DNA of 64,000 bases from Novosphingobium sp. 9U (GTDB lineage Bacteria > Pseudomonadota > Alphaproteobacteria > Sphingomonadales > Sphingomonadaceae). The stretch spans positions 2,346,770 to 2,410,769 of the forward strand of contig NZ_LR732469.1 of assembly GCF_902506425.1 (NCBI RefSeq). The letters run 5' to 3'. A program made the translations under genes and the position numbers. Shown here piece after piece: positions 1 through 64,000 of the stretch (the first letter of the stretch is position 1; each line of letters begins with the position of its first letter). The notes under the pieces are model-generated. The model was not told where the DNA came from, did no database searches, and worked only from the letters and a program-made list of their open reading frames with translations.

Positions 1-433
1 TGTTGACTATGCGGCCGTATCCTTGCTGCGCCATATGGGACCAGACGGCGGCACACATGTGGAAGGTGCCATCGAGCGTCACCGCCTGCATGGCGCGCCA
101 GTCCTCGTCGCGGATCTGCGGCAGCGGCGCGAAGCTGATGATGCCAGCATTGTTGACCAGCACCGTGACCTTGCCAAACGCGCCGAGCGCGGCTTGCACG
201 ATCGCCTCCGCGCCGGCGCGGGTTGCGACCGAGTTGCGGTCGGCCACGGCGCGACCACCCTTCGCGACGATCTCGTCGACGACCGTCTGGGCGACGCCAT
301 GTTCGGCACCTTCCTCGATGCCGGGATCGTTGACGACCACCGCCGCTCCGCGCACTGCGAAGCCGAGCGCGTGTTCGCGGCCGAGACCGCGACCGGCCCC
401 GGTTACGATCACGACATCGTCGTCGAAGCGCAT
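1..433 (-). CDS. Short-chain dehydrogenase/reductase, truncated by window edge
   Basis: N-terminal about 144 residues of an NAD(P)-dependent short-chain dehydrogenase; the rest lies beyond position 1. Seen: the Rossmann motif TGAGRGLG about 10 residues in, followed by RE-H, and the NNAG motif with its flanking VTVLVNNAGI near residue 90. The ATG at 433 lies 11 nt after the thiolase stop, so it is the last visible gene of the leftward operon that begins at 5137. The HALGFA segment and the acidic VVVNDPG after strand 2 resemble the hydroxyacyl-CoA dehydrogenase type of SDR (peroxisomal multifunctional-enzyme-like), which would fit oxidation of a 3-hydroxyacyl-CoA just before the thiolase. The catalytic Tyr/Lys region is not in the window, so activity cannot be confirmed. 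Confidence 0.85.
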   Translation of the reverse strand, partial: MRFDDDVVIVTGAGRGLGREHALGFAVRGAAVVVNDPGIEEGAEHGVAQTVVDEIVAKGGRAVADRNSVATRAGAEAIVQAALGAFGKVTVLVNNAGIISFAPLPQIRDEDWRAMQAVTLDGTFHMCAAVWSHMAQQGYGRIVN

Positions 434-444
434 TTCGCGTTGGC

Positions 445-1650
445 TCACTGCGGGATCTCGAACAGGCCCGCCGCACCCATGCCGCCGGCGATGCACATCG
501 ACACTACAGCATAGCGCGCGCCGCGACGCCGCGCCTCGAGTAGGACGCTGCCGGTCATCCGGGCGCCCGACATGCCGAAGGGATGGCCAAGCGCAATTGC
601 GCCGCCGTTCACATTGATCTTCTCCGGATCGATGCCGAGCGTGTCGCGGCAGTAGAGGTACTGACTGGCGAAGGCCTCGTTGATCTCCCAAAGGTCGATG
701 TCGGAGACCTTCAGACCGGCGCGGTCCAGCAACTTGGGAACGGCGAAGACCGGGCCGATGCCCATCTCCTCGGGCCCGCAGCCAGCAGCCTGGAAACCGC
801 GGAAGATGCCGAGGATGTCCTTGCCTTCGGCCTCGGCGGTGGCGCGATCCATCAGGATCTGCGCGGCAGCGCCATCCGATAGCTGGCTCGCGTTGCCAGC
901 CGTGATGAAGCGGCCTTCCTTGATGATCTGGCCGTCCTTCCACACCGGCTTGAGCTTCGCGAGGCCCTCGGCGGTGGTTTCGCCGCGGATGCCCTCGTCG
1001 GCCGCGAGCGTCACGGTTTCCGTGCCGGTGACGCTACCGTCCTTGGCGATCACGTTCTTGGTGACGGTGATGGGCGCGATTTCGTCGGCGAGGCGACCGG
1101 CTGCCGTAGCATCAGCCGCGCGCTGGTGGCTCAACGCTGCGATCTCATCCTGCGCTTCGCGGCTGATGCCGTAGCGCTCGGCGACAATCTCCGCGGTTTC
1201 GATCATCGCCATGTAGGCGTGCGGCTGCTGGTCGATCACGACCTGGGGCTGGCCGCGGTAAGTCGGCGCATGCGCGTTGCGGGTGTGCGTGATCGACTCC
1301 GCACCGCCGGTCAGCGCGACGTCGATATCGTTCGCCATGATGCTGCGCGCAGCAAGGGCGAGGGTGGTCAGGCCCGAACCGCACTTGCGATCGAGCGTGG
1401 TGCCCGGAATAGTCAGCGGCAGGCCCGCGGCGAAGCTGGCGGTCCGGGCGAGATTGCTGCCCTGGGTACCCCATTGGGTGCCGACGCCGACCAGCACGTC
1501 GTCGATGCGGGCAGGGTCGATATCCGCGCGGCGGATCGCCTCGTTCATCACGTGGCCCATGAACTCGGGCGCATCAGTGTTGTTGAACGCGCCCTTGAAT
1601 GCCTTGGCGACGCCGGTGCGGGCGGTGGAGATGATAGCGGCTTCACGCAT
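445..1650 (-). CDS. Acetyl-CoA C-acyltransferase (thiolase, FadA-like)
   Basis: A 401-residue, full-length thiolase of the degradative family, expected to cleave a 3-oxoacyl-CoA with CoA. The catalytic motifs are intact: nucleophilic Cys in DRKCGSGLT (about residue 90), NEAFA (about 327), [11 protein letters not shown] (about 358, His) and the second Cys in CIAGGMGAA near the C-terminus. Its start overlaps the upstream alpha/beta hydrolase by 8 nt, indicating translational coupling in the leftward operon. It is the only thiolase in the window with a normal active site, in contrast to the two thiolase-like genes at 5385-7657. Confidence 0.93.
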
Positions 1651-2560
1651 GAACTAGTCTTTCGTTGGTGATCGTGCCGACCGGGTCGGCGAGGAAGGTG
1701 TCCACCAGCGCACAGAAAGCCTCTCGGCGTTGGTGGTGGAGCCAGTGGCTGGCGTCGGCGAAGCGGACGAGGCGGTGCTGGCGCAGGCGCGCGAGCCGCT
1801 CGGCCGGAGGGCGCGGGATCCAGCTGTCGTCCCCGTAGGCGAGCAGCGTGGGGCATGCGACGGCATCGAGGATCTGGTCCAGGCCGGTGCCGCTTTGGTC
1901 CTCGGGTGGACGCAAGCGGCAGGCGAGATCGTACTTCCAGCGGTAGCCGTGCACCGGATCCTGAATCACCCCGTAACGGGTGAGGTGAGCGACGGTAGCG
2001 GCATCGATGCCGGGGTTGGCCGCCGCCATCCGCTCCTGCGCAGTCTGGAGGTCCGGGTAATAGCGCTTCGAGACCGTCTGGCGCTTGGCCTCGTCGCCGA
2101 TCCACTTGCGCACGCGCTGCGGATAGGGCGTCGGGCTGGCGCGCTCGTCGCGGACCAGGGGCAATTCGATGCACTCGATCAGCAACTGGCTCTCGACCCG
2201 TTCGGGGAAGCTGGCTGCGTAACGCAGGACGATGTGGCCGCCGAGCGAGTGGCCGACGATCTTGATCGGCTCGGACGACAGGGTGTCGACGATCTGCGCG
2301 AGATCCAGCACATACTGGGGCAAGCCGTAGTTGCCGTCGCGCATCCAGTCGCTGTCGCCATGGCCGCGCATGTCGGGTGCGAAGACGTGGTAGTGGTCCG
2401 AAAGATGCGCGCCGACCCAATCCCAGCTGTGCGCGTGGTCGCGCATGCCGTGCTGGAGCAGGACGATCGGCGCGCCCGGCTCGCCCCACTCGAGGACTGC
2501 GCGCCGGCTGCCCTGGATGTCGATAAAGCGGAGGCGGCCAGGGATCGGAGTGTCGGTCAC
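1643..2560 (-). CDS. Alpha/beta-fold hydrolase
   Basis: A 305-residue alpha/beta hydrolase. Seen: the oxyanion-hole region LLQHGMRDHAHSWDW (about residues 33-47), the nucleophile elbow GHSLGGH (Ser about residue 102), and a C-terminal ASHWLHHQ segment carrying the probable catalytic His. The family includes esterases, lactonases and C-C bond hydrolases; the sequence alone does not separate these. It lies between the acyl-CoA synthetase (4-nt overlap at 2557-2560) and the thiolase (8-nt overlap), so ring or ester opening that yields an acid for CoA activation is a reasonable inference. Confidence 0.9.
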   Translation of the reverse strand: MTDTPIPGRLRFIDIQGSRRAVLEWGEPGAPIVLLQHGMRDHAHSWDWVGAHLSDHYHVFAPDMRGHGDSDWMRDGNYGLPQYVLDLAQIVDTLSSEPIKIVGHSLGGHIVLRYAASFPERVESQLLIECIELPLVRDERASPTPYPQRVRKWIGDEAKRQTVSKRYYPDLQTAQERMAAANPGIDAATVAHLTRYGVIQDPVHGYRWKYDLACRLRPPEDQSGTGLDQILDAVACPTLLAYGDDSWIPRPPAERLARLRQHRLVRFADASHWLHHQRREAFCALVDTFLADPVGTITNERLVHA

Positions 2561-4056
2561 GCCGTCGCCCCCTCGAACTGATCGCGCAGCGCGCGGCGCA
2601 GGATCTTGCCGGTGGGACCCTTGGGCAGCTGCGGCAGGATCTCGATCGCAGCCGGCACCTTGAAGCGGGCGAGCTGTTCCTGACAGTGCGCGATCAGGGC
2701 CCCCGCGCTGGTGGAGCAGCCATCGGCGAGCGCCACGAAGCCCACAGGCACTTCGCCCAACATAGCGTCGCCGCGCGCCACTACCGCGACCTCGGCCACG
2801 CCAGGCGCCTGGTAGAGCACTTCCTCGATCTCGATCGGGTAGATGTTCTGGCCGCCGCGTATGATAACGTCCTTCTTGCGGTCGACGATGTAGGCATAGC
2901 CCTCGGGATCGATCAGGCCGATGTCGCCGGTGCGCAGCCAGCCGTCGCGCAGTGCCTCGTGGGTGTCGACCGGCGAGCGGTAGTAGCCCGCCATCAGATT
3001 GGGGCCGCGCACGACGATCTCGCCGGTCTGACCGGCTGGGACCTCCAGGCCAGTATCGTCGTGGATGGCGAGTTCCATGCCATCCAAGACCCGGCCGATG
3101 GTCCGGCCCCGCTCGATCTCGCCATCGGCATCCAGCCGCACTTGCGTGAGCGTGACTAGCGCCGTCGCCTCGGTGAGGCCGTAGCCGGTCAGGACCTCCA
3201 CATCAGGAGCCGCGCTCAGGATGCGCTTGAGTAGGGCGGAGGGCACCGGCGCGCCGCCGGTCATGATCAGCCGCAGGCTTTGCAGCGAGGCGGTGCGCGC
3301 GTCGGGATGATCGAAGACCTTCTGCAGCATCGTCGGCACCGCAGGCAAGAAGGTGCAGCGGTGCCGCTCGATTGCGGCGAGGCAGGCGGCGGCGTCGAAC
3401 CTGTCCAGCAGCACCATCGTGGCACCGGTCACCAGCATGGCATTGATGCACTGGTTGAGACCGAAGGTGTTGTAGAGCGGCAGCGCGCAGAGGATCACAT
3501 CGTCCTGGCTGAGCCCAAGCCAAGCCGGTGTGCGGTCGTAGTTGGCGGCGAGGTTAGCCCCGGTCAGCGCGACGCCCTTGGCCCTGCCAGTCGTCGCGCT
3601 CGTCAGCAAGTGCATGGCCGGCGCGGCGGGATCGACGTCAGCCAGTGCGGCAAGCGGCTCGTCGTTGCCGCTATCAGGGCCGACGAGGATTACCGCGGCA
3701 TGAAGCGCCACCGCGTCGAGAGGCTCGGCCAGTTCTGCCGTGGTGATCAGGAACGCCAGATCGCAACTCTGAGCCGCATGCGCGATCTCGCCGGCACGAT
3801 AGAGGGTGTTGAGCGGCGTCACCGCCGCGCCGAGTGCGAACAGCGCTTGCTGCACGATCACGAACTGAGGTGACGACGGAAGCAGGATGCCGACGTGACT
3901 GCCTTCGCGTACGCCATGGCGGGCAAGCATGCCGGCCATCAGCAGCACTTCGCGCGCCAGTTCGGCAAAGGTGATTGCCCGATCCGTGAAGATCATCGCT
4001 GGTTTGTCGGAGCAGTCGCCGGCACGCTCGAACAGGGCGGTGGCGCGATTAAACAC
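2557..4056 (-). CDS. AMP-forming acyl-CoA synthetase (class I adenylate-forming)
   Basis: About 499 residues. It should activate a carboxylic acid to its CoA thioester with ATP. Motifs: a slightly altered P-loop TSATTGRAKG (usual TSGTTGxPKG), GYGLTEA, DGWLRTGDIG, DRKKDVIIRGG and the C-terminal catalytic-lysine motif LPKGPTGKILRR. The GTG at 4056 is chosen because it directly precedes the conserved N-terminus (FNRATALFERAG), has GAAGG about 8 nt upstream, and gives an 8-nt overlap with the amidohydrolase stop. A longer reading to 4110 exists but carries an unconserved basic extension. Substrate unknown; neighbours suggest an organic acid released by the hydrolases. Confidence 0.92.
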   Translation of the reverse strand: MFNRATALFERAGDCSDKPAMIFTDRAITFAELAREVLLMAGMLARHGVREGSHVGILLPSSPQFVIVQQALFALGAAVTPLNTLYRAGEIAHAAQSCDLAFLITTAELAEPLDAVALHAAVILVGPDSGNDEPLAALADVDPAAPAMHLLTSATTGRAKGVALTGANLAANYDRTPAWLGLSQDDVILCALPLYNTFGLNQCINAMLVTGATMVLLDRFDAAACLAAIERHRCTFLPAVPTMLQKVFDHPDARTASLQSLRLIMTGGAPVPSALLKRILSAAPDVEVLTGYGLTEATALVTLTQVRLDADGEIERGRTIGRVLDGMELAIHDDTGLEVPAGQTGEIVVRGPNLMAGYYRSPVDTHEALRDGWLRTGDIGLIDPEGYAYIVDRKKDVIIRGGQNIYPIEIEEVLYQAPGVAEVAVVARGDAMLGEVPVGFVALADGCSTSAGALIAHCQEQLARFKVPAAIEILPQLPKGPTGKILRRALRDQFEGATA

Positions 4057-5137
4057 GTGCGTCAGCCTTCGCCGCTGTGAGGCTGCCTTCCGCGAGCAAC
4101 TGAGGGCCAAGACCGTAAGTACGCAGCGCGGTACCTGCGAAAAGGTCAGCGCGCTCGCTTTCCGTCAATGCCCCGGTCAGGCGCTTGAACGCGTTCCACA
4201 GGGTTCGATACGAGTACATCGCCTTGTCGACCGGGAAGTTGCTCTCGAACATGCAGCGCTGCGCACCGAACAGCTCGATGCAGGTCTCGACATAAGGCCG
4301 CCAAGCTTCGGCAAGCTCTTCGGAGGTGGGCGGCAGCGGGCGCTCATGCCATGTCGGGCCGCACACGATCATGCCGAAGCCGCCGACCTTCACGTGCACG
4401 TTCGGGCATTGCGCGAGCGCCGCCATGTCCTTGCGCCACGTGGTGAGCAGTTCCGCCTCGCGTCCCTCGTATGGTCCGACGCCGAGAATGCAGCCGATGT
4501 GGTCGAGCACGATCGTCAGCCCGGGCAGCGCTTGCGCCATTTGTGTGAGTTCGGGAATCTGCGCGTGATAGAGCATGGCGTCGTAGACGAGGCCTTGCCG
4601 TTCCAGGGCCTGCAAGCCCTGACGGTAAGCTGCATCCGCAAGCAGACCTGCCGGCGCAGGGCGCAGGACGATGCCGTTGGGGAACAGCTCGTCGCGCGAC
4701 ACCGAGTGGCGGATGCCGCACAATGCATCGCTTGCGACATCGAAATGCGCTTCCAGCACGTCATTGACCAGTTCGCCCAAGGTGAGGTCGGCATGCGCAA
4801 CGATGCCCTCGGCAATACGCGTCGCGCATCCACCCGCGCGTGCGGCGGCGCGGACCGCCATGAAGGCCTCGGTTTCACCCACGGGAGCGAGGCTGGCGGG
4901 GCCATGTTGGCGATAGGCATAGTGTGCCTGAACCGCGACAGTGGCGCGAACGTCATGCCCGTCGCTGGCGTCCGCGCACAATTCGTCGAGCAAGTACGGC
5001 TCGCCGTGCTCTTCCCACAAGTGATGATGCGGATCGATGATCGGCAGCGCCGGGTCGATGACCTCCTCGACGCGCTGCGACAGCCAGTCTGCTCGTGGTG
5101 GCGGGTACCGGAACTTGCCGGTCACATCCAAACCCAT
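4049..5137 (-). CDS. Amidohydrolase-2 family TIM-barrel metal-dependent hydrolase
   Basis: About 362 residues, amidohydrolase family PF04909, related to 2-pyrone-4,6-dicarboxylate lactonase-type and decarboxylase-type enzymes. Seen: the metal-binding start motif IIDPHHHLW (about residues 30-38), VLDHIGC near the middle, KVGGFGM, and MFESNFPVDK near the C-terminus where the family has its metal-site Asp region. The ATG at 5137 has GGAG upstream; in-frame sequence to 5644 is rejected because it is unconserved and crosses the operator at 5256. First gene of the leftward operon, divergent from the thiolase-like gene at 5385. A hydrolytic or lactone-opening role is inferred, not proved. Confidence 0.88.
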   Translation of the reverse strand: MGLDVTGKFRYPPPRADWLSQRVEEVIDPALPIIDPHHHLWEEHGEPYLLDELCADASDGHDVRATVAVQAHYAYRQHGPASLAPVGETEAFMAVRAAARAGGCATRIAEGIVAHADLTLGELVNDVLEAHFDVASDALCGIRHSVSRDELFPNGIVLRPAPAGLLADAAYRQGLQALERQGLVYDAMLYHAQIPELTQMAQALPGLTIVLDHIGCILGVGPYEGREAELLTTWRKDMAALAQCPNVHVKVGGFGMIVCGPTWHERPLPPTSEELAEAWRPYVETCIELFGAQRCMFESNFPVDKAMYSYRTLWNAFKRLTGALTESERADLFAGTALRTYGLGPQLLAEGSLTAAKADARV

Positions 5138-5255
5138 CAGTTCATCTCCATCCCGCTTCCGATCTTGTTTCGGGATTTTGCCGAATGCAACCGGAAAGAA
5201 TCGCGTTTTATCCTGCGCGTTGTCGCTAGCACATGCTTGTAGACGAATTTTCATA

Positions 5256-5274
5256 ATCCGACAAATCGTCGAAT
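5256..5274. promoter_or_regulatory. Inverted repeat, probable TetR operator copy 1
   Basis: ATCCGA-CAAATCG-TCGAAT: two 6-bp arms with a 7-bp spacer, one mismatch in the outer arm. It lies in the divergent region between the amidohydrolase (start 5137) and the thiolase-like gene (start 5385). The same 6-7-6 arrangement occurs at 15447, 17569, 17737 and 31898. Inferred binding site of the TetR protein encoded at 16860-17555. The rest of this 247-nt gap shows no further gene. Confidence 0.65.
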
Positions 5275-5384
5275 TTGAGATTGACGGCGGCAATGGTGCG
5301 GCATACCACCAAGCCAAGGGCGGTGGCTCCAGCCGATGAATCGGCGGCGCATAAGCCGGCTTTGCTGGAACGAGGATTGCACTG

Positions 5385-6503
5385 ATGGCGCTAAAGAAGG
5401 TGGCGGTCGTAGCGACTGCCCAGACCGAATTGCGGCCTGCCTGGCGGGACGCACAGCATATCGACCTAATCTCGTCGGTCGTCACTTCCGTGTTCAAGGG
5501 ATCGGGTTTCTCGATCGACGACGTCGACTTCGTGATCGACTCCGGGAGCGACGTGCTCGACGGCCGCTCAATCTCGAACTGCGGCTTTTTGGGTGCGCTC
5601 GGTGCGCACCACAAGGAAGAGGCGCGCGTCGAAGAAGACGGCATCTATTCGGCGCTCTACGGCGTCAACAAGATCCGCTCGGGCGCCGCTTCGCTGGGTC
5701 TCATCGTGGCCTACTCGAAGCCCTCGGAATCGATCGTCGACAACTACTGGGTCTCGCAGGTCGATCCTTATTACCAGCGGCCGGTCGGCTTCAGCCAGCG
5801 TGCCGCCAGCGGCATCCAGGCCCAGCGCTACCTCGCTGCGAGCGGCTTGTCGGAGCGCCAGATCGCCGAGATCGTTGCCAAGCGGTGGGAAGCTGCACAG
5901 GCGAACGGCGGCGTTCAGATCGACAGCCTGCCCGATGTTGACGCGGTGCTCGGTTCGTCCGAGTGCGCAGCGCCGCTCACCGACCTGATGATGGCGCGAC
6001 CCCTCGATGGCGCTGTCGCCATCCTGATCGCCAGCGAAGACCTGGCGCGCCGCAGTGGCGGCAATCCGGTGTTCGTCACCGGCATGGGTTCGGGCACTGA
6101 CAGCCACTCTTTTGCAGATCGCGATACCTCGCGATTGCGTTCGCTAGAGAGCGCAGCGGCCATGGCGGCTCGCGCATCGGGCTGGTCGGCGAAGGAAGCT
6201 GATATTGCCGAGATCAGCGCTTCGTCGGTCGTCGGCGAACTACTCGCGATCGAAGGCCTTGGTCTCGCCGAAAGCGGCAAGGGCCTTGATCAGGCCTTCG
6301 ACGGCAAGGTCGCGGTGAACCGCTCGGGCGGCGCACTCCCTGCCGATCCGATCATGGCGACGGGCCTCGTGCGCATGGTGGAAGCGGTGCGCCAACTGCG
6401 CGAGCCGCAGCTCTACGGTGGCGGCAACCCGCAGCGGGCCGTCGTTCACGGCGCCATCGGCGTCGGCATGCAGGGCAACTGCGTCTTCAATCTCGAGGTT
6501 TGA
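5385..6503 (+). CDS. Thiolase-superfamily protein lacking catalytic residues (subunit 1)
   Basis: A 372-residue thiolase-fold protein with SCP2-thiolase/Ltp-type layout. The usual catalytic features are missing: at the nucleophile position the sequence reads DGIYSALYG with no Cys, the GHP motif is replaced by ALPADPIMATG, and the last Cys-GGG motif by GAIGVGMQG. Known relatives with lost thiolase chemistry include the steroid side-chain aldolase Ltp2 and partner subunits of BbsAB-type thiolases. It is followed 2 nt later by a second thiolase-like gene and then a DUF35 gene, so I infer one subunit of a heteromeric retro-aldolase or thiolase complex. First gene of the rightward operon 5385-14627. 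Confidence 0.85.
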   Translation: MALKKVAVVATAQTELRPAWRDAQHIDLISSVVTSVFKGSGFSIDDVDFVIDSGSDVLDGRSISNCGFLGALGAHHKEEARVEEDGIYSALYGVNKIRSGAASLGLIVAYSKPSESIVDNYWVSQVDPYYQRPVGFSQRAASGIQAQRYLAASGLSERQIAEIVAKRWEAAQANGGVQIDSLPDVDAVLGSSECAAPLTDLMMARPLDGAVAILIASEDLARRSGGNPVFVTGMGSGTDSHSFADRDTSRLRSLESAAAMAARASGWSAKEADIAEISASSVVGELLAIEGLGLAESGKGLDQAFDGKVAVNRSGGALPADPIMATGLVRMVEAVRQLREPQLYGGGNPQRAVVHGAIGVGMQGNCVFNLEV

Positions 6504-6505
6504 TC

Positions 6506-7657
6506 ATGGGTCATCATGTAGGAATTGTCGGCGTTGGCCAGACGCACCACGCGCGCCGCCGTACCGATGTCGGCCCCGCCGGCCTCGTTCGTGAAGCGGT
6601 CGATCGCGCGCTCGCCGATGCGAAGCTGACGATCGAGGATATCGACAGCGTCGTCGTCGCCAGCGGCCCTGTGCTGTTCGCTGCCGTCAACCACCCCGAG
6701 CTGTGGGTCGCCAACGCGATCGGCGCGCAGAACAAGCCTGTCATGCGCGTCACCAGCGGCGGCGGTGCCGGCTTTGCCGGTGCACTCGCAGGCTATTACC
6801 AAGTGGCGGGCGGCTATGCCCAGCGCACCCTGGTGGTCGCTTACGACAAGCTGTCGGAAGGGCCGCTGCAGTACTCGATCTCGACGCTTTACGACCCGTT
6901 CTGGGGCCGTGAGTTCGCGGTCGGCATCATGGGCTTCTCGGCCGCTTACTGGCGTGCCCGCATGGACGTGCTCGGCCACACGGAGGAAGCGGCCGCGATG
7001 GTGGCGGTGAAGAACCGCGGCAATGCGGTGAACAACCCCTATGCGCACTTCAAGAAGCCGACGACGGTGGAGGAAGTGCTCGCGTCCAAGCCACTGTGCT
7101 GGCCGATCAAGCTGCACGACGTGCCGCCGATCTCGGACGGCGCTGCCGCCATCGTCCTCTCGAACGAGAAGATGGCGCATCACTCGACCGACCGTCCCGC
7201 CTGGATCCAGGGTATGGCTTACTGCTGCGAGGCCGACAATGCCGCCGAGCGTTCGCTGATGCTGTCGGAGCCGCTCGCGCTTGCATCGAAGATGGTCTAC
7301 CGCGCCGCCGGCATCACCAACCCGCGCCGCCAGTTCGACGTGGTTGAGGTGCAGGAGCCGTACTCCTGCTTCGAGCTCAACTACTACGAGAGCCTCGGTC
7401 TGTGTCCTCCGGGCCAGGCGGCCGAGCTGATCGCTTCGGGCGCCACCCAGCTCGACGGCGACATCCCGGTCAACCCTTCGGGCGGCTGCATGGGCGCAAA
7501 CCCGATCGGCGCGGTCGGCGTGATCCGCCTGATCGAGGCCGCGACGCAAGTCATGGGCCGCAACGAGAGCCACCAGATCAAGGACGCCAAGCTCGCGCTC
7601 GTGCAGTCCGGCGGAGGCTGGGCAAACTTGCGCGGCTGCGCCGTCCTGAGCGCTTGA
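6506..7657 (+). CDS. Thiolase-superfamily protein, SCP2/Ltp-like (subunit 2)
   Basis: About 383 residues. Start ATG at 6506 chosen because GAGG lies 7 nt upstream; an in-frame TTG at 6500 is also possible. Thiolase fold is clear, but the nucleophile segment reads RVTSGGGAGFAGA without Cys, the active-site loop is EPYSCFEL in place of HDCF/NEAF, and the C-terminal motif is NPSGGCMGANPIGAVG, where Asn stands in place of the GHP His but a Cys (GGC) is present. It is thus not a normal Cys-Cys-His thiolase. Together with the preceding gene and the DUF35 gene it matches the thiolase/thiolase/OB-fold set of steroid side-chain aldolases (Ltp2-ChsH2 type). Retro-aldol cleavage of a branched 3-hydroxyacyl-CoA is my preferred inference. 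Confidence 0.87.
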   Translation: MGHHVGIVGVGQTHHARRRTDVGPAGLVREAVDRALADAKLTIEDIDSVVVASGPVLFAAVNHPELWVANAIGAQNKPVMRVTSGGGAGFAGALAGYYQVAGGYAQRTLVVAYDKLSEGPLQYSISTLYDPFWGREFAVGIMGFSAAYWRARMDVLGHTEEAAAMVAVKNRGNAVNNPYAHFKKPTTVEEVLASKPLCWPIKLHDVPPISDGAAAIVLSNEKMAHHSTDRPAWIQGMAYCCEADNAAERSLMLSEPLALASKMVYRAAGITNPRRQFDVVEVQEPYSCFELNYYESLGLCPPGQAAELIASGATQLDGDIPVNPSGGCMGANPIGAVGVIRLIEAATQVMGRNESHQIKDAKLALVQSGGGWANLRGCAVLSA

Positions 7658-7669
7658 GGGAGAGCAGAC

Positions 7670-8596
7670 ATGTACTCAGCACCCGAAACACAGCCGATCG
7701 AACTCCCCACGTTCCATGCGGAAATCAGCCTTCCCTACACGCTGACCCCCGGCAAGGCGGTGGGCACGTTCCTGGCCGAAGTGAAGAACCGCCGCATCGT
7801 CGGCACCCGCTTCCCCGATGGCACGGTGATCGCGCCGGCGCAGGACTTCTCGCCTACCCATGGCGAGATGATGGAGAGCTTCGTCGAGGCTCCGCAGACC
7901 GGCGAACTCACTGCCTTCACCCGCTCCGACGGCCACATCATCGGCTTCATCAAGCTGGATGGCTGCACCAACGAATTCGCCCATCGCATTCTGGGCGACT
8001 TTGGTGACCTCAAGATCGGCCAGCGCGTGCAGGCCGAGTGGGACGACAGCGTCCAGGAGTCCGTCCTTGCGATCAAGGGCTTCCGTCCGGCCGCCGATGC
8101 GCCGGTGGGTTCGGTCGCGCCGCTGAGCGAAACCGAGGAAGCGCTGGGCACGATCAAGTACGCACTCTCGCTCCCTTATGAGCATGCCTATGGTCCGTAT
8201 TACGGGCGCATGTTCGACGAGATTAAGGAGAACGGCCGCGTCATGGGCGTGCGCTCGCCGGGTAGCGACCTCGCACTGTTGCCCCCGCGCGAGGTGGACG
8301 ACATCTCGCACAAGCACACCGGCACCTGGAAGACGTGCGCCGACACCGGCACCATCCGCGGCTGCTCGATCATCAACATGGAGTTCCTGGGCCAGACCCG
8401 CGAGCCCCCTTACGTCTATGCCGAGATCGTGCTCGACGGCGCCTCGACCCGCCTCATCCATATGATCGAGATCGAGAGCCTGGAGCACGCCAAGGAGCAC
8501 ATCAAGCCGGGCACCCGCGTCCGCGCAATCTGGAAGGAAGGCGAACGCATCGGATCGATGGCTGACATCGACCGCTTCGAGGTGATCGAAGAGTGA
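7670..8596 (+). CDS. Tandem DUF35 OB-fold protein, degenerate zinc ribbons
   Basis: A 308-residue protein made of two similar halves (about 15-145 and 163-305). Both begin with a SLPY segment; they then read GKAVGTFLAEVKNRRIVGTR and YGRMFDEIKENGRVMGVR, and each ends with an OB barrel of the type IKPGTRVRAIW. DUF35 proteins normally have one rubredoxin-like zinc ribbon (four Cys) plus one OB fold and bind thiolases or Ltp aldolases. Here the first half has lost the ribbon cysteines and the second keeps only KTCADTGTIRGC. I infer a scaffold or CoA-binding partner for the two thiolase-like proteins immediately upstream, with a fused pair replacing a heterodimer. Confidence 0.85.
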   Translation: MYSAPETQPIELPTFHAEISLPYTLTPGKAVGTFLAEVKNRRIVGTRFPDGTVIAPAQDFSPTHGEMMESFVEAPQTGELTAFTRSDGHIIGFIKLDGCTNEFAHRILGDFGDLKIGQRVQAEWDDSVQESVLAIKGFRPAADAPVGSVAPLSETEEALGTIKYALSLPYEHAYGPYYGRMFDEIKENGRVMGVRSPGSDLALLPPREVDDISHKHTGTWKTCADTGTIRGCSIINMEFLGQTREPPYVYAEIVLDGASTRLIHMIEIESLEHAKEHIKPGTRVRAIWKEGERIGSMADIDRFEVIEE

Positions 8597-9423
8597 GCAA
8601 CTGGACCGTCACCTCCCTGCGCATCGGCGAGCTGTACCTGCCTCACGGGGCAGGGCTGCAGCGCGACCCGATCCATGTCTGGCTTGCCCGTGACGGTCAG
8701 CACAATGTGCTGATCGACACTGGGATGGCCGACGTGGCGCTGGTCACCAAGCGACTCAAGGTCGAGGGCTGGGGTGGCGGTCACGCGACACTGACCAAGG
8801 TTCTGGCCGAAGAGGGCCTGACGCCCGGTGATATCGACCATATCGTCCTGACACACGGCCACTTCGACCATGCCGAGAACCTCGACTTGTTCCCGGACGC
8901 CTGCGTGGTGATCCAGCGAGACGAGATCTCGCACGCGGCGGATCCGGTGCCTTCGCAGCGGATCTATTACTGGGCCTCGACGATCGGCAATCTTGTCGCA
9001 CGCCGGCGGGGATCGCAGATCCGCGCGCTGGACGGCGACTGCGATCTGTTCGAGGGTTTCCGCATTCTCAAGGTGCCGAGCCACACGCCCGGCATGCAAG
9101 TGCCGATTATCACCACCGAGAAGGGCAAGGTGGCAGTCGCCTCGGACTTGGGCGACCACTATCGCTACTGGTATCCGGCCGACCCGCGCGCCACGGACCG
9201 CCCGCAGCGCTCGCTGTCCGACGCGTTCATGACCGGCAACATTCGCAGCGAAAGCGAGCGCGACTGGCAAGCGGCGATGCGCCGGGTTCGCGACGCTTCC
9301 GACATCGTCATCCCCGCCCATGACTTCCGCATTCCGGTCCGCGTGCCGGAGCAGTGGTTCGCAATCCCGGAATCGACCGCCGGCGACTTGGCTCACGAGC
9401 CGCCGCCGTCGCCGACCTCCTGA
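8593..9423 (+). CDS. Metallo-beta-lactamase-fold hydrolase
   Basis: A 276-residue MBL-fold protein. Metal motif THGHFDHAEN (HxHxDH, about residues 92-101), a later His in SHTPGMQV (about 168), an Asp in ASDLGDHYRYW (about 192) and a final His in PAHDF complete a plausible dinuclear site. The GTG start overlaps the DUF35 stop in a GTGA arrangement. The family includes lactonases (AiiA-like), glyoxalase II and thioesterases. Given the acyl-CoA neighbours it may open a lactone or hydrolyse a thioester; substrate is not visible. Confidence 0.88.
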   Translation: MSNWTVTSLRIGELYLPHGAGLQRDPIHVWLARDGQHNVLIDTGMADVALVTKRLKVEGWGGGHATLTKVLAEEGLTPGDIDHIVLTHGHFDHAENLDLFPDACVVIQRDEISHAADPVPSQRIYYWASTIGNLVARRRGSQIRALDGDCDLFEGFRILKVPSHTPGMQVPIITTEKGKVAVASDLGDHYRYWYPADPRATDRPQRSLSDAFMTGNIRSESERDWQAAMRRVRDASDIVIPAHDFRIPVRVPEQWFAIPESTAGDLAHEPPPSPTS

Positions 9424-9437
9424 AAGGCCTCCCGAGC

Positions 9438-10253
9438 ATGTCCTACGAAAACATCATCGTCGAGGTGAGCGACCGCATCGCCACTCTGACGCTCAACCGT
9501 CCCGACGCGATGAACGCGACCACCGATGGTCTCTATGGCGAGATGGCCGATGCGTTGCCCAAGCTGCGCAAGGATCCCGAAGTCTCGTGCGTTATTCTGA
9601 CCGGGGCAGGCCGGGGCTTCTGCGCCGGCGCCGACCTCAAAAACCGCCGTACCGACCTGACGCCGCTGCAGTTGAGCGCGCGTCACCGCTGGATTCTCAA
9701 GAACGTGCTGCAGCCGCTGCACGATATCGAGAAGCCAGTGATCGCCGCCGTTAACGGTGCGGCCGCGGGCGCCGGTGCGAACATGGTGCTCGCCTGCGAT
9801 TTCGCGATCGCCAGCGAGAACGCCAGCTTTACCCAGGCTTTCGCGAAAGTCGGCCTGGTGCCTGATCTGGGCGGCCTGTTCTTCCTGCAACGCGCCGTCG
9901 GGATCGCCCGGGCCAAGGAGCTCGCCTATTCCGCGCGCAAGGTGGCCGCGGCAGAGGCACTGGAACTCGGCCTCGTGCAGAAGGTCGTGCCACATGACGA
10001 GCTGCTGTCCACCGCACGCGAGATGGCGCTGGCGATCAGCCGAAATGCGCCAACCGCGATCGGCATGATGAAGACGCTGTTCAACAAGTCGCAATACGCC
10101 ACCTTCGACCAGATGGTCGAGTACGAGGCCTACGCGCAGACCGTCGCCTTTGTGTCGCCCGACTACATGGAAGGTGTGATGGCTTTCCGCGAGAAGCGTG
10201 CTCCCGAGTTCAAGGGCGGCGCCGCGCAGACCGACGACCAGACCTGGCGCTGA
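9438..10253 (+). CDS. Enoyl-CoA hydratase/isomerase family protein (PaaG-like)
   Basis: A 271-residue crotonase. Seen: the CoA/oxyanion region RGFCAGADLKNR (about residue 60), NGAAAGAGANMVLACD (about 108) and KVGLVPDLGGLFFL (about 140). The Asp in GLVPD with no Glu in the hydratase positions resembles PaaG-type isomerases rather than classical hydratases, so an enoyl-CoA isomerase role is as likely as hydration. ATG at 9438 follows the MBL stop by 14 nt with an AAAGG site upstream. Co-transcribed with the acyl-CoA dehydrogenase pair that follows. Confidence 0.9.
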   Translation: MSYENIIVEVSDRIATLTLNRPDAMNATTDGLYGEMADALPKLRKDPEVSCVILTGAGRGFCAGADLKNRRTDLTPLQLSARHRWILKNVLQPLHDIEKPVIAAVNGAAAGAGANMVLACDFAIASENASFTQAFAKVGLVPDLGGLFFLQRAVGIARAKELAYSARKVAAAEALELGLVQKVVPHDELLSTAREMALAISRNAPTAIGMMKTLFNKSQYATFDQMVEYEAYAQTVAFVSPDYMEGVMAFREKRAPEFKGGAAQTDDQTWR

Positions 10254-10266
10254 AGGGAGGCAGTCG

Positions 10267-11457
10267 ATGGACTTCAGCTATTCCCCCGATGAGGAAGATT
10301 TCCGCCAGCGCCTGCGCAGCTGGCTGAAGGACGCACTGCCGATCGGCTGGGGCGAGACCGTCTTCGAACCCGAGGACGAGGAGGAACGCTACATGTTCCG
10401 CCGCGACTGGGACCGTAAGCTGCACTCGGGCGGGTGGACCGGCATCAATTGGCCGATCGAATACGGCGGTCGGGGTGCTACCCTGGTCGAGCGGGCGATC
10501 TTCGCCGAGGAAATGGCGCGCGCGCGGGCTCCCGAAAGCCTGAACATCATCGGTCAGAACCTCGCCGGGCCGACGATCCTGACGTACGGCACGGAGGCGC
10601 AAAAGGCGCGCTTCCTGCCCAAGATCATCTCGTCGGACGAGATCTGGTGCCAGGGTTTCTCCGAGCCCAACGCCGGCTCCGACCTCGCATCGGTCCGCAC
10701 GCGGGCGGAGCGGCGTGGCGACAAGTTCATCGTCAATGGCCAGAAGATCTGGACCAGCTACGCACAGTTCTCGCAGTGGTGCTTCGCGCTGGTGCGGACG
10801 GACCCCGACGCGCCCAAGCACAAGGGCCTGAGCTTCCTACTGATCGACATGAGCAGCCCGGGCATCTCGATCCGGCCATTGCGCCAGATCTCGGGCGAAA
10901 GCGAGTTCAACGAGACCTTCTTCGACGATGTCGAGGTGCCGATCGAGAACCTCGTCGGCGAGGTCAACGAGGGCTGGAAGATCGCCATGACCACGCTCGC
11001 CTACGAGCGCGGTCCGGAGGATTGCCTCGGTCGCCAGATCCGGTTCAAGCAGGAGTTGGAGCATCTGATCGATGTTGCGGCTGAGACGCCGCGTCAGGAC
11101 GGGGTCCTGACCGACGATCCGTTGGTGCTCGAAAAGCTCGGCCGCTCGATCGTCGAAGTCGAAGCCATGCGCCTTGCCGCCCTGCGCAGCTTCAGCCGCT
11201 ACCTGCACGGCGAGAGCCGCGGACCCGACGCCTCGATCATCAAGCTGTACTGGAGCCACGCGGCGCAGCGCATGTATGAAAATGCGCTCGACATCCTGGG
11301 CCCGGAGGCGGTGATATCCGGCAACGATCCGCAGGCAGCCGCCGGCGGCAGGTTCCAGATGAGCTACCTGCAGTCCAAGGCCTTCACGATCTACTCCGGC
11401 TCTTCGGAGATCCAGCGCAACATCATTGGCGAGCGGTTGCTCGGCCTGCCGCGCTGA
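10267..11457 (+). CDS. Acyl-CoA dehydrogenase, large subunit type
   Basis: About 396 residues, FAD-dependent acyl-CoA dehydrogenase. Seen: QGFSEPNAGSDLASV and VNGQKIWTS (FAD/substrate beta domain, about residues 130-165), an ITTL-like helix TTLAYERG, and C-terminal IYSGSSEIQRNIIGERLLG. Start ATG at 10267 has a strong GGGAGG 6-7 nt upstream. It is immediately followed by a second, shorter and divergent acyl-CoA dehydrogenase; such pairs form alpha2-beta2 heterotetramers in steroid side-chain oxidation (FadE26/27, FadE28/29 type). I infer a heteromeric dehydrogenase for a bulky or branched acyl-CoA. Confidence 0.93.
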   Translation: MDFSYSPDEEDFRQRLRSWLKDALPIGWGETVFEPEDEEERYMFRRDWDRKLHSGGWTGINWPIEYGGRGATLVERAIFAEEMARARAPESLNIIGQNLAGPTILTYGTEAQKARFLPKIISSDEIWCQGFSEPNAGSDLASVRTRAERRGDKFIVNGQKIWTSYAQFSQWCFALVRTDPDAPKHKGLSFLLIDMSSPGISIRPLRQISGESEFNETFFDDVEVPIENLVGEVNEGWKIAMTTLAYERGPEDCLGRQIRFKQELEHLIDVAAETPRQDGVLTDDPLVLEKLGRSIVEVEAMRLAALRSFSRYLHGESRGPDASIIKLYWSHAAQRMYENALDILGPEAVISGNDPQAAAGGRFQMSYLQSKAFTIYSGSSEIQRNIIGERLLGLPR

Positions 11458-11477
11458 GCGCATAACAGGGGTCAAAT

Positions 11478-12614
11478 ATGGATTTCGCCTTCAATGAGGA
11501 GCAGCGCAGCCTCGGCGAGACGGTCGCCAAGGTGCTGGCCGATTTCCCGGCGCTGACGGGACCCGATCCCGAGCGCGGGCAGGACGACGCGGCCTGGCAG
11601 GCTCTTGCCGAGCTCGGACTGTTCTCGCTGCTGGTGAGCGAGGCTGACGGTGGCGTCGGCCTGACGCTGATCGACGTTGCGCTTGCGGTAGAGGCGCTGG
11701 GCAGTGGCCTTGCACCCTCGCTGGTCGCGTCGACGCTGATAGCCACCGAACTGCTCAACCGTTTCGGCACGGCCACTCAAAAGGCCAAGTTCCTGCCGCA
11801 GGTCGCTGCCGGTGAACTGCGGATCGCGATCGCGGCGGCCGAGGCGGGCGTGGGCGACGCTCCCGGTGCTGTGGCTTGCAGCTCGACCGGTGGAAGGTTG
11901 AGCGGAACCAAGATTGCAGTTGCCGGTGCAGTCGATGCGGACTTGCTGCTGGTTCTCGCCAAGGGCGAGGCAGGCCCCGCGCTGATCCTGGTCGATCCAA
12001 CGGCTTCTGGAGTCACGATCCGTGAGCATGAAGCGCTCGATCCCTCTGCTGGGCTGTGCGAGGTGCGCCTTGCCGATGTCGCCGTCGAAAGCACGGCCAT
12101 CTTGGGGCAAGGCTCGGCAGGAGAAGCGGTTGAGACGCTGATCGATGTCGCTGCTACCTTCCATGCTGGCATGGCGATGGGCATCGCTGCGCGAATGCAG
12201 GACCTTGCGGTTGAGTACGCCAAGACACGGCAGCAATTCGGCCAGGCAATCGGCGCGTTTCAGTCGATCAAGCACCGCTGTGCCGACATGGCCGTGGCGG
12301 TCGAGGTGGGCAGGGCGACCGCATACTACGCATTCTGGGCTTGCACCGGCAACGAGCCTGACCGTTCGCGCAGTGCTTCGGCTGCCAAAGCCTACTGCTC
12401 AGAGATCGCGCGAGACGTGTGCAACGATGCGATTCAGATCCACGGCGGTATGGGTTTCACCTGGGAGCTTGGCCTGCATCGCTATCTGCGCCGCGCCAAG
12501 GTGATCGAACACGCGTTCGGCGGTCGTGCGTGGCACTATGCCCGTGTCACCACCGAGACGCTGGCGATGCGCGGCGACACCGGCGAGGCGTTGCCAGAGC
12601 GCCGGGTGGCTTGA
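11478..12614 (+). CDS. Acyl-CoA dehydrogenase, partner subunit type
   Basis: A 378-residue acyl-CoA dehydrogenase homologue, divergent in its N-terminal and middle domains; the usual FSEPxAGSD segment is replaced by an AAAEAGVGDAPGAV stretch. The C-terminal domain is well kept: YAKTRQQFGQAIGAFQSIKH, DAIQIHGGMGFTWE and RRAKVIEHAFGG. This is the pattern of the non-identical subunit of heteromeric ACADs. It follows the preceding gene by 20 nt and precedes the biotin carrier gene by 1 nt. Confidence 0.92.
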   Translation: MDFAFNEEQRSLGETVAKVLADFPALTGPDPERGQDDAAWQALAELGLFSLLVSEADGGVGLTLIDVALAVEALGSGLAPSLVASTLIATELLNRFGTATQKAKFLPQVAAGELRIAIAAAEAGVGDAPGAVACSSTGGRLSGTKIAVAGAVDADLLLVLAKGEAGPALILVDPTASGVTIREHEALDPSAGLCEVRLADVAVESTAILGQGSAGEAVETLIDVAATFHAGMAMGIAARMQDLAVEYAKTRQQFGQAIGAFQSIKHRCADMAVAVEVGRATAYYAFWACTGNEPDRSRSASAAKAYCSEIARDVCNDAIQIHGGMGFTWELGLHRYLRRAKVIEHAFGGRAWHYARVTTETLAMRGDTGEALPERRVA

Positions 12615-12615
12615 G

Positions 12616-13134
12616 ATGGCTGACACGAACGCCTCTGGCGACGACCGTCTGCTTCGTGACCTCGAACTCCTGAACGAGCTGTTCGCGCAAGGCGGCTACA
12701 AGGAGCTGCGCGTCGTTGGCCCCAACGTCAGCGTGCTGCTGTCGGCACAGGCGCAGAGCGCCTCCGTGCTTCAGTCGGGCGGCAATGCGCTCGCGCCGCT
12801 GCCGGCGTTCAGTGCCTCGACCGTACAGGCTGCCGCAGCTTCGCAACCTGCTCCGGCTGCGGCGCCGGCCAGCAAGGGAGCGATCGATCCCGCTTGGGTC
12901 GCGGTCAATGCGCCGAACCTGGGTACCTTCTACCGCTCACCCAAGCCCGGCTCTCCGGCCTTCGTGGAAGTCGGGCAGAAGGTTGCCGTGGGAACCGAGC
13001 TGTGCCTGATCGAGGTGATGAAGCTGTTCACCTCCGTCCGCGCTGAAGTTGCCGGCACCATCCGCCACATCGCCGCGGCCGACGCCGAACTGGTCGATGG
13101 CGGACAGCCGCTGCTCTACATCGAACAAGAATAA
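12616..13134 (+). CDS. Biotin carboxyl carrier protein (AccB-like) 1
   Basis: A 172-residue carrier. An N-terminal alpha-beta segment (LLNELFAQGGYKELRVV) resembles AccB, then an Ala/Pro-rich linker (about residues 60-90), then a biotinyl domain with PNLGTFYRSPKPGSPAFVEVG and the biotinylation site IEVMKLF, Lys about residue 136. The usual AMKM is VMKL here. ATG at 12616 lies 1 nt after the dehydrogenase stop; the longer frame from 12526 is rejected. It sits directly before the carboxyltransferase gene. A close paralogue occurs at 22904 next to the biotin carboxylase. Confidence 0.92.
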   Translation: MADTNASGDDRLLRDLELLNELFAQGGYKELRVVGPNVSVLLSAQAQSASVLQSGGNALAPLPAFSASTVQAAAASQPAPAAAPASKGAIDPAWVAVNAPNLGTFYRSPKPGSPAFVEVGQKVAVGTELCLIEVMKLFTSVRAEVAGTIRHIAAADAELVDGGQPLLYIEQE

Positions 13135-13172
13135 CGCTGGGCGGCCGCCAGAGCCGCCAGGAGACATTGCTG

Positions 13173-14627
13173 ATGGCCCATATCCAGTTCCTCGACGAAA
13201 CCATGCGCGATGGCCAGCAGAGCCTGTGGGGCCTGCGCATGCGCGCCGGCATGGCGCTGCCCGTCTCGCCGCTGCTCGACCGTACCGGCTTCACCACCAT
13301 TGACCTGACAGGCGGCGGCATGCTCGACGTGCTGACGCGCTATTGTCAAGAGAACTACTGGGAGGGTCTCGACCTCCTGGTCGCCTCGATGCCCAACACG
13401 CCGGTGCGGGCGGGCCTTCGTGCAAACGCCAACGTCACCTTCAGCGTCAGCCCAAAGGCGCTGATGGACCTGTGGGTGCGCCGCCTGTGCGCGCACGGCG
13501 TGCGCTCGTTCTGGATTTACGACGTGCTGTTCGGCATCGACAACATGCTGCGGCTCGCCAAGGTCGCGAAGGAATCGAACGCGCAAGTCGCCGCGGCGGT
13601 GATGTTCGCGCTCTCGCCGGTGCACACCAACGAGTACTTCGCCGAGAAGGTGCGCATCCTCGCCGCCAGCCCGGACGTCGATAGCATCCTGCTCTACGAC
13701 ACGGCAGGCGTGCTGGAGAAGGAGCGCCTAGTTGGCCTGCTCCCCGGCATCGTCGCCGCGGCGAACGGCAAGCCGATCGAGTTCCACGCCAACAACCTGC
13801 TCGGCATGTCGGCCAAGGCGTACCTCGATGCGGTCGACCTCGGCGTTTCGGTGCTGCACACCGCGAGCAAGCCGATGGCGAACGGGCCTTCGGTGCCCTC
13901 GACCGAGATCATGGTGCGCAACATCGAGCTGAAGGGACACACCCATTCGCTCGACACCAGCCTGCTCCAGCCGGTTGCCGACCACTTCCGTGCGGTCGGG
14001 AAGGCGGCTGGCTTCCTGGTCGACCAGTACGCCGAGTACGACGCCTTCTCCGAAGAGCATCAGATCCCCGGCGGCATGATGGGCACGTTCAAGGCCCAGC
14101 TCGACATGCACAAGATGACCGACCGCCTGTCGGACGTGCTCGACGAAGTCGCCGCCGTGCGCCGCGATCTTGGCTATCCGGGCATGGCGACCCCGTTCAG
14201 CCAGCTGGTCGGTATCCAGGCGGTGCTCAACGTCGTCACCGGCAAGCGCTACGGCACCGTACCTGACGAGGTCGTTCAATACGCAGCGGGCTTCTACGGC
14301 GACACCGTGGCACCGGTCGATCCCGAGGTCATGGACCGCATCATGAGCAGCCCGCGCGCCAAGGAAGTGCTCGACAACCCGCCGCCCGATCCCGATCTCG
14401 AGACCCTGGAAAAGCAGTACGGGACCACCGACCCGGACGAGCTGATCTTGCGCGCATCGGTGCCGCAAGCTGACATCGACAAGATGCGTGCGGCAGGTCC
14501 GGTACGCCGTGACTACCCGCTGCTCTCGACGCCCGAACTGGAGCAGGTGCGCAAGCTGATGGGTGTTGCGACGATGCCGGTCGTGGAGATCAAGTCGGCC
14601 GGGCTCGAGCTGTCGCTGCGCCGCTGA
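13173..14627 (+). CDS. Biotin-dependent carboxyltransferase, pyruvate carboxylase/5S type, altered metal site
   Basis: About 484 residues: an N-terminal HMGL-like TIM barrel (to about 290) plus a PYC/OADA conserved C-terminal region (about 300-470), the layout of transcarboxylase 5S, oxaloacetate decarboxylase alpha and pyruvate carboxylase CT domains. Seen: DETMRDGQQSLWGLRMRAG matching the family start DTTxRDAHQS. The metal-site motifs are unusual: where relatives have the carbamylated Lys (KDMAG) this protein has Tyr175 in LLYDTAG, and the HxH metal pair reads HAN (His205, Asn207). Start ATG 13173 has AGGAG upstream. With the carriers and biotin carboxylase of this window it probably forms a carboxylase whose substrate may not be pyruvate. 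Confidence 0.87.
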   Translation: MAHIQFLDETMRDGQQSLWGLRMRAGMALPVSPLLDRTGFTTIDLTGGGMLDVLTRYCQENYWEGLDLLVASMPNTPVRAGLRANANVTFSVSPKALMDLWVRRLCAHGVRSFWIYDVLFGIDNMLRLAKVAKESNAQVAAAVMFALSPVHTNEYFAEKVRILAASPDVDSILLYDTAGVLEKERLVGLLPGIVAAANGKPIEFHANNLLGMSAKAYLDAVDLGVSVLHTASKPMANGPSVPSTEIMVRNIELKGHTHSLDTSLLQPVADHFRAVGKAAGFLVDQYAEYDAFSEEHQIPGGMMGTFKAQLDMHKMTDRLSDVLDEVAAVRRDLGYPGMATPFSQLVGIQAVLNVVTGKRYGTVPDEVVQYAAGFYGDTVAPVDPEVMDRIMSSPRAKEVLDNPPPDPDLETLEKQYGTTDPDELILRASVPQADIDKMRAAGPVRRDYPLLSTPELEQVRKLMGVATMPVVEIKSAGLELSLRR

Positions 14628-14651
14628 TCGTCGATATTCGGGGACAAGGGG

Positions 14652-14674
14652 AGGGGCGCCAGGTTGGCGCCCCT
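14652..14674. terminator. Bidirectional hairpin terminator
   Basis: Perfect 10-bp stem AGGGGCGCCA / TGGCGCCCCT with a 3-nt loop GGT, followed on the + strand by TTCTCGTTTC. It lies in the 55-nt gap between the convergent carboxyltransferase and short-chain dehydrogenase stops and probably ends both transcripts. Confidence 0.8.
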
Positions 14675-14682
14675 TTCTCGTT

Positions 14683-15432
14683 TCAAAGAGCGGTCAGGCC
14701 GCCGTCGATAATGTACTCCGTGCCGGTGATGAAGCCGGCCTCGTCGGAAGCCAGGAAGACGACGAGGTTCGAAACATCCTCGACCTCGCCGACGCGCTTG
14801 ATTGGCACGGAGCCGCTGGCGATGCCGATCTGCTCCTCGTCGAGCGCTGCGGTCATCATTGGCGTACGGATGTAGCCAGGGTGGACCGAGTTCGCGCGGA
14901 TCTTGTGCTCGCCATATTCGATGGCGACCTGCTTGGTGATGCCGCGCACTGCGAACTTGCTCGCGGCATAGGCGACGTTCGGCGTGCCATAGATCGCAAC
15001 GATGCCGGAAATGGAAGATACATTGACGATCGAGCCGCCGCCTGCGCGGATCATCGAGGGTACGACATGCTTGGTCCCCAGGAACACCGATGTCTGATTG
15101 ATCCGGCACACCGTCTCGAAGGCCGCCAGGGAAAGCTCGGCCGCTTTCTCGCCCGGGCCCAAGATGCCGGCGTTGTTCACCAGCACGGAAACCGGGCCAA
15201 ACTTTTCTTCGGCTTTGGCGACTGCATGTGCCCAATCGTCTTCCGACCCGACGTCGTGGCGCACGAACAGCGATCGCTCGCCAAGCTCTGCCTCCAACGC
15301 GGCCCCCGCTTCGGCGTTGATGTCGGTAAACACGGTGAAAGCGCCTTCAGCCACGAACCTGCGCGCGTGCTCCGCGCCCATGCCCTGTGCCGCACCGGTG
15401 ATGATTGCGACCTTGCCATCCAGTCTGTTCAT
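14683..15432 (-). CDS. Short-chain dehydrogenase/reductase (hydroxysteroid-dehydrogenase-like)
   Basis: A 249-residue classical SDR. Motifs: TGAAQGMGAEH (cofactor), NNAG, catalytic Ser in NVSSISG, YxxxK as YAASK, and HPGYIRTPM. The Asp after the second strand (FTDIN) favours NAD(H). The TGAAQGMGxxHA signature is common in 3-alpha/20-beta-hydroxysteroid-type and alicyclic alcohol dehydrogenases. It is a clear paralogue of the gene at 19440. A single-gene unit with the operator 15447-15465 immediately upstream and the P450 in the opposite direction, consistent with oxidising the alcohol made by the P450 (inference). Confidence 0.92.
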   Translation of the reverse strand: MNRLDGKVAIITGAAQGMGAEHARRFVAEGAFTVFTDINAEAGAALEAELGERSLFVRHDVGSEDDWAHAVAKAEEKFGPVSVLVNNAGILGPGEKAAELSLAAFETVCRINQTSVFLGTKHVVPSMIRAGGGSIVNVSSISGIVAIYGTPNVAYAASKFAVRGITKQVAIEYGEHKIRANSVHPGYIRTPMMTAALDEEQIGIASGSVPIKRVGEVEDVSNLVVFLASDEAGFITGTEYIIDGGLTAL

Positions 15433-15446
15433 ATTGCCTCTCTCAA

Positions 15447-15465
15447 ATCCGACTCTTCATCGGTA
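15447..15465. promoter_or_regulatory. Inverted repeat, probable TetR operator copy 2
   Basis: ATCCGA-CTCTTCA-TCGGTA. It begins 15 nt upstream of the dehydrogenase start (15432) and lies in the divergent region shared with the P450 gene (15589). In the dehydrogenase orientation the arm runs directly into the ribosome binding site (TCGGATTTGAGAGAGG), the same geometry as copies 3 and 5. Confidence 0.7.
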
Positions 15466-15588
15466 AAACTTGTTGCAAGCAGCCAATACCGCTTGATCAT
15501 TGCGGCATAGCATGGAAAAAAGCCGAGGAAAGTTTCTTTTATCGCACCTGCTGCAAGGGCGGGGCAGAGATCTTCCGGAGAGTTGAGT

Positions 15589-16824
15589 ATGGAAATCGGA
15601 GCGCTCAATCCTAGCGATGTCCTGGCCCACGCGAGGCCGGCGAACGTGCCCGAAGACCGGGTGTTCGACTTCGACATCTACCGCGACATTCCCGAGGGCA
15701 TAGACTTCCATCAGTTCTGGTTCGACCTGATGAAGACGGTGCCGCACCCGCTGATGTGGACTCCGCACAACGGTGGACACTGGGTGTCACTGCGTGGAGA
15801 AGCGTCGGATGTGGTGATGTCCGACTCGGAGCGGTTCTCGAACCACACCGTGCTGGTCCCCAAGGAGACTGCAGGCGAAGCGTATCGCCTGATCCCGCTT
15901 TCGCTCGACCCGCCCGAGCATCGCCCGTTCCGCAACCTCCTGAACGAGAACCTGGGGCCCAAGCCGCTCAAGCCGATGGAAGGCGCCATCGTCGATCTCA
16001 CTGTCGAACTGATCGAAAGCTTCGCGTCCAAGGGCGAGTGCAACTTCGTCCATGACTTCGCCGAGCAGCTGCCGGTCACCATCTTCATGATGCTAGTCGA
16101 TCTGCCGCTCGCCGATTTGCCCAAGCTCAAGCACCTGGCCGACCAGTTCACCCGACCCGACGGGTCGATGACTTACCCAGAAGTGCTGACCGCCTTCCGC
16201 GATTATCTGACGCCAGTCATTGCGGAGCGTCGCAACGGTGGCGGCGAGGATATGATCAGCCGCATGGTGAGCAGCCGCATCGATGGGCGTGAGCTGACCG
16301 ACATCGAGGCGCTGAACATTTGCACCCAGGTGCTTGTCGGCGGGCTCGATACCGTGGTCAACATGCTCGGGTTCACGTTTTCCTATCTCGCGCGGGACCA
16401 GAAGCTGCGTCAGGCGATCGCCGCAGACCCTGCGCTGATCAACGACGCGCTACTCGAATTCTTCCGTCGCTTCCCAGTGGTCTCGTCGGCCCGCGAAGTA
16501 CGCGACGATGTCGAGTTCGAGGGCGTGACGCTCGCAAAGGGCGACATGGTCATGTCACCGACGATCGTGGTCGCCATGGACACCGACGCTGGCGAAGATC
16601 CGCTCGACTTCCGCCTGAACCGCCCCGGCCGCAAGCACTCCACCTTTGGCAAGGGTTCGCACACCTGCCCGGGTGCCCACCTTGCGCGCATGGAGATGAA
16701 GATCGTGTTGCGCGAGTGGTTTGCGCGGATTCCCGAGTTCCGCTTGGCCGACGATGCGCCGCTCAGCTACACCAACGGCATCGTCGGCAGCGTCAAGCCG
16801 TTCCGACTGGTCTGGGACGTCTAA
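15589..16824 (+). CDS. Cytochrome P450
   Basis: A 411-residue bacterial class I P450 (soluble, no membrane anchor). Seen: I-helix oxygen-activation motif GGLDT (about residue 251; usual AGxDT), K-helix ExxR as EFFR, and the heme-binding loop FGKGSHTCPGAHLAR with axial Cys about residue 360. ATG at 15589 is preferred because GGAG lies 9 nt upstream; TTG at 15583 is too close. It needs a ferredoxin and reductase, neither encoded in this window. Divergent from an SDR and under the shared operator; probably the initial hydroxylase of the regulon. The CYP family cannot be assigned by eye. Confidence 0.95.
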   Translation: MEIGALNPSDVLAHARPANVPEDRVFDFDIYRDIPEGIDFHQFWFDLMKTVPHPLMWTPHNGGHWVSLRGEASDVVMSDSERFSNHTVLVPKETAGEAYRLIPLSLDPPEHRPFRNLLNENLGPKPLKPMEGAIVDLTVELIESFASKGECNFVHDFAEQLPVTIFMMLVDLPLADLPKLKHLADQFTRPDGSMTYPEVLTAFRDYLTPVIAERRNGGGEDMISRMVSSRIDGRELTDIEALNICTQVLVGGLDTVVNMLGFTFSYLARDQKLRQAIAADPALINDALLEFFRRFPVVSSAREVRDDVEFEGVTLAKGDMVMSPTIVVAMDTDAGEDPLDFRLNRPGRKHSTFGKGSHTCPGAHLARMEMKIVLREWFARIPEFRLADDAPLSYTNGIVGSVKPFRLVWDV

Positions 16825-16830
16825 TCTGGT

Positions 16831-16859
16831 GGGCCAGCCTCCTTACGGGAGGCCGGCCC
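16831..16859. terminator. Hairpin between convergent P450 and tetR
   Basis: GGGCCAGCCTCC pairs with GGAGGCCGGCCC around a short TTACG loop: 12-bp stem with one A-C mismatch. It fills the 35-nt gap between the stop codons of two convergent genes. No strong T-tract follows, so efficiency is uncertain. Confidence 0.6.
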
Positions 16860-17555
16860 TCAATCTGCTTCCAGTTCCAGCATCCTGACGATCCGCTCGG
16901 CGAATTCCGAGCCAGCCTTGGTGAGATTGCGCGGCTTGCGGTTCAGCAGCCAGGTGATGACGAGCTGGTTGGACCCGCCCAAGATCAGCGCCGACGTCTC
17001 AAGCAAGTTCTTGTCCTTGCTCATCCAACCCTCGGAAATGCCCTCGCGCAACAGAAAGCGGATTACGCGGGCGAAGTCGTTGAGGCTGTCGAGCAGCTCG
17101 GTCTCGGCAACAAAGACGCTGGGCCAGATCTCAAGGTAGAGAAGGCGTGCCCATTCGGCATGCTCGCGCGCGTAATCCGCCGACATGGTTAGGTAGAGAA
17201 TCAGGCGTGCGCGCGCCGACAACGTCGAGGGTGCTAAAGCGCGATAGCCCTCGAAGAACTCCCCAAGGTGCGCCATGGGCACGTCGTAGGCGAGCTCCTC
17301 CTTGCTTTTGTAATATTCGTAGAACGTCGAGGTGGAGATCCCCGCCTCCGCTGCGATGTCTGCGATCTTGGAGCGAGAGATTCCGTCCTTAGCAAAGACG
17401 CGTAGCGCGCCCTTAAGAATCTGCTGCTCGGTTCGCCGACTCCGGTTTTGCTTGCGCTCGGTGTCCCGCTTCGCCCGTGTCGATATTTCCTCCAGCAGGT
17501 TATCCCAAGCTGTGCCGTCTGCCACATCGGCGGCTACTTCTGGCTGAGTCGCCAA
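16860..17555 (-). CDS. TetR family transcriptional regulator
   Basis: A 231-residue TetR protein with an N-terminal extension of about 40 residues. HTH: residues about 45-90, with QQILKGALRVFAKDG, then SKIADIAAEAGISTSTFYEYY and KSKEEL. The C-terminal helical domain (about 95-231) is the ligand and dimer domain; ligand unknown. The frame begins with TTG at 17555, supported by GGAGAAA about 7 nt upstream; an out-of-frame GTG lies nearby. The operator at 17569 touches its own ribosome binding region, implying autorepression. Copies of the same repeat lie before four other transcription units, so it is the likely repressor of the 1-33 kb regulon, released by a pathway acyl-CoA or substrate (inference). 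Confidence 0.93.
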   Translation of the reverse strand: MATQPEVAADVADGTAWDNLLEEISTRAKRDTERKQNRSRRTEQQILKGALRVFAKDGISRSKIADIAAEAGISTSTFYEYYKSKEELAYDVPMAHLGEFFEGYRALAPSTLSARARLILYLTMSADYAREHAEWARLLYLEIWPSVFVAETELLDSLNDFARVIRFLLREGISEGWMSKDKNLLETSALILGGSNQLVITWLLNRKPRNLTKAGSEFAERIVRMLELEAD

Positions 17556-17568
17556 ACACTTTCTCCAA

Positions 17569-17587
17569 ATCCGAACGCTTATCGACT
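17569..17587. promoter_or_regulatory. Inverted repeat, probable TetR operator copy 3 (autoregulatory)
   Basis: ATCCGA-ACGCTTA-TCGACT, starting 14 nt upstream of the tetR start codon. In the tetR orientation the right arm continues as TCGGATTTGGAGA into the Shine-Dalgarno, so bound repressor would block its own transcript. Confidence 0.68.
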
Positions 17588-17736
17588 TTGCCGTGCAGCA
17601 CAGCCAGGGTCAACCGCCCAGCCATGGCTGCTCCGTAAAGCCGCGGAAAATGGCCAAGCTCCCAATGCGGCAAGCCTCGCTGGATGCTCCCATGAGGGGC
17701 TTGAGTACCCCAACCTAGCGGCGCTCATACAAAAAT

Positions 17737-17755
17737 TTCCGACGAAATGTCGAAT
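17737..17755. promoter_or_regulatory. Inverted repeat, probable TetR operator copy 4
   Basis: TTCCGA-CGAAATG-TCGAAT in the tetR/SnoaL divergent region, about 185 nt before the SnoaL gene at 17921 and within an A/T-rich patch. The inner part CGAC-N5-GTCG is shared with copy 1. Likely controls the long rightward operon 17921-28380. The 333 nt between tetR and 17921 hold only the two operators and the small leader frame described next. Confidence 0.62.
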
Positions 17756-17840
17756 TAGGTTTGACGCCTCAGTTTGGCCCATGTACCTCTAAGTTCAACA
17801 GAGCGCGCCGATTGAGGTGACGCCGGGATGGGAGACGGAG

Positions 17841-17921
17841 ATGCTGAGAGTGGCTATGACAATCGAACACTCCGTCGAAGACGTAGTTTGCGTGGTACAG
17901 CGAGCCGAGGTGTCGCGCTGA
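17841..17921 (+). CDS. Possible 26-residue leader peptide
   Basis: A short frame begins with ATG at 17841 right after GGAGACGGAG and ends with a TGA that overlaps the SnoaL ATG (TGATG at 17919-17923). The overlap and good ribosome site would allow translational coupling, while the SnoaL gene itself has only a weak, distant GAGG. The peptide has no recognisable domain. It may equally be chance, and the SnoaL frame can be read upstream to 17828. Confidence 0.3.
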   Translation: MLRVAMTIEHSVEDVVCVVQRAEVSR

Positions 17922-18298
17922 TGCCTCTCGCTCAGGATCAGGCCGCTGCGCTGGTGGATGCATACAACCGCCAGGACTTTGCGGCGATGGAGCGGATCAT
18001 CGCACCGAACGTCGATTTTGCGCATTTCAACCGCGACTTCGTTCTGAATGACCGAGACGAACTGATCGGCATTCTGAAGAAGTTTGCGAGCGACTTCATC
18101 CCCGATCGCCGCTTCGAAGAGCCGGAGCGGGTCCAAGTGGTCGGCGATACCGTAATTCGTGAAGGCTGGTACGTCGGCACGCCCCAAGTCGACCTGCCCG
18201 GCTTCGGCGATGCAGGGCAGGGCTTCCGGCTCAAGTTCTGCAGCGTCATGCGCTTCGATGACGCCGGCACGCTGGTCGAGTGGAAGGACTACGGCTGA
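17921..18298 (+). CDS. SnoaL-like / NTF2-fold protein
   Basis: About 125 residues, single NTF2-like cone domain. Seen: N-terminal helix AAALVDAYNRQDFAAMERII, central strands VQVVGDTVIREGWYVG, and C-terminal CSVMRFDDAGTLVEWKDY, typical of SnoaL-like polyketide cyclases and limonene-1,2-epoxide-hydrolase-like proteins. No catalytic residues can be assigned with confidence. First full gene of the rightward operon; next is a luciferase-type monooxygenase, so hydration, epoxide opening or isomerisation of an oxygenated intermediate are all possible. Confidence 0.8.
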   Translation: MPLAQDQAAALVDAYNRQDFAAMERIIAPNVDFAHFNRDFVLNDRDELIGILKKFASDFIPDRRFEEPERVQVVGDTVIREGWYVGTPQVDLPGFGDAGQGFRLKFCSVMRFDDAGTLVEWKDYG

Positions 18299-18347
18299 TC
18301 GACGCCGTCGCGTCCAAGTGCTTGTCCCATTTGCATAGGGTGAAGAC

Positions 18348-19436
18348 ATGAAGATCGGAATGTTTCAAACGCCGTTCCTGCGCCCCGAGCGCACCCCGCG
18401 GCAAGTTTTTCAGTGGGCGATCCAGCAGGCAGTCCACGCCGACAAGATCGGTTTTAGCGAGTACTGGATCGGTGAGCACGCGACCTTGAATTGGGAAGGC
18501 ATTCCCAGTCCTGAACTGGTAATTGCGGCTGCCGCGCTGCAAACGCAGCAGATCAAGTTCGGCCCGCTGGCGCACTTGCTGCCATATCACCACCCCGCCA
18601 CTCTCGCGATCCAGACGGCTTGGCTGAGCCAGATCCTGGAAGGGCGCTACATGCTGGGTGTCGCCAACGGCGCCTATCCCACTGACGCGGCGCTGCGTGG
18701 CATCAAGGACATGTCGCAAAACCACGCGATGATGCTCGAGGCCATCGACATCATGGAGCGCGTCTGGAAGGGCGAGCCGTTCGAGTTCGAAGGCAAGTTC
18801 TGGAACGCCGGCTTCCCCGAGGCGACTGGTGGCAAGCAGCTGCGCGACGTGCGGCCGTGGGGCGGCGACATCCACATGGCGATGACCGGCCTTTCCTCGC
18901 CGTCGCCGTCGATCGCTTTTGCCGGCACCCACGGTTACATCCCGGCATCGGTCTACGCCGGCAACGACTTCCTGCGCAGCCACTTCGCAACCTACCGCGA
19001 GAAAATGGAAGAAGCTGGCCGCCCTTCGGACCGCTCCATGCACCGCGTCGTGCGCGACGTGATCGTCGCCGATACCGACGAGGAAGCGCGCAAGCTGGCG
19101 ATCGATGGCGGCATTGCGCACGCCTGGAACGAGTACATCAAGCCGACGTACACGCGCTTCGGCGTCCTCAAGGGCCTGTTGCACGATCCCAGCTTCGATC
19201 CGGACAAGGTCGACGGCGAATACCTGGCCGAGCATGTTTGGATCGTCGGTTCGGTCGAGACGGTTAAGCAAAAGCTCAACCACTGGATGGACGAACTGGG
19301 CGGCCCGTTCGGCACATTGCTGGTCTACAGCCACGATTACATCGACAATCCCGAGCCCTGGGAGCGGTCGATGGAGCTGCTGGTCAAGGAAGTCGCACCG
19401 CACGTCGGCGTCAGCCAAGAAGCGGCCGTGGCCTGA
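18348..19436 (+). CDS. Luciferase-like flavin-dependent monooxygenase
   Basis: A 362-residue bacterial-luciferase-family (LLM) TIM-barrel protein. Seen: N-terminal KIGMFQTPF, GFSEYWIGEHA (about residue 40), PLAHLLPYHHPATLA (about 80), EGRYMLGVANGAYP (about 103) and a C-terminal IVGSVETVKQKL. Such enzymes use free reduced FMN from a separate reductase and do Baeyer-Villiger or hydroxylation chemistry (diketocamphane and limonene monooxygenase types). A flavin reductase under the same operator is encoded at 31340-31885, supporting a two-component system. An F420-dependent enzyme is the alternative but no F420 gene is present here. Confidence 0.9.
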   Translation: MKIGMFQTPFLRPERTPRQVFQWAIQQAVHADKIGFSEYWIGEHATLNWEGIPSPELVIAAAALQTQQIKFGPLAHLLPYHHPATLAIQTAWLSQILEGRYMLGVANGAYPTDAALRGIKDMSQNHAMMLEAIDIMERVWKGEPFEFEGKFWNAGFPEATGGKQLRDVRPWGGDIHMAMTGLSSPSPSIAFAGTHGYIPASVYAGNDFLRSHFATYREKMEEAGRPSDRSMHRVVRDVIVADTDEEARKLAIDGGIAHAWNEYIKPTYTRFGVLKGLLHDPSFDPDKVDGEYLAEHVWIVGSVETVKQKLNHWMDELGGPFGTLLVYSHDYIDNPEPWERSMELLVKEVAPHVGVSQEAAVA

Positions 19437-19439
19437 CCC

Positions 19440-20186
19440 ATGCGCCGCCTCGCCGGAAAGGTCGCGATTATCACGGGTGCCGCCCAGGGCATGGGCGAGG
19501 CGCACGCGCGGCTTTTCGTCGAGGAGGGCGCAAAGGTCGTCCTGACGGACGTGAACGAGCAGGGCGGTTCGGCTCTCGCAGCCGAACTTGGGCCTGACGC
19601 GATCTTCGTGCGTCACGACGTTTCCAGCCGGTCCGACTGGATGGACGTGGTGCAGCGCGCAGAGGATCACTTCGGCACCGTATCGGTCCTGGTCAACAAT
19701 GCCGGGATCATCGGTCCGGTCAAAGGGATCCTCGATCTGAGCGAGGAGGAGTTCACCAGCGTGTTCCGGGTGAACGAGCTGGGACCCTTCCTCGGCATGC
19801 AGGCGGTGTTGCCGGGCATGATTGCGGCGGGAGGCGGTTCCATCGTGAACGTCTCCTCGATCGCGGGAATGCTCGGGACGCGGACATCGTCGAACGTCGC
19901 CTACTGTTCGACCAAGTTCGCGGTTCGCGGAATGAGCAAGCTCATCGCGGCGCAGTACGGCCATGCCGGCATCAGGGTGAACTCGGTCCATCCGGGTTAC
20001 ATCCTGACACCGATGATGGTGGCGGCGACGGACGAGAATGGCGGAGGCGCGGCGGACCTGATCCCGCTCGGCCGCTTGGCCAAACCGGACGAAGTCTCAC
20101 GCGTGGTGCTGTTCCTAGCATCAGATGAATCCAGCTTCGTGAGCGGAGCGGAACATGTTGTCGACGGCGCAATGATCGCCGGTTGA
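19440..20186 (+). CDS. Short-chain dehydrogenase/reductase, paralogue of 14683
   Basis: A 248-residue classical SDR: TGAAQGMGEAH, NNAGIIGP, NVSSIAG, YCSTK (Tyr and Lys of the catalytic set; Ser in VSS), HPGYILTPMM. An Asp in LTDVN favours NAD(H). It shares long stretches with the SDR at 14683-15432 (RLAGKVAIITGAAQGMG versus RLDGKVAIITGAAQGMG), so the two are duplicates that may act on successive alcohols. Starts 3 nt after the monooxygenase stop, suggesting functional coupling of ketone/alcohol turnover. Confidence 0.92.
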   Translation: MRRLAGKVAIITGAAQGMGEAHARLFVEEGAKVVLTDVNEQGGSALAAELGPDAIFVRHDVSSRSDWMDVVQRAEDHFGTVSVLVNNAGIIGPVKGILDLSEEEFTSVFRVNELGPFLGMQAVLPGMIAAGGGSIVNVSSIAGMLGTRTSSNVAYCSTKFAVRGMSKLIAAQYGHAGIRVNSVHPGYILTPMMVAATDENGGGAADLIPLGRLAKPDEVSRVVLFLASDESSFVSGAEHVVDGAMIAG

Positions 20187-20248
20187 CGAGAAACCACGTC
20201 GGCAAGCTGCCTGAACAAGCGGCGCCCGACATCGGGAGGATGAGAAGC

Positions 20249-22819
20249 ATGAAAGTCGATCTATTCCTGGCATCTGCCGGTATCGCCCTTATCGCTGCGG
20301 CAAGTCCTGCGCTGGCGCAGACCGCGCCCGGCGGAGCGCCATCAGGCGGCGAATCTACTCCGTCGTCCGCGGGCACGGCGGCCAACGCCCCCGGCACGAG
20401 CGCTAGCGTTGGTGCCAGCCAGACTGGCGACATCATCGTCACCGCCAACAAGCGTGAACAGTCCGCCAACGACGTGGGCTTGACGATTTCCGCCGCAAGC
20501 TCGGCCGATCTCGCGAACCGCGGTATCGCCGGCCCTGAGGATCTCGGCAAGCTGGTTCCCGGCTTCACGTTCACGCAATCGCTCTATTCGACGCCGGTCT
20601 ACACGCTGCGCGGCATCGGCCTCTACGACGCGACCTTCGGCGCCGCACCGTCGGTGGCAGTCTACACCGACCAGATCCCGCGCAACGTGCCGACCATGTC
20701 TGACGCGCTCGATCTCGATATCGCCCGTGTCGAGGTTCTGAAGGGCCCGCAGGGTACGCTGTTCGGTCAGAGTGCGACCGGTGGTGCCGTCAACTATGTC
20801 CTGGGCAAGCCGAGCGACGAGTTCGAAGCTGGTGCCGACGCATCGTATGAGCGCTTCGATCGCTTCACTGCCAGCGGCTTCGTCAGTGGGCCGTTGGGTG
20901 AGGCTGTCAGCGCCCGCCTTGCGGTCAAGGGTGTCACCGGCGGCGCCTGGCAGCGGAGCATCTCGCGTCCTAACGACGAGAATGGCGACCAGCGCAAGAT
21001 TATGGGCCGCCTCACGGTCGACATCCAGCCGATCGACGCGCTGAAGATCGAGCTGATGGCGACCGGCTCCAAGGACCGCTCGGATCCTCTCGCACCTCAG
21101 TATGCTGGCACGCTGCTCAACGTCTACGGATCGCAAGCTCAGTTGGCTGCATCTGGGAACCCTTACGGCTACGTCGATGCAGCCCGCTACGCCTCTCTTA
21201 CGACGCCAACTTCGCCCGGCTATGACGCCAGCTTCACAGGCCGACAGACTGTCGTAGTTGGCCGGCTGCGCAGCCCCAATGCGAGAACCGCTGCCGGCGC
21301 CAACGCGCTGCTCGGTACGCCGATCAGCAACAACCCGCGCGACGCCGAATGGACCCCCGGTCTCTTGGGCAAGTCGGACAACAGCTACTACCAGTTCTCG
21401 GGCCGCGCCGACCTCGACCTGTCGGACACGCTCAAGCTGACTTACGTGGCAGCTATCGCCAAGAAGAAGCTCGACTATGCGCAGGATCTCGACGGTACGG
21501 TGGCCAGCGTTGTCGACGTTCCGCTCTCGGGCAATGTGCGTTCCTTCAATCAGGAACTGCGCTTGGCGATGGACACCGATACGCTCCATGCGATCGTCGG
21601 CGCCAGCTACGACAACGTGCGCACACAGCAGAACAACTTCTTCTTCCTGAACGACTACTCCGCGAACGCGGACCTGATCACGACCACGTCGAATGAGTTC
21701 TCGTCGCGGATGCGCAGCTACGGCATCTTTGGAAATGCAGAATTCGAAATCACGCCGAACCTGAACATCCAGGGCGGCATCCGCTATACGAAGAACAAGC
21801 AGGAAGCGACGTACTGCTACAGCGACCCTGCGTTCGATACGGGCCAAGGTGCCGCGACGCTGTTCGGGGCGGCCCTCAACAGCGTTCCAATCACCATTGC
21901 TCCGGGTCAGTGCTTCCCGACGACCGGCGATCTCCTGCTCGGGACCGCGCGTTCCACGCTCGACCCGGTCAATCGCAAGCTGACTGAGGACAACGTCTCG
22001 TACCGGATCGGCGTGAACTACAAGTTCGACCAGGGCACGCTGCTCTACGCTACGGTGAGCCAAGGCTACAAGGCGGGCATCTTCTCGGCGATCGGCGCTT
22101 CACGCGTGCTGCAGTACGCTCCGGCAACGCAGGAGAAGGTCGTCGCCTACGAAGTCGGCTTCAAGGCTCCGCTGGCGGATCGCGCAGTCCAGCTGAACGC
22201 TGCGGCGTTCTACTACGACTACAAGGATAAGCAGGTCCGTGGCCGCGTGCAGGACACCGTGTTCGGCTTGCTCGAGAAGATGTTGAACGTGCCCAAGTCG
22301 TACATCTACGGTCTCGAGGGCGAGCTGGTCGTGCGACCGGTGGAGGGTCTGCACTTCTCCGCCAGTGGCACGTACCTGAAGTCGAAGGTCAAGGGTGACT
22401 ATGCCTTCACCGAGGACGGTGACGCGGTGTACAATGCTGCTGGCTATACCGGCAACTTCCGCGGGTCGCAGCTGCCCTATACCTCGAAATTCAGTGCGAA
22501 CTTCGATGCGCAGTACGAGTTCCCAGTTACGGATAGCGCGAACGCCTTCTTGGGCGGCACCGTGGTGTACCAGGGCAAGCAGAACACCACGTTCCAGAAC
22601 GCGGCGTTGCCGGCCGACGACTTCGAGATCAACGCCTATACGACGCTCGACCTTCGGGCCGGGGTCTCCAGCGCCGACGATCACTGGCGTTTGATGGTCT
22701 ATGGCCAGAACGTGACCAACAAGGCCTACACCACGGCGATCTCGACCTACCTCGACACGCTGATCCGCTACCGCGGCAAGCCGGCGGTCTACGGTGTGTC
22801 GGTGAGCTACAAGTACTAA
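20249..22819 (+). CDS. TonB-dependent outer-membrane receptor
   Basis: About 856 residues. Signal peptide of about 23 residues ending SPALAQ, an Ala/Pro/Gly-rich spacer, TonB box-like DIIVTANKREQ, plug domain about 75-190 (VEVLKGPQGTLFGQSATGGAVNYV), 22-strand barrel to a C-terminal aromatic end VSYKY. ATG at 20249 is chosen because GGGAGG lies 9 nt upstream; an ATG at 20240 is too close. Of the sphingomonad type commonly linked to uptake of hydrophobic or aromatic compounds. Being inside the catabolic operon, it probably imports the pathway substrate. Confidence 0.95.
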   Translation: MKVDLFLASAGIALIAAASPALAQTAPGGAPSGGESTPSSAGTAANAPGTSASVGASQTGDIIVTANKREQSANDVGLTISAASSADLANRGIAGPEDLGKLVPGFTFTQSLYSTPVYTLRGIGLYDATFGAAPSVAVYTDQIPRNVPTMSDALDLDIARVEVLKGPQGTLFGQSATGGAVNYVLGKPSDEFEAGADASYERFDRFTASGFVSGPLGEAVSARLAVKGVTGGAWQRSISRPNDENGDQRKIMGRLTVDIQPIDALKIELMATGSKDRSDPLAPQYAGTLLNVYGSQAQLAASGNPYGYVDAARYASLTTPTSPGYDASFTGRQTVVVGRLRSPNARTAAGANALLGTPISNNPRDAEWTPGLLGKSDNSYYQFSGRADLDLSDTLKLTYVAAIAKKKLDYAQDLDGTVASVVDVPLSGNVRSFNQELRLAMDTDTLHAIVGASYDNVRTQQNNFFFLNDYSANADLITTTSNEFSSRMRSYGIFGNAEFEITPNLNIQGGIRYTKNKQEATYCYSDPAFDTGQGAATLFGAALNSVPITIAPGQCFPTTGDLLLGTARSTLDPVNRKLTEDNVSYRIGVNYKFDQGTLLYATVSQGYKAGIFSAIGASRVLQYAPATQEKVVAYEVGFKAPLADRAVQLNAAAFYYDYKDKQVRGRVQDTVFGLLEKMLNVPKSYIYGLEGELVVRPVEGLHFSASGTYLKSKVKGDYAFTEDGDAVYNAAGYTGNFRGSQLPYTSKFSANFDAQYEFPVTDSANAFLGGTVVYQGKQNTTFQNAALPADDFEINAYTTLDLRAGVSSADDHWRLMVYGQNVTNKAYTTAISTYLDTLIRYRGKPAVYGVSVSYKY

Positions 22820-22833
22820 AGTTCTCCCCCCTG

Positions 22834-22871
22834 GGCGGGATCGGAATTCCCCTACCCCCTCCGATCCCGCC
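22834..22871 (+). terminator. Strong hairpin after TonB receptor
   Basis: Perfect 12-bp stem GGCGGGATCGGA / TCCGATCCCGCC with a 14-nt C-rich loop, followed by AATTTTCG. It lies between the receptor stop and the next biotin carrier gene in the same direction, so it may attenuate rather than fully end transcription. The following genes might have their own promoter, but none is obvious in the 32 nt left before 22904. Confidence 0.75.
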
Positions 22872-22903
22872 AATTTTCGATCTCTTCTTGAGGACAGCGC
22901 CGA

Positions 22904-23407
22904 ATGAGTAGCGGTGAGTTGCCCGACAACCTGCAGACCTTGCTGGAAGAGTTCAGCAGATCGGGCCTGCGTGAACTGCATCTTCGCAGTGGGTCTTTCG
23001 AGCTTTACGTTTCCAGCGACAGTGCTGCGCCCAGCCCGTTGCAAGTACAGACAGCCCGCGCGCCGCAAGCCGCTCCGGTTGCTGCGGCTCAGGCTGCCCC
23101 GAAGCCGTCGGCGCCCCCTCCTGCTCTGGTGGCTCAACCTGCCTCCGCAACATCGGTGCCCGCCGGCGCCGTCATCGTCACCGCGCCAAACCTCGGCACG
23201 TTCTACCGCTCGCCCAAGCCCGGCGCTGCACCCTACGTCGAAGTGGGCGCCAAGGTCGCCGCTGGGGACGAGGTTTGCCTGATCGAGGTCATGAAGCTGT
23301 TCACGGCCGTGCGCTGCGAGACCGCAGGTACCGTGCACTCTGTCCTAGTCGAAGACGGCGCCATGGTCGAGGCCGGGCAGCCCCTGTTTGCAATTGTGGA
23401 GGCCTAA
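22904..23407 (+). CDS. Biotin carboxyl carrier protein (AccB-like) 2
   Basis: A 167-residue carrier, paralogue of 12616. AccB-like N-terminal segment TLLEEFSRSGLRELHL, Ala/Pro linker (about residues 50-85), biotinyl domain with APNLGTFYRSPKPGAAPYVEVG and site IEVMKLFTAV, Lys about residue 131. Its TAA overlaps the biotin carboxylase ATG (TAATG), so it is the direct partner of that enzyme. Why a second carrier exists next to the carboxyltransferase at 13173 is unclear; the two are probably interchangeable or serve different partners. Confidence 0.92.
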   Translation: MSSGELPDNLQTLLEEFSRSGLRELHLRSGSFELYVSSDSAAPSPLQVQTARAPQAAPVAAAQAAPKPSAPPPALVAQPASATSVPAGAVIVTAPNLGTFYRSPKPGAAPYVEVGAKVAAGDEVCLIEVMKLFTAVRCETAGTVHSVLVEDGAMVEAGQPLFAIVEA

Positions 23408-24774
23408 TGGCGCTCAAGCGTCTCTTTGTCGCCAATCGCGGTGAAATCGCGCTTCGGGTCGTACGCGCAGCGCAAGCGTTGAACATAGAGACGGTGGTCG
23501 CCGTCTCCGATGCCGACCGGGATAGTGCCGCAGCCAGGCTGGCCGACCGTTCGGTGGTGCTCGGGCCCGCAGCGGCGGCGAGAAGCTATCTTGACCCGCG
23601 GCTCGTCGTTCATGCTGCGCGCGAGAGCGGGTGCGATGGTCTGCATCCGGGGTACGGCTTCCTGTCCGAGCGTGCCATCTTGCCGCGGCTCTGCGCGCAG
23701 CACGGCATCGCCTTCGTGGGGCCGGAGCCGGACGTCATCGATGCCCTGGGCGACAAGCTCCAGGCGCGCGCGATGGCCGGTGCAGCAGGCGTGCCATTGG
23801 TGCCCGGAAGCGAGTGCATCGCCTCAGCCGCCGATGCTCGCCGCGAGGGCGACCGCATCGGCTATCCGGTCCTGCTCAAGGCTTCGGCCGGAGGCGGCGG
23901 ACGAGGCATGGTGATCGCCTACAATGGCGACGATGCGGAAGCCGGGTTCCACCGCGCCTCTGCTGAGGCCGTGGCTGCCTTCGGCGATGGCACGCTGTTC
24001 ATGGAGCGCTTCGTGCCCGAGGCCCGGCACGTCGAGGTCCAGTTGATGGGCGACGGCAAAGGGAAGGTGCTGCACTTCGGCGAGCGCGACTGCTCCGTCC
24101 AGCGGCGCTACCAGAAGCTGATCGAGGAGGCGCCTTGTGCTGCCATGCCCGATCACTTGCGCGCGCAGCTGCACCGCTCCGCGTGCGATCTGGCCGCGAG
24201 CGTCAACTATCGCAACGCCGGCACGGCCGAGTTCCTGTATGACGTGCAGCGCCAGGAGTTCTATTTCATCGAAGTGAACGCCCGCATCCAGGTTGAGCAT
24301 CCGGTCAGCGAGATGATCGCCGGCTTCGACTTGGTGCAGGAGCAGATCCGTATCGCGGGCGGCGCCGAGCTCTCGGTCAGCCAGGACCAGGTCAAGCTGA
24401 CCGGCCATGCGATCGAGTGCCGCATCAACGCCGAGGACACCAAGCGTGACTTCCTCCCCAGCCCGGGCCGGGTGATGCGCTGGGAGCCGCCAACGGGGCC
24501 CGGCATCCGGCTCGACAGCCACATGTCGGCAGGGGCGATGATCCCGCCGTTCTACGACAGCATGGTCGGCAAGCTCATCGCGCATGGCAAGGATCGCAGC
24601 GAGGCGATCTCGCGCTTGGTCGACGCGATCGACAACTTCGCCGTTGAAGGCGTGGCTACCACGCTCGATCTGCAGCGCGCGATCATCACCCATCCGGACT
24701 TTGTGGAGAACCGGATCCATACTCGCTGGCTGGAGCAGGTCGTGCTGCCCGAATACAGCAAGAAGGCAGCCTGA
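23407..24774 (+). CDS. Biotin carboxylase (AccC-like)
   Basis: A 455-residue biotin carboxylase: ATP- and bicarbonate-dependent carboxylation of the carrier biotin. Seen: N-terminal FVANRGEIALRVVRA, CDGLHPGYGFLSE, ATP-grasp glycine loop KASAGGGGRGM (about residue 158), catalytic EVNARIQVEHPVSEM (about 290) and the C-terminal GVATTLDLQRAII. Length matches AccC. Start ATG 23407 overlaps the carrier stop. With the carriers and the carboxyltransferase at 13173 it would make a complete three-component carboxylase split over two operons. Confidence 0.93.
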   Translation: MALKRLFVANRGEIALRVVRAAQALNIETVVAVSDADRDSAAARLADRSVVLGPAAAARSYLDPRLVVHAARESGCDGLHPGYGFLSERAILPRLCAQHGIAFVGPEPDVIDALGDKLQARAMAGAAGVPLVPGSECIASAADARREGDRIGYPVLLKASAGGGGRGMVIAYNGDDAEAGFHRASAEAVAAFGDGTLFMERFVPEARHVEVQLMGDGKGKVLHFGERDCSVQRRYQKLIEEAPCAAMPDHLRAQLHRSACDLAASVNYRNAGTAEFLYDVQRQEFYFIEVNARIQVEHPVSEMIAGFDLVQEQIRIAGGAELSVSQDQVKLTGHAIECRINAEDTKRDFLPSPGRVMRWEPPTGPGIRLDSHMSAGAMIPPFYDSMVGKLIAHGKDRSEAISRLVDAIDNFAVEGVATTLDLQRAIITHPDFVENRIHTRWLEQVVLPEYSKKAA

Positions 24775-24776
24775 TC

Positions 24777-25205
24777 ATGGGCGTCAAGACCGATCCCGCA
24801 GCAGCTGCGATCGACAACGCGCGCGCCATGCTCGAAACTTTCCTCGCGAGCGACTGGAAAGAGATTCACGTCGCGAGCGCAGAGCTGGAGTTGTTCATCG
24901 CGCGCGATAGCGGCGGTGCCAATCCGATGCGTGCGGCTTTGCCGGCAAACGAGGGCTCGGCGCTTGAGGCGCCCGCCGCGGGAGCCCATCACGAGGTGAA
25001 GGCGCCCCACGTGGCGACATTGGTCTCGGTGGTTCCTGAGGGCACCTGGGTCGAGCAGGGCGAGCCTGTCGCTCGGCTGTCAGTGCTCGACGAAGAAGAG
25101 GATCTACCCGCACCCGTGAGCGGGCGCTTGGCCTCGGCTACCCGGAACGCGGGCGACTTGGTCGAGTTCGGCGATGTCCTGCTGACGCTCGAGGAGGCCG
25201 CCTGA
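24777..25205 (+). CDS. Biotinyl/lipoyl-domain protein without the attachment lysine
   Basis: 142 residues. The N-terminal segment ARAMLETFLASDWKEIHV aligns with the same region of the two AccB-like carriers in this window, and the C-terminal half has the biotinyl/lipoyl barrel pattern (VKAPHVATLVSVVPEGTWVEQG ... PAPVSGRLASATRNAGDLVEFGDVLLTL, given here in parts). At the hairpin where carriers have EVMK it reads SVLDEEEDL, with no Lys, so it cannot carry biotin in the normal way. Probably a structural or regulatory subunit of the carboxylase, or a decaying paralogue. Its start lies 2 nt after the carboxylase stop and its stop overlaps the next ATG. Confidence 0.8.
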   Translation: MGVKTDPAAAAIDNARAMLETFLASDWKEIHVASAELELFIARDSGGANPMRAALPANEGSALEAPAAGAHHEVKAPHVATLVSVVPEGTWVEQGEPVARLSVLDEEEDLPAPVSGRLASATRNAGDLVEFGDVLLTLEEAA

Positions 25206-26611
25206 TGTCGCAAGCGCCAGTGCGAATTGCCGTCTGCGGGGCAGGAGCCATGGGTTCGGGCATCGCCGAGATCGCTGCTCAGCGCGGTGCGAACGTCAAG
25301 GTGTTCGACGTCAACGCCGATGCGCTGGCCGGCAGCGAGGCTCGCATAACCAAGTCGATCGAGAAGCTCGCCGCTAAGGGCAAGCTCACGTCCGAAGATG
25401 CCGCTGCGATCCGTGGCCGCATGCAGTGGGTCTCCAGCCTCGACGAACTTGCGGACTGCGAACTGGTGATCGAAGCGATCATCGAGGACGCCGCCATCAA
25501 AGGTCGCCTGTTCGAGGGGCTTGAGGCCGTGGTGAGTCCGGAGGCGGTGATCGCCACCAATACATCGTCACTGCCGATCGGACGCCTCGCTCGCGCATTG
25601 AGCCGGCCAGAGCGCTTCGTCGGCATGCACTTCTTCAACCCTGCGACCGCGATGAAGCTTGTCGAGGTGATCAGCGGTCCGGCTACGGCGCCCGCGGCCG
25701 CACAACTGGTCATCGCTGCGGCCGAGACTTGGGGCAAGGTAGCGGTGCCGGTTGCCGACGTGCCCGGCTTCATCGTCAATCGCGTGGCGCGGCCTTACTA
25801 CGCGGAGGCTTTCACCGCCTTGTCCGAGAAGGCGGCCGAAGCGCACGAGATCGACGCGCTGTTTCGCGCGGTCGGCTTCCGCATGGGCCCGCTTGAGCTG
25901 ACGGACCTCATCGGCCAGGACGTGAACTTCTCCGTCGCCCGGTCGGTCTATGAGTCCTACTTCGGCCAGACCCGTTTCGTGCCGCAGCTGATGCAGAGCG
26001 CGCTGGTCGATGCCGGATGGCTGGGGCGCAAGAGCGGCAGAGGGATCTACGACCATTCCGAAGGCGCTCCACCATTGCCGGAGATCGCGGCTACTCGGGC
26101 GCAGGCGAACGGTGCTCACCGGACGGCCGCGGGCCAGCTCGCTCCGGGAGAACTGCTTGCGGTCGACGATGCGATGGTCGGAATGACGGCGGGCGCCACT
26201 GCCCGGTCGGCGGCGAAGCGGGTCGGCAGCGAAGTTGCCTTGATCGACTGGTTCACGCCCGACGGGCAAGGTCCCATTGGCTATTCCGCGTCGGGCCCGC
26301 AAGCGTCGGCAGCAGCCGAGGGCGTGATCGCCGCGCTCGGCCGTCCGGCAGTGCAGATAGCCGACCGCCCCGGGCTGATCGTCTGCCGCACGCTCGCGCA
26401 GATCGCGAACGCTGCGGCTGACGCGGTGTTCGAGCATGTCTCGGACGAACAGGGCATCGACTCCGCCCTGCGTTTTGGCGCCAACTATCCTTTCGGGCCT
26501 TTCGCCTGGGCCGACCGTGTGGGCCGCGCCACTGTGGCCCGGACGCTGCGCACGATCGCCGAGGAGACGGGCCAGGCGATGTACCTGCCCTCGCAATACC
26601 TGAGAGACTGA
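25205..26611 (+). CDS. 3-hydroxyacyl-CoA dehydrogenase
   Basis: A 468-residue NAD-dependent dehydrogenase. Seen: GAGAMGSGIAE (Rossmann, about residue 12), ELVIEAIIED (about 88), ATNTSSLPI (about 118), VGMHFFNPATAMKLVEVI (catalytic His/Glu region, about 138-155), then one complete 3HCDH C-terminal domain (VPGFIVNRVARPYYAEA) and a second one near the end (GANYPFGPFAWADRVG). The two C-terminal domains match the PaaH/FadB2-long type. ATGA-type overlap with the preceding gene. Oxidises the hydroxyacyl-CoA made by the crotonases. Confidence 0.93.
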   Translation: MSQAPVRIAVCGAGAMGSGIAEIAAQRGANVKVFDVNADALAGSEARITKSIEKLAAKGKLTSEDAAAIRGRMQWVSSLDELADCELVIEAIIEDAAIKGRLFEGLEAVVSPEAVIATNTSSLPIGRLARALSRPERFVGMHFFNPATAMKLVEVISGPATAPAAAQLVIAAAETWGKVAVPVADVPGFIVNRVARPYYAEAFTALSEKAAEAHEIDALFRAVGFRMGPLELTDLIGQDVNFSVARSVYESYFGQTRFVPQLMQSALVDAGWLGRKSGRGIYDHSEGAPPLPEIAATRAQANGAHRTAAGQLAPGELLAVDDAMVGMTAGATARSAAKRVGSEVALIDWFTPDGQGPIGYSASGPQASAAAEGVIAALGRPAVQIADRPGLIVCRTLAQIANAAADAVFEHVSDEQGIDSALRFGANYPFGPFAWADRVGRATVARTLRTIAEETGQAMYLPSQYLRD

Positions 26612-26612
26612 T

Positions 26613-27395
26613 ATGGCCGAGACTCCCGAGATCCTCCTCGTCGAACCGCAGGGCGAGGGCGTGCTGCTGCTGCGGCTCAACAGGCCGGAGAAGCGCAACG
26701 CACTTGCAACCGATCTCCTCACTCGCGTGGCCGACGCGCTGGATGCGGCCGCGGCTGACACGCAAGTGCGCGTCGTTGTGATCACGGGATCCGATCGCTT
26801 CTTCGCGGCAGGTGCCGACATCAACGAACTCGCGAGCCGCGACACCAGCGGCGCCTTGAGCGATCCGCGTCCGGCGATCTGGGCTCGGATTCGCACCTTC
26901 GCCAAGCCGTTGCTCGCAGCCGTCGAGGGTTGGTCGCTGGGCGCCGGCAACGAGCTGGTGATGTGCTGCGATCTGGTCATAAGCGGCGAGGGCGGCAAGT
27001 TCGGTCAGCCCGAGACCAACCTCGGGATCATCCCTGGTGCCGGCGGCACCGCGACGCTCCCGCGCCTGGTCGGACGTAGCCGGGCGATGAAGATGGTCCT
27101 GCTCGGCGAACCGCTGGGGGCTCGCGAAGCGATGGCTGCAGGGCTGGTCTGCGACGTGGTCGAGGATGGTCAGGCGCTCACCGCAGCTCTCGACATGGCG
27201 AAGACCTTGGCGAGCCGTGCTCCGCTCGCGATCCAGCAGGGCAAGGCCATGGTCCGCGCCGCCTTCGAAACGCAGCAGGCGGCGCATCTCGTCCTCGAAC
27301 GGCACGCCTTCTCGGCATTGTTCGGTACCAAGGACAAGGCTGAGGGCACTGCCGCCTTCTTCGAAAAGCGCTCGCCCGAGTGGACCGGCGCCTGA
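26613..27395 (+). CDS. Enoyl-CoA hydratase
   Basis: A 260-residue crotonase with both hydratase glutamates: GAGNELVMCCD (about residue 110) and QPETNLGIIPGAGGT (about 132). Oxyanion region FFAAGADINEL. C-terminal FFEKRSPEWTG is typical. This is the most conventional hydratase in the window. Starts 1 nt after the dehydrogenase stop, so hydration and oxidation steps are co-produced. Confidence 0.93.
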   Translation: MAETPEILLVEPQGEGVLLLRLNRPEKRNALATDLLTRVADALDAAAADTQVRVVVITGSDRFFAAGADINELASRDTSGALSDPRPAIWARIRTFAKPLLAAVEGWSLGAGNELVMCCDLVISGEGGKFGQPETNLGIIPGAGGTATLPRLVGRSRAMKMVLLGEPLGAREAMAAGLVCDVVEDGQALTAALDMAKTLASRAPLAIQQGKAMVRAAFETQQAAHLVLERHAFSALFGTKDKAEGTAAFFEKRSPEWTGA

Positions 27396-27405
27396 CGCGC
27401 GACGC

Positions 27406-28380
27406 GTGAAGACGCGCATCACAGAGCTGTTCGGGATCCGCTATCCCATCATCCAGGGCGGGATGCAGAACGTCGGCTATGCCGAGCTTGCGTCCGCCGT
27501 GTCGAATGCCGGCGGCCTGGGCTTGATCACCGCCCTGACCTTTCCCGATTCCGCAAACCTTGCTGCGGAGATCGCGCGCTGTCGTAGCATGACGGGCGCA
27601 CCGTTCGGCGTGAACATCTCCGTTTTCCCGACGACGCGCCCGCCTGATTACCCGGCGATCGTCGCCGCCACTGCCGACGCCGGCGTGACCATCGTCGAGA
27701 CCGCAGGTACGCCCGAAGTGCGCGGCGTCTGGGACATGCTGCTCGCGCGCGGCATCACGATCATCCACAAGTGCACCTCGGTGCGGCACGCGCTTTCGTC
27801 CGAGAAGCATGGCGTGCACGCGATCTCGATCGATGGTTTCGAGTGTGCCGGCCATCCCGGAGAGGACGACGTTCCCGGTCTGGTGCTGATCCCGGTCGCG
27901 GCCGACCAGCTAAAGGTGCCGGTCGTGGCGAGCGGTGGCATCGCCGACGGGCGCGGGCTTGTTGCGGCGCTGGCGCTCGGGGCAGAGGGCGTCAACATGG
28001 GCACGCGCTTCTGCGCGACCCGCGAGGCGCCGATCCACGCGCGGATCAAGCAGGCCTATCTCGACGGCGACGAACGCGAGACCGACCTGATCTTCCGCCC
28101 CTTCCGCAATAGCGCCCGCGTCGGACGCAATGCGGTCTCACAGGAAGTCCTGCGCCGCACCAGCGGTCCTGAGCCTCGCTATGAGGACATAGCCGAGCTC
28201 GTAAGCGGCGAGCGGGGCCGAGAGCTCCTGCGCACCGGTGAGATCGACACCGGCATCTTCTGGTCGAGCATGGCACAAGGCCTGATCCACGACATTCCAA
28301 GCTGCGCCGAGCTGATCGAGCGCATCATGGCCGAGGCACATCAGATCATCGAGCAGAGGCTGGCCGGTCGCCTGATCTAG
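27406..28380 (+). CDS. Nitronate monooxygenase family FMN protein (NPD-like)
   Basis: About 324 residues, FMN TIM barrel of the 2-nitropropane dioxygenase family. Seen: FGIRYPIIQGGMQNVG, SNAGGLGLI, IDGFECAGHPGEDD (about residue 145) and VVASGGIADGRGL (FMN phosphate region, about 172). GTG at 27406 begins the conserved N-terminus; upstream in-frame sequence overlaps the crotonase and is unconserved. Besides nitronate oxidation the family includes enoyl reductases and quinone reductases, and in catabolic clusters members often act on unsaturated acyl-CoAs. Its stop overlaps that of the convergent crotonase in a CTAG palindrome at 28377-28380. Confidence 0.88.
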   Translation: MKTRITELFGIRYPIIQGGMQNVGYAELASAVSNAGGLGLITALTFPDSANLAAEIARCRSMTGAPFGVNISVFPTTRPPDYPAIVAATADAGVTIVETAGTPEVRGVWDMLLARGITIIHKCTSVRHALSSEKHGVHAISIDGFECAGHPGEDDVPGLVLIPVAADQLKVPVVASGGIADGRGLVAALALGAEGVNMGTRFCATREAPIHARIKQAYLDGDERETDLIFRPFRNSARVGRNAVSQEVLRRTSGPEPRYEDIAELVSGERGRELLRTGEIDTGIFWSSMAQGLIHDIPSCAELIERIMAEAHQIIEQRLAGRLI

Positions 28381-29159
28381 ATGCCCGGGCGGCCCAGGAC
28401 GGCATCGACGCCCTTGCGGCTCGCCTCCGACCCGGCGAACCGTGCCGACGTGCGTTGCGCCGTCACGTAGGCGTCGAACCACTCGGTGCCTTCCAGCGAT
28501 AGCGAGTTGCGCTTGCGCGCGCGCATGATCGCGCTGTCCTTGGCTGCAACCTGGCCAGCAAGCTCCAGCGCCTTGGTGAGTACTTCATCTTTCGGGACTA
28601 CGTAGTTGAAGAAGCCGGTGCTTTCGATCTCTCGCGCGGTGAACTTGCGGCCGGTGTAGAGCATCTCGCGCAGTTTCGGTTCCGGCAGGCGCAGCGCCAC
28701 GAAGCGGCCTGCGCAGCCGCTCAGCAGGCCATAGTCGATCTCAGGCAACGAGAAGGCGGCGTCCTCCGCGGCAACACGGAAGTCGCACAAGCTCGCGAGC
28801 ACCATGCCGACGCCGATCGCGGCACCGTTGATCGCGGCGATGATCGGACGGTCGATCGCGTGGAAGCGCGGCAACTGCTCGTTGATAAAGGCGTAGCGCT
28901 CCAGCCGGCGCGCTTTGTCGATGCCCTTGAAGTCGTTGAGGTCCGCCCCGCCGCACCAGGCGCGCGCGAAGGAAGGTGCGGTGAGAACGAGTGCTTTCAC
29001 GGCATCGTTGTCTTCGACAAGTGCGGCGATCTGCCCAAGGTCTTCATAGACCGAGAGCGAGACAGCATTCACCGGCGGCCTGGAGAAGACGATCTTCAGG
29101 ACGCCTTGGTCGAGCCATTCGAGCGCGAACGACCCGATCTGGCGCGGATCAGTGGGCAT
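28377..29159 (-). CDS. Enoyl-CoA hydratase/isomerase family protein (tandem copy B)
   Basis: A 260-residue crotonase. Seen: RPPVNAVSLSVYEDLG, RAWCGGADLNDF, INGAAIGVGMVLASLCDFRVA and PEIDYGLLSGCAG. The first hydratase Glu (GNE/GCE) is replaced (GVGM), while the second is kept (PEIDYG). It shares long matching stretches with the next gene upstream (FSRPPVNAVSLSVY; ESTGFFNYVVP), so the two are a tandem duplication. Last gene of the leftward operon from 31885; overlaps the upstream copy by 11 nt. Confidence 0.9.
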   Translation of the reverse strand: MPTDPRQIGSFALEWLDQGVLKIVFSRPPVNAVSLSVYEDLGQIAALVEDNDAVKALVLTAPSFARAWCGGADLNDFKGIDKARRLERYAFINEQLPRFHAIDRPIIAAINGAAIGVGMVLASLCDFRVAAEDAAFSLPEIDYGLLSGCAGRFVALRLPEPKLREMLYTGRKFTAREIESTGFFNYVVPKDEVLTKALELAGQVAAKDSAIMRARKRNSLSLEGTEWFDAYVTAQRTSARFAGSEASRKGVDAVLGRPGI

Positions 29160-29946
29160 CGAGGCCGCGGCGCAGTGCTGCTTGCACCGCCGCCTCGCTC
29201 TCGGGGCGTTCCACCAAGGCGGACGAGGCTTCCTGCGCCTCCAGGTAGGCGTCCATCCACTCCGGCCCTTCGAACATCAGCGAAGCCAGCTTGCGAGCGC
29301 GCAAGGCGGGCAGGGCCTTGCCGGCGATCTGATCGGCGAGGTCGAGCGCCAGGGGCAGCACTGCGGGCCGCGGCACGACGTAGTTGAAGAAGCCGGTGCT
29401 CTCCAACTCGCGCGCGGTGAAGGCGCGGCCGGTGTAGACCATCTCCCGGACCTTGGCCTCAGGCATGCGCAAGGTCGCGAGCAGGCCGGCACTGCCGCCG
29501 ATCAGACCGTAGTCCACCTCAGGGCAGGCAAACTTCGCGCTCTCGCTGGCGACGCGCAAGTCGCACATGCCCGCCAGCATGACGCCGACGCCGATCGCCG
29601 CGCCATTAATCGCGGCGATCATCGGCCGATCTATGCGGTGGAAGCGCGGCAGGCGTTCGTTGATGTGGTCGTAGCGCTCCTTGCGACGGGCCGCGGTCAT
29701 ACCTTCGAACTCGCGCAAGTCGGCGCCGCCGCACCAGGCACGTGATTGCGCAGAGGCCGCAATGACGATCACCTTGATGCGGTCGTTCAAGTCGATGTGC
29801 TCGGCCAAGCGGCCGATATCGTCGTAGACCGAGAGCGACACGGCGTTCACCGGCGGTCGCGAGAACACCACCAGCGCCACGCCGTTTTCGCGCACCTCAA
29901 GCGAGAAGGCGCCAAAGCCCAATTGCTCGACAACTTGCGTCAGCAT
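29149..29946 (-). CDS. Enoyl-CoA hydratase/isomerase family protein (tandem copy A)
   Basis: A 265-residue crotonase closely related to the following gene. Seen: SRPPVNAVSLSVYDDIG, RAWCGGADLREF, NGAAIGVGVMLAGMCDLRVA, PEVDYGLIGGSAG and ARELESTGFFNYVVP. Only the second hydratase Glu is kept. Starts 1 nt after the CoA-transferase B stop. The pair may form a heteromer or handle two stereoisomers; neither can be told from sequence. Confidence 0.9.
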   Translation of the reverse strand: MLTQVVEQLGFGAFSLEVRENGVALVVFSRPPVNAVSLSVYDDIGRLAEHIDLNDRIKVIVIAASAQSRAWCGGADLREFEGMTAARRKERYDHINERLPRFHRIDRPMIAAINGAAIGVGVMLAGMCDLRVASESAKFACPEVDYGLIGGSAGLLATLRMPEAKVREMVYTGRAFTARELESTGFFNYVVPRPAVLPLALDLADQIAGKALPALRARKLASLMFEGPEWMDAYLEAQEASSALVERPESEAAVQAALRRGLDAH

Positions 29947-29947
29947 G

Positions 29948-30589
29948 TCAGGCCGCCATCTCGAGTTCGAGGCCAGTCAGTTCGCTCAGCTTGTCGAGAG
30001 TCAGGCCGTCCACCAGTTCGATCACGCGCGCGCCCTCGGGGCCGACGCTGAACACGCCCAGGTCCGAGTAGATGCGCGAGACGCAGCCCAGCCCGGTGAG
30101 CGGGTAAGTGCACACGTCCACCAACTTGCTCTCGCCGGTCTTGCTCAGCAGCTCCATCATCACAAAGACCTGCTTCGCGCCTACGGCCAGGTCCATGGCG
30201 CCACCCACGGCGGGGATCGCGTCCTTGGCGCCGGTGTGCCAGTTGGCGAGGTCGCCCTTAACCGACACCTGGTATGCGCCCATCACGCAGATATCGATGT
30301 GGCCGCCGCGCATCATCGAGAAGCTGTCGCCGTGGTGGAAGAAGCAGCCACCGGTGAGGAGGGTAACCGGCTGCTTGCCGGCGTTGATGAGGTCCCAGTC
30401 GATCGCGTCCTCGGCCGGTGCAGGGCCCATGCCCAGGATGCCGTTCTCGCTGTGGAGGAAGTAGTCGCGTCCACCCGGCAGGTAGTTCGCCACCTTTGTC
30501 GGCAAGCCGATGCCCAGGTTGACGTAGGCACCTTCGGGAATGTCGCGGGCGACCCTGGCGGCCAAGGTATCGCGATCCATGCGTTGCAT
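29948..30589 (-). CDS. 3-oxoacid CoA-transferase-like, subunit B (copy 1)
   Basis: About 213 residues, family I CoA-transferase beta subunit (PcaJ/ScoB-like). Seen: VNLGIGLPTKVANYLP and the catalytic Glu motif SENGILGMGP (about residue 48), GGHIDICVMGAYQV and ELLSKTG. ATG at 30589 preferred because the AAGGA site lies about 8 nt upstream, while an ATG at 30598 abuts it. Pairs with subunit A at 30604. Transfers CoA between acids, for example succinyl-CoA to a 3-oxoacid or ring-cleavage acid. Confidence 0.92.
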   Translation of the reverse strand: MQRMDRDTLAARVARDIPEGAYVNLGIGLPTKVANYLPGGRDYFLHSENGILGMGPAPAEDAIDWDLINAGKQPVTLLTGGCFFHHGDSFSMMRGGHIDICVMGAYQVSVKGDLANWHTGAKDAIPAVGGAMDLAVGAKQVFVMMELLSKTGESKLVDVCTYPLTGLGCVSRIYSDLGVFSVGPEGARVIELVDGLTLDKLSELTGLELEMAA

Positions 30590-30603
30590 CGTTTCCATCC
30601 TTC

Positions 30604-31287
30604 TTATGCCGCCTTTGCCGCAGGTGCCGACGCGAGCACAACCCGATCGACGAAGATGCCGGGCGTCACCACCGTCTCTGGGTCGAGCGTGCCGAGTTCG
30701 TCGATCTCGTCGACCTGCACGATCGTCTGCTTGCCGGCCATCGCCATGATCGGGCCGAAGTTGCGCCCAGCCTTGCGGTACACGAGATTGCCCCAGCGAT
30801 CGGCAGCGCGGGCCTTCACCAACGCGAAGTCGGCATGGATCGGGTATTCCAGCACGTAGTGCTTGCCGTCGATCTCGCGGGTTTCCTTGCCCTCGGCCAG
30901 CATCGTGCCGTACCCCGTCGGGGTGAAAATGGCGCCGAGGCCGGAGCCGGCAGCCTGGATGCGGGCGGCAAGGTTGCCTTGGGGAACCAGCTCCAGCTCA
31001 AGGTCGCCGGAGCGATAGCGCTCCTCGAAGTGCGTGGATCCGGCCATGCGCGGGTAGGAGCAGATCACCTTGCGCACGCGATTGGCCTTGATCAGCGCGG
31101 CGATGCCGATCTCACCGGTCCCGGCGTTGTTGCTGATGATCGTGAGATCGGTAGCCCCGTGATCGACTACGGCCTCGATCAGCTCGGCCGGCACGCCGGC
31201 TTCGCCGAAACCGCTGATCATGATCGCGGAGCCGTCTCGAAGATCCTGCACGGCCTCCGCAAAGGAGGAAACGATTTTGTTGATCAT
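30604..31287 (-). CDS. 3-oxoacid CoA-transferase-like, subunit A (copy 1)
   Basis: A 227-residue family I CoA-transferase alpha subunit (PcaI/ScoA-like). Seen: IMISGFGEAGVPAELIEAV, ISNNAGTGEIG, FTPTGYGTMLAEGKE and LEYPIHADFALVKA. Lies between the flavin reductase (53 nt upstream) and subunit B (14 nt downstream) in the leftward operon. It differs appreciably from the second copy at 32112, so the two transferases probably have different acid substrates. Confidence 0.92.
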   Translation of the reverse strand: MINKIVSSFAEAVQDLRDGSAIMISGFGEAGVPAELIEAVVDHGATDLTIISNNAGTGEIGIAALIKANRVRKVICSYPRMAGSTHFEERYRSGDLELELVPQGNLAARIQAAGSGLGAIFTPTGYGTMLAEGKETREIDGKHYVLEYPIHADFALVKARAADRWGNLVYRKAGRNFGPIMAMAGKQTIVQVDEIDELGTLDPETVVTPGIFVDRVVLASAPAAKAA

Positions 31288-31339
31288 GGCGTTGCTTTCT
31301 TCTTCGTTCGGGGCGGCGTCCTCCCGCCCTCGCGTTGTC

Positions 31340-31885
31340 TCACGAGACGGCCTCTTCCAGGTTCGTCGCTCGGCAATAGCTGCCTTTCATATAGACGAGC
31401 GGGTCACCCTCTGCACGTGCGCGCATGTCATGGATCAGGCCGATGAAGACCGAGTGTGTTCCGTATTGGTGATGCTCTTCCACTTGGCATTCGAAAGACG
31501 CAACGCTGCGCTTGAGCATGGGCTGACCCATGGGACCATCTTCCCAGGCACCGGCCACGAATCGATCGGCGCCGTTCAGCCCACGCTGGGCCGAGAAGAT
31601 CGCAACCGTCTCGGTGTCGCTGCTGTCCAGCAGGTTTACGCTGAAGGCGCCGGAACGCAGGATGAGGTCATGGGCGCTTGCGCTGCGGTTGACGCAGACC
31701 AACAGCATGGGCGGATCGGCGCAGACCGAGTTCCATGCAGTTGCCGCCAATCCCGAGCGCTGGCCCTCTTCCGCAGAGCAGACGATAGCCACCGCGCCAG
31801 GCACCATACGCATTTGCGAAACAAAGCTGGCGCGATGGCTCTCCGCGTCGACGCGCGGCGGCATCGAAGCGCCCGAAATCGTCAT
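31340..31885 (-). CDS. Flavin reductase (FMN reductase of two-component monooxygenase)
   Basis: About 181 residues, flavin reductase-like FMN-binding split-barrel family. Seen: VSQMRMVPGAVAIVCS, GLAATAWNSVCADPPMLLVCVNRSAS and FSVNLLDSSD, the standard domain core. ATG at 31885 has GGAGAGGG just upstream; the operator at 31898-31916 lies immediately before that. Provides FMNH2 to a partner monooxygenase. The only luciferase-type monooxygenase in the window is at 18348, 12 kb away but apparently under the same regulator, so I infer they form one system. Confidence 0.9.
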   Translation of the reverse strand: MTISGASMPPRVDAESHRASFVSQMRMVPGAVAIVCSAEEGQRSGLAATAWNSVCADPPMLLVCVNRSASAHDLILRSGAFSVNLLDSSDTETVAIFSAQRGLNGADRFVAGAWEDGPMGQPMLKRSVASFECQVEEHHQYGTHSVFIGLIHDMRARAEGDPLVYMKGSYCRATNLEEAVS

Positions 31886-31897
31886 TGCCCTCTCCAA

Positions 31898-31916
31898 ATC
31901 CGATAAACTGTCGGAT
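31898..31916. promoter_or_regulatory. Inverted repeat, probable TetR operator copy 5 (best match)
   Basis: ATCCGA-TAAACTG-TCGGAT: perfect 6-bp arms, 7-bp spacer. It begins 13 nt before the flavin reductase start and lies in the divergent region with the second CoA-transferase pair (32112). As at copies 2 and 3 the arm runs into the ribosome binding site (TCGGATTTGGAGAGGG). Confidence 0.75.
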
Positions 31917-32111
31917 AACCCTACCGGCAATGGCGGGATTCGCAAGTGGTGATCACGCCGGGGATCTGCATGGCAGCTGCGGTTTCCCTGTGCTTGCGTA
32001 TCGAGCGGTAGGACTGTAGGGCAGGCTACAAGCCGCACGATGAAGGTGGTTGTGCGTCAACACCGACGCGATGTCCGGAAAAACTCCGCTTGGGAAGGGG
32101 AACACTGTCCG

Positions 32112-32819
32112 ATGAAGAAGCTCTACCCCGATGCCACCGCCGCGCTGGACGGCCTCTTGCGCGACGGACTGCTGATCGCCAGCGGCGGTTTCGGCCTGTG
32201 CGGCCTGCCCGAGCGGCTGCTCGATGCCGTGCGCGACAGCGGCGTCAAGAACCTGACGTTCGCCAGCAACAATGCCGGGATCGACAACGAAGGCATCGGC
32301 AAGCTGCTGCGCACCAAGCAGGTCAGCAAGATGATCTCGTCTTATGTGGGCGAGAACAAGGAGTTCGAGCGCCAGTACCTCTCGGGCGAGCTGGAGGTGG
32401 AGTTCTCACCCCAAGGCACGCTGGCCGAGCGCATGCGGGCGGGCGGTGCGGGCATTCCCGGCTTCTACACCAAGACTGGCGTGGGCACGCTGATCGCCGA
32501 GGGCAAGGAGACCAAGGTCTTCAACGGTGAGGAGTACGTGCTGGAGCAGGGCATCTTCGCCGACCTGGCGCTGGTCAAGGCCTGGAAGGCGGACGAGACC
32601 GGTAACGTGGTGTTCCGCAAGACCGCGCGCAACTTCAACGTGCCTGCCGCGACTTGCGGCAAGGTCTGCGTGGTCGAGGTAGAGGAAATCGTGCCTGTCG
32701 GCAGCCTCGATCCCGACGCGATCCACTTGCCCGGCGTCTACGTCCAGCGCCTGATCCTGGGCGCGCCCTACGACAAGAAGATCGAGTTTGTGACCACGCG
32801 CGAGAGGGAGACCGCCTGA
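32112..32819 (+). CDS. 3-oxoacid CoA-transferase-like, subunit A (copy 2)
   Basis: About 235 residues, ScoA/PcaI-like. Seen: [52 protein letters not shown] and [17 protein letters not shown] at 32112 begins the conserved region; in-frame sequence back to 32040 is unconserved. The closest Shine-Dalgarno-like run (GGAAGGGG) is about 12 nt upstream, a little far. Divergent from the flavin reductase operon and probably sharing operator copy 5. Its TGA overlaps the ATG of subunit B. Confidence 0.92.
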
Positions 32820-33478
32820 TGAGCTGGAACCGCGACCAGATGGCCGCTCGCGCCGCGCAGGAACTGCAGGACGGCTTCTACGTGAACTTAGGGATAGGCA
32901 TTCCGACGCTGGTGGCCAACCACGTGCCCGCCGGCATGACGGTGACGCTGCAGTCGGAGAACGGGATGCTGGGCATCGGCCCGTTCCCCTACGCGGACGA
33001 GGTCGACGCCGACCTCATCAACGCGGGCAAGCAGACCGTCAGCGAACTGCCGCATTCCGCCTACTTCGATAGCGCGCAAAGCTTTGCCATGATCCGCGGC
33101 GGGCACATCGATCTCGCTGTGCTGGGCGCGATGGAGATCGCCCAGAACGGCGACATCGCCAACTGGATGATCCCGGGCAAGATGATCAAGGGCATGGGCG
33201 GGGCCATGGACCTCGTCGCAGGCGTCAAGAAGATCATCGTCGTCATGGAGCACACCGCCAAGGACGGCAGCCCCAAGTTCATCCCCGAATGCACCCTGCC
33301 GCTGACCGGCAGGAACGTGGTCGACATGATCGTCACCGACTTGTGCGTCTTCGCCCGGCCCGATCATGCAAGCGCCTTCAAGCTGGTGGAGCTTGCGCCG
33401 GGAGTGAGCGCCGAAGAGGTCGCGAGCAAGACCACGGCCAAGTACGAGTATGCATCGCCAACATCTACAATCACGTGA
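32819..33478 (+). CDS. 3-oxoacid CoA-transferase-like, subunit B (copy 2)
   Basis: About 219 residues, ScoB-like. Seen: [16 protein letters not shown], catalytic Glu in [13 protein letters not shown] (about residue 46), [14 protein letters not shown] and [21 protein letters not shown]. Closer to succinyl-CoA:3-oxoacid transferases than copy 1, as judged by the [15 protein letters not shown] segment. Start overlaps the subunit A stop (TGATG). Last gene of the regulon on this side. Confidence 0.92.
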
Positions 33479-33774
33479 GGCATATCGCTCCACCGCCCCA
33501 GACATTTTCTCGCTTCATTTGCATCTTGAACGCTGTAGTCGGATCCTACCCTCTCGCGAGAGCCCGCCGCAGCAGTCCCCAGCAATTACTGGATCGGCAA
33601 ATCGACAGAATTGCGGCATTGCTGACGCGAGATCGTTCCTTGCGGTTCGCGCATCTGCTGCGCACGGAGCAAATCGTGCCACCTGCAAGCTGCAGATACG
33701 ACCTGAACCGCGGTCTCGCGCCTAGCAAGCGGGATGATCGATCTGGACCACCGAGTTGGCGCTGATCACTCGGA
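33479..33774. other. Intergenic region without recognisable gene
   Basis: Nearly 300 nt between the CoA-transferase B stop and the DUF3429 stop (convergent). Short frames exist but none has a conserved pattern. A perfect 12-bp palindrome CTCTCGCGAGAG lies at 33551-33562; no T-tract follows, so it is not a typical terminator. It marks the boundary between the catabolic regulon and the UbiB/ABC region. Confidence 0.5.
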
Positions 33775-34245
33775 TTAGCCGATAGCGCCAGTAGCAACGG
33801 TGAGGATGCCCAGGCCTATCGAAAGGGGATTGCGTAGGGCCATCCACCATGGGGGCGCTCGACCTGTGGTTGCGAGCCGGCGATCCACGAGGAGGCTGAG
33901 GAGTAGAGACACACCAAGCGCCGCCAACGATGGGCCCGGCCAAGTCGCGCCCACTGCCCAGGGTATGGCGGTGGCGAGGGCTAGCAGTGATGGTGCGACG
34001 GCGGCCAGCCAGACCCATGCCGGCGGCTCGTCGGCTGCGCGCGCGGCGAGGCCCCACCACATTCCACCCAGAAAACTCAGGATCAGCGCCGGATAGGCAT
34101 AGCCGAGCGACAACGCGGAGAAGTGCCATCGGGCTGGGCCCAGGACCAGCACGGCGACCACAGCGGCTTGTGGAAGGAGGCCGGCGTACCCCAGGAGCCT
34201 CGGCAGCGCCGGGGGGCGTGCGGTGGCTTGCGACTTGCGGTTCAT
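33775..34245 (-). CDS. DUF3429-like integral membrane protein
   Basis: 156 residues with about five hydrophobic segments (for example GLLPQAAVVAVLVLG, ALILSFLGGMWWGLA, VWLAAVAPSLLALATA, SLAALGVSLLLSLL, PLSIGLGILTVA). The pattern SFLGGMWWG, and the RNPLSIGLG ending, match DUF3429 inner-membrane proteins, whose function is unknown. Overlaps the stop of the upstream 77-residue gene by 4 nt (ATGA), so they form an operon with the UbiB-like kinase. Confidence 0.8.
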   Translation of the reverse strand: MNRKSQATARPPALPRLLGYAGLLPQAAVVAVLVLGPARWHFSALSLGYAYPALILSFLGGMWWGLAARAADEPPAWVWLAAVAPSLLALATAIPWAVGATWPGPSLAALGVSLLLSLLVDRRLATTGRAPPWWMALRNPLSIGLGILTVATGAIG

Positions 34246-34475
34246 TGCTGCCGATCGCGCTCACGCCGAGCGCCGGCGACCATCTGCCGGGCGATCTCCC
34301 GCACCGCCTCGTCGTCCTTGGTAGCATCCTTGGCGTTGTCGCCGAGGTGATCGAGGCTGGCCTCTATGAAGTCGAGGAGACCGGGCTCGCGCTGTTCGAC
34401 GTATTCCATAAGCTTGAACAGCACATGTTCGACGGCGATCTCGCGTCTGCGGGTCAGGACGGTTTCGTCGGTCAT
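34242..34475 (-). CDS. Small hypothetical protein, 77 residues
   Basis: A short, strongly charged, probably helical protein beginning MTDETVLTRRREIAVEHVLF and ending GARRERDRQQ; no family recognised. The ATG at 34475 is preferred over an in-frame reading to 34538 because GGAGCCTGTGAC gives a usable site and the extension is unconserved and Cys-containing. It sits between a UbiB-like kinase (59 nt) and the DUF3429 gene (4-nt overlap). Confidence 0.6.
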   Translation of the reverse strand: MTDETVLTRRREIAVEHVLFKLMEYVEQREPGLLDFIEASLDHLGDNAKDATKDDEAVREIARQMVAGARRERDRQQ

Positions 34476-34534
34476 GTCACAGGCTCCTTGCTCGTGAGCG
34501 GAACGTTTCAGGGATCGCGGGGTGGCGCATGCGG

Positions 34535-35881
34535 TCATGCCTCAACGGGCACCTGGCTCGACGCGATCGCGGCAGCGGCCAGTTCGCGCACCGCGACACG
34601 CGCCTTTAGTCGGGCCGCCAGCAGCGCCGTGCCGCTCACCTTGCGCTGCACGAACAGCGTGTCCGCAGGTGGGACGTGCCAGGTGGCGCGGTCGGCGAGC
34701 AGGGCCTGCGCTTCCTCGCGGACCACCGGCGCAAAGGTGCGGTCACCGAAGTCGAACGGGCCGGGCCGGTTCATCGCTGCGTCGATCGCCGTGATGATGC
34801 GGTCGATTGCGGCGTGATGGCCCGTCATCGCGCCTTGTCCCAGGAAGCCGGCAGCCACCGCCGTCTCGCGAACCCGGTCGAGATCGCGCGCAAGTCCTGC
34901 CTCGATCAGCGCGCGATAGCCATTCGCTGTCTGCGGCGGCACCGGACGAGCGGCACCGAAATCCAGGAGCACCAAGCGCTTCGTATCCTGCTGCCAGCGA
35001 TAGTTCGCGAAGTTCGGGTCAGTCTGCATCACGCCGAACGCGAACAGCTCACGCAACACTAGTTCGATCAGCGCCGTCATCGCGATGTCGCGATCCGCCT
35101 GCGGGGCTTGTTCCAGGCTCTCGATGGGGCCGCCTTCGACGAAGCTCATCGCCAGCACACGCGCGGTGGTGAGGCTCTCCTCCAAGTCCGGGACGACATA
35201 GCGCGGATCGTCCGCCAGTAGCTCGCCGAAGCGGCGCAGTTCGCGGCTCTCGCGCAAGTAGTCGGCTTCGTCCGCCAGCTGGCGTTTGGCCTCGGCGAGT
35301 AGCGGCGCAAGATCGATCGTATCGGGGAGAAGGTTGGAGAGGCGCAGCAGGGTCGCGACATTGTCGACATCGGCATCGATGCTGTCGGCGACGCCCGGAT
35401 ACTGGACTTTCACCGCCAGTGTGCGCCCGTCCGGCAAGGTGGCGCGGTGCACCTGGCCGATTGAGGCGGCTGCGATCGGTGTCGCGTCGAAACGGAGGAA
35501 GCGGCGGCGCCAGTCTGTGCCCCATTCCTGCCTGAGCACGCGATCGAGCTGCGCAGGTGGCATGCGCTGAGCCTGGTCGCGCAAGCGTGCGAGGATGAGG
35601 CTGAGCTCGGCGGGGAGGAAGTCGCCGGCGTCCATCGAAATCATCTGGCCCAGCTTCATCGCCGCGCCGCGCAAGTGGGCCAGCCGGTCCGCCAGGCGGG
35701 CGGCGTTCGCAGGTGTCATGATCATGTCGCTGAGGCGCGGCCGTTCGCCTTGCGCCAAGCGCCGCGCACCCTCAGCCAGCATCCCGCTCGCGACGCCGCC
35801 CGCCAACCGTCCGAACGTGCCCAATCGCGCCAACCGCCCGCGCGGAACTGCGCGGAAGCCGCTTCCTCGGTCTTCTGTCAT
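34535..35881 (-). CDS. ABC1/UbiB family atypical kinase
   Basis: A 448-residue ABC1/AarF/UbiB protein. Seen: KxGQ motif in MKLGQMISMD (about residue 76), the Ala-rich nucleotide loop AAASIGQVH (about 137), VKVQYPG with the invariant Lys (about 155), a DPNFANY motif where the family has DPHxGN, and DFGA (about 318). Family members support ubiquinone biosynthesis or lipid metabolism by ATPase activity. The His-to-Asn and Gly-to-Ala changes in DPHxGN are unusual. No other ubiquinone gene is nearby, so it is a dispersed ABC1 homologue rather than clear ubiB. Confidence 0.88.
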   Translation of the reverse strand: MTEDRGSGFRAVPRGRLARLGTFGRLAGGVASGMLAEGARRLAQGERPRLSDMIMTPANAARLADRLAHLRGAAMKLGQMISMDAGDFLPAELSLILARLRDQAQRMPPAQLDRVLRQEWGTDWRRRFLRFDATPIAAASIGQVHRATLPDGRTLAVKVQYPGVADSIDADVDNVATLLRLSNLLPDTIDLAPLLAEAKRQLADEADYLRESRELRRFGELLADDPRYVVPDLEESLTTARVLAMSFVEGGPIESLEQAPQADRDIAMTALIELVLRELFAFGVMQTDPNFANYRWQQDTKRLVLLDFGAARPVPPQTANGYRALIEAGLARDLDRVRETAVAAGFLGQGAMTGHHAAIDRIITAIDAAMNRPGPFDFGDRTFAPVVREEAQALLADRATWHVPPADTLFVQRKVSGTALLAARLKARVAVRELAAAAIASSQVPVEA

Positions 35882-35971
35882 GCGGGGATAGCAGTTGGCG
35901 CACGACAGGAGTTCCCTCGTGGTAGGTGTTTGCCCTCCGGGGTAGGTCGGCGTTCGTCTTGCCCAGCCAGG

Positions 35972-36943
35972 CTAAGCCCGCCGTCCCGATCGCAGCGCCG
36001 CCATGATGATGTCGCTGTAGACCCGGTGCGTTTCGCTGTCCGGACGGTCACCGACGATCGAAGGTGCAATCCCGAGCGATGCCGCCGGCGTGAAGGTCAT
36101 CTCGCCGAAGTAAACGCCATCGGCACCGTTGTAGAGGTCGACGCGGACGAACTCGAAGCCTGCAGCCAGCGCCCGGGCGGCAGCTACCATCTCGGCGAGG
36201 CGGTTCGGCGTTGCCTCGATGAAGCTTGCGGGAGCCGCCAAGCCATCGCCAGGGTGCATCGGGGAGCAGTCTGGCAGGCGGAACAGGCGGCTCCAGGGCG
36301 TGCCGAAGCGGCTGTGGTCGACCTGGTACACCAGTGGCTCGCCTCCGACGCAGTAGAACTTGTAGTCGTCGGGCGAGCTGCCTCCTGTGGTCGGAACCAT
36401 GGCTTCGACGATGACCTTCTTCGGCTGCTCGAAGTATTGCATCTCGCGTACGACCATCGCGTAGTCGCGGGTGGCGACGGCATGGAGCCGCTGCATATCG
36501 CCGGCGGACACGGTGCCGCTCAGGAAGATGGCGACACCGCTCGCATGCGTCGGCTTGGCAATCGCGGAGGTGCCGAAGAAGGGGCGCAGCAGGTCGTGTA
36601 GATCGGCGGCTGACGTGACCCCATCCATGTCGATGACGTGGAGCGTCTCGGGCGCTCGCAGCGTCGGAGCAAGGCGGCGAGCCTCGATCTTCGCCAGCTC
36701 CTTGTCGACGAACGCTCGCTCCGTCGGCGACCAGTCAGGATCGATCATCCGATGGAAGATGAAGTCATTCACCAGGGCCGCGGGATCGTAAGGCGCCAGC
36801 GGCGCACGTCCGAACCGGCGCTCGAACAGGGGAGCGGCGGCGAGGAGATTGCTCGCGCGCGTCAAGGACGGTGAGGAACTCGTGTCCGTTGGCCGAGCGC
36901 CGGCTGCAGCGCCTTTCACCGCGCCAAATCTGGAAGCATTCAC
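35972..36943 (-). CDS. TupA-like ATP-grasp protein
   Basis: About 323 residues. The middle and C-terminus match the TupA-like ATP-grasp family (PF14305): NDFIFHRMIDPDW, DDYKFYCVGGEPLVYQVD, EMVAAARALAAGFEFVRVDLY and VYFGEMTFTPAASLGI. These proteins are thought to attach amino acids or similar groups to cell-surface polymers (TupA: teichuronopeptide synthesis). The start is uncertain: the GTG at 36943 is the most plausible codon before the conserved part, with only weak GAG-like sequence upstream; the frame stays open to 37174. Divergent from the ABC ATPase gene. Confidence 0.75.
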   Translation of the reverse strand: MNASRFGAVKGAAAGARPTDTSSSPSLTRASNLLAAAPLFERRFGRAPLAPYDPAALVNDFIFHRMIDPDWSPTERAFVDKELAKIEARRLAPTLRAPETLHVIDMDGVTSAADLHDLLRPFFGTSAIAKPTHASGVAIFLSGTVSAGDMQRLHAVATRDYAMVVREMQYFEQPKKVIVEAMVPTTGGSSPDDYKFYCVGGEPLVYQVDHSRFGTPWSRLFRLPDCSPMHPGDGLAAPASFIEATPNRLAEMVAAARALAAGFEFVRVDLYNGADGVYFGEMTFTPAASLGIAPSIVGDRPDSETHRVYSDIIMAALRSGRRA

Positions 36944-37119
36944 TGCGGTTATCTCGCGCCGACCCGATAGATCGCGGTCTACCGGCAAAGGGCGCCCCGA
37001 TCTACCATGCAGACGATTGCCCCTTGAACACGCTCGACAACACCGGTGTTTGGTGGTGACGCTTGGACCCAGGCGCGTGATCCCCTCGGCGCCGGTTTGA
37101 ACGAGAGTGAGCGCGAGGC

Positions 37120-38211
37120 GTGGCATCGGTCCGTGTGACCCAGTTGAGCAAGCGGTTCGGACCGTTCCATGCACTGTGTCCGAGCGACCTGGATATCGAG
37201 GATGGCGAGTTCGTGGTGATCGTGGGGCCGTCCGGCTGCGGCAAGTCGACGCTGCTGCGCCTGATCGCCGGGCTGGAGGAGCCGTCCGGCGGTCAGGTGT
37301 TCATCGACAGCCGCGATGTCACCGATGTCGCGCCGGCGCAGCGCGGTCTGGCGATGGTGTTTCAATCCTATGCGCTCTACCCGCACCTCACGGTCGAGGA
37401 GAACATCGCCTTTCCGCTCAAGGTGCAGCGCCTCGGCAAGGCCGAAGTCCGCTCGCGGGTCGAGGCGGCCACCGAAGCGCTGCAGCTGACCGCGCTGCTG
37501 AAGCGGCGCCCCGCGGCGCTGTCGGGAGGGCAGCGCCAGCGCGTGTCGATCGCGCGCGCTATCGTGCGCGAGCCGCGGGTGCTGCTGTTGGACGAACCGC
37601 TGTCCAATCTCGACGCTGAACTGCGGGTCCGCATGCGGCACGAGTTCGCGCGGCTGCACGGCCGCTTGGGCGCGACAATGATCTACGTGACGCACGACCA
37701 GCTCGAAGCGATGACGCTGGCCAATCGGATTGTGGTCATGAGCGAGGGCCGGATCGAGCAGGTTGGCGCGCCGCTGGAGCTCTATGTGTCGCCGGCAACG
37801 CTCGCGGTCGCGCGGGCGATCGGCTCTCCGGGCATGAACCTGATCCCTGCGGTTCTCCAAGTCGTCGATGAACAGGGTGTCGTCGTGCGCTTACCCGGGG
37901 GCGAGAGGCTACGGGCGGACGTGCGCGCCCCCAGCGATGCGGTGGGCGAGGCGGTCACCGTGGGCCTCCGACCCGAGCACTTGGTGGCGGATGACGCAGG
38001 GCCCCTTGGCGGCGAGGTGGAGCTGTTCGAACGCCTGGGGCCGCTGTCGTTTGCGCACCTGGGTGCGCGCGGCGGGATCGACACGGTCGTCGCGCAGTTG
38101 CCGGGCGACCGGGTGATCACTTTGGGCGAGGCGCTGCGCTTCGGGGTGCCGCCGGCCCAGGTCCACGTCTTCGACGCGCAAGGGATCGCCTTGCCCCGGC
38201 TCAGCCCTTGA
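37120..38211 (+). CDS. ABC transporter ATP-binding protein, MalK/UgpC type
   Basis: A 363-residue carbohydrate-importer ATPase. Walker A GPSGCGKST (about residue 38), Q-loop MVFQSYALYPHL, signature LSGGQRQRVSIARA, Walker B LLLDEPLSNLD, switch THDQ, and a C-terminal TOBE/MalK regulatory domain (about 240-360). GTG at 37120 begins the conserved part, with GCGAGG close upstream. It is encoded opposite to its presumed permeases and its end overlaps the stop of permease 2 by 11 nt, an unusual layout for an ABC importer. Confidence 0.95.
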   Translation: MASVRVTQLSKRFGPFHALCPSDLDIEDGEFVVIVGPSGCGKSTLLRLIAGLEEPSGGQVFIDSRDVTDVAPAQRGLAMVFQSYALYPHLTVEENIAFPLKVQRLGKAEVRSRVEAATEALQLTALLKRRPAALSGGQRQRVSIARAIVREPRVLLLDEPLSNLDAELRVRMRHEFARLHGRLGATMIYVTHDQLEAMTLANRIVVMSEGRIEQVGAPLELYVSPATLAVARAIGSPGMNLIPAVLQVVDEQGVVVRLPGGERLRADVRAPSDAVGEAVTVGLRPEHLVADDAGPLGGEVELFERLGPLSFAHLGARGGIDTVVAQLPGDRVITLGEALRFGVPPAQVHVFDAQGIALPRLSP

Positions 38212-39052
38212 CGCTGCCGCCCAGCAGCCCGCTGATGTAGTAGCGCTGCAGCGGCAGGAAGATCAGCAGCACCGGCAGTGTCGTCACCACGGATGACGCC
38301 ATCATCAACTCGCCCTCGGAAGCATGTTCGCGCACGATCGCGGCGACGGCGACCGGGAGCGTGTACTTGTGCTGGTCCGTCAGCACGATCAGCGGCCACA
38401 GGAAGTCGTTCCAGCTGCCGAGGAACAGGAACAGCGCCAGGGTTACCGTGATCGGCGCCAGCAGGGGCAGCACGATCGAGCGGAAGATCCGCGCCTCGCT
38501 CGCCCCGTCCAGCCGGGCGGCATCGAGCATCTCGTCGGGGATGGAAAGCGCGGCCTGGCGCACGAACAGGATCGAGAACACGCCTGCCAGGCCCGGTAGG
38601 ATCACGCCGGCATAGCTGTTCACCAGCCCCAGCTCCTTGAACAGCAGGAACAGCGGCAGCATCGCCACTTGCCCCGGCACCACCAGCGCCGCGATCAGCA
38701 GCTTGAGCAGCCGCTCGCGCCCGGTAAAGTGGAGCTTGGCGAAGGCATAGCCCGCGGGCACCGTCAGCAGCAGGCCCAGCACGGTTGCGATCACGGCCAC
38801 CAGGAGGCTGTTGCCGAGCGCCGGCAGCACGCGATAGTCGAACCACGCGCCGTCGATCTCGCGCCGGACCAGCAGCTCGTAGTAGTTCTCCCATGACCAG
38901 CGCTCGGGCCAGAACGGCGGCGGGAAGTGGCTGGAGGCGCCGCGCGGCATGAACGAGACGGTGACCATCCACACCAACGGCACCAGCGTCACCGCCGTCA
39001 GCAGGGCGACCAGAGCGTTGGCGACGATCGCACGGGTGCGGCGGCGCCCCAT
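38201..39052 (-). CDS. Carbohydrate-type ABC transporter permease (MalG-like)
   Basis: About 283 residues, six predicted membrane helices. Seen: N-terminal helix ALVALLTAVTLVPLVWMVT, NSLLVAVIATVLGLLLTVPAGYAFA, and the EAA loop IPDEMLDAARLDGASEARIFRSIVLPLLAP that contacts the ATPase. C-terminal ISGLLGGSVKG is typical of MalG/UgpE proteins. ATG at 39052 overlaps the permease 1 stop (TGATG); longer frame is a shadow of that gene. Confidence 0.94.
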   Translation of the reverse strand: MGRRRTRAIVANALVALLTAVTLVPLVWMVTVSFMPRGASSHFPPPFWPERWSWENYYELLVRREIDGAWFDYRVLPALGNSLLVAVIATVLGLLLTVPAGYAFAKLHFTGRERLLKLLIAALVVPGQVAMLPLFLLFKELGLVNSYAGVILPGLAGVFSILFVRQAALSIPDEMLDAARLDGASEARIFRSIVLPLLAPITVTLALFLFLGSWNDFLWPLIVLTDQHKYTLPVAVAAIVREHASEGELMMASSVVTTLPVLLIFLPLQRYYISGLLGGSVKG

Positions 39053-39933
39053 CACAGCCACTGGTTCCGCTTGCCGATCCGCGTCTCGACGAAGGTGATC
39101 GCCAGGATCAGCACGAACAGCACCAGCGCCACCGCCGAGGCCTGCCCCAGGTTCCACCATTTGAACCCTTCGTCGAACATGAAGTAAAGCACGGTGACGG
39201 TGCTCTGCGCCGGCCCGCCCAGCGTCATCACGTAAGGCTCGGCGAAGATCTGCAGGAAGCCCGCGACGCTCATCACCGAGGCGAGCAGCAGCGTCGGCCC
39301 GATCGCGGGCAAGGTGACGTGGCGAAACCGCCCCCAGCGCGAGGCGCCATCGAGACGCGCGGCCTCCATCAGGTCCTGCGGCACGGCGGAGAGCGCGGCG
39401 GTGAACACGATCATGTTGTAGCCGAAGATCTTCCAGGTCACGAAGAGCAGGATCGCCGGGATCGAGGCATGCGGATCGCCTAGCCAGTCGACCGGCGGCA
39501 GGCCGAGCCATTCCAATGCGAAGTTGATCAGCCCGAAGCGGGTGTTGAGCAGGAAGCGCCACACCACGGCCGTCGCCACCACGGTGGTGACATAGGGCGC
39601 GAACAGCGCGACCCGCCACAGCGGCTTCCAGCGCACGGTGCTGTCATGCAGCAGCAGCGCCGAGGCAAGCGAAGCGCCGATCGCCATCGGCACGCCGAGC
39701 ACCGCGAACAGCGCGGTATTGGCCAGAGCCCGCCAGAACAGCGCAGTGCGCAGCAGCTCCTCAAAGTTGCCTAGGCCGACGAAGCGCACGTTGTCCCAGT
39801 CGGCCAGCGCATAGATGCTGTAATCGGTCAGGCTGAGTGCCAGCGCCAGCGTGACCGGCAGCACCAGCACTGCGACGATGATCGCCAGTACCGGCGCGGT
39901 GAACAGCCAGGCGGTGCGCTCTTGGCGGGTCAT
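39052..39933 (-). CDS. Carbohydrate-type ABC transporter permease (MalF/UgpA-like)
   Basis: About 293 residues with six predicted helices. Seen: WLFTAPVLAIIVAVLVLPV, TALFAVLGVPMAIGASLASALLL, the EAA loop VPQDLMEAARLDGASRWGRFRHVTLPAI and LGQASAVALVLFVLILAITF. ATG at 39933 overlaps the solute-binding protein stop (ATGA). Forms the membrane channel with the MalG-like permease. Confidence 0.94.
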   Translation of the reverse strand: MTRQERTAWLFTAPVLAIIVAVLVLPVTLALALSLTDYSIYALADWDNVRFVGLGNFEELLRTALFWRALANTALFAVLGVPMAIGASLASALLLHDSTVRWKPLWRVALFAPYVTTVVATAVVWRFLLNTRFGLINFALEWLGLPPVDWLGDPHASIPAILLFVTWKIFGYNMIVFTAALSAVPQDLMEAARLDGASRWGRFRHVTLPAIGPTLLLASVMSVAGFLQIFAEPYVMTLGGPAQSTVTVLYFMFDEGFKWWNLGQASAVALVLFVLILAITFVETRIGKRNQWL

Positions 39934-41201
39934 GTGATGTGGCCTGCCTCGACCAGCGCGCGTCGCTTGGCGAGGATCTGGTCGACTCGCCCGTCGATCA
40001 TCGCCAGGCCTTGGGGGATCGTCAGCAATCCGCGCACGATGCGTTCGGCGACCAGCTGGACCTCGATCTGGATGCGCTCCCACTCGACGATCTTGGGTGC
40101 CATCGCGGGCTGGCTCATCTGCTCGGCAAAGGGCCGCAGCACCGGCACCTTCAGCTGCGGCGAGGTCCAGGCGCTCGCGCGCGCCGGCAGGTTGCCGATC
40201 AACTGTTGGAAGCGCAGCTCGCTCTGTGTCGAGGTCAAGTGCCGGACCAGCGCCCAGGCGGCCTGCGGCTGCGCGGTCCTCGCGCTGACCGCCACGTTGG
40301 AGGCGATCATCGCCGCTGGTCCCACACCATCTCGCCCGGCAAGGCGCGCCACACCCCACGTCTCGCGCGCGATCTCGGCCCGGCGGCGATGCAGGTCGAG
40401 CAGCAGCGAGGGCCAGCTCGGCCACACCGCGTACCGCCCTTGCGCAAAGGCGGCGAAGGGATCCTGCACTTCGGTGGAGAGCGCTCGAGGGGCGAGATCT
40501 TCGGTGAACAGCGATAGGTAGAACGCGAAGGCGGCCTCAGCTTCCGGCGAGCGAAAGTTGCCGCGCGTGTCCTGATCGCGCAGCATCGTCATACCGGTCT
40601 GGTACAACATCGAGAACAGCGTGTCGGGCCAGTTCAGCAGCGTGAGGAACACGTATTCGTCGGGCTTACGCCGCTTAATCGCGCGGCCCATCGCGCGCCA
40701 GGCCTCCCAGGTGCTCGGCGGTGCCTCGTACCCTGCATCGCGCAGCAGATCGCGGCGGTAGAACTGCACTTGCGGCGCGGCGGACCACGGCACCGCAAAG
40801 TTCCGGCCTTTCACTTGCGCGAGCTTCAGCGCCGCCGGCACCACATCCGCCACGAGGTCGGGCGCTGGCACCGGAGCGATCGCACCGATCATCGTGAACT
40901 CGCCGATCCAGCCTGCCGGCAGGACCAGCACGTCGGGCAACGCGTCACCGGCAAAGGCCGTCAGCATCTTCTCGTGCGCCGCTGTCGAGGGGATCGACTG
41001 CACATCGACCGGGATGCCCGTCGACGCCGTGAACGCCGTCATCAGGAGCGGCGCGTAGTCACCCTCGTAGCTGGTTGCCCAGAACCTAAGCGGCACCCGC
41101 TCGGACCGCGATGCACAGCCGGACAGGGCCAAAGCGGCGGTGCCGGCCAGCATGCTCCTGCGCGTGATGTGATCGTGTCGGTGAACCCCCGCATATCCCA
41201 T
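39930..41201 (-). CDS. ABC transporter extracellular solute-binding lipoprotein
   Basis: About 423 residues, family 1 solute-binding protein. Signal region ITRRSMLAGTAALALSGCAS with twin Arg and a lipobox (LSGC), so probably a Tat- or Sec-exported lipoprotein. Then FWATSYEGDYAPLLMTAFTASTG, and the ligand domain with FAVPWSAAPQVQFYRRDLL and AAFAQGRYAVWPSWPSLL. ATG at 41201 lacks a strong ribosome site; in-frame sequence to 41492 is unconserved. Heads the leftward importer operon and is divergent from a TonB receptor gene. Sugar or oligosaccharide ligand inferred from family only. Confidence 0.9.
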   Translation of the reverse strand: MGYAGVHRHDHITRRSMLAGTAALALSGCASRSERVPLRFWATSYEGDYAPLLMTAFTASTGIPVDVQSIPSTAAHEKMLTAFAGDALPDVLVLPAGWIGEFTMIGAIAPVPAPDLVADVVPAALKLAQVKGRNFAVPWSAAPQVQFYRRDLLRDAGYEAPPSTWEAWRAMGRAIKRRKPDEYVFLTLLNWPDTLFSMLYQTGMTMLRDQDTRGNFRSPEAEAAFAFYLSLFTEDLAPRALSTEVQDPFAAFAQGRYAVWPSWPSLLLDLHRRRAEIARETWGVARLAGRDGVGPAAMIASNVAVSARTAQPQAAWALVRHLTSTQSELRFQQLIGNLPARASAWTSPQLKVPVLRPFAEQMSQPAMAPKIVEWERIQIEVQLVAERIVRGLLTIPQGLAMIDGRVDQILAKRRALVEAGHIT

Positions 41202-41331
41202 AAGCACGTATTGGCTAAGCGACCACGGTTGCGCCAGTTGCCCGAGGGGGCGACCGTAACAATTCGCATGTTCGTAGGTTCGCCCGGCACGGCTTTCTTT
41301 CGAAGCCGGCCAAGCAGGGGTGCTCAAGGCC

Positions 41332-44238
41332 ATGACGACTACGATCACGATGCGCAGCGTGCTGCTCGCAGGCTCCGCCATGTTGCTGGCGTCATCGCCG
41401 GCGCTGGCACAGGAAGCGGCGCCCACCGCCGCGCCGAGCGCAGGGCAGAACGCAGCCGCGGCCGACACCATCGTCGTGACCGGATCGCGCATCCGCCGGC
41501 CCGACTATGCCGCGCCCAATCCGGTGGTTTCGTTCGATGCGGCCGCGATCGCGCAGTCTGGCAACACCAACGTCACCACCTTCCTCCAGCGCGTGCCGGC
41601 GCTGACCAACTCGCTCGACAGCACCCGCACAGCGGGCAACTCGCAGGCGGACGGCGCGCTGGGGCAGGTGGGCCTCAACCTGCTCGACTTGCGTGGCTTG
41701 GGTACTGCCCGCACGCTGGTGCTGGTCAACGGGCGGCGCCATGTCGCCAGCCAGCCCGACAGCGCCGCGGTGGACATCAACACCATTCCGACCGACCTGA
41801 TCGAGCGGGTCGACGTGCTGACCGGCGCCGCCTCCGCAGTATACGGTGCAGACGGTGTCTCGGGCGTGGTCAACTTCGTGCTGCGCCGGGATTTCGACGG
41901 TATCGCCGCCCGCACCCAGTTCGGCATCTCCGAACAGGGCGATGCGGGCAACCGGTTCGCCTCGCTGATCGTGGGCCGCAACTTCGCCGAGGGCCGCGCC
42001 AACCTGACCCTCGCCTACGAGTACAATGCCGAGGACCCGCTCGCCAACGACGATCGCAAGTACCTGAGGAGCGCCAACCGCGCGAACTTCGTCAACCTGA
42101 ACGGCTACGATCCGACGGTCGCGGGCAGCTACCAGAAGGGCCCGTTGCGCGACATCCGCTATCCGGACAGTTCGACTTACGGTTACGTCGACATCGGCGG
42201 CGTGCGTTATCGCGGCGACGGACGGATCTACACGCCGGGCACCGTCCTGCAGAACGACGGCTACTCGCTAGGCGGCGATGATACGCCGGTCGCCGGCTAC
42301 ATCGGCGACATCTTTCCCAAGACCGAGCGTCACGCCGTCAACCTGCTTGGCCGGTTCGAGGCATCGGAGGCTTTCAAGGTCAGCATCGAAGGCAAGTTCG
42401 TGCAGAGCACGGTGCGCACCTTCACCGGCTATGGCGGCAACTACCCGGCCACGGTCAGCCTCGACAACCCATACATCCCGGCAACCATCCTGAACGCGGC
42501 GCAGCAGGCGGGCCTCACGTCCATCGACATCAGCCGCAACAACTTCGACATTCCCCGCCACGGCGAGGAGGATCGCCGGCGCACCTACCGCGGCGTCGTC
42601 GATATCTCCGGCAAGATCTCCGACCACGCCAGCTACGACGCCTACTACACCTACGGCCGCACCGACGTGCGCGCGACCAAGCTGAACGACCGTTTGAGCG
42701 ACCAGTTCACCGCTGCGCTCGACGCGGTGCGCGATCCTGCAACCGGGCAGATCGTCTGCCGCTCCGCCGCCGCGCGTGCCGCTGGCTGCGTTCCGGTCAA
42801 CACCTTCGGGGCGAATACCGTCGACCCGGCATCTTACGACTACTATCTGTTCGATCCGGTCAGCAATGCCCGGCTGGAGCAGCACGTCGTCAACGCCTCG
42901 ATCAGCGGTGATTTCGGCGCCTTGTTCGAGCTGCCCGGCGGTCCGGTCCAGTTCGCGTTCGGCGGCGAATACCGCCGCGAGTCCAGCCGCTTCCGCCCCG
43001 CGCAGGAACTGCTCGACAACGTCTTCTACCAGTACGACGAGTACGTGATCCCCACCGCGTCGAGCGGCAAGTTCGATGTCTGGGAGGCGTTCGGCGAACT
43101 CAACCTGCCGCTGCTCAAGGACCAGCCCTTCGCGCACCTGCTTTCGGTCGGTGCAGCAGGCCGGTATTCCGATTATTCGACGGTCGGCAGCACCAAGACC
43201 TATCAGTTCAACGGTGTCTGGGCGCCGGTCGAGGCGGTGACCTTCCGTGGCTCTTACGGCCAGTCGGTGCGTGCGCCCAACATCGCCGAGGTGTTCCGGC
43301 CGCGCACCGGTGACAGCGACTTCATCTCAGACCCGTGCTACCTCGGCGCTCGCGGCGACGGCACCCAGTACCGCGCTGCCAACTGTGCCGCGCTGATCAG
43401 CGGAGCCGGCGGCAATCCGGCGAACTTCTCCAGCGCCAACAATCCCAACGCCAACGTCAACATCCCGGGAGCCCGCCAGGGCAATGCCAATTTGAAGGCA
43501 GAGACCGCGCGCACCTGGACCGCCGGCGTGGTGCTGCGCCCCGGCTTCGTGCCGCGGCTGCAGATCGCGGTCGACTGGTACGACATCCGCATCAAGGACG
43601 CGATCAACACCGCCAGCGCTTCCACAGTCGCTGCCTTGTGCGTCGACCAGCCCAGCACCGACAACCCATTCTGCGACGCCATCAGCCGCCAGGCCGGCAC
43701 CGGCTACATCGACAGCTACATCGTGCAGCCCGAGAACGTCGCGGCGTTCCGCACCGCCGGCCTGGAGTTCAACGCATCCTACCAGGTCGCGACCGACAGG
43801 CTGGGCACCTTCGACGTGCGCCTGGTCGGCGGGTACCTGCACCGTCTGGAGCAGATCCCCACCATCGGCGCGGACGTCGAGGACAACCGGGATCGTCCGT
43901 TCCGGCCCAAGTACAACCTGACCTTCTCGCCGAGCTGGACGCTGGGCGAGCTGACGGTGAACTACAACCTGCGCTGGCAGAACGGCGTGCGGCGCTTCGA
44001 CCGGGTGGCGACCGACGGCGATCCCAGTTACGTCGAACCCAAGTACTTCCGCTTCAAGGAGCTGTGGCAGCACGACATCCGCGCGCAGTACCAAGTCGGC
44101 GAGGCGTTCGCGTTCTACGCGGGCGTGAACAACTTCACCGATCAGAAGCCGGACATCGGCTTCGAGACCAACGTGCCGATCTCACCAGTCGGGCGCTTCT
44201 TCTACGCAGGCGCGAAGATGACATTGGGAGCGAGTTGA
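41332..44238 (+). CDS. TonB-dependent receptor, large (about 968 residues)
   Basis: Signal peptide RSVLLAGSAMLLASSPALAQ, TonB box-like DTIVVTGSRIRRPD, plug (about 60-190: LVLVNGRRHVAS, VDVLTGAASAVYGADGVSG), then a large barrel ending in FYAGAKMTLGAS. The IRRPD start and the TARTLVLVNGRR plug are of the sphingomonad/Caulobacter oligosaccharide-type TonB receptors. ATG 41332 is used; an ATG at 41350 is also possible. The 130-nt divergent gap to the solute-binding protein gene suggests joint control, so receptor and ABC importer may form one uptake route across both membranes. Confidence 0.94.
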   Translation: MTTTITMRSVLLAGSAMLLASSPALAQEAAPTAAPSAGQNAAAADTIVVTGSRIRRPDYAAPNPVVSFDAAAIAQSGNTNVTTFLQRVPALTNSLDSTRTAGNSQADGALGQVGLNLLDLRGLGTARTLVLVNGRRHVASQPDSAAVDINTIPTDLIERVDVLTGAASAVYGADGVSGVVNFVLRRDFDGIAARTQFGISEQGDAGNRFASLIVGRNFAEGRANLTLAYEYNAEDPLANDDRKYLRSANRANFVNLNGYDPTVAGSYQKGPLRDIRYPDSSTYGYVDIGGVRYRGDGRIYTPGTVLQNDGYSLGGDDTPVAGYIGDIFPKTERHAVNLLGRFEASEAFKVSIEGKFVQSTVRTFTGYGGNYPATVSLDNPYIPATILNAAQQAGLTSIDISRNNFDIPRHGEEDRRRTYRGVVDISGKISDHASYDAYYTYGRTDVRATKLNDRLSDQFTAALDAVRDPATGQIVCRSAAARAAGCVPVNTFGANTVDPASYDYYLFDPVSNARLEQHVVNASISGDFGALFELPGGPVQFAFGGEYRRESSRFRPAQELLDNVFYQYDEYVIPTASSGKFDVWEAFGELNLPLLKDQPFAHLLSVGAAGRYSDYSTVGSTKTYQFNGVWAPVEAVTFRGSYGQSVRAPNIAEVFRPRTGDSDFISDPCYLGARGDGTQYRAANCAALISGAGGNPANFSSANNPNANVNIPGARQGNANLKAETARTWTAGVVLRPGFVPRLQIAVDWYDIRIKDAINTASASTVAALCVDQPSTDNPFCDAISRQAGTGYIDSYIVQPENVAAFRTAGLEFNASYQVATDRLGTFDVRLVGGYLHRLEQIPTIGADVEDNRDRPFRPKYNLTFSPSWTLGELTVNYNLRWQNGVRRFDRVATDGDPSYVEPKYFRFKELWQHDIRAQYQVGEAFAFYAGVNNFTDQKPDIGFETNVPISPVGRFFYAGAKMTLGAS

Positions 44239-44290
44239 AAAGCGGGGAGGGGGCCTTGTCCCTGCATGCTGCAGCGCACATAGCGGCGGC

Positions 44291-45031
44291 ATGCACGACA
44301 TCAACGAACTCTTCCCTACCGACCTGCCGCTGCCTGCCTACGACGTCGTCGTGCCCTGCTACAATCGTGCCCATGTGTTGGCTGATGCCGTCGCCAGCGT
44401 GCTGTCGCAGGAACATGTGCCCAGCCGGGTCGTGGTCGTCGACGACGGCAGCGTGGATGCAAGTGCCGCAGTCATCCGCGCGCTTGAGGACGCCCATCGC
44501 GGTGTCGTCATAGGCGCTACCCTGCCGCGCAACGTCGGCGCCTCCAACGCGCGCAATGTTGGCCTTTCGTTTTGCCGATCGCCTTGGGTCGCGTTCCTCG
44601 ACAGCGACGATCTGTGGCTGCCCGGTGCGGCCGGAGCTTTACTCAGCGCGACGCTGATGGCGGAAGCAGACGTCATCGTTGGCCACTTCTGTCGCATGGA
44701 GGAGGACGGCGTCGTGCAGGCGCCCGAGTGCGGCTGGGATGGCGGGGATCTGCGTGCCGGGCTGGCCAGCGGCGGCGTAATCGGCCCCTCTTGGTCGATC
44801 GCGCGGCGCCAGACCGCCCTCGACGTTGGAGGTTTCGATCCGAGCTATCACAATTGCAATGACTGGGACTTCTACACGCGCCTGGCCGCCAATGGCGCTC
44901 GTTTCAGGCGCATCGAGGCGAGTGTCGCGGTTTACCGCACCGTTGCGGGCGCACGGCTCATGAACGACGCCAGTGTCGGTCTACAAAACGCCGAACGCGT
45001 GCTTGCACATCCCTACTTCAAAGGGGCCTAG
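44291..45031 (+). CDS. Family 2 glycosyltransferase
   Basis: A 246-residue GT-A glycosyltransferase. Seen: VVVPCYNRAHVLADAVASVL, VVVDDGSVD (nucleotide-sugar site, about residue 50), RNVGASNARNVGL, FLDSDDLW (DxD-like metal site, about 98-105) and the acceptor region NDWDFYTRLA. No membrane helix. Product unknown; it follows the TonB receptor by 52 nt and may modify a surface polysaccharide together with the TupA-like protein. The 147 nt after it contain no visible gene or terminator. Confidence 0.9.
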   Translation: MHDINELFPTDLPLPAYDVVVPCYNRAHVLADAVASVLSQEHVPSRVVVVDDGSVDASAAVIRALEDAHRGVVIGATLPRNVGASNARNVGLSFCRSPWVAFLDSDDLWLPGAAGALLSATLMAEADVIVGHFCRMEEDGVVQAPECGWDGGDLRAGLASGGVIGPSWSIARRQTALDVGGFDPSYHNCNDWDFYTRLAANGARFRRIEASVAVYRTVAGARLMNDASVGLQNAERVLAHPYFKGA

Positions 45032-45178
45032 CATACGACAGCTGACCACTGTTCAAGACGTCGCAGCCGTCCGCTGTCCGCGCCCGATTGTCTCAAAATA
45101 GCTGCCCATCAGCGAGCCGGGCCTGCTGCTGTGTCAAAGCGCTGAGTGCTAAACCCACGGATAGGACGAACGCGCTCC

Positions 45179-47410
45179 TCAGATGGCAGGCAGACCTTCG
45201 AGGAGCTTGTCGAGGGTGAGCGGATAATCCCGCACCCGAACGCCGGTTGCATTGTAGATCGCGTTGCCGATAGCCGCCGCGGCGCCGCAAATGCCCAGCT
45301 CGCCTATTCCCTTGGCATGCAAGGGGTTCGCCTGGATGTCACGCTCGTACAGGAAGTCCACTTCCAGCTGCGGCACGTCGGCGTTCACCGGCACGTGGTA
45401 CTCCGCTAGGTCGCGGTTCACCACCTTGCCGCTGCGGGTGTCGTGGATCAGCTCCTCGGACAAAGCGGAGCCGATCCCGAAGGTCATGCCCCCCAGACAC
45501 TGAGAACGCGCCGTTTTCTCGTTCAGTATGCGCCCGGCGGTGAACACACCCAGCATGCGCTTAACGCGAACTTCGCCCGTCACCACGTTGACTGCGACTT
45601 CGGCGAAATGCGCGCCGTAGCTTGCCTGATTGAACGTCTTGTCCTGGCGACCGCCGGTGATCTCGCCTGTCGCTTCCAAGCCGTCGCCGACGAGCTCGCG
45701 CAGAGGCACGCTGCGATTGCCCGATATGACCAGCCCGTCCTTCAGCGTCATGGACCCTTCGTCTACATCCATGGCCTTGGCGATCTGCTTGCGGAGCGCT
45801 TCGCACGCCAGGTAGACCGACGATCCCGATGAGGAAGCGCCCCACGAGCCGCCCGAACCGGCACCGGGAGGCGCATTCGTATCGCCCAGGTGCACGGTCA
45901 CGTCCTCGAGAGGCAGGCCCAGGATTTCCGCGGTGATCTGACCCAGGATCGTGTAAGTGCCGGTTCCGATGTCGGTCATGTCGGTTTCGACGATCGCCTT
46001 GCCGTCCGCCGTGATCGACACCTTGGCTTCGGACTTCTGAAGCTTGTTGGACCGCGCGGCCGAGGCAACGCCGATACCGTACAGCCAATCACCGCGGCGA
46101 TCGGTGCCGGCTGGCTTGCGGTTGTGCCACCCGAACTTCGCGGCACCCGCTTCCAGACAGGGGATCAACGCCCGAGACGAATACGGAATGTCCTTCTCGG
46201 GATCGACCTGCGGCTCGTTGCGCTTGCGCAGTTCGATCGGGTCGATGCCGATCTTCTCGGCAAGTTCATCCATCGCACCTTCGAGCGCGATCAAGCCCAC
46301 CGCCTCGCCTGGTGCGCGCATGGACCCCGACAGCAACCAGTCGAGCCGGACGATGTCATGCGTGATCAGTCGGTTTTCGCCCTCGTAAAGGAAGTGCGTC
46401 GACATTCCTGTCGGTTCGAAGAAGTCCTCGCCCGGCAGGTTCGACACGAGCGTTTCGTGCCCGATAGCGGTCAACTTGCCATTGATTCCGGCGCCGAGCC
46501 TCATCCGCTGCTCGGTGTTCGACCGCCGGAGGGTCGCGTCGAATACCTGCTGGCGTGCCATTACTGCCTTGACCGGACGACCGAGCTGCTTGGCCGCAAT
46601 GGCGGCCGCGACGCTCTCGGGCGCGATCCCAAGCTTCGATCCGAAACCACCGCCAACGAACGCCGAGACGATACGCACCTTGCTGGCTGAGACGCCGAGC
46701 GCCTTGGCGAGTTGCAGCTTGTCCGATGCGGGCATCTGGTATGAGCCGTAGAGGGTCAGGGCGTCGTCTTCCCACACTGCGAGGCTGGCGTGCGGCTCCA
46801 TGGCGGCGGAGTTCTGGCTCGGCGTCGTATACGTCACGTCTATCGTGTGCGCGGCCTCGGCCATCGCCTTGTCGATGTCTCCCTGGCTGAAGTGCGGCGG
46901 GATCTGCTGCGGTTTGGGCTTCTCGGCTTCGCCGCGGTGGTCATCGAAGCTGTAACGTCCCTCCGCGGGGTCGTAGTCGATCTTGACCTGCAGCGCGGCG
47001 TCGCGTGCCGCCTCATAGCTTTCGGCGATGACGATCGCGACAATCTCACCGAAGTAGGCGATCTCCTTAACGCCTTGGGTCGGCGCCTTCGTCTCGCCAC
47101 CCTGCTGCGGGTTGCGCAGGAAGGTCGCGTAATCCGTGATGACGTCGATCACGCCTGGCACGGCCTTGGCGCCCTCGGCGTCAAGCGACCTGATCTTCCC
47201 GGCACCAACTGTCGCCCGCACGAGGAAGCCGTAGGCGACGTTATCCAGCGTATACTCAGCTGCATAAGTCGCTTGCCCCGACACTTTCCTGGGGCCTTCG
47301 ATCCGGTCGAGCGGCTTGCCGATCACATCCTGCGCCGATGTGTCGAGCAAGCTGTCAGGATGAGCCTTGTTCATGGTGAGCGAATTGGTGTCGCCGCCAA
47401 AGCCGAACAT
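45179..47410 (-). CDS. paoC: Aldehyde oxidoreductase, molybdenum-binding subunit (PaoC-like)
   Basis: A 743-residue xanthine-oxidase-family molybdopterin subunit. Seen: GKPLDRIEGPRKVSGQATY at the start, FVGGGFGSK (about residue 260), SMRAPGEAVG (about 372), GSGGSWGASSSGSS (about 530) and the catalytic Glu motif AKGIGELGICGAAAAIGNAI (about 705). Oxidises aldehydes or N-heterocycles by hydroxylation with water. ATG at 47410 has GGGAG upstream, 3 nt after the FAD subunit stop. Gene order FeS-FAD-Mo is that of E. coli paoABC. Confidence 0.93.
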   Translation of the reverse strand: MFGFGGDTNSLTMNKAHPDSLLDTSAQDVIGKPLDRIEGPRKVSGQATYAAEYTLDNVAYGFLVRATVGAGKIRSLDAEGAKAVPGVIDVITDYATFLRNPQQGGETKAPTQGVKEIAYFGEIVAIVIAESYEAARDAALQVKIDYDPAEGRYSFDDHRGEAEKPKPQQIPPHFSQGDIDKAMAEAAHTIDVTYTTPSQNSAAMEPHASLAVWEDDALTLYGSYQMPASDKLQLAKALGVSASKVRIVSAFVGGGFGSKLGIAPESVAAAIAAKQLGRPVKAVMARQQVFDATLRRSNTEQRMRLGAGINGKLTAIGHETLVSNLPGEDFFEPTGMSTHFLYEGENRLITHDIVRLDWLLSGSMRAPGEAVGLIALEGAMDELAEKIGIDPIELRKRNEPQVDPEKDIPYSSRALIPCLEAGAAKFGWHNRKPAGTDRRGDWLYGIGVASAARSNKLQKSEAKVSITADGKAIVETDMTDIGTGTYTILGQITAEILGLPLEDVTVHLGDTNAPPGAGSGGSWGASSSGSSVYLACEALRKQIAKAMDVDEGSMTLKDGLVISGNRSVPLRELVGDGLEATGEITGGRQDKTFNQASYGAHFAEVAVNVVTGEVRVKRMLGVFTAGRILNEKTARSQCLGGMTFGIGSALSEELIHDTRSGKVVNRDLAEYHVPVNADVPQLEVDFLYERDIQANPLHAKGIGELGICGAAAAIGNAIYNATGVRVRDYPLTLDKLLEGLPAI

Positions 47411-47413
47411 CGC

Positions 47414-48394
47414 TTATTCTCCCGTCAGATCGCGCAGGGTGGCGATCAGAACCCGGCGCGCGAGCGGGATCTTGAAGTCGTTCGAGCCGTAACCTTTAGC
47501 GTCCGACAGCAACGCGTCGGCCGCGGTCGTAAATACAGCGTCAGACGGTGCCTGGCCGATCAGCGCGGCTTCCACCGCAGGATCGCGCCACGGCATGTGG
47601 GCGAGGCCGCCGAAGGCGAGCGAAGCGGTCGCGATCCTGCCATCCTTGACGTCGACTACGCCAGCGATCGACACGAGCGCGAAGGCATAAGACGCGCGAT
47701 CTCGGACTTTGCGATAGACCTGTTTACCTGCGGGCGGAGGCGGCAGTTCGATGTGGGTGATGAGCTCGCCCGCTTCGAGGCTATTCTCGATTTGCGGAGT
47801 GTCGCCGGGTAGCCGATAGAAGTCGGCGATGTGTATCCGCCGCTGGTCGCCTTCGTAAGTCTGGGTGATGATCGTCGCGTCGAGCGCACGCATCGCCACC
47901 GCCATGTCGCTGGGGTGGGTCGCAATGCAATGCTCTGAGGTGCCGAGCACCGCGAGCACGCGATTGAACCCCCCAATGGCCGAACAGCCAGTGCCGGGCT
48001 CGCGCTTGTTGCAGGGCGTTGCCGTGTCGTAGAAGTAATAGCAACGCGTGCGCTGGAGCAGGTTGCCCCCAGTTGATGCCTTGTTGCGCAGCTGCCCCGA
48101 CGCACCGGCGAGCAGAGCCCGGCTCAGCACCTCGTACTTGTCCATAACCCGCGGATCGGCAGCCAGGTCGCTGTTCGGCACCATCGCGCCGATGGTCAGA
48201 CCGCCATCGGCGCGCTCCTCGATGTCGCTGAGCGGCAGCCGGCTGATGTCGATCAGTTTGTCGGGCGTTTCGACCTGCAGCTTCATCAAGTCGAGCAGGT
48301 TGGTGCCGCCGGCTATATACTTCGCGCCTCTGACACGCGCATCGCGCACCGCGGTCTCGGCGGTATCCGCCTTAGTGTAGGCGAAGGTCTTCAT
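47414..48394 (-). CDS. paoB: Aldehyde oxidoreductase, FAD subunit (PaoB-like)
   Basis: A 326-residue FAD-binding subunit of the CO dehydrogenase/xanthine-oxidase type. FAD motifs [14 protein letters not shown] (about residue 30) and [13 protein letters not shown] (about 115). Cysteines in [23 protein letters not shown] match the extra [4Fe-4S] site reported for PaoB-type subunits and absent from ordinary xanthine dehydrogenases. ATG overlaps the FeS subunit stop (ATGA). Confidence 0.92.
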
Positions 48395-48930
48395 GCGCCT
48401 GCCTCACTGGACTGGCGGGGTGCGACATCGATTGCGGCCTCGGTTTCTGCAAACTCCCGAATGGCATCGACGATGTTGGGGTAGGCTGCGCAGCGGCAAA
48501 GGTTGCCACTCATCCGCTCGCTGATCTCGTCATCATCGAACTCTGGCGCGCCCAGCTGGGCAGTCACGTGGCTCGGCCAGCCTTGACGCACCTCGTCGAG
48601 CATGCCGACGGCGGAGCAGATCTGCCCTGGCGTGCAATAGCCACACTGGTACCCGTCATGGCGAACGAAGGCGGATTGCAGCGGGTGCAGGTCCTCGGGC
48701 GTGCCCAGGCCTTCGATCGTCACGATCTCGTCATCCTGATGCATCACGGCAAGGCTGAGGCAGCTGTTGATGCGGCGACCGTTGATAAGCATCGTGCACG
48801 CACCACACTGTCCGTGGTCGCACCCCTTCTTGCTGCCGGTCAGACCCAGGTGTTCGCGGCACAGGTCCAGCAGGGATGTGCGGATGTCGGGCTCGGCGGT
48901 GTGGGATTGGCCATTGATCGTGAAGTGCAA
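48391..48930 (-). CDS. paoA: Aldehyde oxidoreductase, 2Fe-2S subunit (PaoA-like)
   Basis: A 179-residue subunit with two [2Fe-2S] sites: plant-type [12 protein letters not shown] (about residues 37-46) with a later Cys in NSCLSL, and the helical site CGYCTPGQ with [12 protein letters not shown]. Unlike E. coli PaoA there is no twin-arginine leader; the protein begins MHFTINGQ from a TTG at 48930, and the frame closes 27 nt upstream, so a hidden leader is excluded. The complex is therefore probably cytoplasmic. No XdhC or cofactor-maturation gene is adjacent. Confidence 0.92.
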
Positions 48931-49052
48931 GCGCTGTCTCGCAAATTTAGGGGCGTGTCACCCCTCAGATGATAGATAACGTAACGCGCTCGTTCGTGAT
49001 TGTTTCCTTCGCCCCCTGGGTCACTACAGTCTGCCTGTCGCCCAAAGCCCTA

Positions 49053-49568
49053 TCACTCGCGTCTTTCAATGAGTTGCAGGATCCCCATGTCGGCTCCGTC
49101 ACGGTCGCCGCGCAGTGAGGCGAGGTCCAGTTTAAATGCGACTTCGCCGCCGGGCGACTGCACCGCAGGGTTTCCTGTCCAGTACACCACGCGGCAAACA
49201 CGTTGAACGATGCGCCATCCGCGCGCTGTTCGAAGCCACTTGTCATCATAATAGCCGCTACCATCCCAAAGCGGTGAGCCGGCAACTGCATAGCGGATCA
49301 ACCGCCACAACCCGTAGGTGTGGGACACGGCCGTATCGCCTTCAACAACCACGAGATGGTTCGTCATCATGTGCTGCGTGGCATCGAAGATTTCGTGAAA
49401 GGCGCCGAAGTCCTTCTTGAAGTCAGCGAGATTGGTCCAGCGGGACGTAGGGCCATAGTCCAGGATGCAGTCGTCATCGAAGATCCTGTCGAACAAGGCC
49501 CACCGCTGGGTGTCCATCGCGAGCCCGTAGAGATTGATTTGCTCGATGATTTCTTCGCGGTCTGCCAT
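49053..49568 (-). CDS. SnoaL-like / NTF2-fold protein
   Basis: A 171-residue SnoaL_4-type protein (scytalone dehydratase/ring-hydroxylating beta-subunit fold). Seen: N-terminal IIEQINLYGLAMDTQRWALFDRIFDDD, the middle MMTNHLVVVEGDTAVSHTY, and WRIVQRVCRVVYWTGN. A His in TQHMMTNH lies where scytalone dehydratase-like enzymes keep a catalytic His, but identity cannot be settled by eye. Single leftward gene, divergent from a nitroreductase; the 227-nt gap carries the element at 49631-49671. Confidence 0.8.
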   Translation of the reverse strand: MADREEIIEQINLYGLAMDTQRWALFDRIFDDDCILDYGPTSRWTNLADFKKDFGAFHEIFDATQHMMTNHLVVVEGDTAVSHTYGLWRLIRYAVAGSPLWDGSGYYDDKWLRTARGWRIVQRVCRVVYWTGNPAVQSPGGEVAFKLDLASLRGDRDGADMGILQLIERRE

Positions 49569-49630
49569 CTGCTTTTCCTTAGGTGCGGCACGGGGGCAGC
49601 ATCTCTGTTCTCATAATGAGTTGCGCAGGG

Positions 49631-49671
49631 GCAATGACCAGCGGTGAGACCAGAGCGAACTCGCCATGCCA
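49631..49671. promoter_or_regulatory. Shared upstream element, copy 1
   Basis: A 41-nt stretch (GCAATGACC...TCGCCATGCCA) that matches 30 of 41 positions, without gaps, with 56235-56275. It lies 63 nt upstream of the SnoaL-like gene start at 49568, in the divergent region with the nitroreductase. A short inverted repeat CTCATAATGAG lies beside it at 49610-49620. Possibly a regulator site common to the 45-64 kb cluster; no regulator gene is present there. Confidence 0.4.
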
Positions 49672-49795
49672 CGATCCAACAGATCCGAAGCAACAGGCGC
49701 TGCACGAAGGTGCAACTGGCATGCGATGTGGAGGCATTTCAGCTGCGCGCCGGATCTGCCAGGACGTCCGAGGGCCTGAGACTTGGTGGCATTGT

Positions 49796-50473
49796 ATGGA
49801 ATTCGATGAGGTCATCCTCGGCCGCCGCAGCATCCGAGGGTACAAGCCGGATCCGGTGCCTGGGGACTTGATCGAAGAGGTCCTGCGGCTCGCAATGCGG
49901 GCGCCCTCGTCATACAACAGCCAACCCTACTACTTCCACGTCATCACGGGCGAGCCGCTGGACCGGATCAGAGCGGGCAACGTGGGCCGCATCCGCGATG
50001 GTCATCCGGATGCGCGTGAGTTTCGCACCGGTCAGCCATTTGCGGGAGCACACCGAGAGCGCCAGGTCGCGGTCGCCAAGCAGCTCCTGGGCGCGATGGG
50101 GATCAGTCGCGAGGATGCGCAAGGGCGTGACGAATGGGTGCTGCGCGGCTTTCGCCAGTTCGATGCACCGGTTTGCATCATCATCACGTACGATCGCCTG
50201 CTTGCCGACAGCGATGATACGGCGTTCGACTGTGGTGCGGTCGCCACCGCGCTCGTGAATGCCGCCTGGTCGCGGGGCCTGGGCGCTGTCATCAACAGCC
50301 AAGGCATCATGCAATCGCCGGTCGTGCGCGAAGCCGCTAGAGTGCCGCAGGATCAGGTGATCATGAAGAGCATCGCCTTGGGCTGGCCCGACATGAGCTT
50401 TGCCGCCAACACGGTCGTGTCCGAGAGGAGGACGGTGGCGGAAGCTACGACCTTCGTAGGCTTCGAAGACTGA
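49796..50473 (+). CDS. Nitroreductase family FMN oxidoreductase
   Basis: About 225 residues, NAD(P)H-flavin nitroreductase fold. Seen: RRSIRGYKPDPVPGDLIEEVL with the FMN-binding Arg pair (about residues 10-14), RAPSSYNSQPYYFHVI (about 32-47), GAVATALVNAAWSRGLG (about 142-158) and IALGWPD. ATG at 49796 starts the conserved region. Members reduce nitro groups, enones or quinones, and one branch dehalogenates or dehydrogenates ring compounds. The only rightward gene between 45.2 and 61.2 kb. Confidence 0.9.
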   Translation: MEFDEVILGRRSIRGYKPDPVPGDLIEEVLRLAMRAPSSYNSQPYYFHVITGEPLDRIRAGNVGRIRDGHPDAREFRTGQPFAGAHRERQVAVAKQLLGAMGISREDAQGRDEWVLRGFRQFDAPVCIIITYDRLLADSDDTAFDCGAVATALVNAAWSRGLGAVINSQGIMQSPVVREAARVPQDQVIMKSIALGWPDMSFAANTVVSERRTVAEATTFVGFED

Positions 50474-50501
50474 TAACCCGCGAGCCGAGAGCAAACCCGC
50501 C

Positions 50502-50969
50502 TCAGATATCCGAGTGCGGGAGCGGAGCGCTTTCAGGCCATTCAATGTCCAGGCGGACCCTGGTGAGTGTAAGCGTGGCGATGCGCCATGCTCCAACCTC
50601 CATGCGATAGCTCTCGTGGTAGTGGCCCCGGCCGGTAATGCTCTTCCAACCATAGGTGGGATGGTGATCATCCCAGACGATCACGTCCTGCATGGCCCAG
50701 ATGGCCTTGGCATTCTGCTCGTCCACGATCTCGATTTCCGCAGTGAGACCTTGGTGACACGAGACGGCGAACGTCAGGCTGTTTCGCAAGCTCTCGGCAT
50801 AGGTCAGCCCACTGGCGGAGTAGACTTCGCCAGTCGGCGTCAAGACCTTCATGTCGCGCGTGAATACGCTGGGGAGTTGGTCCCACAGCTTGCAATCCAT
50901 GTAGCGGAAGTACCGCGCCTTCAGGTTCCGGATCTCCTCGATGGCGGTCAGCCGCGCGATCGGGTTCAC
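50502..50969 (-). CDS. SnoaL-like / NTF2-fold protein
   Basis: A 155-residue NTF2-like protein with the common SnoaL_4 opening AIEEIRNLKARYFRYMDCKLWDQL, then VTCHQGLTAEIEIVDEQNAKAIWAM-like core (sequence has VSCHQG) and C-terminal ESYRMEVGAWRIATLTLTRVRL. GTG at 50969 with AGGAG just upstream. Related to, but not a close copy of, 49053. Such small proteins are frequent in sphingomonad and actinobacterial catabolic clusters; substrate unknown. Confidence 0.8.
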   Translation of the reverse strand: MNPIARLTAIEEIRNLKARYFRYMDCKLWDQLPSVFTRDMKVLTPTGEVYSASGLTYAESLRNSLTFAVSCHQGLTAEIEIVDEQNAKAIWAMQDVIVWDDHHPTYGWKSITGRGHYHESYRMEVGAWRIATLTLTRVRLDIEWPESAPLPHSDI

Positions 50970-51011
50970 ATGTGCTCTCCTGTGGCGCTGCGAGTGTGTC
51001 GGCCGTCTTGT

Positions 51012-51707
51012 TCAGGCCGCGGCAGCTGGATCTTGCGTTCGCCGCAGCCGGTCGAACGCGAGCCCCGGGCCCTCGGCAAGGCGTTGCTCGATCATCTCGC
51101 ACACGCTGATGGGATCGTGCTGGCTGGTGTCGATCTCGATATCGGAGACCGTGTTCGCGTAGATCGACTGATAGAACCAAGGCCGCAGCCGTGAGAGCCG
51201 ATCGACGATCCTGGCGACCGCGTCGTCTCCGAGGATGTCGACGGGCAGCTTCTTGTCCATGGCGCGTTTGGCGACCCGGCTTTCCAGCACTTCGAAAGGC
51301 GGTTTGAGCGTCACCAGCAGGACCGGCAATCCGGCCAGCCGTCGTACGCAGTCTTCGAGCACGGGCGGATCGGTCAGCAGCAGGTGGTCGAAGATGATGT
51401 TGCAGCCCTGGCGCGATGCGGCCGCGAGCCATTCGTGCAGCGTGGCGAAGGCTTGCACGCCCTTGGGCCCAAACCTCCAGCGCAAAGGCCCGTTCGGAAG
51501 CGCCGGGTCGGCAGCCTCGGCATAGATCCCCTCGTGCGACTTGGGACCGTGATGCCCGTATTGCGCTGGCTGCGTGCCGGCGAGGAAGTGATCGATGCCG
51601 TACAGCAGCCAATAGTCGTCCGCGCGCTTCTGGAAGAGTTCGGCGGCGGTCGACTTGCCCGATCCCGAAGTGCCATTGATGATGACGATCTGTCCCGGCA
51701 CGCTCAC
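51012..51707 (-). CDS. Chloramphenicol phosphotransferase-like kinase
   Basis: About 231 residues. P-loop INGTSGSGKST (about residues 8-18), then a DHFL motif (GIDHFLAG, about 38), NIIFDHLLLTD (about 108) and a KRAM...LPVDI segment, the pattern of CPT/zeta-toxin-like P-loop kinases (PF07931). Classical members O-phosphorylate chloramphenicol for resistance; here the context is catabolic. GTG at 51707 overlaps the stop of the preceding gene (GTGA), so the two are coupled. May phosphorylate a hydroxylated small molecule (inference). Confidence 0.8.
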   Translation of the reverse strand: MSVPGQIVIINGTSGSGKSTAAELFQKRADDYWLLYGIDHFLAGTQPAQYGHHGPKSHEGIYAEAADPALPNGPLRWRFGPKGVQAFATLHEWLAAASRQGCNIIFDHLLLTDPPVLEDCVRRLAGLPVLLVTLKPPFEVLESRVAKRAMDKKLPVDILGDDAVARIVDRLSRLRPWFYQSIYANTVSDIEIDTSQHDPISVCEMIEQRLAEGPGLAFDRLRRTQDPAAAA

Positions 51708-52639
51708 TCTCCCAGCCGCCGCTCGCCTCGCGCCATCTGGCGAAACCACTCGGAAGGGGCGAACTCCTGGTTGTCGCCCCAGTGCGTCACCCCGTCCCAG
51801 TCCCACTCGGCCAGCGACCAGACGACGGTGTGATCGGTGTACCCGGTGAAGACCAGGCCGGGGTCGATGATCCCCGACGCCTCCATCGTGCGGCCGAGCC
51901 GATCCGTCCCTTCGAACAGGACCTTCGCCGGACCGAAATCGCCATAGTCCACGATCGTTCGCTTACCCGAGACCAGGCTGCCGAGTTGGCCGTCCTTCCA
52001 GATGAAGCCGCCGATGCAGTTCGCTTCCCAGCCTTCACCCATGCACAGGGCATGGAAGGCGCTGTCCTGCGAAATCCCCCAAAAGTAACCGCCGCGCGCC
52101 AGCGACTCGTACTCCCGTGCACCGTACGAGGTGTCGCGCATGGAGAAGCAGTCCACCGCGAAGCTTTCTCCATGTCGGCGGATCGTCCCGGTCATGCGGC
52201 CGGGCTGCTCGATGTGAAACTTGGCGGTCGACTGCTGGCCTGGGTCGCCCGTGTGCAGCTCGTGGACGGGGCCAATCGCTTCCCAGGTCAGGTCGAGTTT
52301 GAAGCCTTCCTTGTCGTAGTCGATCTTGTAGCGCTGCAGCGGCTCGATCATCTTCACGCGCAGCGAGTTGCGCGCCTCCATGTCGAACTTGGACCCGCCC
52401 TCCGGCGCTGCCTGCAAGTGGCTCCAGTTGTAATACAGGCAGTTCCACTGAAACGTGCCGGTGGGATCCCACATGCACGGACCGCCGTTCAGCATGCCCA
52501 TGTTCGGGCGAAAGTAGTACTGGATCATGCCGTGAATACGGCGTTCCGGGATCGAGAAGGAGAACCAGACGCTTTCGTTCCAGTAAGGACTTTCGGTGCG
52601 TCCTTCACCGAAGTGGTCGGCGAAACTCAGGTCGTTCAT
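51704..52639 (-). CDS. Conserved hypothetical protein, lipocalin-like (DUF7064-type)
   Basis: A 311-residue protein, no enzyme motif recognised. Many alternating beta strands, rich in Trp/Tyr/Gly (YWNESVWFSFSIPERRIHGMI; GGYFWGISQDSAFHALCMG; VVWSLAEWDWDGVTHWGD). This resembles the two-barrel CrtC/AttH-like lipocalin group (DUF7064/DUF7065), which I name from pattern only. Upstream partner of the phosphotransferase-like kinase (4-nt overlap) and downstream of an aldo-keto reductase by 24 nt, so likely in the same transcript. Possible roles: binding or hydrating a hydrophobic intermediate. Confidence 0.65.
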   Translation of the reverse strand: MNDLSFADHFGEGRTESPYWNESVWFSFSIPERRIHGMIQYYFRPNMGMLNGGPCMWDPTGTFQWNCLYYNWSHLQAAPEGGSKFDMEARNSLRVKMIEPLQRYKIDYDKEGFKLDLTWEAIGPVHELHTGDPGQQSTAKFHIEQPGRMTGTIRRHGESFAVDCFSMRDTSYGAREYESLARGGYFWGISQDSAFHALCMGEGWEANCIGGFIWKDGQLGSLVSGKRTIVDYGDFGPAKVLFEGTDRLGRTMEASGIIDPGLVFTGYTDHTVVWSLAEWDWDGVTHWGDNQEFAPSEWFRQMARGERRLGE

Positions 52640-52663
52640 CGTCGCTCTCCCCGGTGCGTTCGT

Positions 52664-53725
52664 TCAGGTCGTGCGCTCTTGCACCCGCACGTTGCCGAAC
52701 ATCATGCCTTCGGCCGGGCCTCGCAGGACATCCATCGGGAAGACCGGCGGCACGGCGCTGACCTCGTCGAGGCGAGCGAGCTGCTCGGCCGAGATGTCTA
52801 CGGCGAGTGCGCCCAGATTGTCCTCGAGCTGGGCCGGGGTGCGGACTCCGATGACCGGCGAGCTCACGGCCGGGTTGGTCAGGGTCCAGGCGACCGCGAG
52901 CTGGGCCGGCGTGCAGCCGATCTCACGCGCGACCTCGACCACGCGATCGGCGATGTCGAGATTCCTGGCGTTGAGCTTGCCGGTCACCGCGTTGATCGCC
53001 TTGCGCGAACCGATGTCGCTCATGTCGCCCGAGCCGAGGTCGGCGCGGGTGTACTTGCCGGTGAGCAGGCCGGCGCCGAGGGGCGACCAGGGCGAGACGC
53101 CCAGTCCCATCTCATGCGCCATCGGGATCAGCTCCCGTTCGACGGTTCGTTCCACCAGGCTGTACTGGATCTGCAAGGCGCAGAACTGCGTCCACCCGCG
53201 CAGCTCCGCAATGGCCTGCATGCGCGAGGCCTGCCAGGCCGGCGTGTCCGAAAGGCCGATGTAGAGCACCTTGCCCTGGCGCACGAGGTCGTCGAAACTG
53301 CGCAGGATCTCGTCCACCGGGGTGCGGAAATCCCACATGTGGAGGTAGAGCAGGTCGATATAGTCCGTGTTCAGGCGCCTGAGGCTATCCTCGACCGATC
53401 GGACCATGTTCTTGCGATGATTGCCGCTGGCGTTCGGGTCGCCCGGCTTGGTGGTCAACGAATACTTGGTGGAGATCACGGCGCCGTCGCGACGGCCCTT
53501 CATCAGCTCGCCCAACAGGACTTCGGACTGGCCCATCTGGCCGTAGAAGTCCGCCGTGTCGATGAAGTTGCCGCCGTGCTCGAGATACATGTCGACCATG
53601 GCGCGCGCCTCTTCGTCGCTGCTGCCCCATGAACCGCTGCCGACGCGGAACGTCATCGTGCCGAGCGCCAGCGGAGACACGCGCAAGCCGGAGCGCCCTA
53701 GCAGACGATAGTCATCGAGTTGCAT
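52664..53725 (-). CDS. Aldo/keto reductase
   Basis: About 353 residues, AKR of the tas/YajO type. Seen: LGTMTF, NFIDTADFYGQ with catalytic Asp and Tyr (about residues 47-57), ISTKYSL with Lys, DLLYLHMWD with His in place, and C-terminal SSPVIGVRTPAQLEDNLGAL for NADP binding. ATG at 53725 begins the conserved part. A family relative of 54039 but not a recent copy. Reduces an aldehyde or ketone; substrate unknown. Confidence 0.92.
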   Translation of the reverse strand: MQLDDYRLLGRSGLRVSPLALGTMTFRVGSGSWGSSDEEARAMVDMYLEHGGNFIDTADFYGQMGQSEVLLGELMKGRRDGAVISTKYSLTTKPGDPNASGNHRKNMVRSVEDSLRRLNTDYIDLLYLHMWDFRTPVDEILRSFDDLVRQGKVLYIGLSDTPAWQASRMQAIAELRGWTQFCALQIQYSLVERTVERELIPMAHEMGLGVSPWSPLGAGLLTGKYTRADLGSGDMSDIGSRKAINAVTGKLNARNLDIADRVVEVAREIGCTPAQLAVAWTLTNPAVSSPVIGVRTPAQLEDNLGALAVDISAEQLARLDEVSAVPPVFPMDVLRGPAEGMMFGNVRVQERTT

Positions 53726-54038
53726 GGCCACTTCAATCTCCCTTGCCACCGGGCTCGCCCGTTCGTGGGTCTGCTGCTGGCCCGTGGGTAACCGCTCGCC
53801 CCTGAACTCAGTAGCCAGCGCGCGGCATTGAAGGAAGGCGGCTTGCCGTGCACACAGATGAGCCGTCAGGCGACTACAAGTGAACCACGCTGCCGGCCGT
53901 ATTAGGCATCGGCACCTGGGAGGCTACCAGGGCAGAAGCCCCGTCATGATGCGGAGGTTCACATGCGGTCAACTCTGCCTGATGCAGCACCCGCGGACTT
54001 GGTGAGCGAGTTTGAGCCGAGCCGTCCGGCGCATGATC
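53726..54038. other. Intergenic region, no gene recognised
   Basis: 313 nt between two aldo-keto reductase genes in the same direction. No conserved frame, hairpin with T-tract or TetR-type repeat was found. It may hold the promoter for the 53725-51012 group, but no convincing -35/-10 pair stands out. Confidence 0.4.
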
Positions 54039-55085
54039 CTATCGGCTCGTTCCTGCCAGCGCACGCCTGGCGCGCACGTCGGGCTCGATCCACTGCGAGG
54101 TCGGGTAGATCGGGGTCAAGGCGGTAGCCTCATCGAGACGCGCCATGTCGGCATCGTCCAGGTTCACGGCTGCGGCGCCGAGGTTATCCTCCAGCTGGTA
54201 GGACTTCGTCGCGCCCAGGATGATGCTGGTGACCGCCGGCTTCTGCAGCAACCAGCCGAGCGCCACTTGAGCGACCGAGATCTGGCGGGCGCCAGCGATG
54301 TCGCGCATCACTTCAAGCAGTTCGAAGCCTTTGTCGCGGTCGAACTTGAGGAGGTCGAAGCCAGAGAAGCGATTGTCCGCCTGGGACAGGCTTTCACGAG
54401 TGTAGGCGCCGCTCAGGAACCCGTAGGCGAGGGGGCTCCACACGGTCATGCCAAGGCCATAGCGCGCCATCATCGGCACGACGTCTCGCTCCACGTCGCG
54501 CCCGAGCAGCGAGTAGTACATCTGTCCGTGCGTGAATGGGGCCAGTCCCTTGGCTTTCTGAATCTCCATCGCCGCTGCAACGGTCCAGGCCGACCAGTTC
54601 GAAAAGCCTAGGTACCGGACCTTGCCCGCTCGGACGAGGGCGTCGAAGGCGTCGAGCGTTTCTTCCAGCGGAGTGTAGGGGTCTTCGCGATGGGCGACGT
54701 ACATGTCGATCCAATCGGTGCCCAGGCGCCTGAGGCTCTCGTCCACAGACCACAGGATGTGGCGGCGCGACAAGCCGCCCTTCGTCAACTCGCGCTGTCC
54801 GGTTGATCGATTGCCCACCTTGGTTGACAGGATGACCTTGTCGCGATGCGGCCTCAGCGCCGCTCCGAGCAGGGTTTCGGACTCGCCGTCGGCATAGACG
54901 TCGGCAGTGTCGAAGTAATTGACGCCAGCGTCGATCGCGCGCGCGACGAGTTCGTCCGCCAGCTCGGCGCCGACCTTGTAGACCGAGCCAAGCGTGCGGT
55001 TGCCCTGCGTGAACGTCAACGCGCCCAGGGCGAGCCGCGACACGATGAGGCCACTGTTGCCAAGACGCGCGTACTGCATGGTCAT
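54039..55085 (-). CDS. Aldo/keto reductase
   Basis: About 348 residues. Seen: LGALTFTQG, NYFDTADVYADGESE with catalytic Asp and Tyr (about residues 52-62), LSTKVGN with Lys, DMYVAHREDP with His, and TSIILGATKSYQLEDNLGA for cofactor binding. Two in-frame ATGs (55085, 55079) precede the conserved YARLGNSG; the first is used. Starts 62 nt after the crotonase at 55148, so it is probably co-transcribed with it. Confidence 0.92.
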   Translation of the reverse strand: MTMQYARLGNSGLIVSRLALGALTFTQGNRTLGSVYKVGAELADELVARAIDAGVNYFDTADVYADGESETLLGAALRPHRDKVILSTKVGNRSTGQRELTKGGLSRRHILWSVDESLRRLGTDWIDMYVAHREDPYTPLEETLDAFDALVRAGKVRYLGFSNWSAWTVAAAMEIQKAKGLAPFTHGQMYYSLLGRDVERDVVPMMARYGLGMTVWSPLAYGFLSGAYTRESLSQADNRFSGFDLLKFDRDKGFELLEVMRDIAGARQISVAQVALGWLLQKPAVTSIILGATKSYQLEDNLGAAAVNLDDADMARLDEATALTPIYPTSQWIEPDVRARRALAGTSR

Positions 55086-55147
55086 CGATCGCCGATCCGG
55101 GGCCGCGCCGCTAGTCGCCAAAAGGGCGGCCAGCGGCGAGCGTTACA

Positions 55148-56113
55148 TCATTTCGGACCCTTGCGGCCGCCCTTGCTGAGGCGCCATTCGGGCGGGTACA
55201 TCTGGTCGTTGTCCTTGACCGCGTTGTTCAGGCCCTTGCCGAATGTCTCCTTGTCCAGGGTGAACTCTTCGGCATCGTTCTTCACCTGGCCGAGCATCGA
55301 TTCCAGCCAAGCCGTCATGATGCTGCCCATGTACTCGCCCTGCTGCTGCTTGAAGACCTCGAACAGGGTCTTTTGCATGTAGACGACGTCGGTTGGCCGC
55401 GTAACCGAGCAGGCATGCGCGTACTTGGCCACTTCGTCCTCGAGCTGGTCCCTGGGCACGACGCTGTTGACGAAGTTGCAGTCGTACATTTCCTGGGCGG
55501 TGAAGGGCCGGCCGGTGAAGACCATCTCCTGGAATTTGCGCAAGCCCATCATCTGGGCCCACTGCCACATGCGCGGACCCCAGCCGACGTAGCGGAACGA
55601 CGGGTGGCCGAACAATGCGTCGTCGGATGAGATGATCAGGTCGGCGTCGGCCGCCTGGTAGAAGTGCCAGCCATAGCAGTAGCCCTTCACCTCCAGGATG
55701 CTGATCTTTTTGAAGTCCTGCAGCGTGCGGCAACCGAAGTTGGGGTTCGCATAGAGCTGCGTCAGCTGCGCCAGGTAGCGGTAACTGCCCTTGGGCGGGT
55801 ACTTGACGTCCTCGTCCTCGCCGATCCGGAACTCGTGCAGCAGCGAGTACTCGCCGTCCGAGGCCAGCATCTCTTCCTGCTCGGGCAAGTCGGCGCCGCC
55901 GCCCAGGTTGCTGCCGACGCCGCGGATCAGCAGCACCTTGACGTCGTCGTCCACATTGGCGCGGTGGATCAGGTCGGAGTAGCGCAACCGCGCCGCGATC
56001 GTCGGCGCGTTCAGGAAGTCCGGGCGATTGAGGGTGATCGTTGCGATCTTGGTCTTAGGGTCCTTCTCGTAGAGGATGATATCCTCTGGATCGGGGCGAT
56101 CAGTCTTCGCCAT
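55148..56113 (-). CDS. Atypical enoyl-CoA hydratase/isomerase (long form)
   Basis: About 321 residues, longer than ordinary crotonases (about 260). Seen: IATITLNRPDFLNAPTIAAR, an inserted segment around GEDEDVKYPPKGSYRYLA, an oxyanion region SNLGGGADLPEQEE, VKGYCYGWHFYQAADADLIIS and HPSFRYVGWGPRMWQW. Neither hydratase Glu is in place (GWHFYQ; HPSFRYVG), so it may be an isomerase, a C-C lyase or a dienoyl-CoA enzyme. AGGA lies 8 nt before ATG 56113. The 246-nt region upstream holds the shared element at 56235. Confidence 0.85.
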   Translation of the reverse strand: MAKTDRPDPEDIILYEKDPKTKIATITLNRPDFLNAPTIAARLRYSDLIHRANVDDDVKVLLIRGVGSNLGGGADLPEQEEMLASDGEYSLLHEFRIGEDEDVKYPPKGSYRYLAQLTQLYANPNFGCRTLQDFKKISILEVKGYCYGWHFYQAADADLIISSDDALFGHPSFRYVGWGPRMWQWAQMMGLRKFQEMVFTGRPFTAQEMYDCNFVNSVVPRDQLEDEVAKYAHACSVTRPTDVVYMQKTLFEVFKQQQGEYMGSIMTAWLESMLGQVKNDAEEFTLDKETFGKGLNNAVKDNDQMYPPEWRLSKGGRKGPK

Positions 56114-56234
56114 GCATCCTGTCCTTTCCGTTTTCTGCGCCCGCTGGAATGCTGCTCGCCGCAGAACAAGCATGTCATTGCCAGCTTGTACCTTGGCGTC
56201 ACAACCTCTTCACTCGGCGGTCGGCCCCGCAGCC

Positions 56235-56275
56235 GCAATGACTAACAGTGAACTCACAACACACTCGCCACGCCA
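56235..56275. promoter_or_regulatory. Shared upstream element, copy 2
   Basis: A 41-nt stretch with 30 of 41 positions identical to 49631-49671 (both begin GCAATGAC, share GTGA and TCGCCA). It lies about 120 nt upstream of the long crotonase gene that starts at 56113 and downstream of another leftward gene. Function inferred only from the repetition in two leftward promoters. Confidence 0.4.
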
Positions 56276-56359
56276 TGTGCCCGGCGAAGCTGATGGCCCG
56301 TGCGCCCGGGCGTCGACGGACTGATGATCCCAGCTACACGCTCCTCAAGCTCGATTGCG

Positions 56360-57151
56360 CTACCGCCCCTGAAACACCGGTGTCCGCTTCTCGGTGAAAG
56401 CCTTGGCGGCCTCGGCAAAATCTTCAGTGAGCAGGCCCACCACCTGTACGTGGTTCTCCAGCTCCAGAGCGCTCTCGAAGTTGGCCTCGAGATTGGCCCA
56501 CATCACCTGCTTGGTGTGCTTGACCGAGTAGGGCGCGTTCGTGCCGATAGCTCTTGCGACGTCCAGCGCGCGATCGAGCAAGGCATCCCGGTCCATCAGG
56601 TCGATGACCAGGCCGATCGCCTGGGCCTCGGTGCCGCTCACCGCACGGCCGGTGAGCATGATCTCGAAAGCGCGGCCGGCGCCGACGAGCCGCGGCAGGT
56701 GGTAGCTGATCCCGCACTCGCCGGCGCTGAGACCGAGCTTCACCGCACCGACCAGGAACTTGGTCGAGGGTGTTGCGATGCGCACGTCGCAAGCCAGTGC
56801 GATGCCGAGCCCGGCGCCGACGGCAGCGCCTTGAATGGCGCCGATCACCGGCTGGCGCATCTTGTGCACCTGCGTCATCAGCCCCGAGAACACCTCCTGC
56901 AGCGCCATCCACTCGCCCGCGCCAAGCGGCGGGGCGTCGGCGGAGCTGACCGCCTTGAGGTCGAGCCCGGCGCAGAACGTCTCACCATCGCCGGCGAGCA
57001 CGACGACCTGGCAGCTGCTGTCCTGGCTGACCTGCTGCAGCGCGGCCGTCAGCTCCGCCGCCATCGCGACAGTCAGCGCATTGCGTGCCTCCGCGCGCGC
57101 CATCCGCACGACAGCGATGTTCCCGTGGCGCTCGGTGATGATCTCAGACAC
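56360..57151 (-). CDS. Enoyl-CoA hydratase/isomerase family protein
   Basis: About 263 residues. Seen: VVRMARAEARNALTVAM, ETFCAGLDLKAV (oxyanion region), IQGAAVGAGLGIALACDVRIA and GLSAGECGISYHLPRLVG. No Glu in the first hydratase position; the second site reads SAGECG. This GECGxSY pattern is common in actinobacterial-type EchA proteins of unknown substrate. GTG at 57151 overlaps the molybdenum oxidoreductase stop by 8 nt, linking it to the genes from 61108 leftward. Confidence 0.88.
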   Translation of the reverse strand: MSEIITERHGNIAVVRMARAEARNALTVAMAAELTAALQQVSQDSSCQVVVLAGDGETFCAGLDLKAVSSADAPPLGAGEWMALQEVFSGLMTQVHKMRQPVIGAIQGAAVGAGLGIALACDVRIATPSTKFLVGAVKLGLSAGECGISYHLPRLVGAGRAFEIMLTGRAVSGTEAQAIGLVIDLMDRDALLDRALDVARAIGTNAPYSVKHTKQVMWANLEANFESALELENHVQVVGLLTEDFAEAAKAFTEKRTPVFQGR

Positions 57152-59342
57152 GCAGGGGCTCCTGATGGTATGGGTGTGTCGTAGGCGTGGGCGCGATCTT
57201 GCGGACGTCGATGGGAATGCCGGAGAATAGCGGCATGAAGTTGATCGGCTGCAGGCGCTCGCCGAGCGATGTGAGCTGGCCGACGTTGCTGCCTCCGTCA
57301 GTGACCGGGTCCTCACCGCCGACCAGCGGACCGAACATGTGCGTCATCGAAACCACACCACGACGCAGCCGCGCGTCTTCCCTGGCCAAAGCTTTCAGAG
57401 TGCCGTGAGCGGAACGCAATTCCACCAGGTCACCGTCCTGCAGTCCGAAGGCGGCCATGTCGACGCTTGCCATATAGGCGTAGTTCACCGGCAGGCGGCT
57501 GCGGGTTCGCGCCGAGTCCCGGAATGCTCCATTCAAGGCATGAAGCACGCGGCGGCAGATCAGCTGCATCGAGACGGGCTGGGGCACCTCTCGTGCGAGT
57601 TCGGCCAGCTCGTGCGCAACGTCTGCCGGGCAAAGCTCTAGCTTTTGCTGCCAGCCCACGGGTGCCGGTTGAACGAAGTGCGGCTCCACTTCGGGTCGCA
57701 CGCCGCCGGGACTGGCCTTGAGCGTGTCGAACGGCACGCGGCTCTCGCTGCACAGGAAGCGGCACAGGTCTTCAGGATCGGGCGGCTCTACCGTCGACAG
57801 CGACAGGGCAAGCGGAACGTCTTCATAGCGCAGGCCATAGGACCAGAACTTGAACTCGAGCGGCACGCCCATGCGGCTGGAGATGCGCCAGAAGAACTCC
57901 CAGTCGTCGATCAACCCGGCGGGCTTGGCGACGACCGGCTCGGTGTATTGCACGAACGGCTCCGGCGCGAGGGAGTCGGCCGAGACCGACAGGTCGTGGC
58001 GTTCGAGCGGGTGCGAGGAGGCGATGACGTAATCGGCCAGCTTGCCGGTCTCGTTCAGGCGCGAGTCGACCGATACGAGCAGCTCCAGCGCCTCGAACCC
58101 CGGCTTCGCTCGCGCGGGGTCGCCCACTGCCACGAGCGGATCGCCGCCGAACACGATCAGCGCGCGGATCCGGTCAGGGGAATCCGCCAGGATTTCGGCT
58201 GGCAGCAGTGCGGTCGGAAACTCACCCATGATCGGCCCGACATCCTGCGAGACGCACTTGGGTGCGTGCTCCCAGCTGCGCGTGGGTGCCAGCGCCATTT
58301 CGCGCGCGACCTTCGGCTTGAGAGTCCCGGGGTTGCGCACGCGGTCGCCAGCGCGGCGATAGCCGCCCGAGAGCACGTTGACCGCCTCGATCATGTGATC
58401 GGCCAGGTTCGAGTGCGCCGCCATCGACGGACCGGTGCCGCTGCCCACGGTGGGTCGACGCGCCTCTCCGAGCCAGCGGGCGGCGGTCTCGATCGCCTCG
58501 ACCGGGACATCGGCCCGGGTCGAGGCAAGCTCGGGCGTGAAGGGCACTACAGCGGCGCGCAGTTCCTCCAACTGGCTGCAGTGCCGGGTTGCGAAGTCCC
58601 GGTCGTAAGTGCCATCGCGCAAGAGGATGTGCGCGATCGCGGCGAACACGGCGGCGTCGTGCCCCGGCAGCGGCTGGATCAGCAGGTCGGCATAGCGCGC
58701 GGTTTCGGTGCGCCGCGGATCGACGATGATGATCCGGCCGCCGTTCTGCTTGATGTGCTCGAATGCCCGGCCGGGCGCGCCGCTTTCGGACAACGCGAAG
58801 GGCGCCCCTTGATGCGTGACGACCGGATTGCCGCCGGCCAGCAGGACCAGATCGGCATCGCGGAACGCATGCCGCCCGCTGGCCATGATCCCCATGCGAC
58901 CCATCGTGACCCACTTGGCCGACTGGTCGATCGTCATCGACGAGAAGAAGCTCGGTGTGCCGATCGCCGAGACCCAGGCTCGCTCCATCAGCCCGCCCAG
59001 CACGCTGCGATAGGCGCCGGTGCCGTGGTAGACCGCGATCGAGCGAGGGCCGTGCTCGGCCAGCAAGGCGGCCAGCTTGTCGCCGATCTCCTGCGTTGCG
59101 GTGTCGTTCGAGATTGGCGAGAGTTGTCCATGTGCCTGACGCTTCAGGCTGGCGAACAGGCGGTTCTCCGCCCCTTGCTGAAATTCGATGCTGGAGATGC
59201 CCTTGGGGCACAGATAGCCGCCGTAAGGGGAGTGGCTGGCATCGGGACGCGCGCGCAGCGGCACTCCGTCCTCGACGTCGATCTCCATGGCGCACAAGGC
59301 GCTGCAATTGCGGCAGAAGGTCTTGACCGTCTGCATCGTCAT
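57144..59342 (-). CDS. Molybdopterin (bis-MGD) oxidoreductase, DMSO-reductase family
   Basis: About 732 residues. N-terminal [4Fe-4S] motif CRNCSALC (about residues 8-15) with the fourth Cys in YLCPKG (about 43), then GGNPVVTHQG, VDPRRTETARYADLLIQPLPG (MGD binding) and a C-terminal MopB domain (VNYAYMASVDMAAFGLQDGD). At the Mo-ligand loop (GTPSFFSSMTIDQSAKW) there is neither Cys nor Sec; an Asp (IDQ) may be the ligand. No Tat leader, so cytoplasmic. ATG 59342 is chosen at the conserved start; a TTG 24 nt earlier is possible. Could be a hydroxylase, hydratase or dehydrogenase acting with the flavoprotein upstream. Confidence 0.88.
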   Translation of the reverse strand: MTMQTVKTFCRNCSALCAMEIDVEDGVPLRARPDASHSPYGGYLCPKGISSIEFQQGAENRLFASLKRQAHGQLSPISNDTATQEIGDKLAALLAEHGPRSIAVYHGTGAYRSVLGGLMERAWVSAIGTPSFFSSMTIDQSAKWVTMGRMGIMASGRHAFRDADLVLLAGGNPVVTHQGAPFALSESGAPGRAFEHIKQNGGRIIIVDPRRTETARYADLLIQPLPGHDAAVFAAIAHILLRDGTYDRDFATRHCSQLEELRAAVVPFTPELASTRADVPVEAIETAARWLGEARRPTVGSGTGPSMAAHSNLADHMIEAVNVLSGGYRRAGDRVRNPGTLKPKVAREMALAPTRSWEHAPKCVSQDVGPIMGEFPTALLPAEILADSPDRIRALIVFGGDPLVAVGDPARAKPGFEALELLVSVDSRLNETGKLADYVIASSHPLERHDLSVSADSLAPEPFVQYTEPVVAKPAGLIDDWEFFWRISSRMGVPLEFKFWSYGLRYEDVPLALSLSTVEPPDPEDLCRFLCSESRVPFDTLKASPGGVRPEVEPHFVQPAPVGWQQKLELCPADVAHELAELAREVPQPVSMQLICRRVLHALNGAFRDSARTRSRLPVNYAYMASVDMAAFGLQDGDLVELRSAHGTLKALAREDARLRRGVVSMTHMFGPLVGGEDPVTDGGSNVGQLTSLGERLQPINFMPLFSGIPIDVRKIAPTPTTHPYHQEPLRV

Positions 59343-59380
59343 GCTGCGGGGGACTTCATGCTGCAACGAACTTGGCCATG

Positions 59381-61108
59381 TCAGGTCACCGCCGGTTCGA
59401 GTGTGGCCGCGACGTCCCGGTTGGTGGCGCGTGCGGCGATGTCACTGGCAGCGATGTAGCCGAACACCATTGCCGGCCCGATCGTGCCACCCGCGCCCGG
59501 GTAGTTGAGCCCGAAGGGGCTGCCGGTCGCGTTGCCGGCCGCATAGAGGCCCGGGATCGGCTTGCCGCTGCCGTCCACCACGCGCGCCTTATGATCGGCC
59601 TTGAGGCCGCCCTTGGTGCCAAGATCGCCAAGGTGGATTTGCACCGCGTAGAACGGCGCCTTGCGGATTGCGCCCAGCGCAGGGTTGGGCTTGCAGGTCG
59701 GATCGCCGAAGGTCTTGTCGTAGATGGTGGAGCCCCGGCCGAACTCTGGATCCTCGCCACGGGTGGCGTACTCGGTCATGCGCCGGGTCACGTCCTCGAG
59801 CTTGGCGGGGTTGAGATCGATCTTGCGAGCCAGCTCGGCAACGGTGTCGGCCTTGAAGATGTAGTGATCCCACCAATCGGCCGGGATCGACTTGTCCGAC
59901 ATGATCGCGGTCGGCAGGATGCCGCCGGCCGTGAACTTCTGGCGGAACACCGCGTCAAACACCAGCCAGCACGGCGTGTTGGCACCGGTTGCCAGCTGGT
60001 CTGCTGCCATTGCCGCGCCGAAGCGGTCATAGCTGCAAGCCTCGTTGACGAAGCGGTCGCCATTGCGGTTCACGCAGACGCTGTAGGGTCGGCCGACGTC
60101 GAACACGGCCTGGTGCACTTCCTCGAAGTTGGAGGCGGATCGGTTCGGCAGGATCATGGTCGGGGCCCACCAGCCCTCGTCCGTGTGTTCGGTCGCCGCG
60201 CCAAGCGCCTCGGCCGCGATCAGCGCATCGCCGGTGTTCGCGCCCTGCGGGGTGCTGGTCCACCAAATCGAGGTCTTGACCGGGTAGAAGCGGTCGCGCA
60301 GTTCCTGGTTCCACTCGAACCCGCCCGCGCAGACCACCACGGCATGGCGAGCTTCGATGTCGTAACGGCGGCCCAGGTGGCTGACGGTGACTCCGGTGAC
60401 CTTGCCCTCGGCAGTGATCAGCGTCTCCAGCCTCGTCTCCAGCCGGATCTCCACGCCTTTCGCGTCCAGCCTAGCCAGGATCGGGCCGATCAGCGCCGCG
60501 CCCGACACGTAGAGTCGGTCACGCCTGGTGATCTTGCGGGTGCTGCGGTCCCGCCAGTAGCGGCCGATGACGTTGGCGACCATCTTCTTCCAGCCGGGCC
60601 CGCGCGCGGCGATGGTGAAGGTTTCTTCCAAGTTCATCGCATAGCGGTTGAACAGCTTGAAGCGCGGGTACTGCTCGCGCACCAGTGGGAACTTGTCGCC
60701 GAGCTGCCGACCGTCCCAAGGTGCCATGACCAGGCTGCGGTCAGTGCGCGAGCCGGGCAGCTCGGCGAAGTAATCGGGCCAGGGCATCGAGATCATGTTG
60801 ATCCCTTCGCCGCCCAACCAGCCGAGCATCTCGCGGCCGGTATCGACATAGGCCTCCAGCCGTTCGCGATTGACCGGCTCCTTGATCACCGCATCCAGGT
60901 AGGTCAGCGTCTCTTCGCGGGTATCGGTGCTATCTCCCAGGCCGTGGTTCGGGATCCATGCGACGCCGCCGGAGGTTGCCGAGGTCCCGCCGTACTTGTG
61001 AGCCTTTTCCACCACGAGCACCTGCAGGCCGAGATCGCGAGCGCGCAGCGCCGCCGTCATCCCCGCCGCGCCGGAGCCGACGACGATCACGTCAAAGGTC
61101 TCGCTCAT
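59381..61108 (-). CDS. FAD-dependent dehydrogenase, 3-ketosteroid-dehydrogenase/fumarate-reductase-like
   Basis: About 575 residues. FAD motif VVGSGAAGMTAALRARD (about residues 8-24), E-KAHKYGGTSATSGG, and the C-terminal FAD closure GLYAAGNATGSPFGLNYPGAGG followed by TIGPAMVFGYIAA. This matches the succinate dehydrogenase/fumarate reductase flavoprotein superfamily branch that includes KstD and other ring desaturases. ATG 61108 has GGAGG 6 nt upstream; the ATG at 61114 abuts it. First gene of the leftward operon (to 56360) and divergent from the CoA-transferase. Desaturation of an alicyclic ketone or ring acyl-CoA is the likely chemistry. Confidence 0.9.
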   Translation of the reverse strand: MSETFDVIVVGSGAAGMTAALRARDLGLQVLVVEKAHKYGGTSATSGGVAWIPNHGLGDSTDTREETLTYLDAVIKEPVNRERLEAYVDTGREMLGWLGGEGINMISMPWPDYFAELPGSRTDRSLVMAPWDGRQLGDKFPLVREQYPRFKLFNRYAMNLEETFTIAARGPGWKKMVANVIGRYWRDRSTRKITRRDRLYVSGAALIGPILARLDAKGVEIRLETRLETLITAEGKVTGVTVSHLGRRYDIEARHAVVVCAGGFEWNQELRDRFYPVKTSIWWTSTPQGANTGDALIAAEALGAATEHTDEGWWAPTMILPNRSASNFEEVHQAVFDVGRPYSVCVNRNGDRFVNEACSYDRFGAAMAADQLATGANTPCWLVFDAVFRQKFTAGGILPTAIMSDKSIPADWWDHYIFKADTVAELARKIDLNPAKLEDVTRRMTEYATRGEDPEFGRGSTIYDKTFGDPTCKPNPALGAIRKAPFYAVQIHLGDLGTKGGLKADHKARVVDGSGKPIPGLYAAGNATGSPFGLNYPGAGGTIGPAMVFGYIAASDIAARATNRDVAATLEPAVT

Positions 61109-61284
61109 CGACATCCTCCCATTCTCTCGTATCTGGTGCCTAGCCATGATCGGCGTGGGGTTCGACTGCCCTTGGAGCGACACTGCGCCGCTGGGCTGGT
61201 AGGGCTGCTGATCAGGACAACTACCCCCGCGCATGGCAAGCATATACCGCGGTTCAACGTGCACCGGGACGCAGGGGAGAGCCA

Positions 61285-63651
61285 GTGTCGGCATTGAAGG
61301 GCCTGAGGATCGTCGAACTCGCCGAGCACGTCGCGGGCGAGTATTGTGGCAAGCTGCTTGCCGATTTCGGCGCGGAAGTGATCAAGGTCGAGCGGCCGGG
61401 AGGCAGCCCGACGCGGCATCTCGGGCCGTTCCTTGGTGACGAACAGGGCCCCGAACGCAGCGGGCTGTTCGCCTACCTCAACACCAACAAGCAGTCGCTC
61501 GTTCTCGATATCGGTACAGTCGAGGGCCGGGCAGGGCTGAAGGCGCTTCTGGCCAGTGCCGATGCGGTGATCGACGACCATGGGGCGCAGTGGCTGGAGA
61601 CGGCGGACCTTTCGCCCACGCGCTTCCTTGATGAGCACCCTGGGCTGATCTTGTGCTCGGTCACGCCGTTCGGGCTCGATGCCCCTGCAGAGCGTGCCCA
61701 TGCCACCGACCTCACCGTCATGCATGCCAGTGGCCTGGGCTATCACACGCCGAGCGCCGGCGATGCTGCCAAGCCGCCGTTGAAAGGCGCAGGGCGCTTC
61801 CAGGCGAGTTACGAGGCTGGGCTCGAAGGTGCGCTGTGCGTGGCCGCCGCGATCCACCGTCAGGCGCGAACGGGGCATGGCACTTTCATCGACGTCTCGG
61901 CGCAGGAGGTGCTCGCGGGGCGGCTGGACTACGTGCTGGGCCAGATGATCGCCGGCGACATGGACGTGAGCGAAAGCCGGCACCAATTCGATCTTGGCGG
62001 GCCTGCCGGCATCTTCCCGTGCCGCGGTGGCTTCATCTACATCTTCCTGTCGACGCCGGGGCACTGGCAGGCCTTGCGCACCTTGATGGGCGATCCCGAG
62101 GAGGTGCGAGAGTTTCCGGCCAATTGGCTGGAAGTGGGCCTGACGCCAGAGCGTATCGCCTTGTGCCGCAAGCACCTGGTGTCCTGGCTGGCGGGGCTCG
62201 ACAAGGACGAAGCCGCTGCAATCGCACAGGAGAACGGCATCACGCTGGTGCCCGTGAATGACATGGGAGATCTCGCCCGGTCGCCCCAGGTGCAGCATCG
62301 CGGCTACTTTCAAACGGTCGAGCACCCCGAGGCGGGGCCCACGCTGTACCCGACGGTGGGCTACAAGCTTGGTGCGTCTCCGGCCAAGATCGAGGCACCG
62401 GCTCCGAAGCTGGCCAGCACGACGGCGGCTGCGCAGCGACCCGCGCGATCGCGCACTTTGCAGGCGCCGGGCAAAGGACCACTCGCGGGTGTTCGGGTGT
62501 TGGAATTGACCAAGGTCTGGGCTGGTCCCTTCGCCGGCAAGCTGCTCGCCTTCCTGGGGGCTGAGGTGATCCGGGTTGAAAGCCGGGGGTCGCTCGATGT
62601 GACGCGCACATTCGGGGTGAGCGACATGAACAAGGCGCCTGGCTTCATGGCGGTCAACCCGCAGAAGCTGTCCGTGCAGATCGACATGAAGAGCAAGGAA
62701 GGCCTGGCGCTGCTCAAGCAACTGGCCGGCACGTGCGACATCGTCATCGAGAACATGCGGCCCGGCGCGCTCGAGCGGCTGGGGCTGGGGTACGAGGCAT
62801 TGAAGGCGGTACGTCCTGACATCATCCTCACCTCGATGAGCATGTACGGAGCGGAGGGTCCGCTTGCCTACCAGACGGGATATGCACCGTGCTTCGTGGC
62901 GCTCAGCGGGCTGAGTTCGCTGGTCGGCTATGAAGGCGAGCCTCCTTCGGGCATGAACATCCGCTACTCCGATTCCAGCTTCGGCGCGGCGGCGGCGTTC
63001 GCGTCGTTGGTAGCGTTGCGGCACCGCGAGGGCGTCGGCGAGGGACAGTTCGTCGACGTTTCCGCGGTGGAGATCCTCACCAGCCTGATCGGCGACACGG
63101 TAATGGACTTCAGCCTGAACGGGCGCGCTGCGGCATGCGACGGCAACCGCCACGCCGACATGGCCCCGCATGGGCTCTATCGCTGCACCGGCGACGACTG
63201 GATCGCGATCGCGGTACAATCGGATGCGCAATGGCGGGCGCTTGCAACCGCCATCGGCATAGGCGCCGATCCGCGGTTCGAGACGCTTGCCTGCCGAAAG
63301 GAAAACGAGGCGGAGTTGGACGCGATCGTGTCGGGCTGGACACGTGATCGGGAAGCGGGCCCCCTCTCGGGCGAGCTGCAGGCGCTGGGGATTGCCGCGG
63401 CAAAGAGCGCCAACTCGGTCGATCTGATCGGTGATGGCCATCTCTGGTCGCGCGGGTTCTACCGGCATGTCGATGACCAGGACGGTGAGGCGCGCGCCGT
63501 GCTCGGTCCTTCGTGGCGGATGAGCGACGAGGCCGAGATCACCCGCCCCGCACCGCGCTTGGGCGAGCACAACGCCTACATCCTGGGCGAGGTCATGGGG
63601 CTGGGTGCGGAGGAGCAGGACCGGCTTCGTGAAGCCGGGGCGCTGCGATAA
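61285..63651 (+). CDS. Double-length CaiB/BaiF family III CoA-transferase
   Basis: 788 residues, two complete family III CoA-transferase units in one chain (about 1-380 and 400-785) joined by an Ala/Pro/Arg-rich linker. Each starts similarly: LRIVELAEHVAGEYCGKLLADFGAEVIKVE and VRVLELTKVWAGPFAGKLLAFLGAEVIRVE (in shortened form here, GKLLADFGAEVIKVE versus GKLLAFLGAEVIRVE). The catalytic Asp is kept in the C-terminal unit (YSDSSFG, Asp563) but the matching N-terminal position reads ASYEAG (Ser175), so only one active site may work. GTG start at 61285 with GGGGAG upstream. Would activate a carboxylic acid by CoA transfer. Confidence 0.92.
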   Translation: MSALKGLRIVELAEHVAGEYCGKLLADFGAEVIKVERPGGSPTRHLGPFLGDEQGPERSGLFAYLNTNKQSLVLDIGTVEGRAGLKALLASADAVIDDHGAQWLETADLSPTRFLDEHPGLILCSVTPFGLDAPAERAHATDLTVMHASGLGYHTPSAGDAAKPPLKGAGRFQASYEAGLEGALCVAAAIHRQARTGHGTFIDVSAQEVLAGRLDYVLGQMIAGDMDVSESRHQFDLGGPAGIFPCRGGFIYIFLSTPGHWQALRTLMGDPEEVREFPANWLEVGLTPERIALCRKHLVSWLAGLDKDEAAAIAQENGITLVPVNDMGDLARSPQVQHRGYFQTVEHPEAGPTLYPTVGYKLGASPAKIEAPAPKLASTTAAAQRPARSRTLQAPGKGPLAGVRVLELTKVWAGPFAGKLLAFLGAEVIRVESRGSLDVTRTFGVSDMNKAPGFMAVNPQKLSVQIDMKSKEGLALLKQLAGTCDIVIENMRPGALERLGLGYEALKAVRPDIILTSMSMYGAEGPLAYQTGYAPCFVALSGLSSLVGYEGEPPSGMNIRYSDSSFGAAAAFASLVALRHREGVGEGQFVDVSAVEILTSLIGDTVMDFSLNGRAAACDGNRHADMAPHGLYRCTGDDWIAIAVQSDAQWRALATAIGIGADPRFETLACRKENEAELDAIVSGWTRDREAGPLSGELQALGIAAAKSANSVDLIGDGHLWSRGFYRHVDDQDGEARAVLGPSWRMSDEAEITRPAPRLGEHNAYILGEVMGLGAEEQDRLREAGALR

Positions 63652-63679
63652 CCAGGTTACCCGCGGCGCTACCTCGTAT

Positions 63680-63711
63680 GACCTCGCCCACCTCTCAGAG
63701 CGGGCGAGGTC
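63680..63711. terminator. Hairpin between convergent genes
   Basis: Perfect 10-bp stem GACCTCGCCC / GGGCGAGGTC with a 12-nt loop, in the 66-nt gap between the CoA-transferase stop and the hydantoinase stop. No T-tract on either side, so it may be a factor-dependent or weak bidirectional terminator. Confidence 0.6.
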
Positions 63712-63717
63712 GGAAAC

Positions 63718-64000
63718 TCAGGTACGGTCCCGCACGAGTTCGTAGTCTCCGGCATCGTCCACCACGGCTCTCCAGCCGCCATATACGACGATGGTGGTGA
63801 AAGTCTCTTCGATGATCGCGGGCCCGGTGATCTCGTGTCCAGGGGCAAGCGTAGCACCGGCGTAGATCGGCGTTCCGCTGAACCCCTGGCCCAGGTTCGC
63901 GCGGCGCAGCTTGGCTGGCTCGGGCGTTCGCGGCGCCACACTCGTGCCTTTGAGGACCGCAGGGGAGGGCGTCTCGACGAAACTGGCAAGGCGCACGCCG
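63718..64000 (-). CDS. Hydantoinase A/oxoprolinase family protein, C-terminal part, truncated by window edge
   Basis: The last about 93 residues of a protein that continues beyond the window. Seen: ...PIYAGATLAPGHEITGPAIIEE, then TFTTIVVYGG and a short acidic tail, the standard C-terminus of hydantoinase A (HyuA), 5-oxoprolinase and the beta-type subunits of acetone/acetophenone carboxylases. The rest, including the ATP-binding part, is outside, so these cannot be told apart. An overlapping frame ending at 63669 is Arg/Ser/Pro-rich and rejected. Confidence 0.85.
   Translation of the reverse strand, partial: GVRLASFVETPSPAVLKGTSVAPRTPEPAKLRRANLGQGFSGTPIYAGATLAPGHEITGPAIIEETFTTIVVYGGWRAVVDDAGDYELVRDRT

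Follow-up and report, generated by a model that had tools for sequence, protein, structure and literature searches.

A single type of inverted repeat lies at the divergent promoters of a 33-kb catabolic gene cluster in Novosphingobium sp. 9U and before the gene of a TetR-family regulator encoded within the cluster (16860–17555, minus strand). The repeats are very probably operators, and their owner is most likely this adjacent TetR. The original prediction of a regulon under one TetR, made for the 64,000-nucleotide stretch of DNA analysed (the window), stands as far as the conserved operator type at the divergent promoters and before tetR is concerned, but not as regards the strength of the copy next to tetR, the completeness of the regulon or the inclusion of the right-hand CoA-transferase pair.

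Repeat sites and gene units of the cluster

The five 19-mers on which that prediction was built were read directly from the window exactly where it had placed them, at 5256–5274 (ATCCGACAAATCGTCGAAT), 15447–15465 (ATCCGACTCTTCATCGGTA), 17569–17587 (ATCCGAACGCTTATCGACT), 17737–17755 (TTCCGACGAAATGTCGAAT) and 31898–31916 (ATCCGATAAACTGTCGGAT), none being assigned a strand. All lie in divergent intergenic DNA, in four regions, since 17569 and 17737 share one. Scored with a matrix made from the sites of related loci, which is partly circular because those sites had been picked with the window matrix, the copies at 5256 (27.4) and 17737 (25.5) are strong, those at 31898 and 15447 reach 24.4 and 20.7, and that at 17569 is weak (8.6).

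The copy at 5256 lies at the divergent promoter of units 1 and 2. Unit 1, on the minus strand, runs from an amidohydrolase-2 family protein (lactonase-like, 4049–5137) through an AMP-forming acyl-CoA ligase (2557–4110) and an alpha/beta hydrolase (1643–2560, predicted start) to a thiolase (445–1650). Unit 2, on the plus strand, begins with a thiolase-like lipid-transfer-type protein (5385–6503), followed by an SCP2-type thiolase-like protein (6500–7657), an OB-fold ChsH2-C domain protein that is a possible retro-aldolase partner (7670–8596), a lactonase-like hydrolase of metallo-beta-lactamase fold (8593–9423), an enoyl-CoA hydratase (9354–10253), PimC-like and PimD/IpdE2-like acyl-CoA dehydrogenases (10198–11457 and 11478–12614), a biotin carboxyl carrier protein (12526–13134) and, as its last gene, a carboxyltransferase of the pyruvate-carboxylase/transcarboxylase-5S type (13167–14627). 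The end of the 5256 site is followed after 6 bp by a −35-like element, TTGACG, at 5281. A sixth, weaker site at 5157–5175 (no strand; score 15.2 and, with the partly circular relatives' profile, E 0.88) had been overlooked in the list of five. Its centre is 29 bp upstream of the likely amidohydrolase start, most likely 5137, which has GGAG ahead of it and is near where homology to most relatives begins. Five other clusters likewise have a second site, 96–114 bp from the first.

The 15447 copy is found between SDR1 (unit 3, 14683–15432, minus) and a cytochrome P450 (unit 4, 15583–16824, plus). The copies at 17569 and 17737 separate tetR (unit 5, TTG start) from the SnoaL-LLM operon (unit 6, plus), which encodes a SnoaL-like protein (17828–18298), a luciferase-like, type II Baeyer–Villiger-like monooxygenase (LLM, 18348–19436), SDR2 (19440–20186), a TonB-dependent receptor (20183–22819), a biotin carboxyl carrier protein, biotin carboxylase and biotin-lipoyl protein (22904–25205) and, at its end, a 3-hydroxyacyl-CoA dehydrogenase, a PaaF-like enoyl-CoA hydratase and a nitronate-monooxygenase-like protein (25205–28380). 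The copy at 31898 lies between unit 7 (28377–31885, minus), comprising a flavin reductase with its start at 31885, CoA-transferase subunits A and B and two enoyl-CoA hydratases, and unit 8, the second CoA-transferase pair (32040–33478, plus). Three of the copies (15447, 17569 and 31898) immediately adjoin the ribosome-binding sites of SDR1, tetR and the flavin reductase, respectively, as had been described: they border on TTTGAGAGA or TTTGGAGA ahead of the start codon of the leftward gene, and their centres are 22–24 bp from that codon.

A copy does therefore stand directly before tetR, but it is a weak one against the partly circular scores of 20.7–27.4 of the other four; its position is preserved in three relative loci (L037, L038 and L040), and it was not recovered by the relatives' profile. 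The spacing of the site pair in this region is 168 bp in the window and 166–167 bp in the same three loci, and several relatives have a strong and a weak site at a regular spacing of 72–73 bp; looping was considered as a reading of both kinds of pair. Both CoA-transferases had been counted in the regulon, and the unit 7 pair does lie behind the 31898 operator. Control of the right-hand pair by this site is uncertain: in two genomes (G032 and G473) this pair lies apart from the flavin-reductase operator and has no site scoring at least 15 nearby. Completeness cannot be claimed for the regulon.

Conservation in related loci and background in the genome

We compared 18 related loci, several of them closely related, that were chosen by their TetR, so that the co-occurrence of the sites with the regulator is by selection. 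The five-site matrix gave 38 sites scoring at least 18 in these loci, 32 of them upstream of cluster genes and none inside one, against at most 2 upstream sites for permuted matrices. When five close kin (L032, L033, L038, L044 and L047) were omitted, 30 of the 39 matches scoring at least 15 in the remaining 13 loci were upstream. Among 832 palindromes counted upstream of cluster genes in this reduced set, without the motif as input, CGA-N7-TCG came first, with 42 occurrences where 6.9 were expected. This count and the test with permuted matrices are free of the circularity that attaches in part to the relatives' matrix scores, profile results and site identities.

Other sphingomonad genera have the operator type at the corresponding promoters, amid flanking DNA that has diverged, and in 17 of the 18 loci tetR has a site scoring at least 15 upstream of it. 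L035 and L048 have no SDR1 site, and that of L039 is weak. The relatives' alignment contains 35 of the 39 distinct sites, four having been omitted by eye (two deviating, two near-duplicates or outliers), and one search gave scores to 150 of 445 first-look candidates and may therefore have missed weak sites elsewhere. At E ≤ 2 the profile matched none of nine same-genus genomes without this TetR, four of nine such genomes of other genera (E 0.84–1.65) and, in G088 and G070, places distant from their TetR genes; G152, which has the TetR, gave no match. At this threshold most true matches are no better than those at chance level. No copy of the cluster on a plasmid was found with the TetR (30 records, none with at least 60% identity) or the P450 (E limit 1e-60; 17 records, best 48%) as query.

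In the window itself, WTCCGAN7TCGRNW with at most one mismatch occurs 18 times, palindromes being counted on both strands; over 100 dinucleotide shuffles it averages 8.1 and never exceeds 16. In the four divergent regions (823 bases) CGA-N7-TCG again ranks first in over-representation among the 832 three-base-arm palindromes, with 6 occurrences against a mean of 0.26 and a maximum of 3 in 200 shuffles. Across the genome the exact form ATCCGAN7TCGRAT is found at two places, both inside the window, and its reversed control at none, and the looser TYCGAHN5DTCGRA shows no enrichment (16 against 15 for the reversed control). Short patterns were rejected as a sole genome-wide criterion, being too degenerate; the case rests on position and conservation. 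Of the matches outside the window that were taken as loci and scored with the relatives' matrix, the best two places were looked at more closely: the one at C1:2781527 (21.0) coincides with a tRNA-Asn anticodon stem, and C1:2057699 (17.0) falls within a 625-residue open frame that we take to be cellulose-synthase-subunit-like; both were discarded. Two others, C1:782615 and C1:825751, score about 15.

The TetR and its promoters

The regulator has a TetR_N helix-turn-helix at its N-terminus (Pfam, 50.1 bits against a cut-off of 24) and gives one match in the genome at E ≤ 1e-20. Palindromes ahead of the regulator's gene and of divergent targets are a trait of its family, and candidate operators of this kind lie at 17569 and 17737, the latter kept in relatives. 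The predicted structure is all helical, including the C-terminal domain (pLDDT 87.3), and comes nearest to acyl-CoA-binding FadR; the model shares its fold with the acyl-CoA-responsive FadR of Bacillus, and identity to that protein and to KstR2 of Mycobacterium is 19–23%. With the NCBIfam FadR model it reaches 67.8 bits, below the equivalog cut-off of 200. The model hints at a CoA-thioester inducer, although a fold likeness at this level of identity shows no ligand.

Two arrangements are seen at the promoters, whose elements were judged by eye in a comparison of sites chosen by hand. At SDR1, flavin reductase, tetR and amidohydrolase the operator is just ahead of the ribosome-binding site, beside a −10-like element where one is visible, so that a dimer bound there would sit over the point where transcription starts. 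At the SnoaL-LLM and thiolase-like operons the end of the operator is followed after 4–6 bp by a conserved −35-like element, TTGAC, and a bound dimer would therefore cover the −35 box; at 17737 the gap is 5 bp and the element TTGACG (17761–17766). A consensus scan of 17540–17860 yielded no sigma-70-like promoter.

A place upstream of −35 is also used by activators, and the presence of the TetR in every locus proves nothing when the loci were fetched by it. That the repeats belong to another regulator, or that the TetR activates rather than represses the SnoaL-LLM and thiolase-like operons, is nevertheless unlikely: the sites recur upstream of tetR in nearly all loci, the gap to −35 varies where an activator would be expected to show fixed phasing, and in the other arrangement the site adjoins the transcription start. 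It is more improbable still that the repeats work as RNA, in 5′-leader hairpins or attenuators. Three sites abut a ribosome-binding site and that at 17737 can form a stem of 5–6 bp that resembles a weak terminator when read leftward, but the repeats of the SnoaL and thiolase-like operons precede the −35-like element and would be absent from the transcripts, which is why we rate this reading low.

With the repeats read as operators of the TetR, the regulator would keep the units and its own gene at a basal level when substrate is absent. A substrate, when present, would be converted by the P450 and an SDR to a ketone and by the luciferase-type monooxygenase, paired with the flavin reductase, to a lactone; hydrolases would open the lactone and the acyl-CoA ligase form a CoA thioester, which would bind the TetR, as acyl-CoA does FadR, and release it. 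By this analogy the inducer may well be a CoA thioester of the pathway.

Substrate, pathway and known systems

The original prediction named types of catabolic genes and gave no likely substrate class. Judging by its enzymes, the cluster probably acts on a plant-oil compound, a bicyclic monoterpenoid like 1,8-cineole (eucalyptol) or camphor. Between the P450 and CYP101J2 of Sphingobium yanoikuyae B2, 300 of 397 residues (75.6%) are identical, a level that would place the P450 with the CYP101J 1,8-cineole hydroxylases; in the literature available to us we found no description of the CYP101J2 gene neighbourhood or its regulation. The LLM protein (Bac_luciferase domain) has 3,6-diketocamphane 1,6-monooxygenase as its best solved match (346 bits, nearly full length). 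The latter works with a separate flavin reductase, and an LLM and a flavin reductase (Flavin_Reduct domain) in one cluster suggest a diketocamphane-type system, although the LLM protein has clearly diverged and the window's flavin reductase belongs to a different unit, behind an operator of the same type.

That the substrate is a steroid or some other alicyclic compound is possible, if doubtful; the regulon would then be real and the pathway name wrong. A luciferase-type monooxygenase also takes part in progesterone breakdown by a sphingomonad, according to the accessible part of PMC12239570, and the SCP2-thiolase, ChsH2-C and IpdE2-like proteins resemble parts of steroid pathways. The P450 is not beside SDR1 in six loci (L037, L038, L043, L044, L045 and L047), and strains may accordingly differ in their substrate. 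Against a steroid stand the identity of the P450 to a cineole hydroxylase, the camphor-pathway enzyme as closest solved structure to the LLM protein and, in a Pfam scan of the cluster proteins other than the 1643–2560 product, no ring-cleaving dioxygenase domain.

The camphor P450 operon of Pseudomonas putida is under CamR, an autoregulated TetR-type repressor (PMC4592980, in part). The likeness is that of a TetR-type repressor beside a CYP101-family P450 in a bicyclic monoterpenoid pathway. By eye, the CamR operator as that part of the source gives it, CAGGCTCTATATCTGCGATATACTGAGCAT, is unlike the window's ATCCGA-N7-TCGGAT, and the window sites differ in lying at the divergent promoters of some eight units, which are spread over 33 kb and include beta-oxidation genes. 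EdcR, the estradiol repressor of Caenibius tardaugens, is a sphingomonad TetR repressor whose palindromes accompany several catabolic promoters, a gene for a TonB receptor and its own gene; its palindrome, TnnCnnTACnAnTnGTAnnGnnA, overlaps −10 and, compared by eye, is not found among the window sites, and the pathway genes that the accessible text of PMC8700777 describes are not those of the cluster. We found no paper on the present regulon in the open-access literature, most subscription papers lying outside, in keeping with the prediction that it was undescribed. The proposed regulon would be new; its kind is well known.

What was accessible of a 2014 review (PMC4097962) says little about gene sets for 1,8-cineole breakdown past the initial oxidations. 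Tentatively, the 33-kb regulon might be a whole mineralisation pathway for a cineole-type bicyclic monoterpenoid in sphingomonads, with TonB uptake, ring opening by P450, SDR and type II Baeyer–Villiger monooxygenase, a retro-aldol step and a pyruvate-carboxylase-type biotin-dependent carboxylase acting on a terpenoid-derived intermediate, in which the TetR would sense a pathway CoA thioester and act from two operator positions, at −35 and at the start site. The conserved operator marks genes that belong together and so provides a testable list of pathway genes, including the unusual biotin-dependent carboxylase, and the TetR with its promoter is a candidate terpenoid-responsive pair for biosensors.

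Repeats in the window and in the genome

The five ATCCGA-N7-TCGRAT-like repeats of the original prediction, at 5256, 15447, 17569, 17737 and 31898, were borne out by reading of the sequence and gene calls and lie within four divergent intergenic regions. The loose pattern occurs 18 times in the window against 8.1 expected (maximum 16 in 100 shuffles). In the genome (4,636,195 bases on 75 contigs, the window being C1:2346770–2410769) the exact consensus is found at two places, both within the window, and its reversed control at none. A looser palindrome and its reversed control are about equally frequent (16 versus 15), and the case therefore stands on position and conservation. A good palindrome, TTACGACAAGCTGTCGGAA, also lies at 6841–6859 inside the SCP2-type thiolase-like gene (6500–7657), with similar matches in that gene of the relative loci L050 and L051; it is probably a coding coincidence.

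Conservation in relatives

Of 397 genomes of the family, 6 encode a relative of the TetR (16860–17555) at E ≤ 1e-20, its own genome among them. Scanning named genomes turned up 18 loci (L031–L048) with a TetR 56–73% identical, together with which the enzyme genes are conserved; 16 are labelled sphingomonads, the exceptions being L032 ('bacterium' only) and L046. The latter, from a MAG labelled Gammaproteobacteria, combines a 60% identical TetR and operator-like sites with genes for P450, luciferase-like monooxygenase (LLM), TonB and thiolase-like proteins, and reflects either transfer or a mislabelled bin. L031–L034 carry second tetR paralogs (67–68% identical to the window gene) adjoining the first copies (70–71%); operator-like sites precede these paralogs, and sites also lie close to a second TonB-receptor gene. 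The same scan gave five further loci (L049–L053; MAGs labelled Sterolibacteriaceae, Proteobacteria, Rhodospirillales, Caenibius and Acetobacteraceae) forming a second TetR group at 44–49% identity, with related genes (thiolase, amidohydrolase, ligase or carboxylase) in the vicinity; here the operator is recognisable only in part.

A matrix built from the five window sites alone was scored across the 18 loci. At scores ≥ 15 there are 59 matches, 45 upstream (≤ 420 bp) of a window-gene homolog, 5 inside one and 9 elsewhere; matches in coding DNA as frequent as at promoters had been named in the original prediction as counting against it. At ≥ 18 the 38 matches divide into 32, 0 and 6, respectively. 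Among 200 column-permuted matrices, upstream matches averaged 0.22 (maximum 5) at ≥ 15 and reached at most 2 at ≥ 18. With five close kin left out, 30 of 39 matches at ≥ 15 are upstream. Site identity to the window, biased upward because the matrix itself chose the sites, is 0.74 upstream of tetR (14 relatives), 0.63 at SDR1 (10 relatives), 0.81 at the thiolase-like promoter (3 relatives) and 0.82 at the flavin reductase or CoA-transferase (10 sites), and only 0.27–0.36 in the flanks.

The motif also emerges when it is not used as input. Three-base arms separated by gaps of 2–14 allow 832 palindromes, each of which was counted in the DNA preceding cluster-gene homologs (≤ 420 bp) in 13 of these loci (54 segments, 14,711 bases). 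CGA-N7-TCG ranks first, occurring 42 times, where 60 dinucleotide shuffles average 6.9 and never exceed 13 (z 15.1; runner-up 7.5). The same palindrome tops the ranking in the four divergent regions of the window, with 6 occurrences where 200 shuffles give a mean of 0.26 and no more than 3.

The reverse tests are partly circular because the window matrix had picked the relatives' sites. A matrix of 39 such sites scores 27.4 at 5256, 20.7 at 15447, 8.6 at 17569, 25.5 at 17737 and 24.4 at 31898. A profile trained on 35 of them recovers four of these window sites (best E per site 0.006–0.14), not 17569, and gives 5157 at E 0.88; when it is run on the full genome at E ≤ 10, the 150 candidates scored out of 445 yield three matches, each of them at 5256 or 17737. 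The profile was also run at E ≤ 2 on 24 genomes. Among those without this TetR, none of nine from the same genus and four of nine from other genera matched, the latter at chance level; one genome with the TetR (G152) gave no match, and in neither G088 nor G070 do the matches fall near the TetR genes. Outside the training stretches, G303, G032, G428, G473 and G429 all have sites at the thiolase|amidohydrolase promoter; the strong site that G439 has there is identical to a training site.

Operator geometry and membership of the probable regulon

The arm, TTTG, GAGA geometry described originally is correct, the operator centres lying 24 (SDR1), 23 (tetR) and 22 bp (flavin reductase) before the starts. 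In 11 of 14 relative SDR1 genes a site ≥ 18.7 by the relatives' matrix is centred 22–32 bp before the start. Judged by eye, a −10-like element abuts the operator at some of these promoters. TTGAC follows the site upstream of tetR by 4–6 bp in the window and 13 of 14 relatives (not L042), and also follows the thiolase-like operon site in the window and two of three (not L046). The amidohydrolase start is most likely 5137, and the weak 5157 site, centred 29 bp from it, is therefore its start-proximal putative operator. A partner site lies 96–114 bp from the strong site in G303, G032, G428, G439 and G473, falling in G303, G439 and G473 inside the amidohydrolase match as drawn by tblastn. The weak 17569 site, 168 bp from the strong one, has better-matching counterparts at 166–167 bp in L037, L038 and L040. 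Strong and weak sites also recur 72–73 bp apart, about seven helical turns, in L032 (12838/12910), L036 (12768/12840) and L047 (9819/9891).

Conserved putative operators precede the amidohydrolase unit (445..5137, leftward), the thiolase-like unit (from 5385, rightward), SDR1 (14683..15432, minus strand), the SnoaL–LLM operon and the flavin reductase unit; the P450 (15583..16824, plus strand) and SDR1 have one common intergenic region. No site ≥ 15 lies near the second CoA-transferase pair (32040–33478) in G032 and G473, where it is apart from the flavin reductase, and its membership is therefore uncertain. For a second P450–LLM pair, sites precede the LLM gene in G473 (18.4) and G439 (15.4 and 17.4), whereas G032 shows none ≥ 15. 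Additional sites occur in Sphingobium sp. C100 (G303), both ahead of SDR and LLM genes and close to a TonB-receptor gene.

The likely pathway

The P450 scores 697 bits against CYP101J2 (300 of 397 residues identical) and 355 against P450cam. According to PMC5598857, CYP101J2 converts 1,8-cineole to 2-alpha-hydroxy-1,8-cineole. The LLM (18348..19436) matches 3,6-diketocamphane monooxygenase with 346 bits. Hydroxylation, oxidation to the ketone and lactonisation are the cineole steps given in PMC4097962, and each of these enzyme types is represented in the cluster. Its other enzymes (acyl-CoA ligase, SCP2-type thiolase with a ChsH2-C protein, two acyl-CoA dehydrogenases, hydratases, PcaIJ-type CoA-transferases and biotin carboxylase parts) would fit degradation of the opened ring via CoA thioesters. 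The biotin-dependent carboxylase is split between two units (12526–14627 and 22904–25205); it includes three biotin/lipoyl carrier-like proteins, and its carboxyltransferase, of pyruvate-carboxylase/transcarboxylase-5S type, is 79–89% identical among relatives. A bicyclic monoterpenoid is a fairly likely substrate of the cluster.

The operator set is real and conserved, and very probably constitutes a TetR regulon, ordinary in kind, the details of which are new as far as the openly accessible literature shows. It gives a useful hint at a terpenoid pathway.
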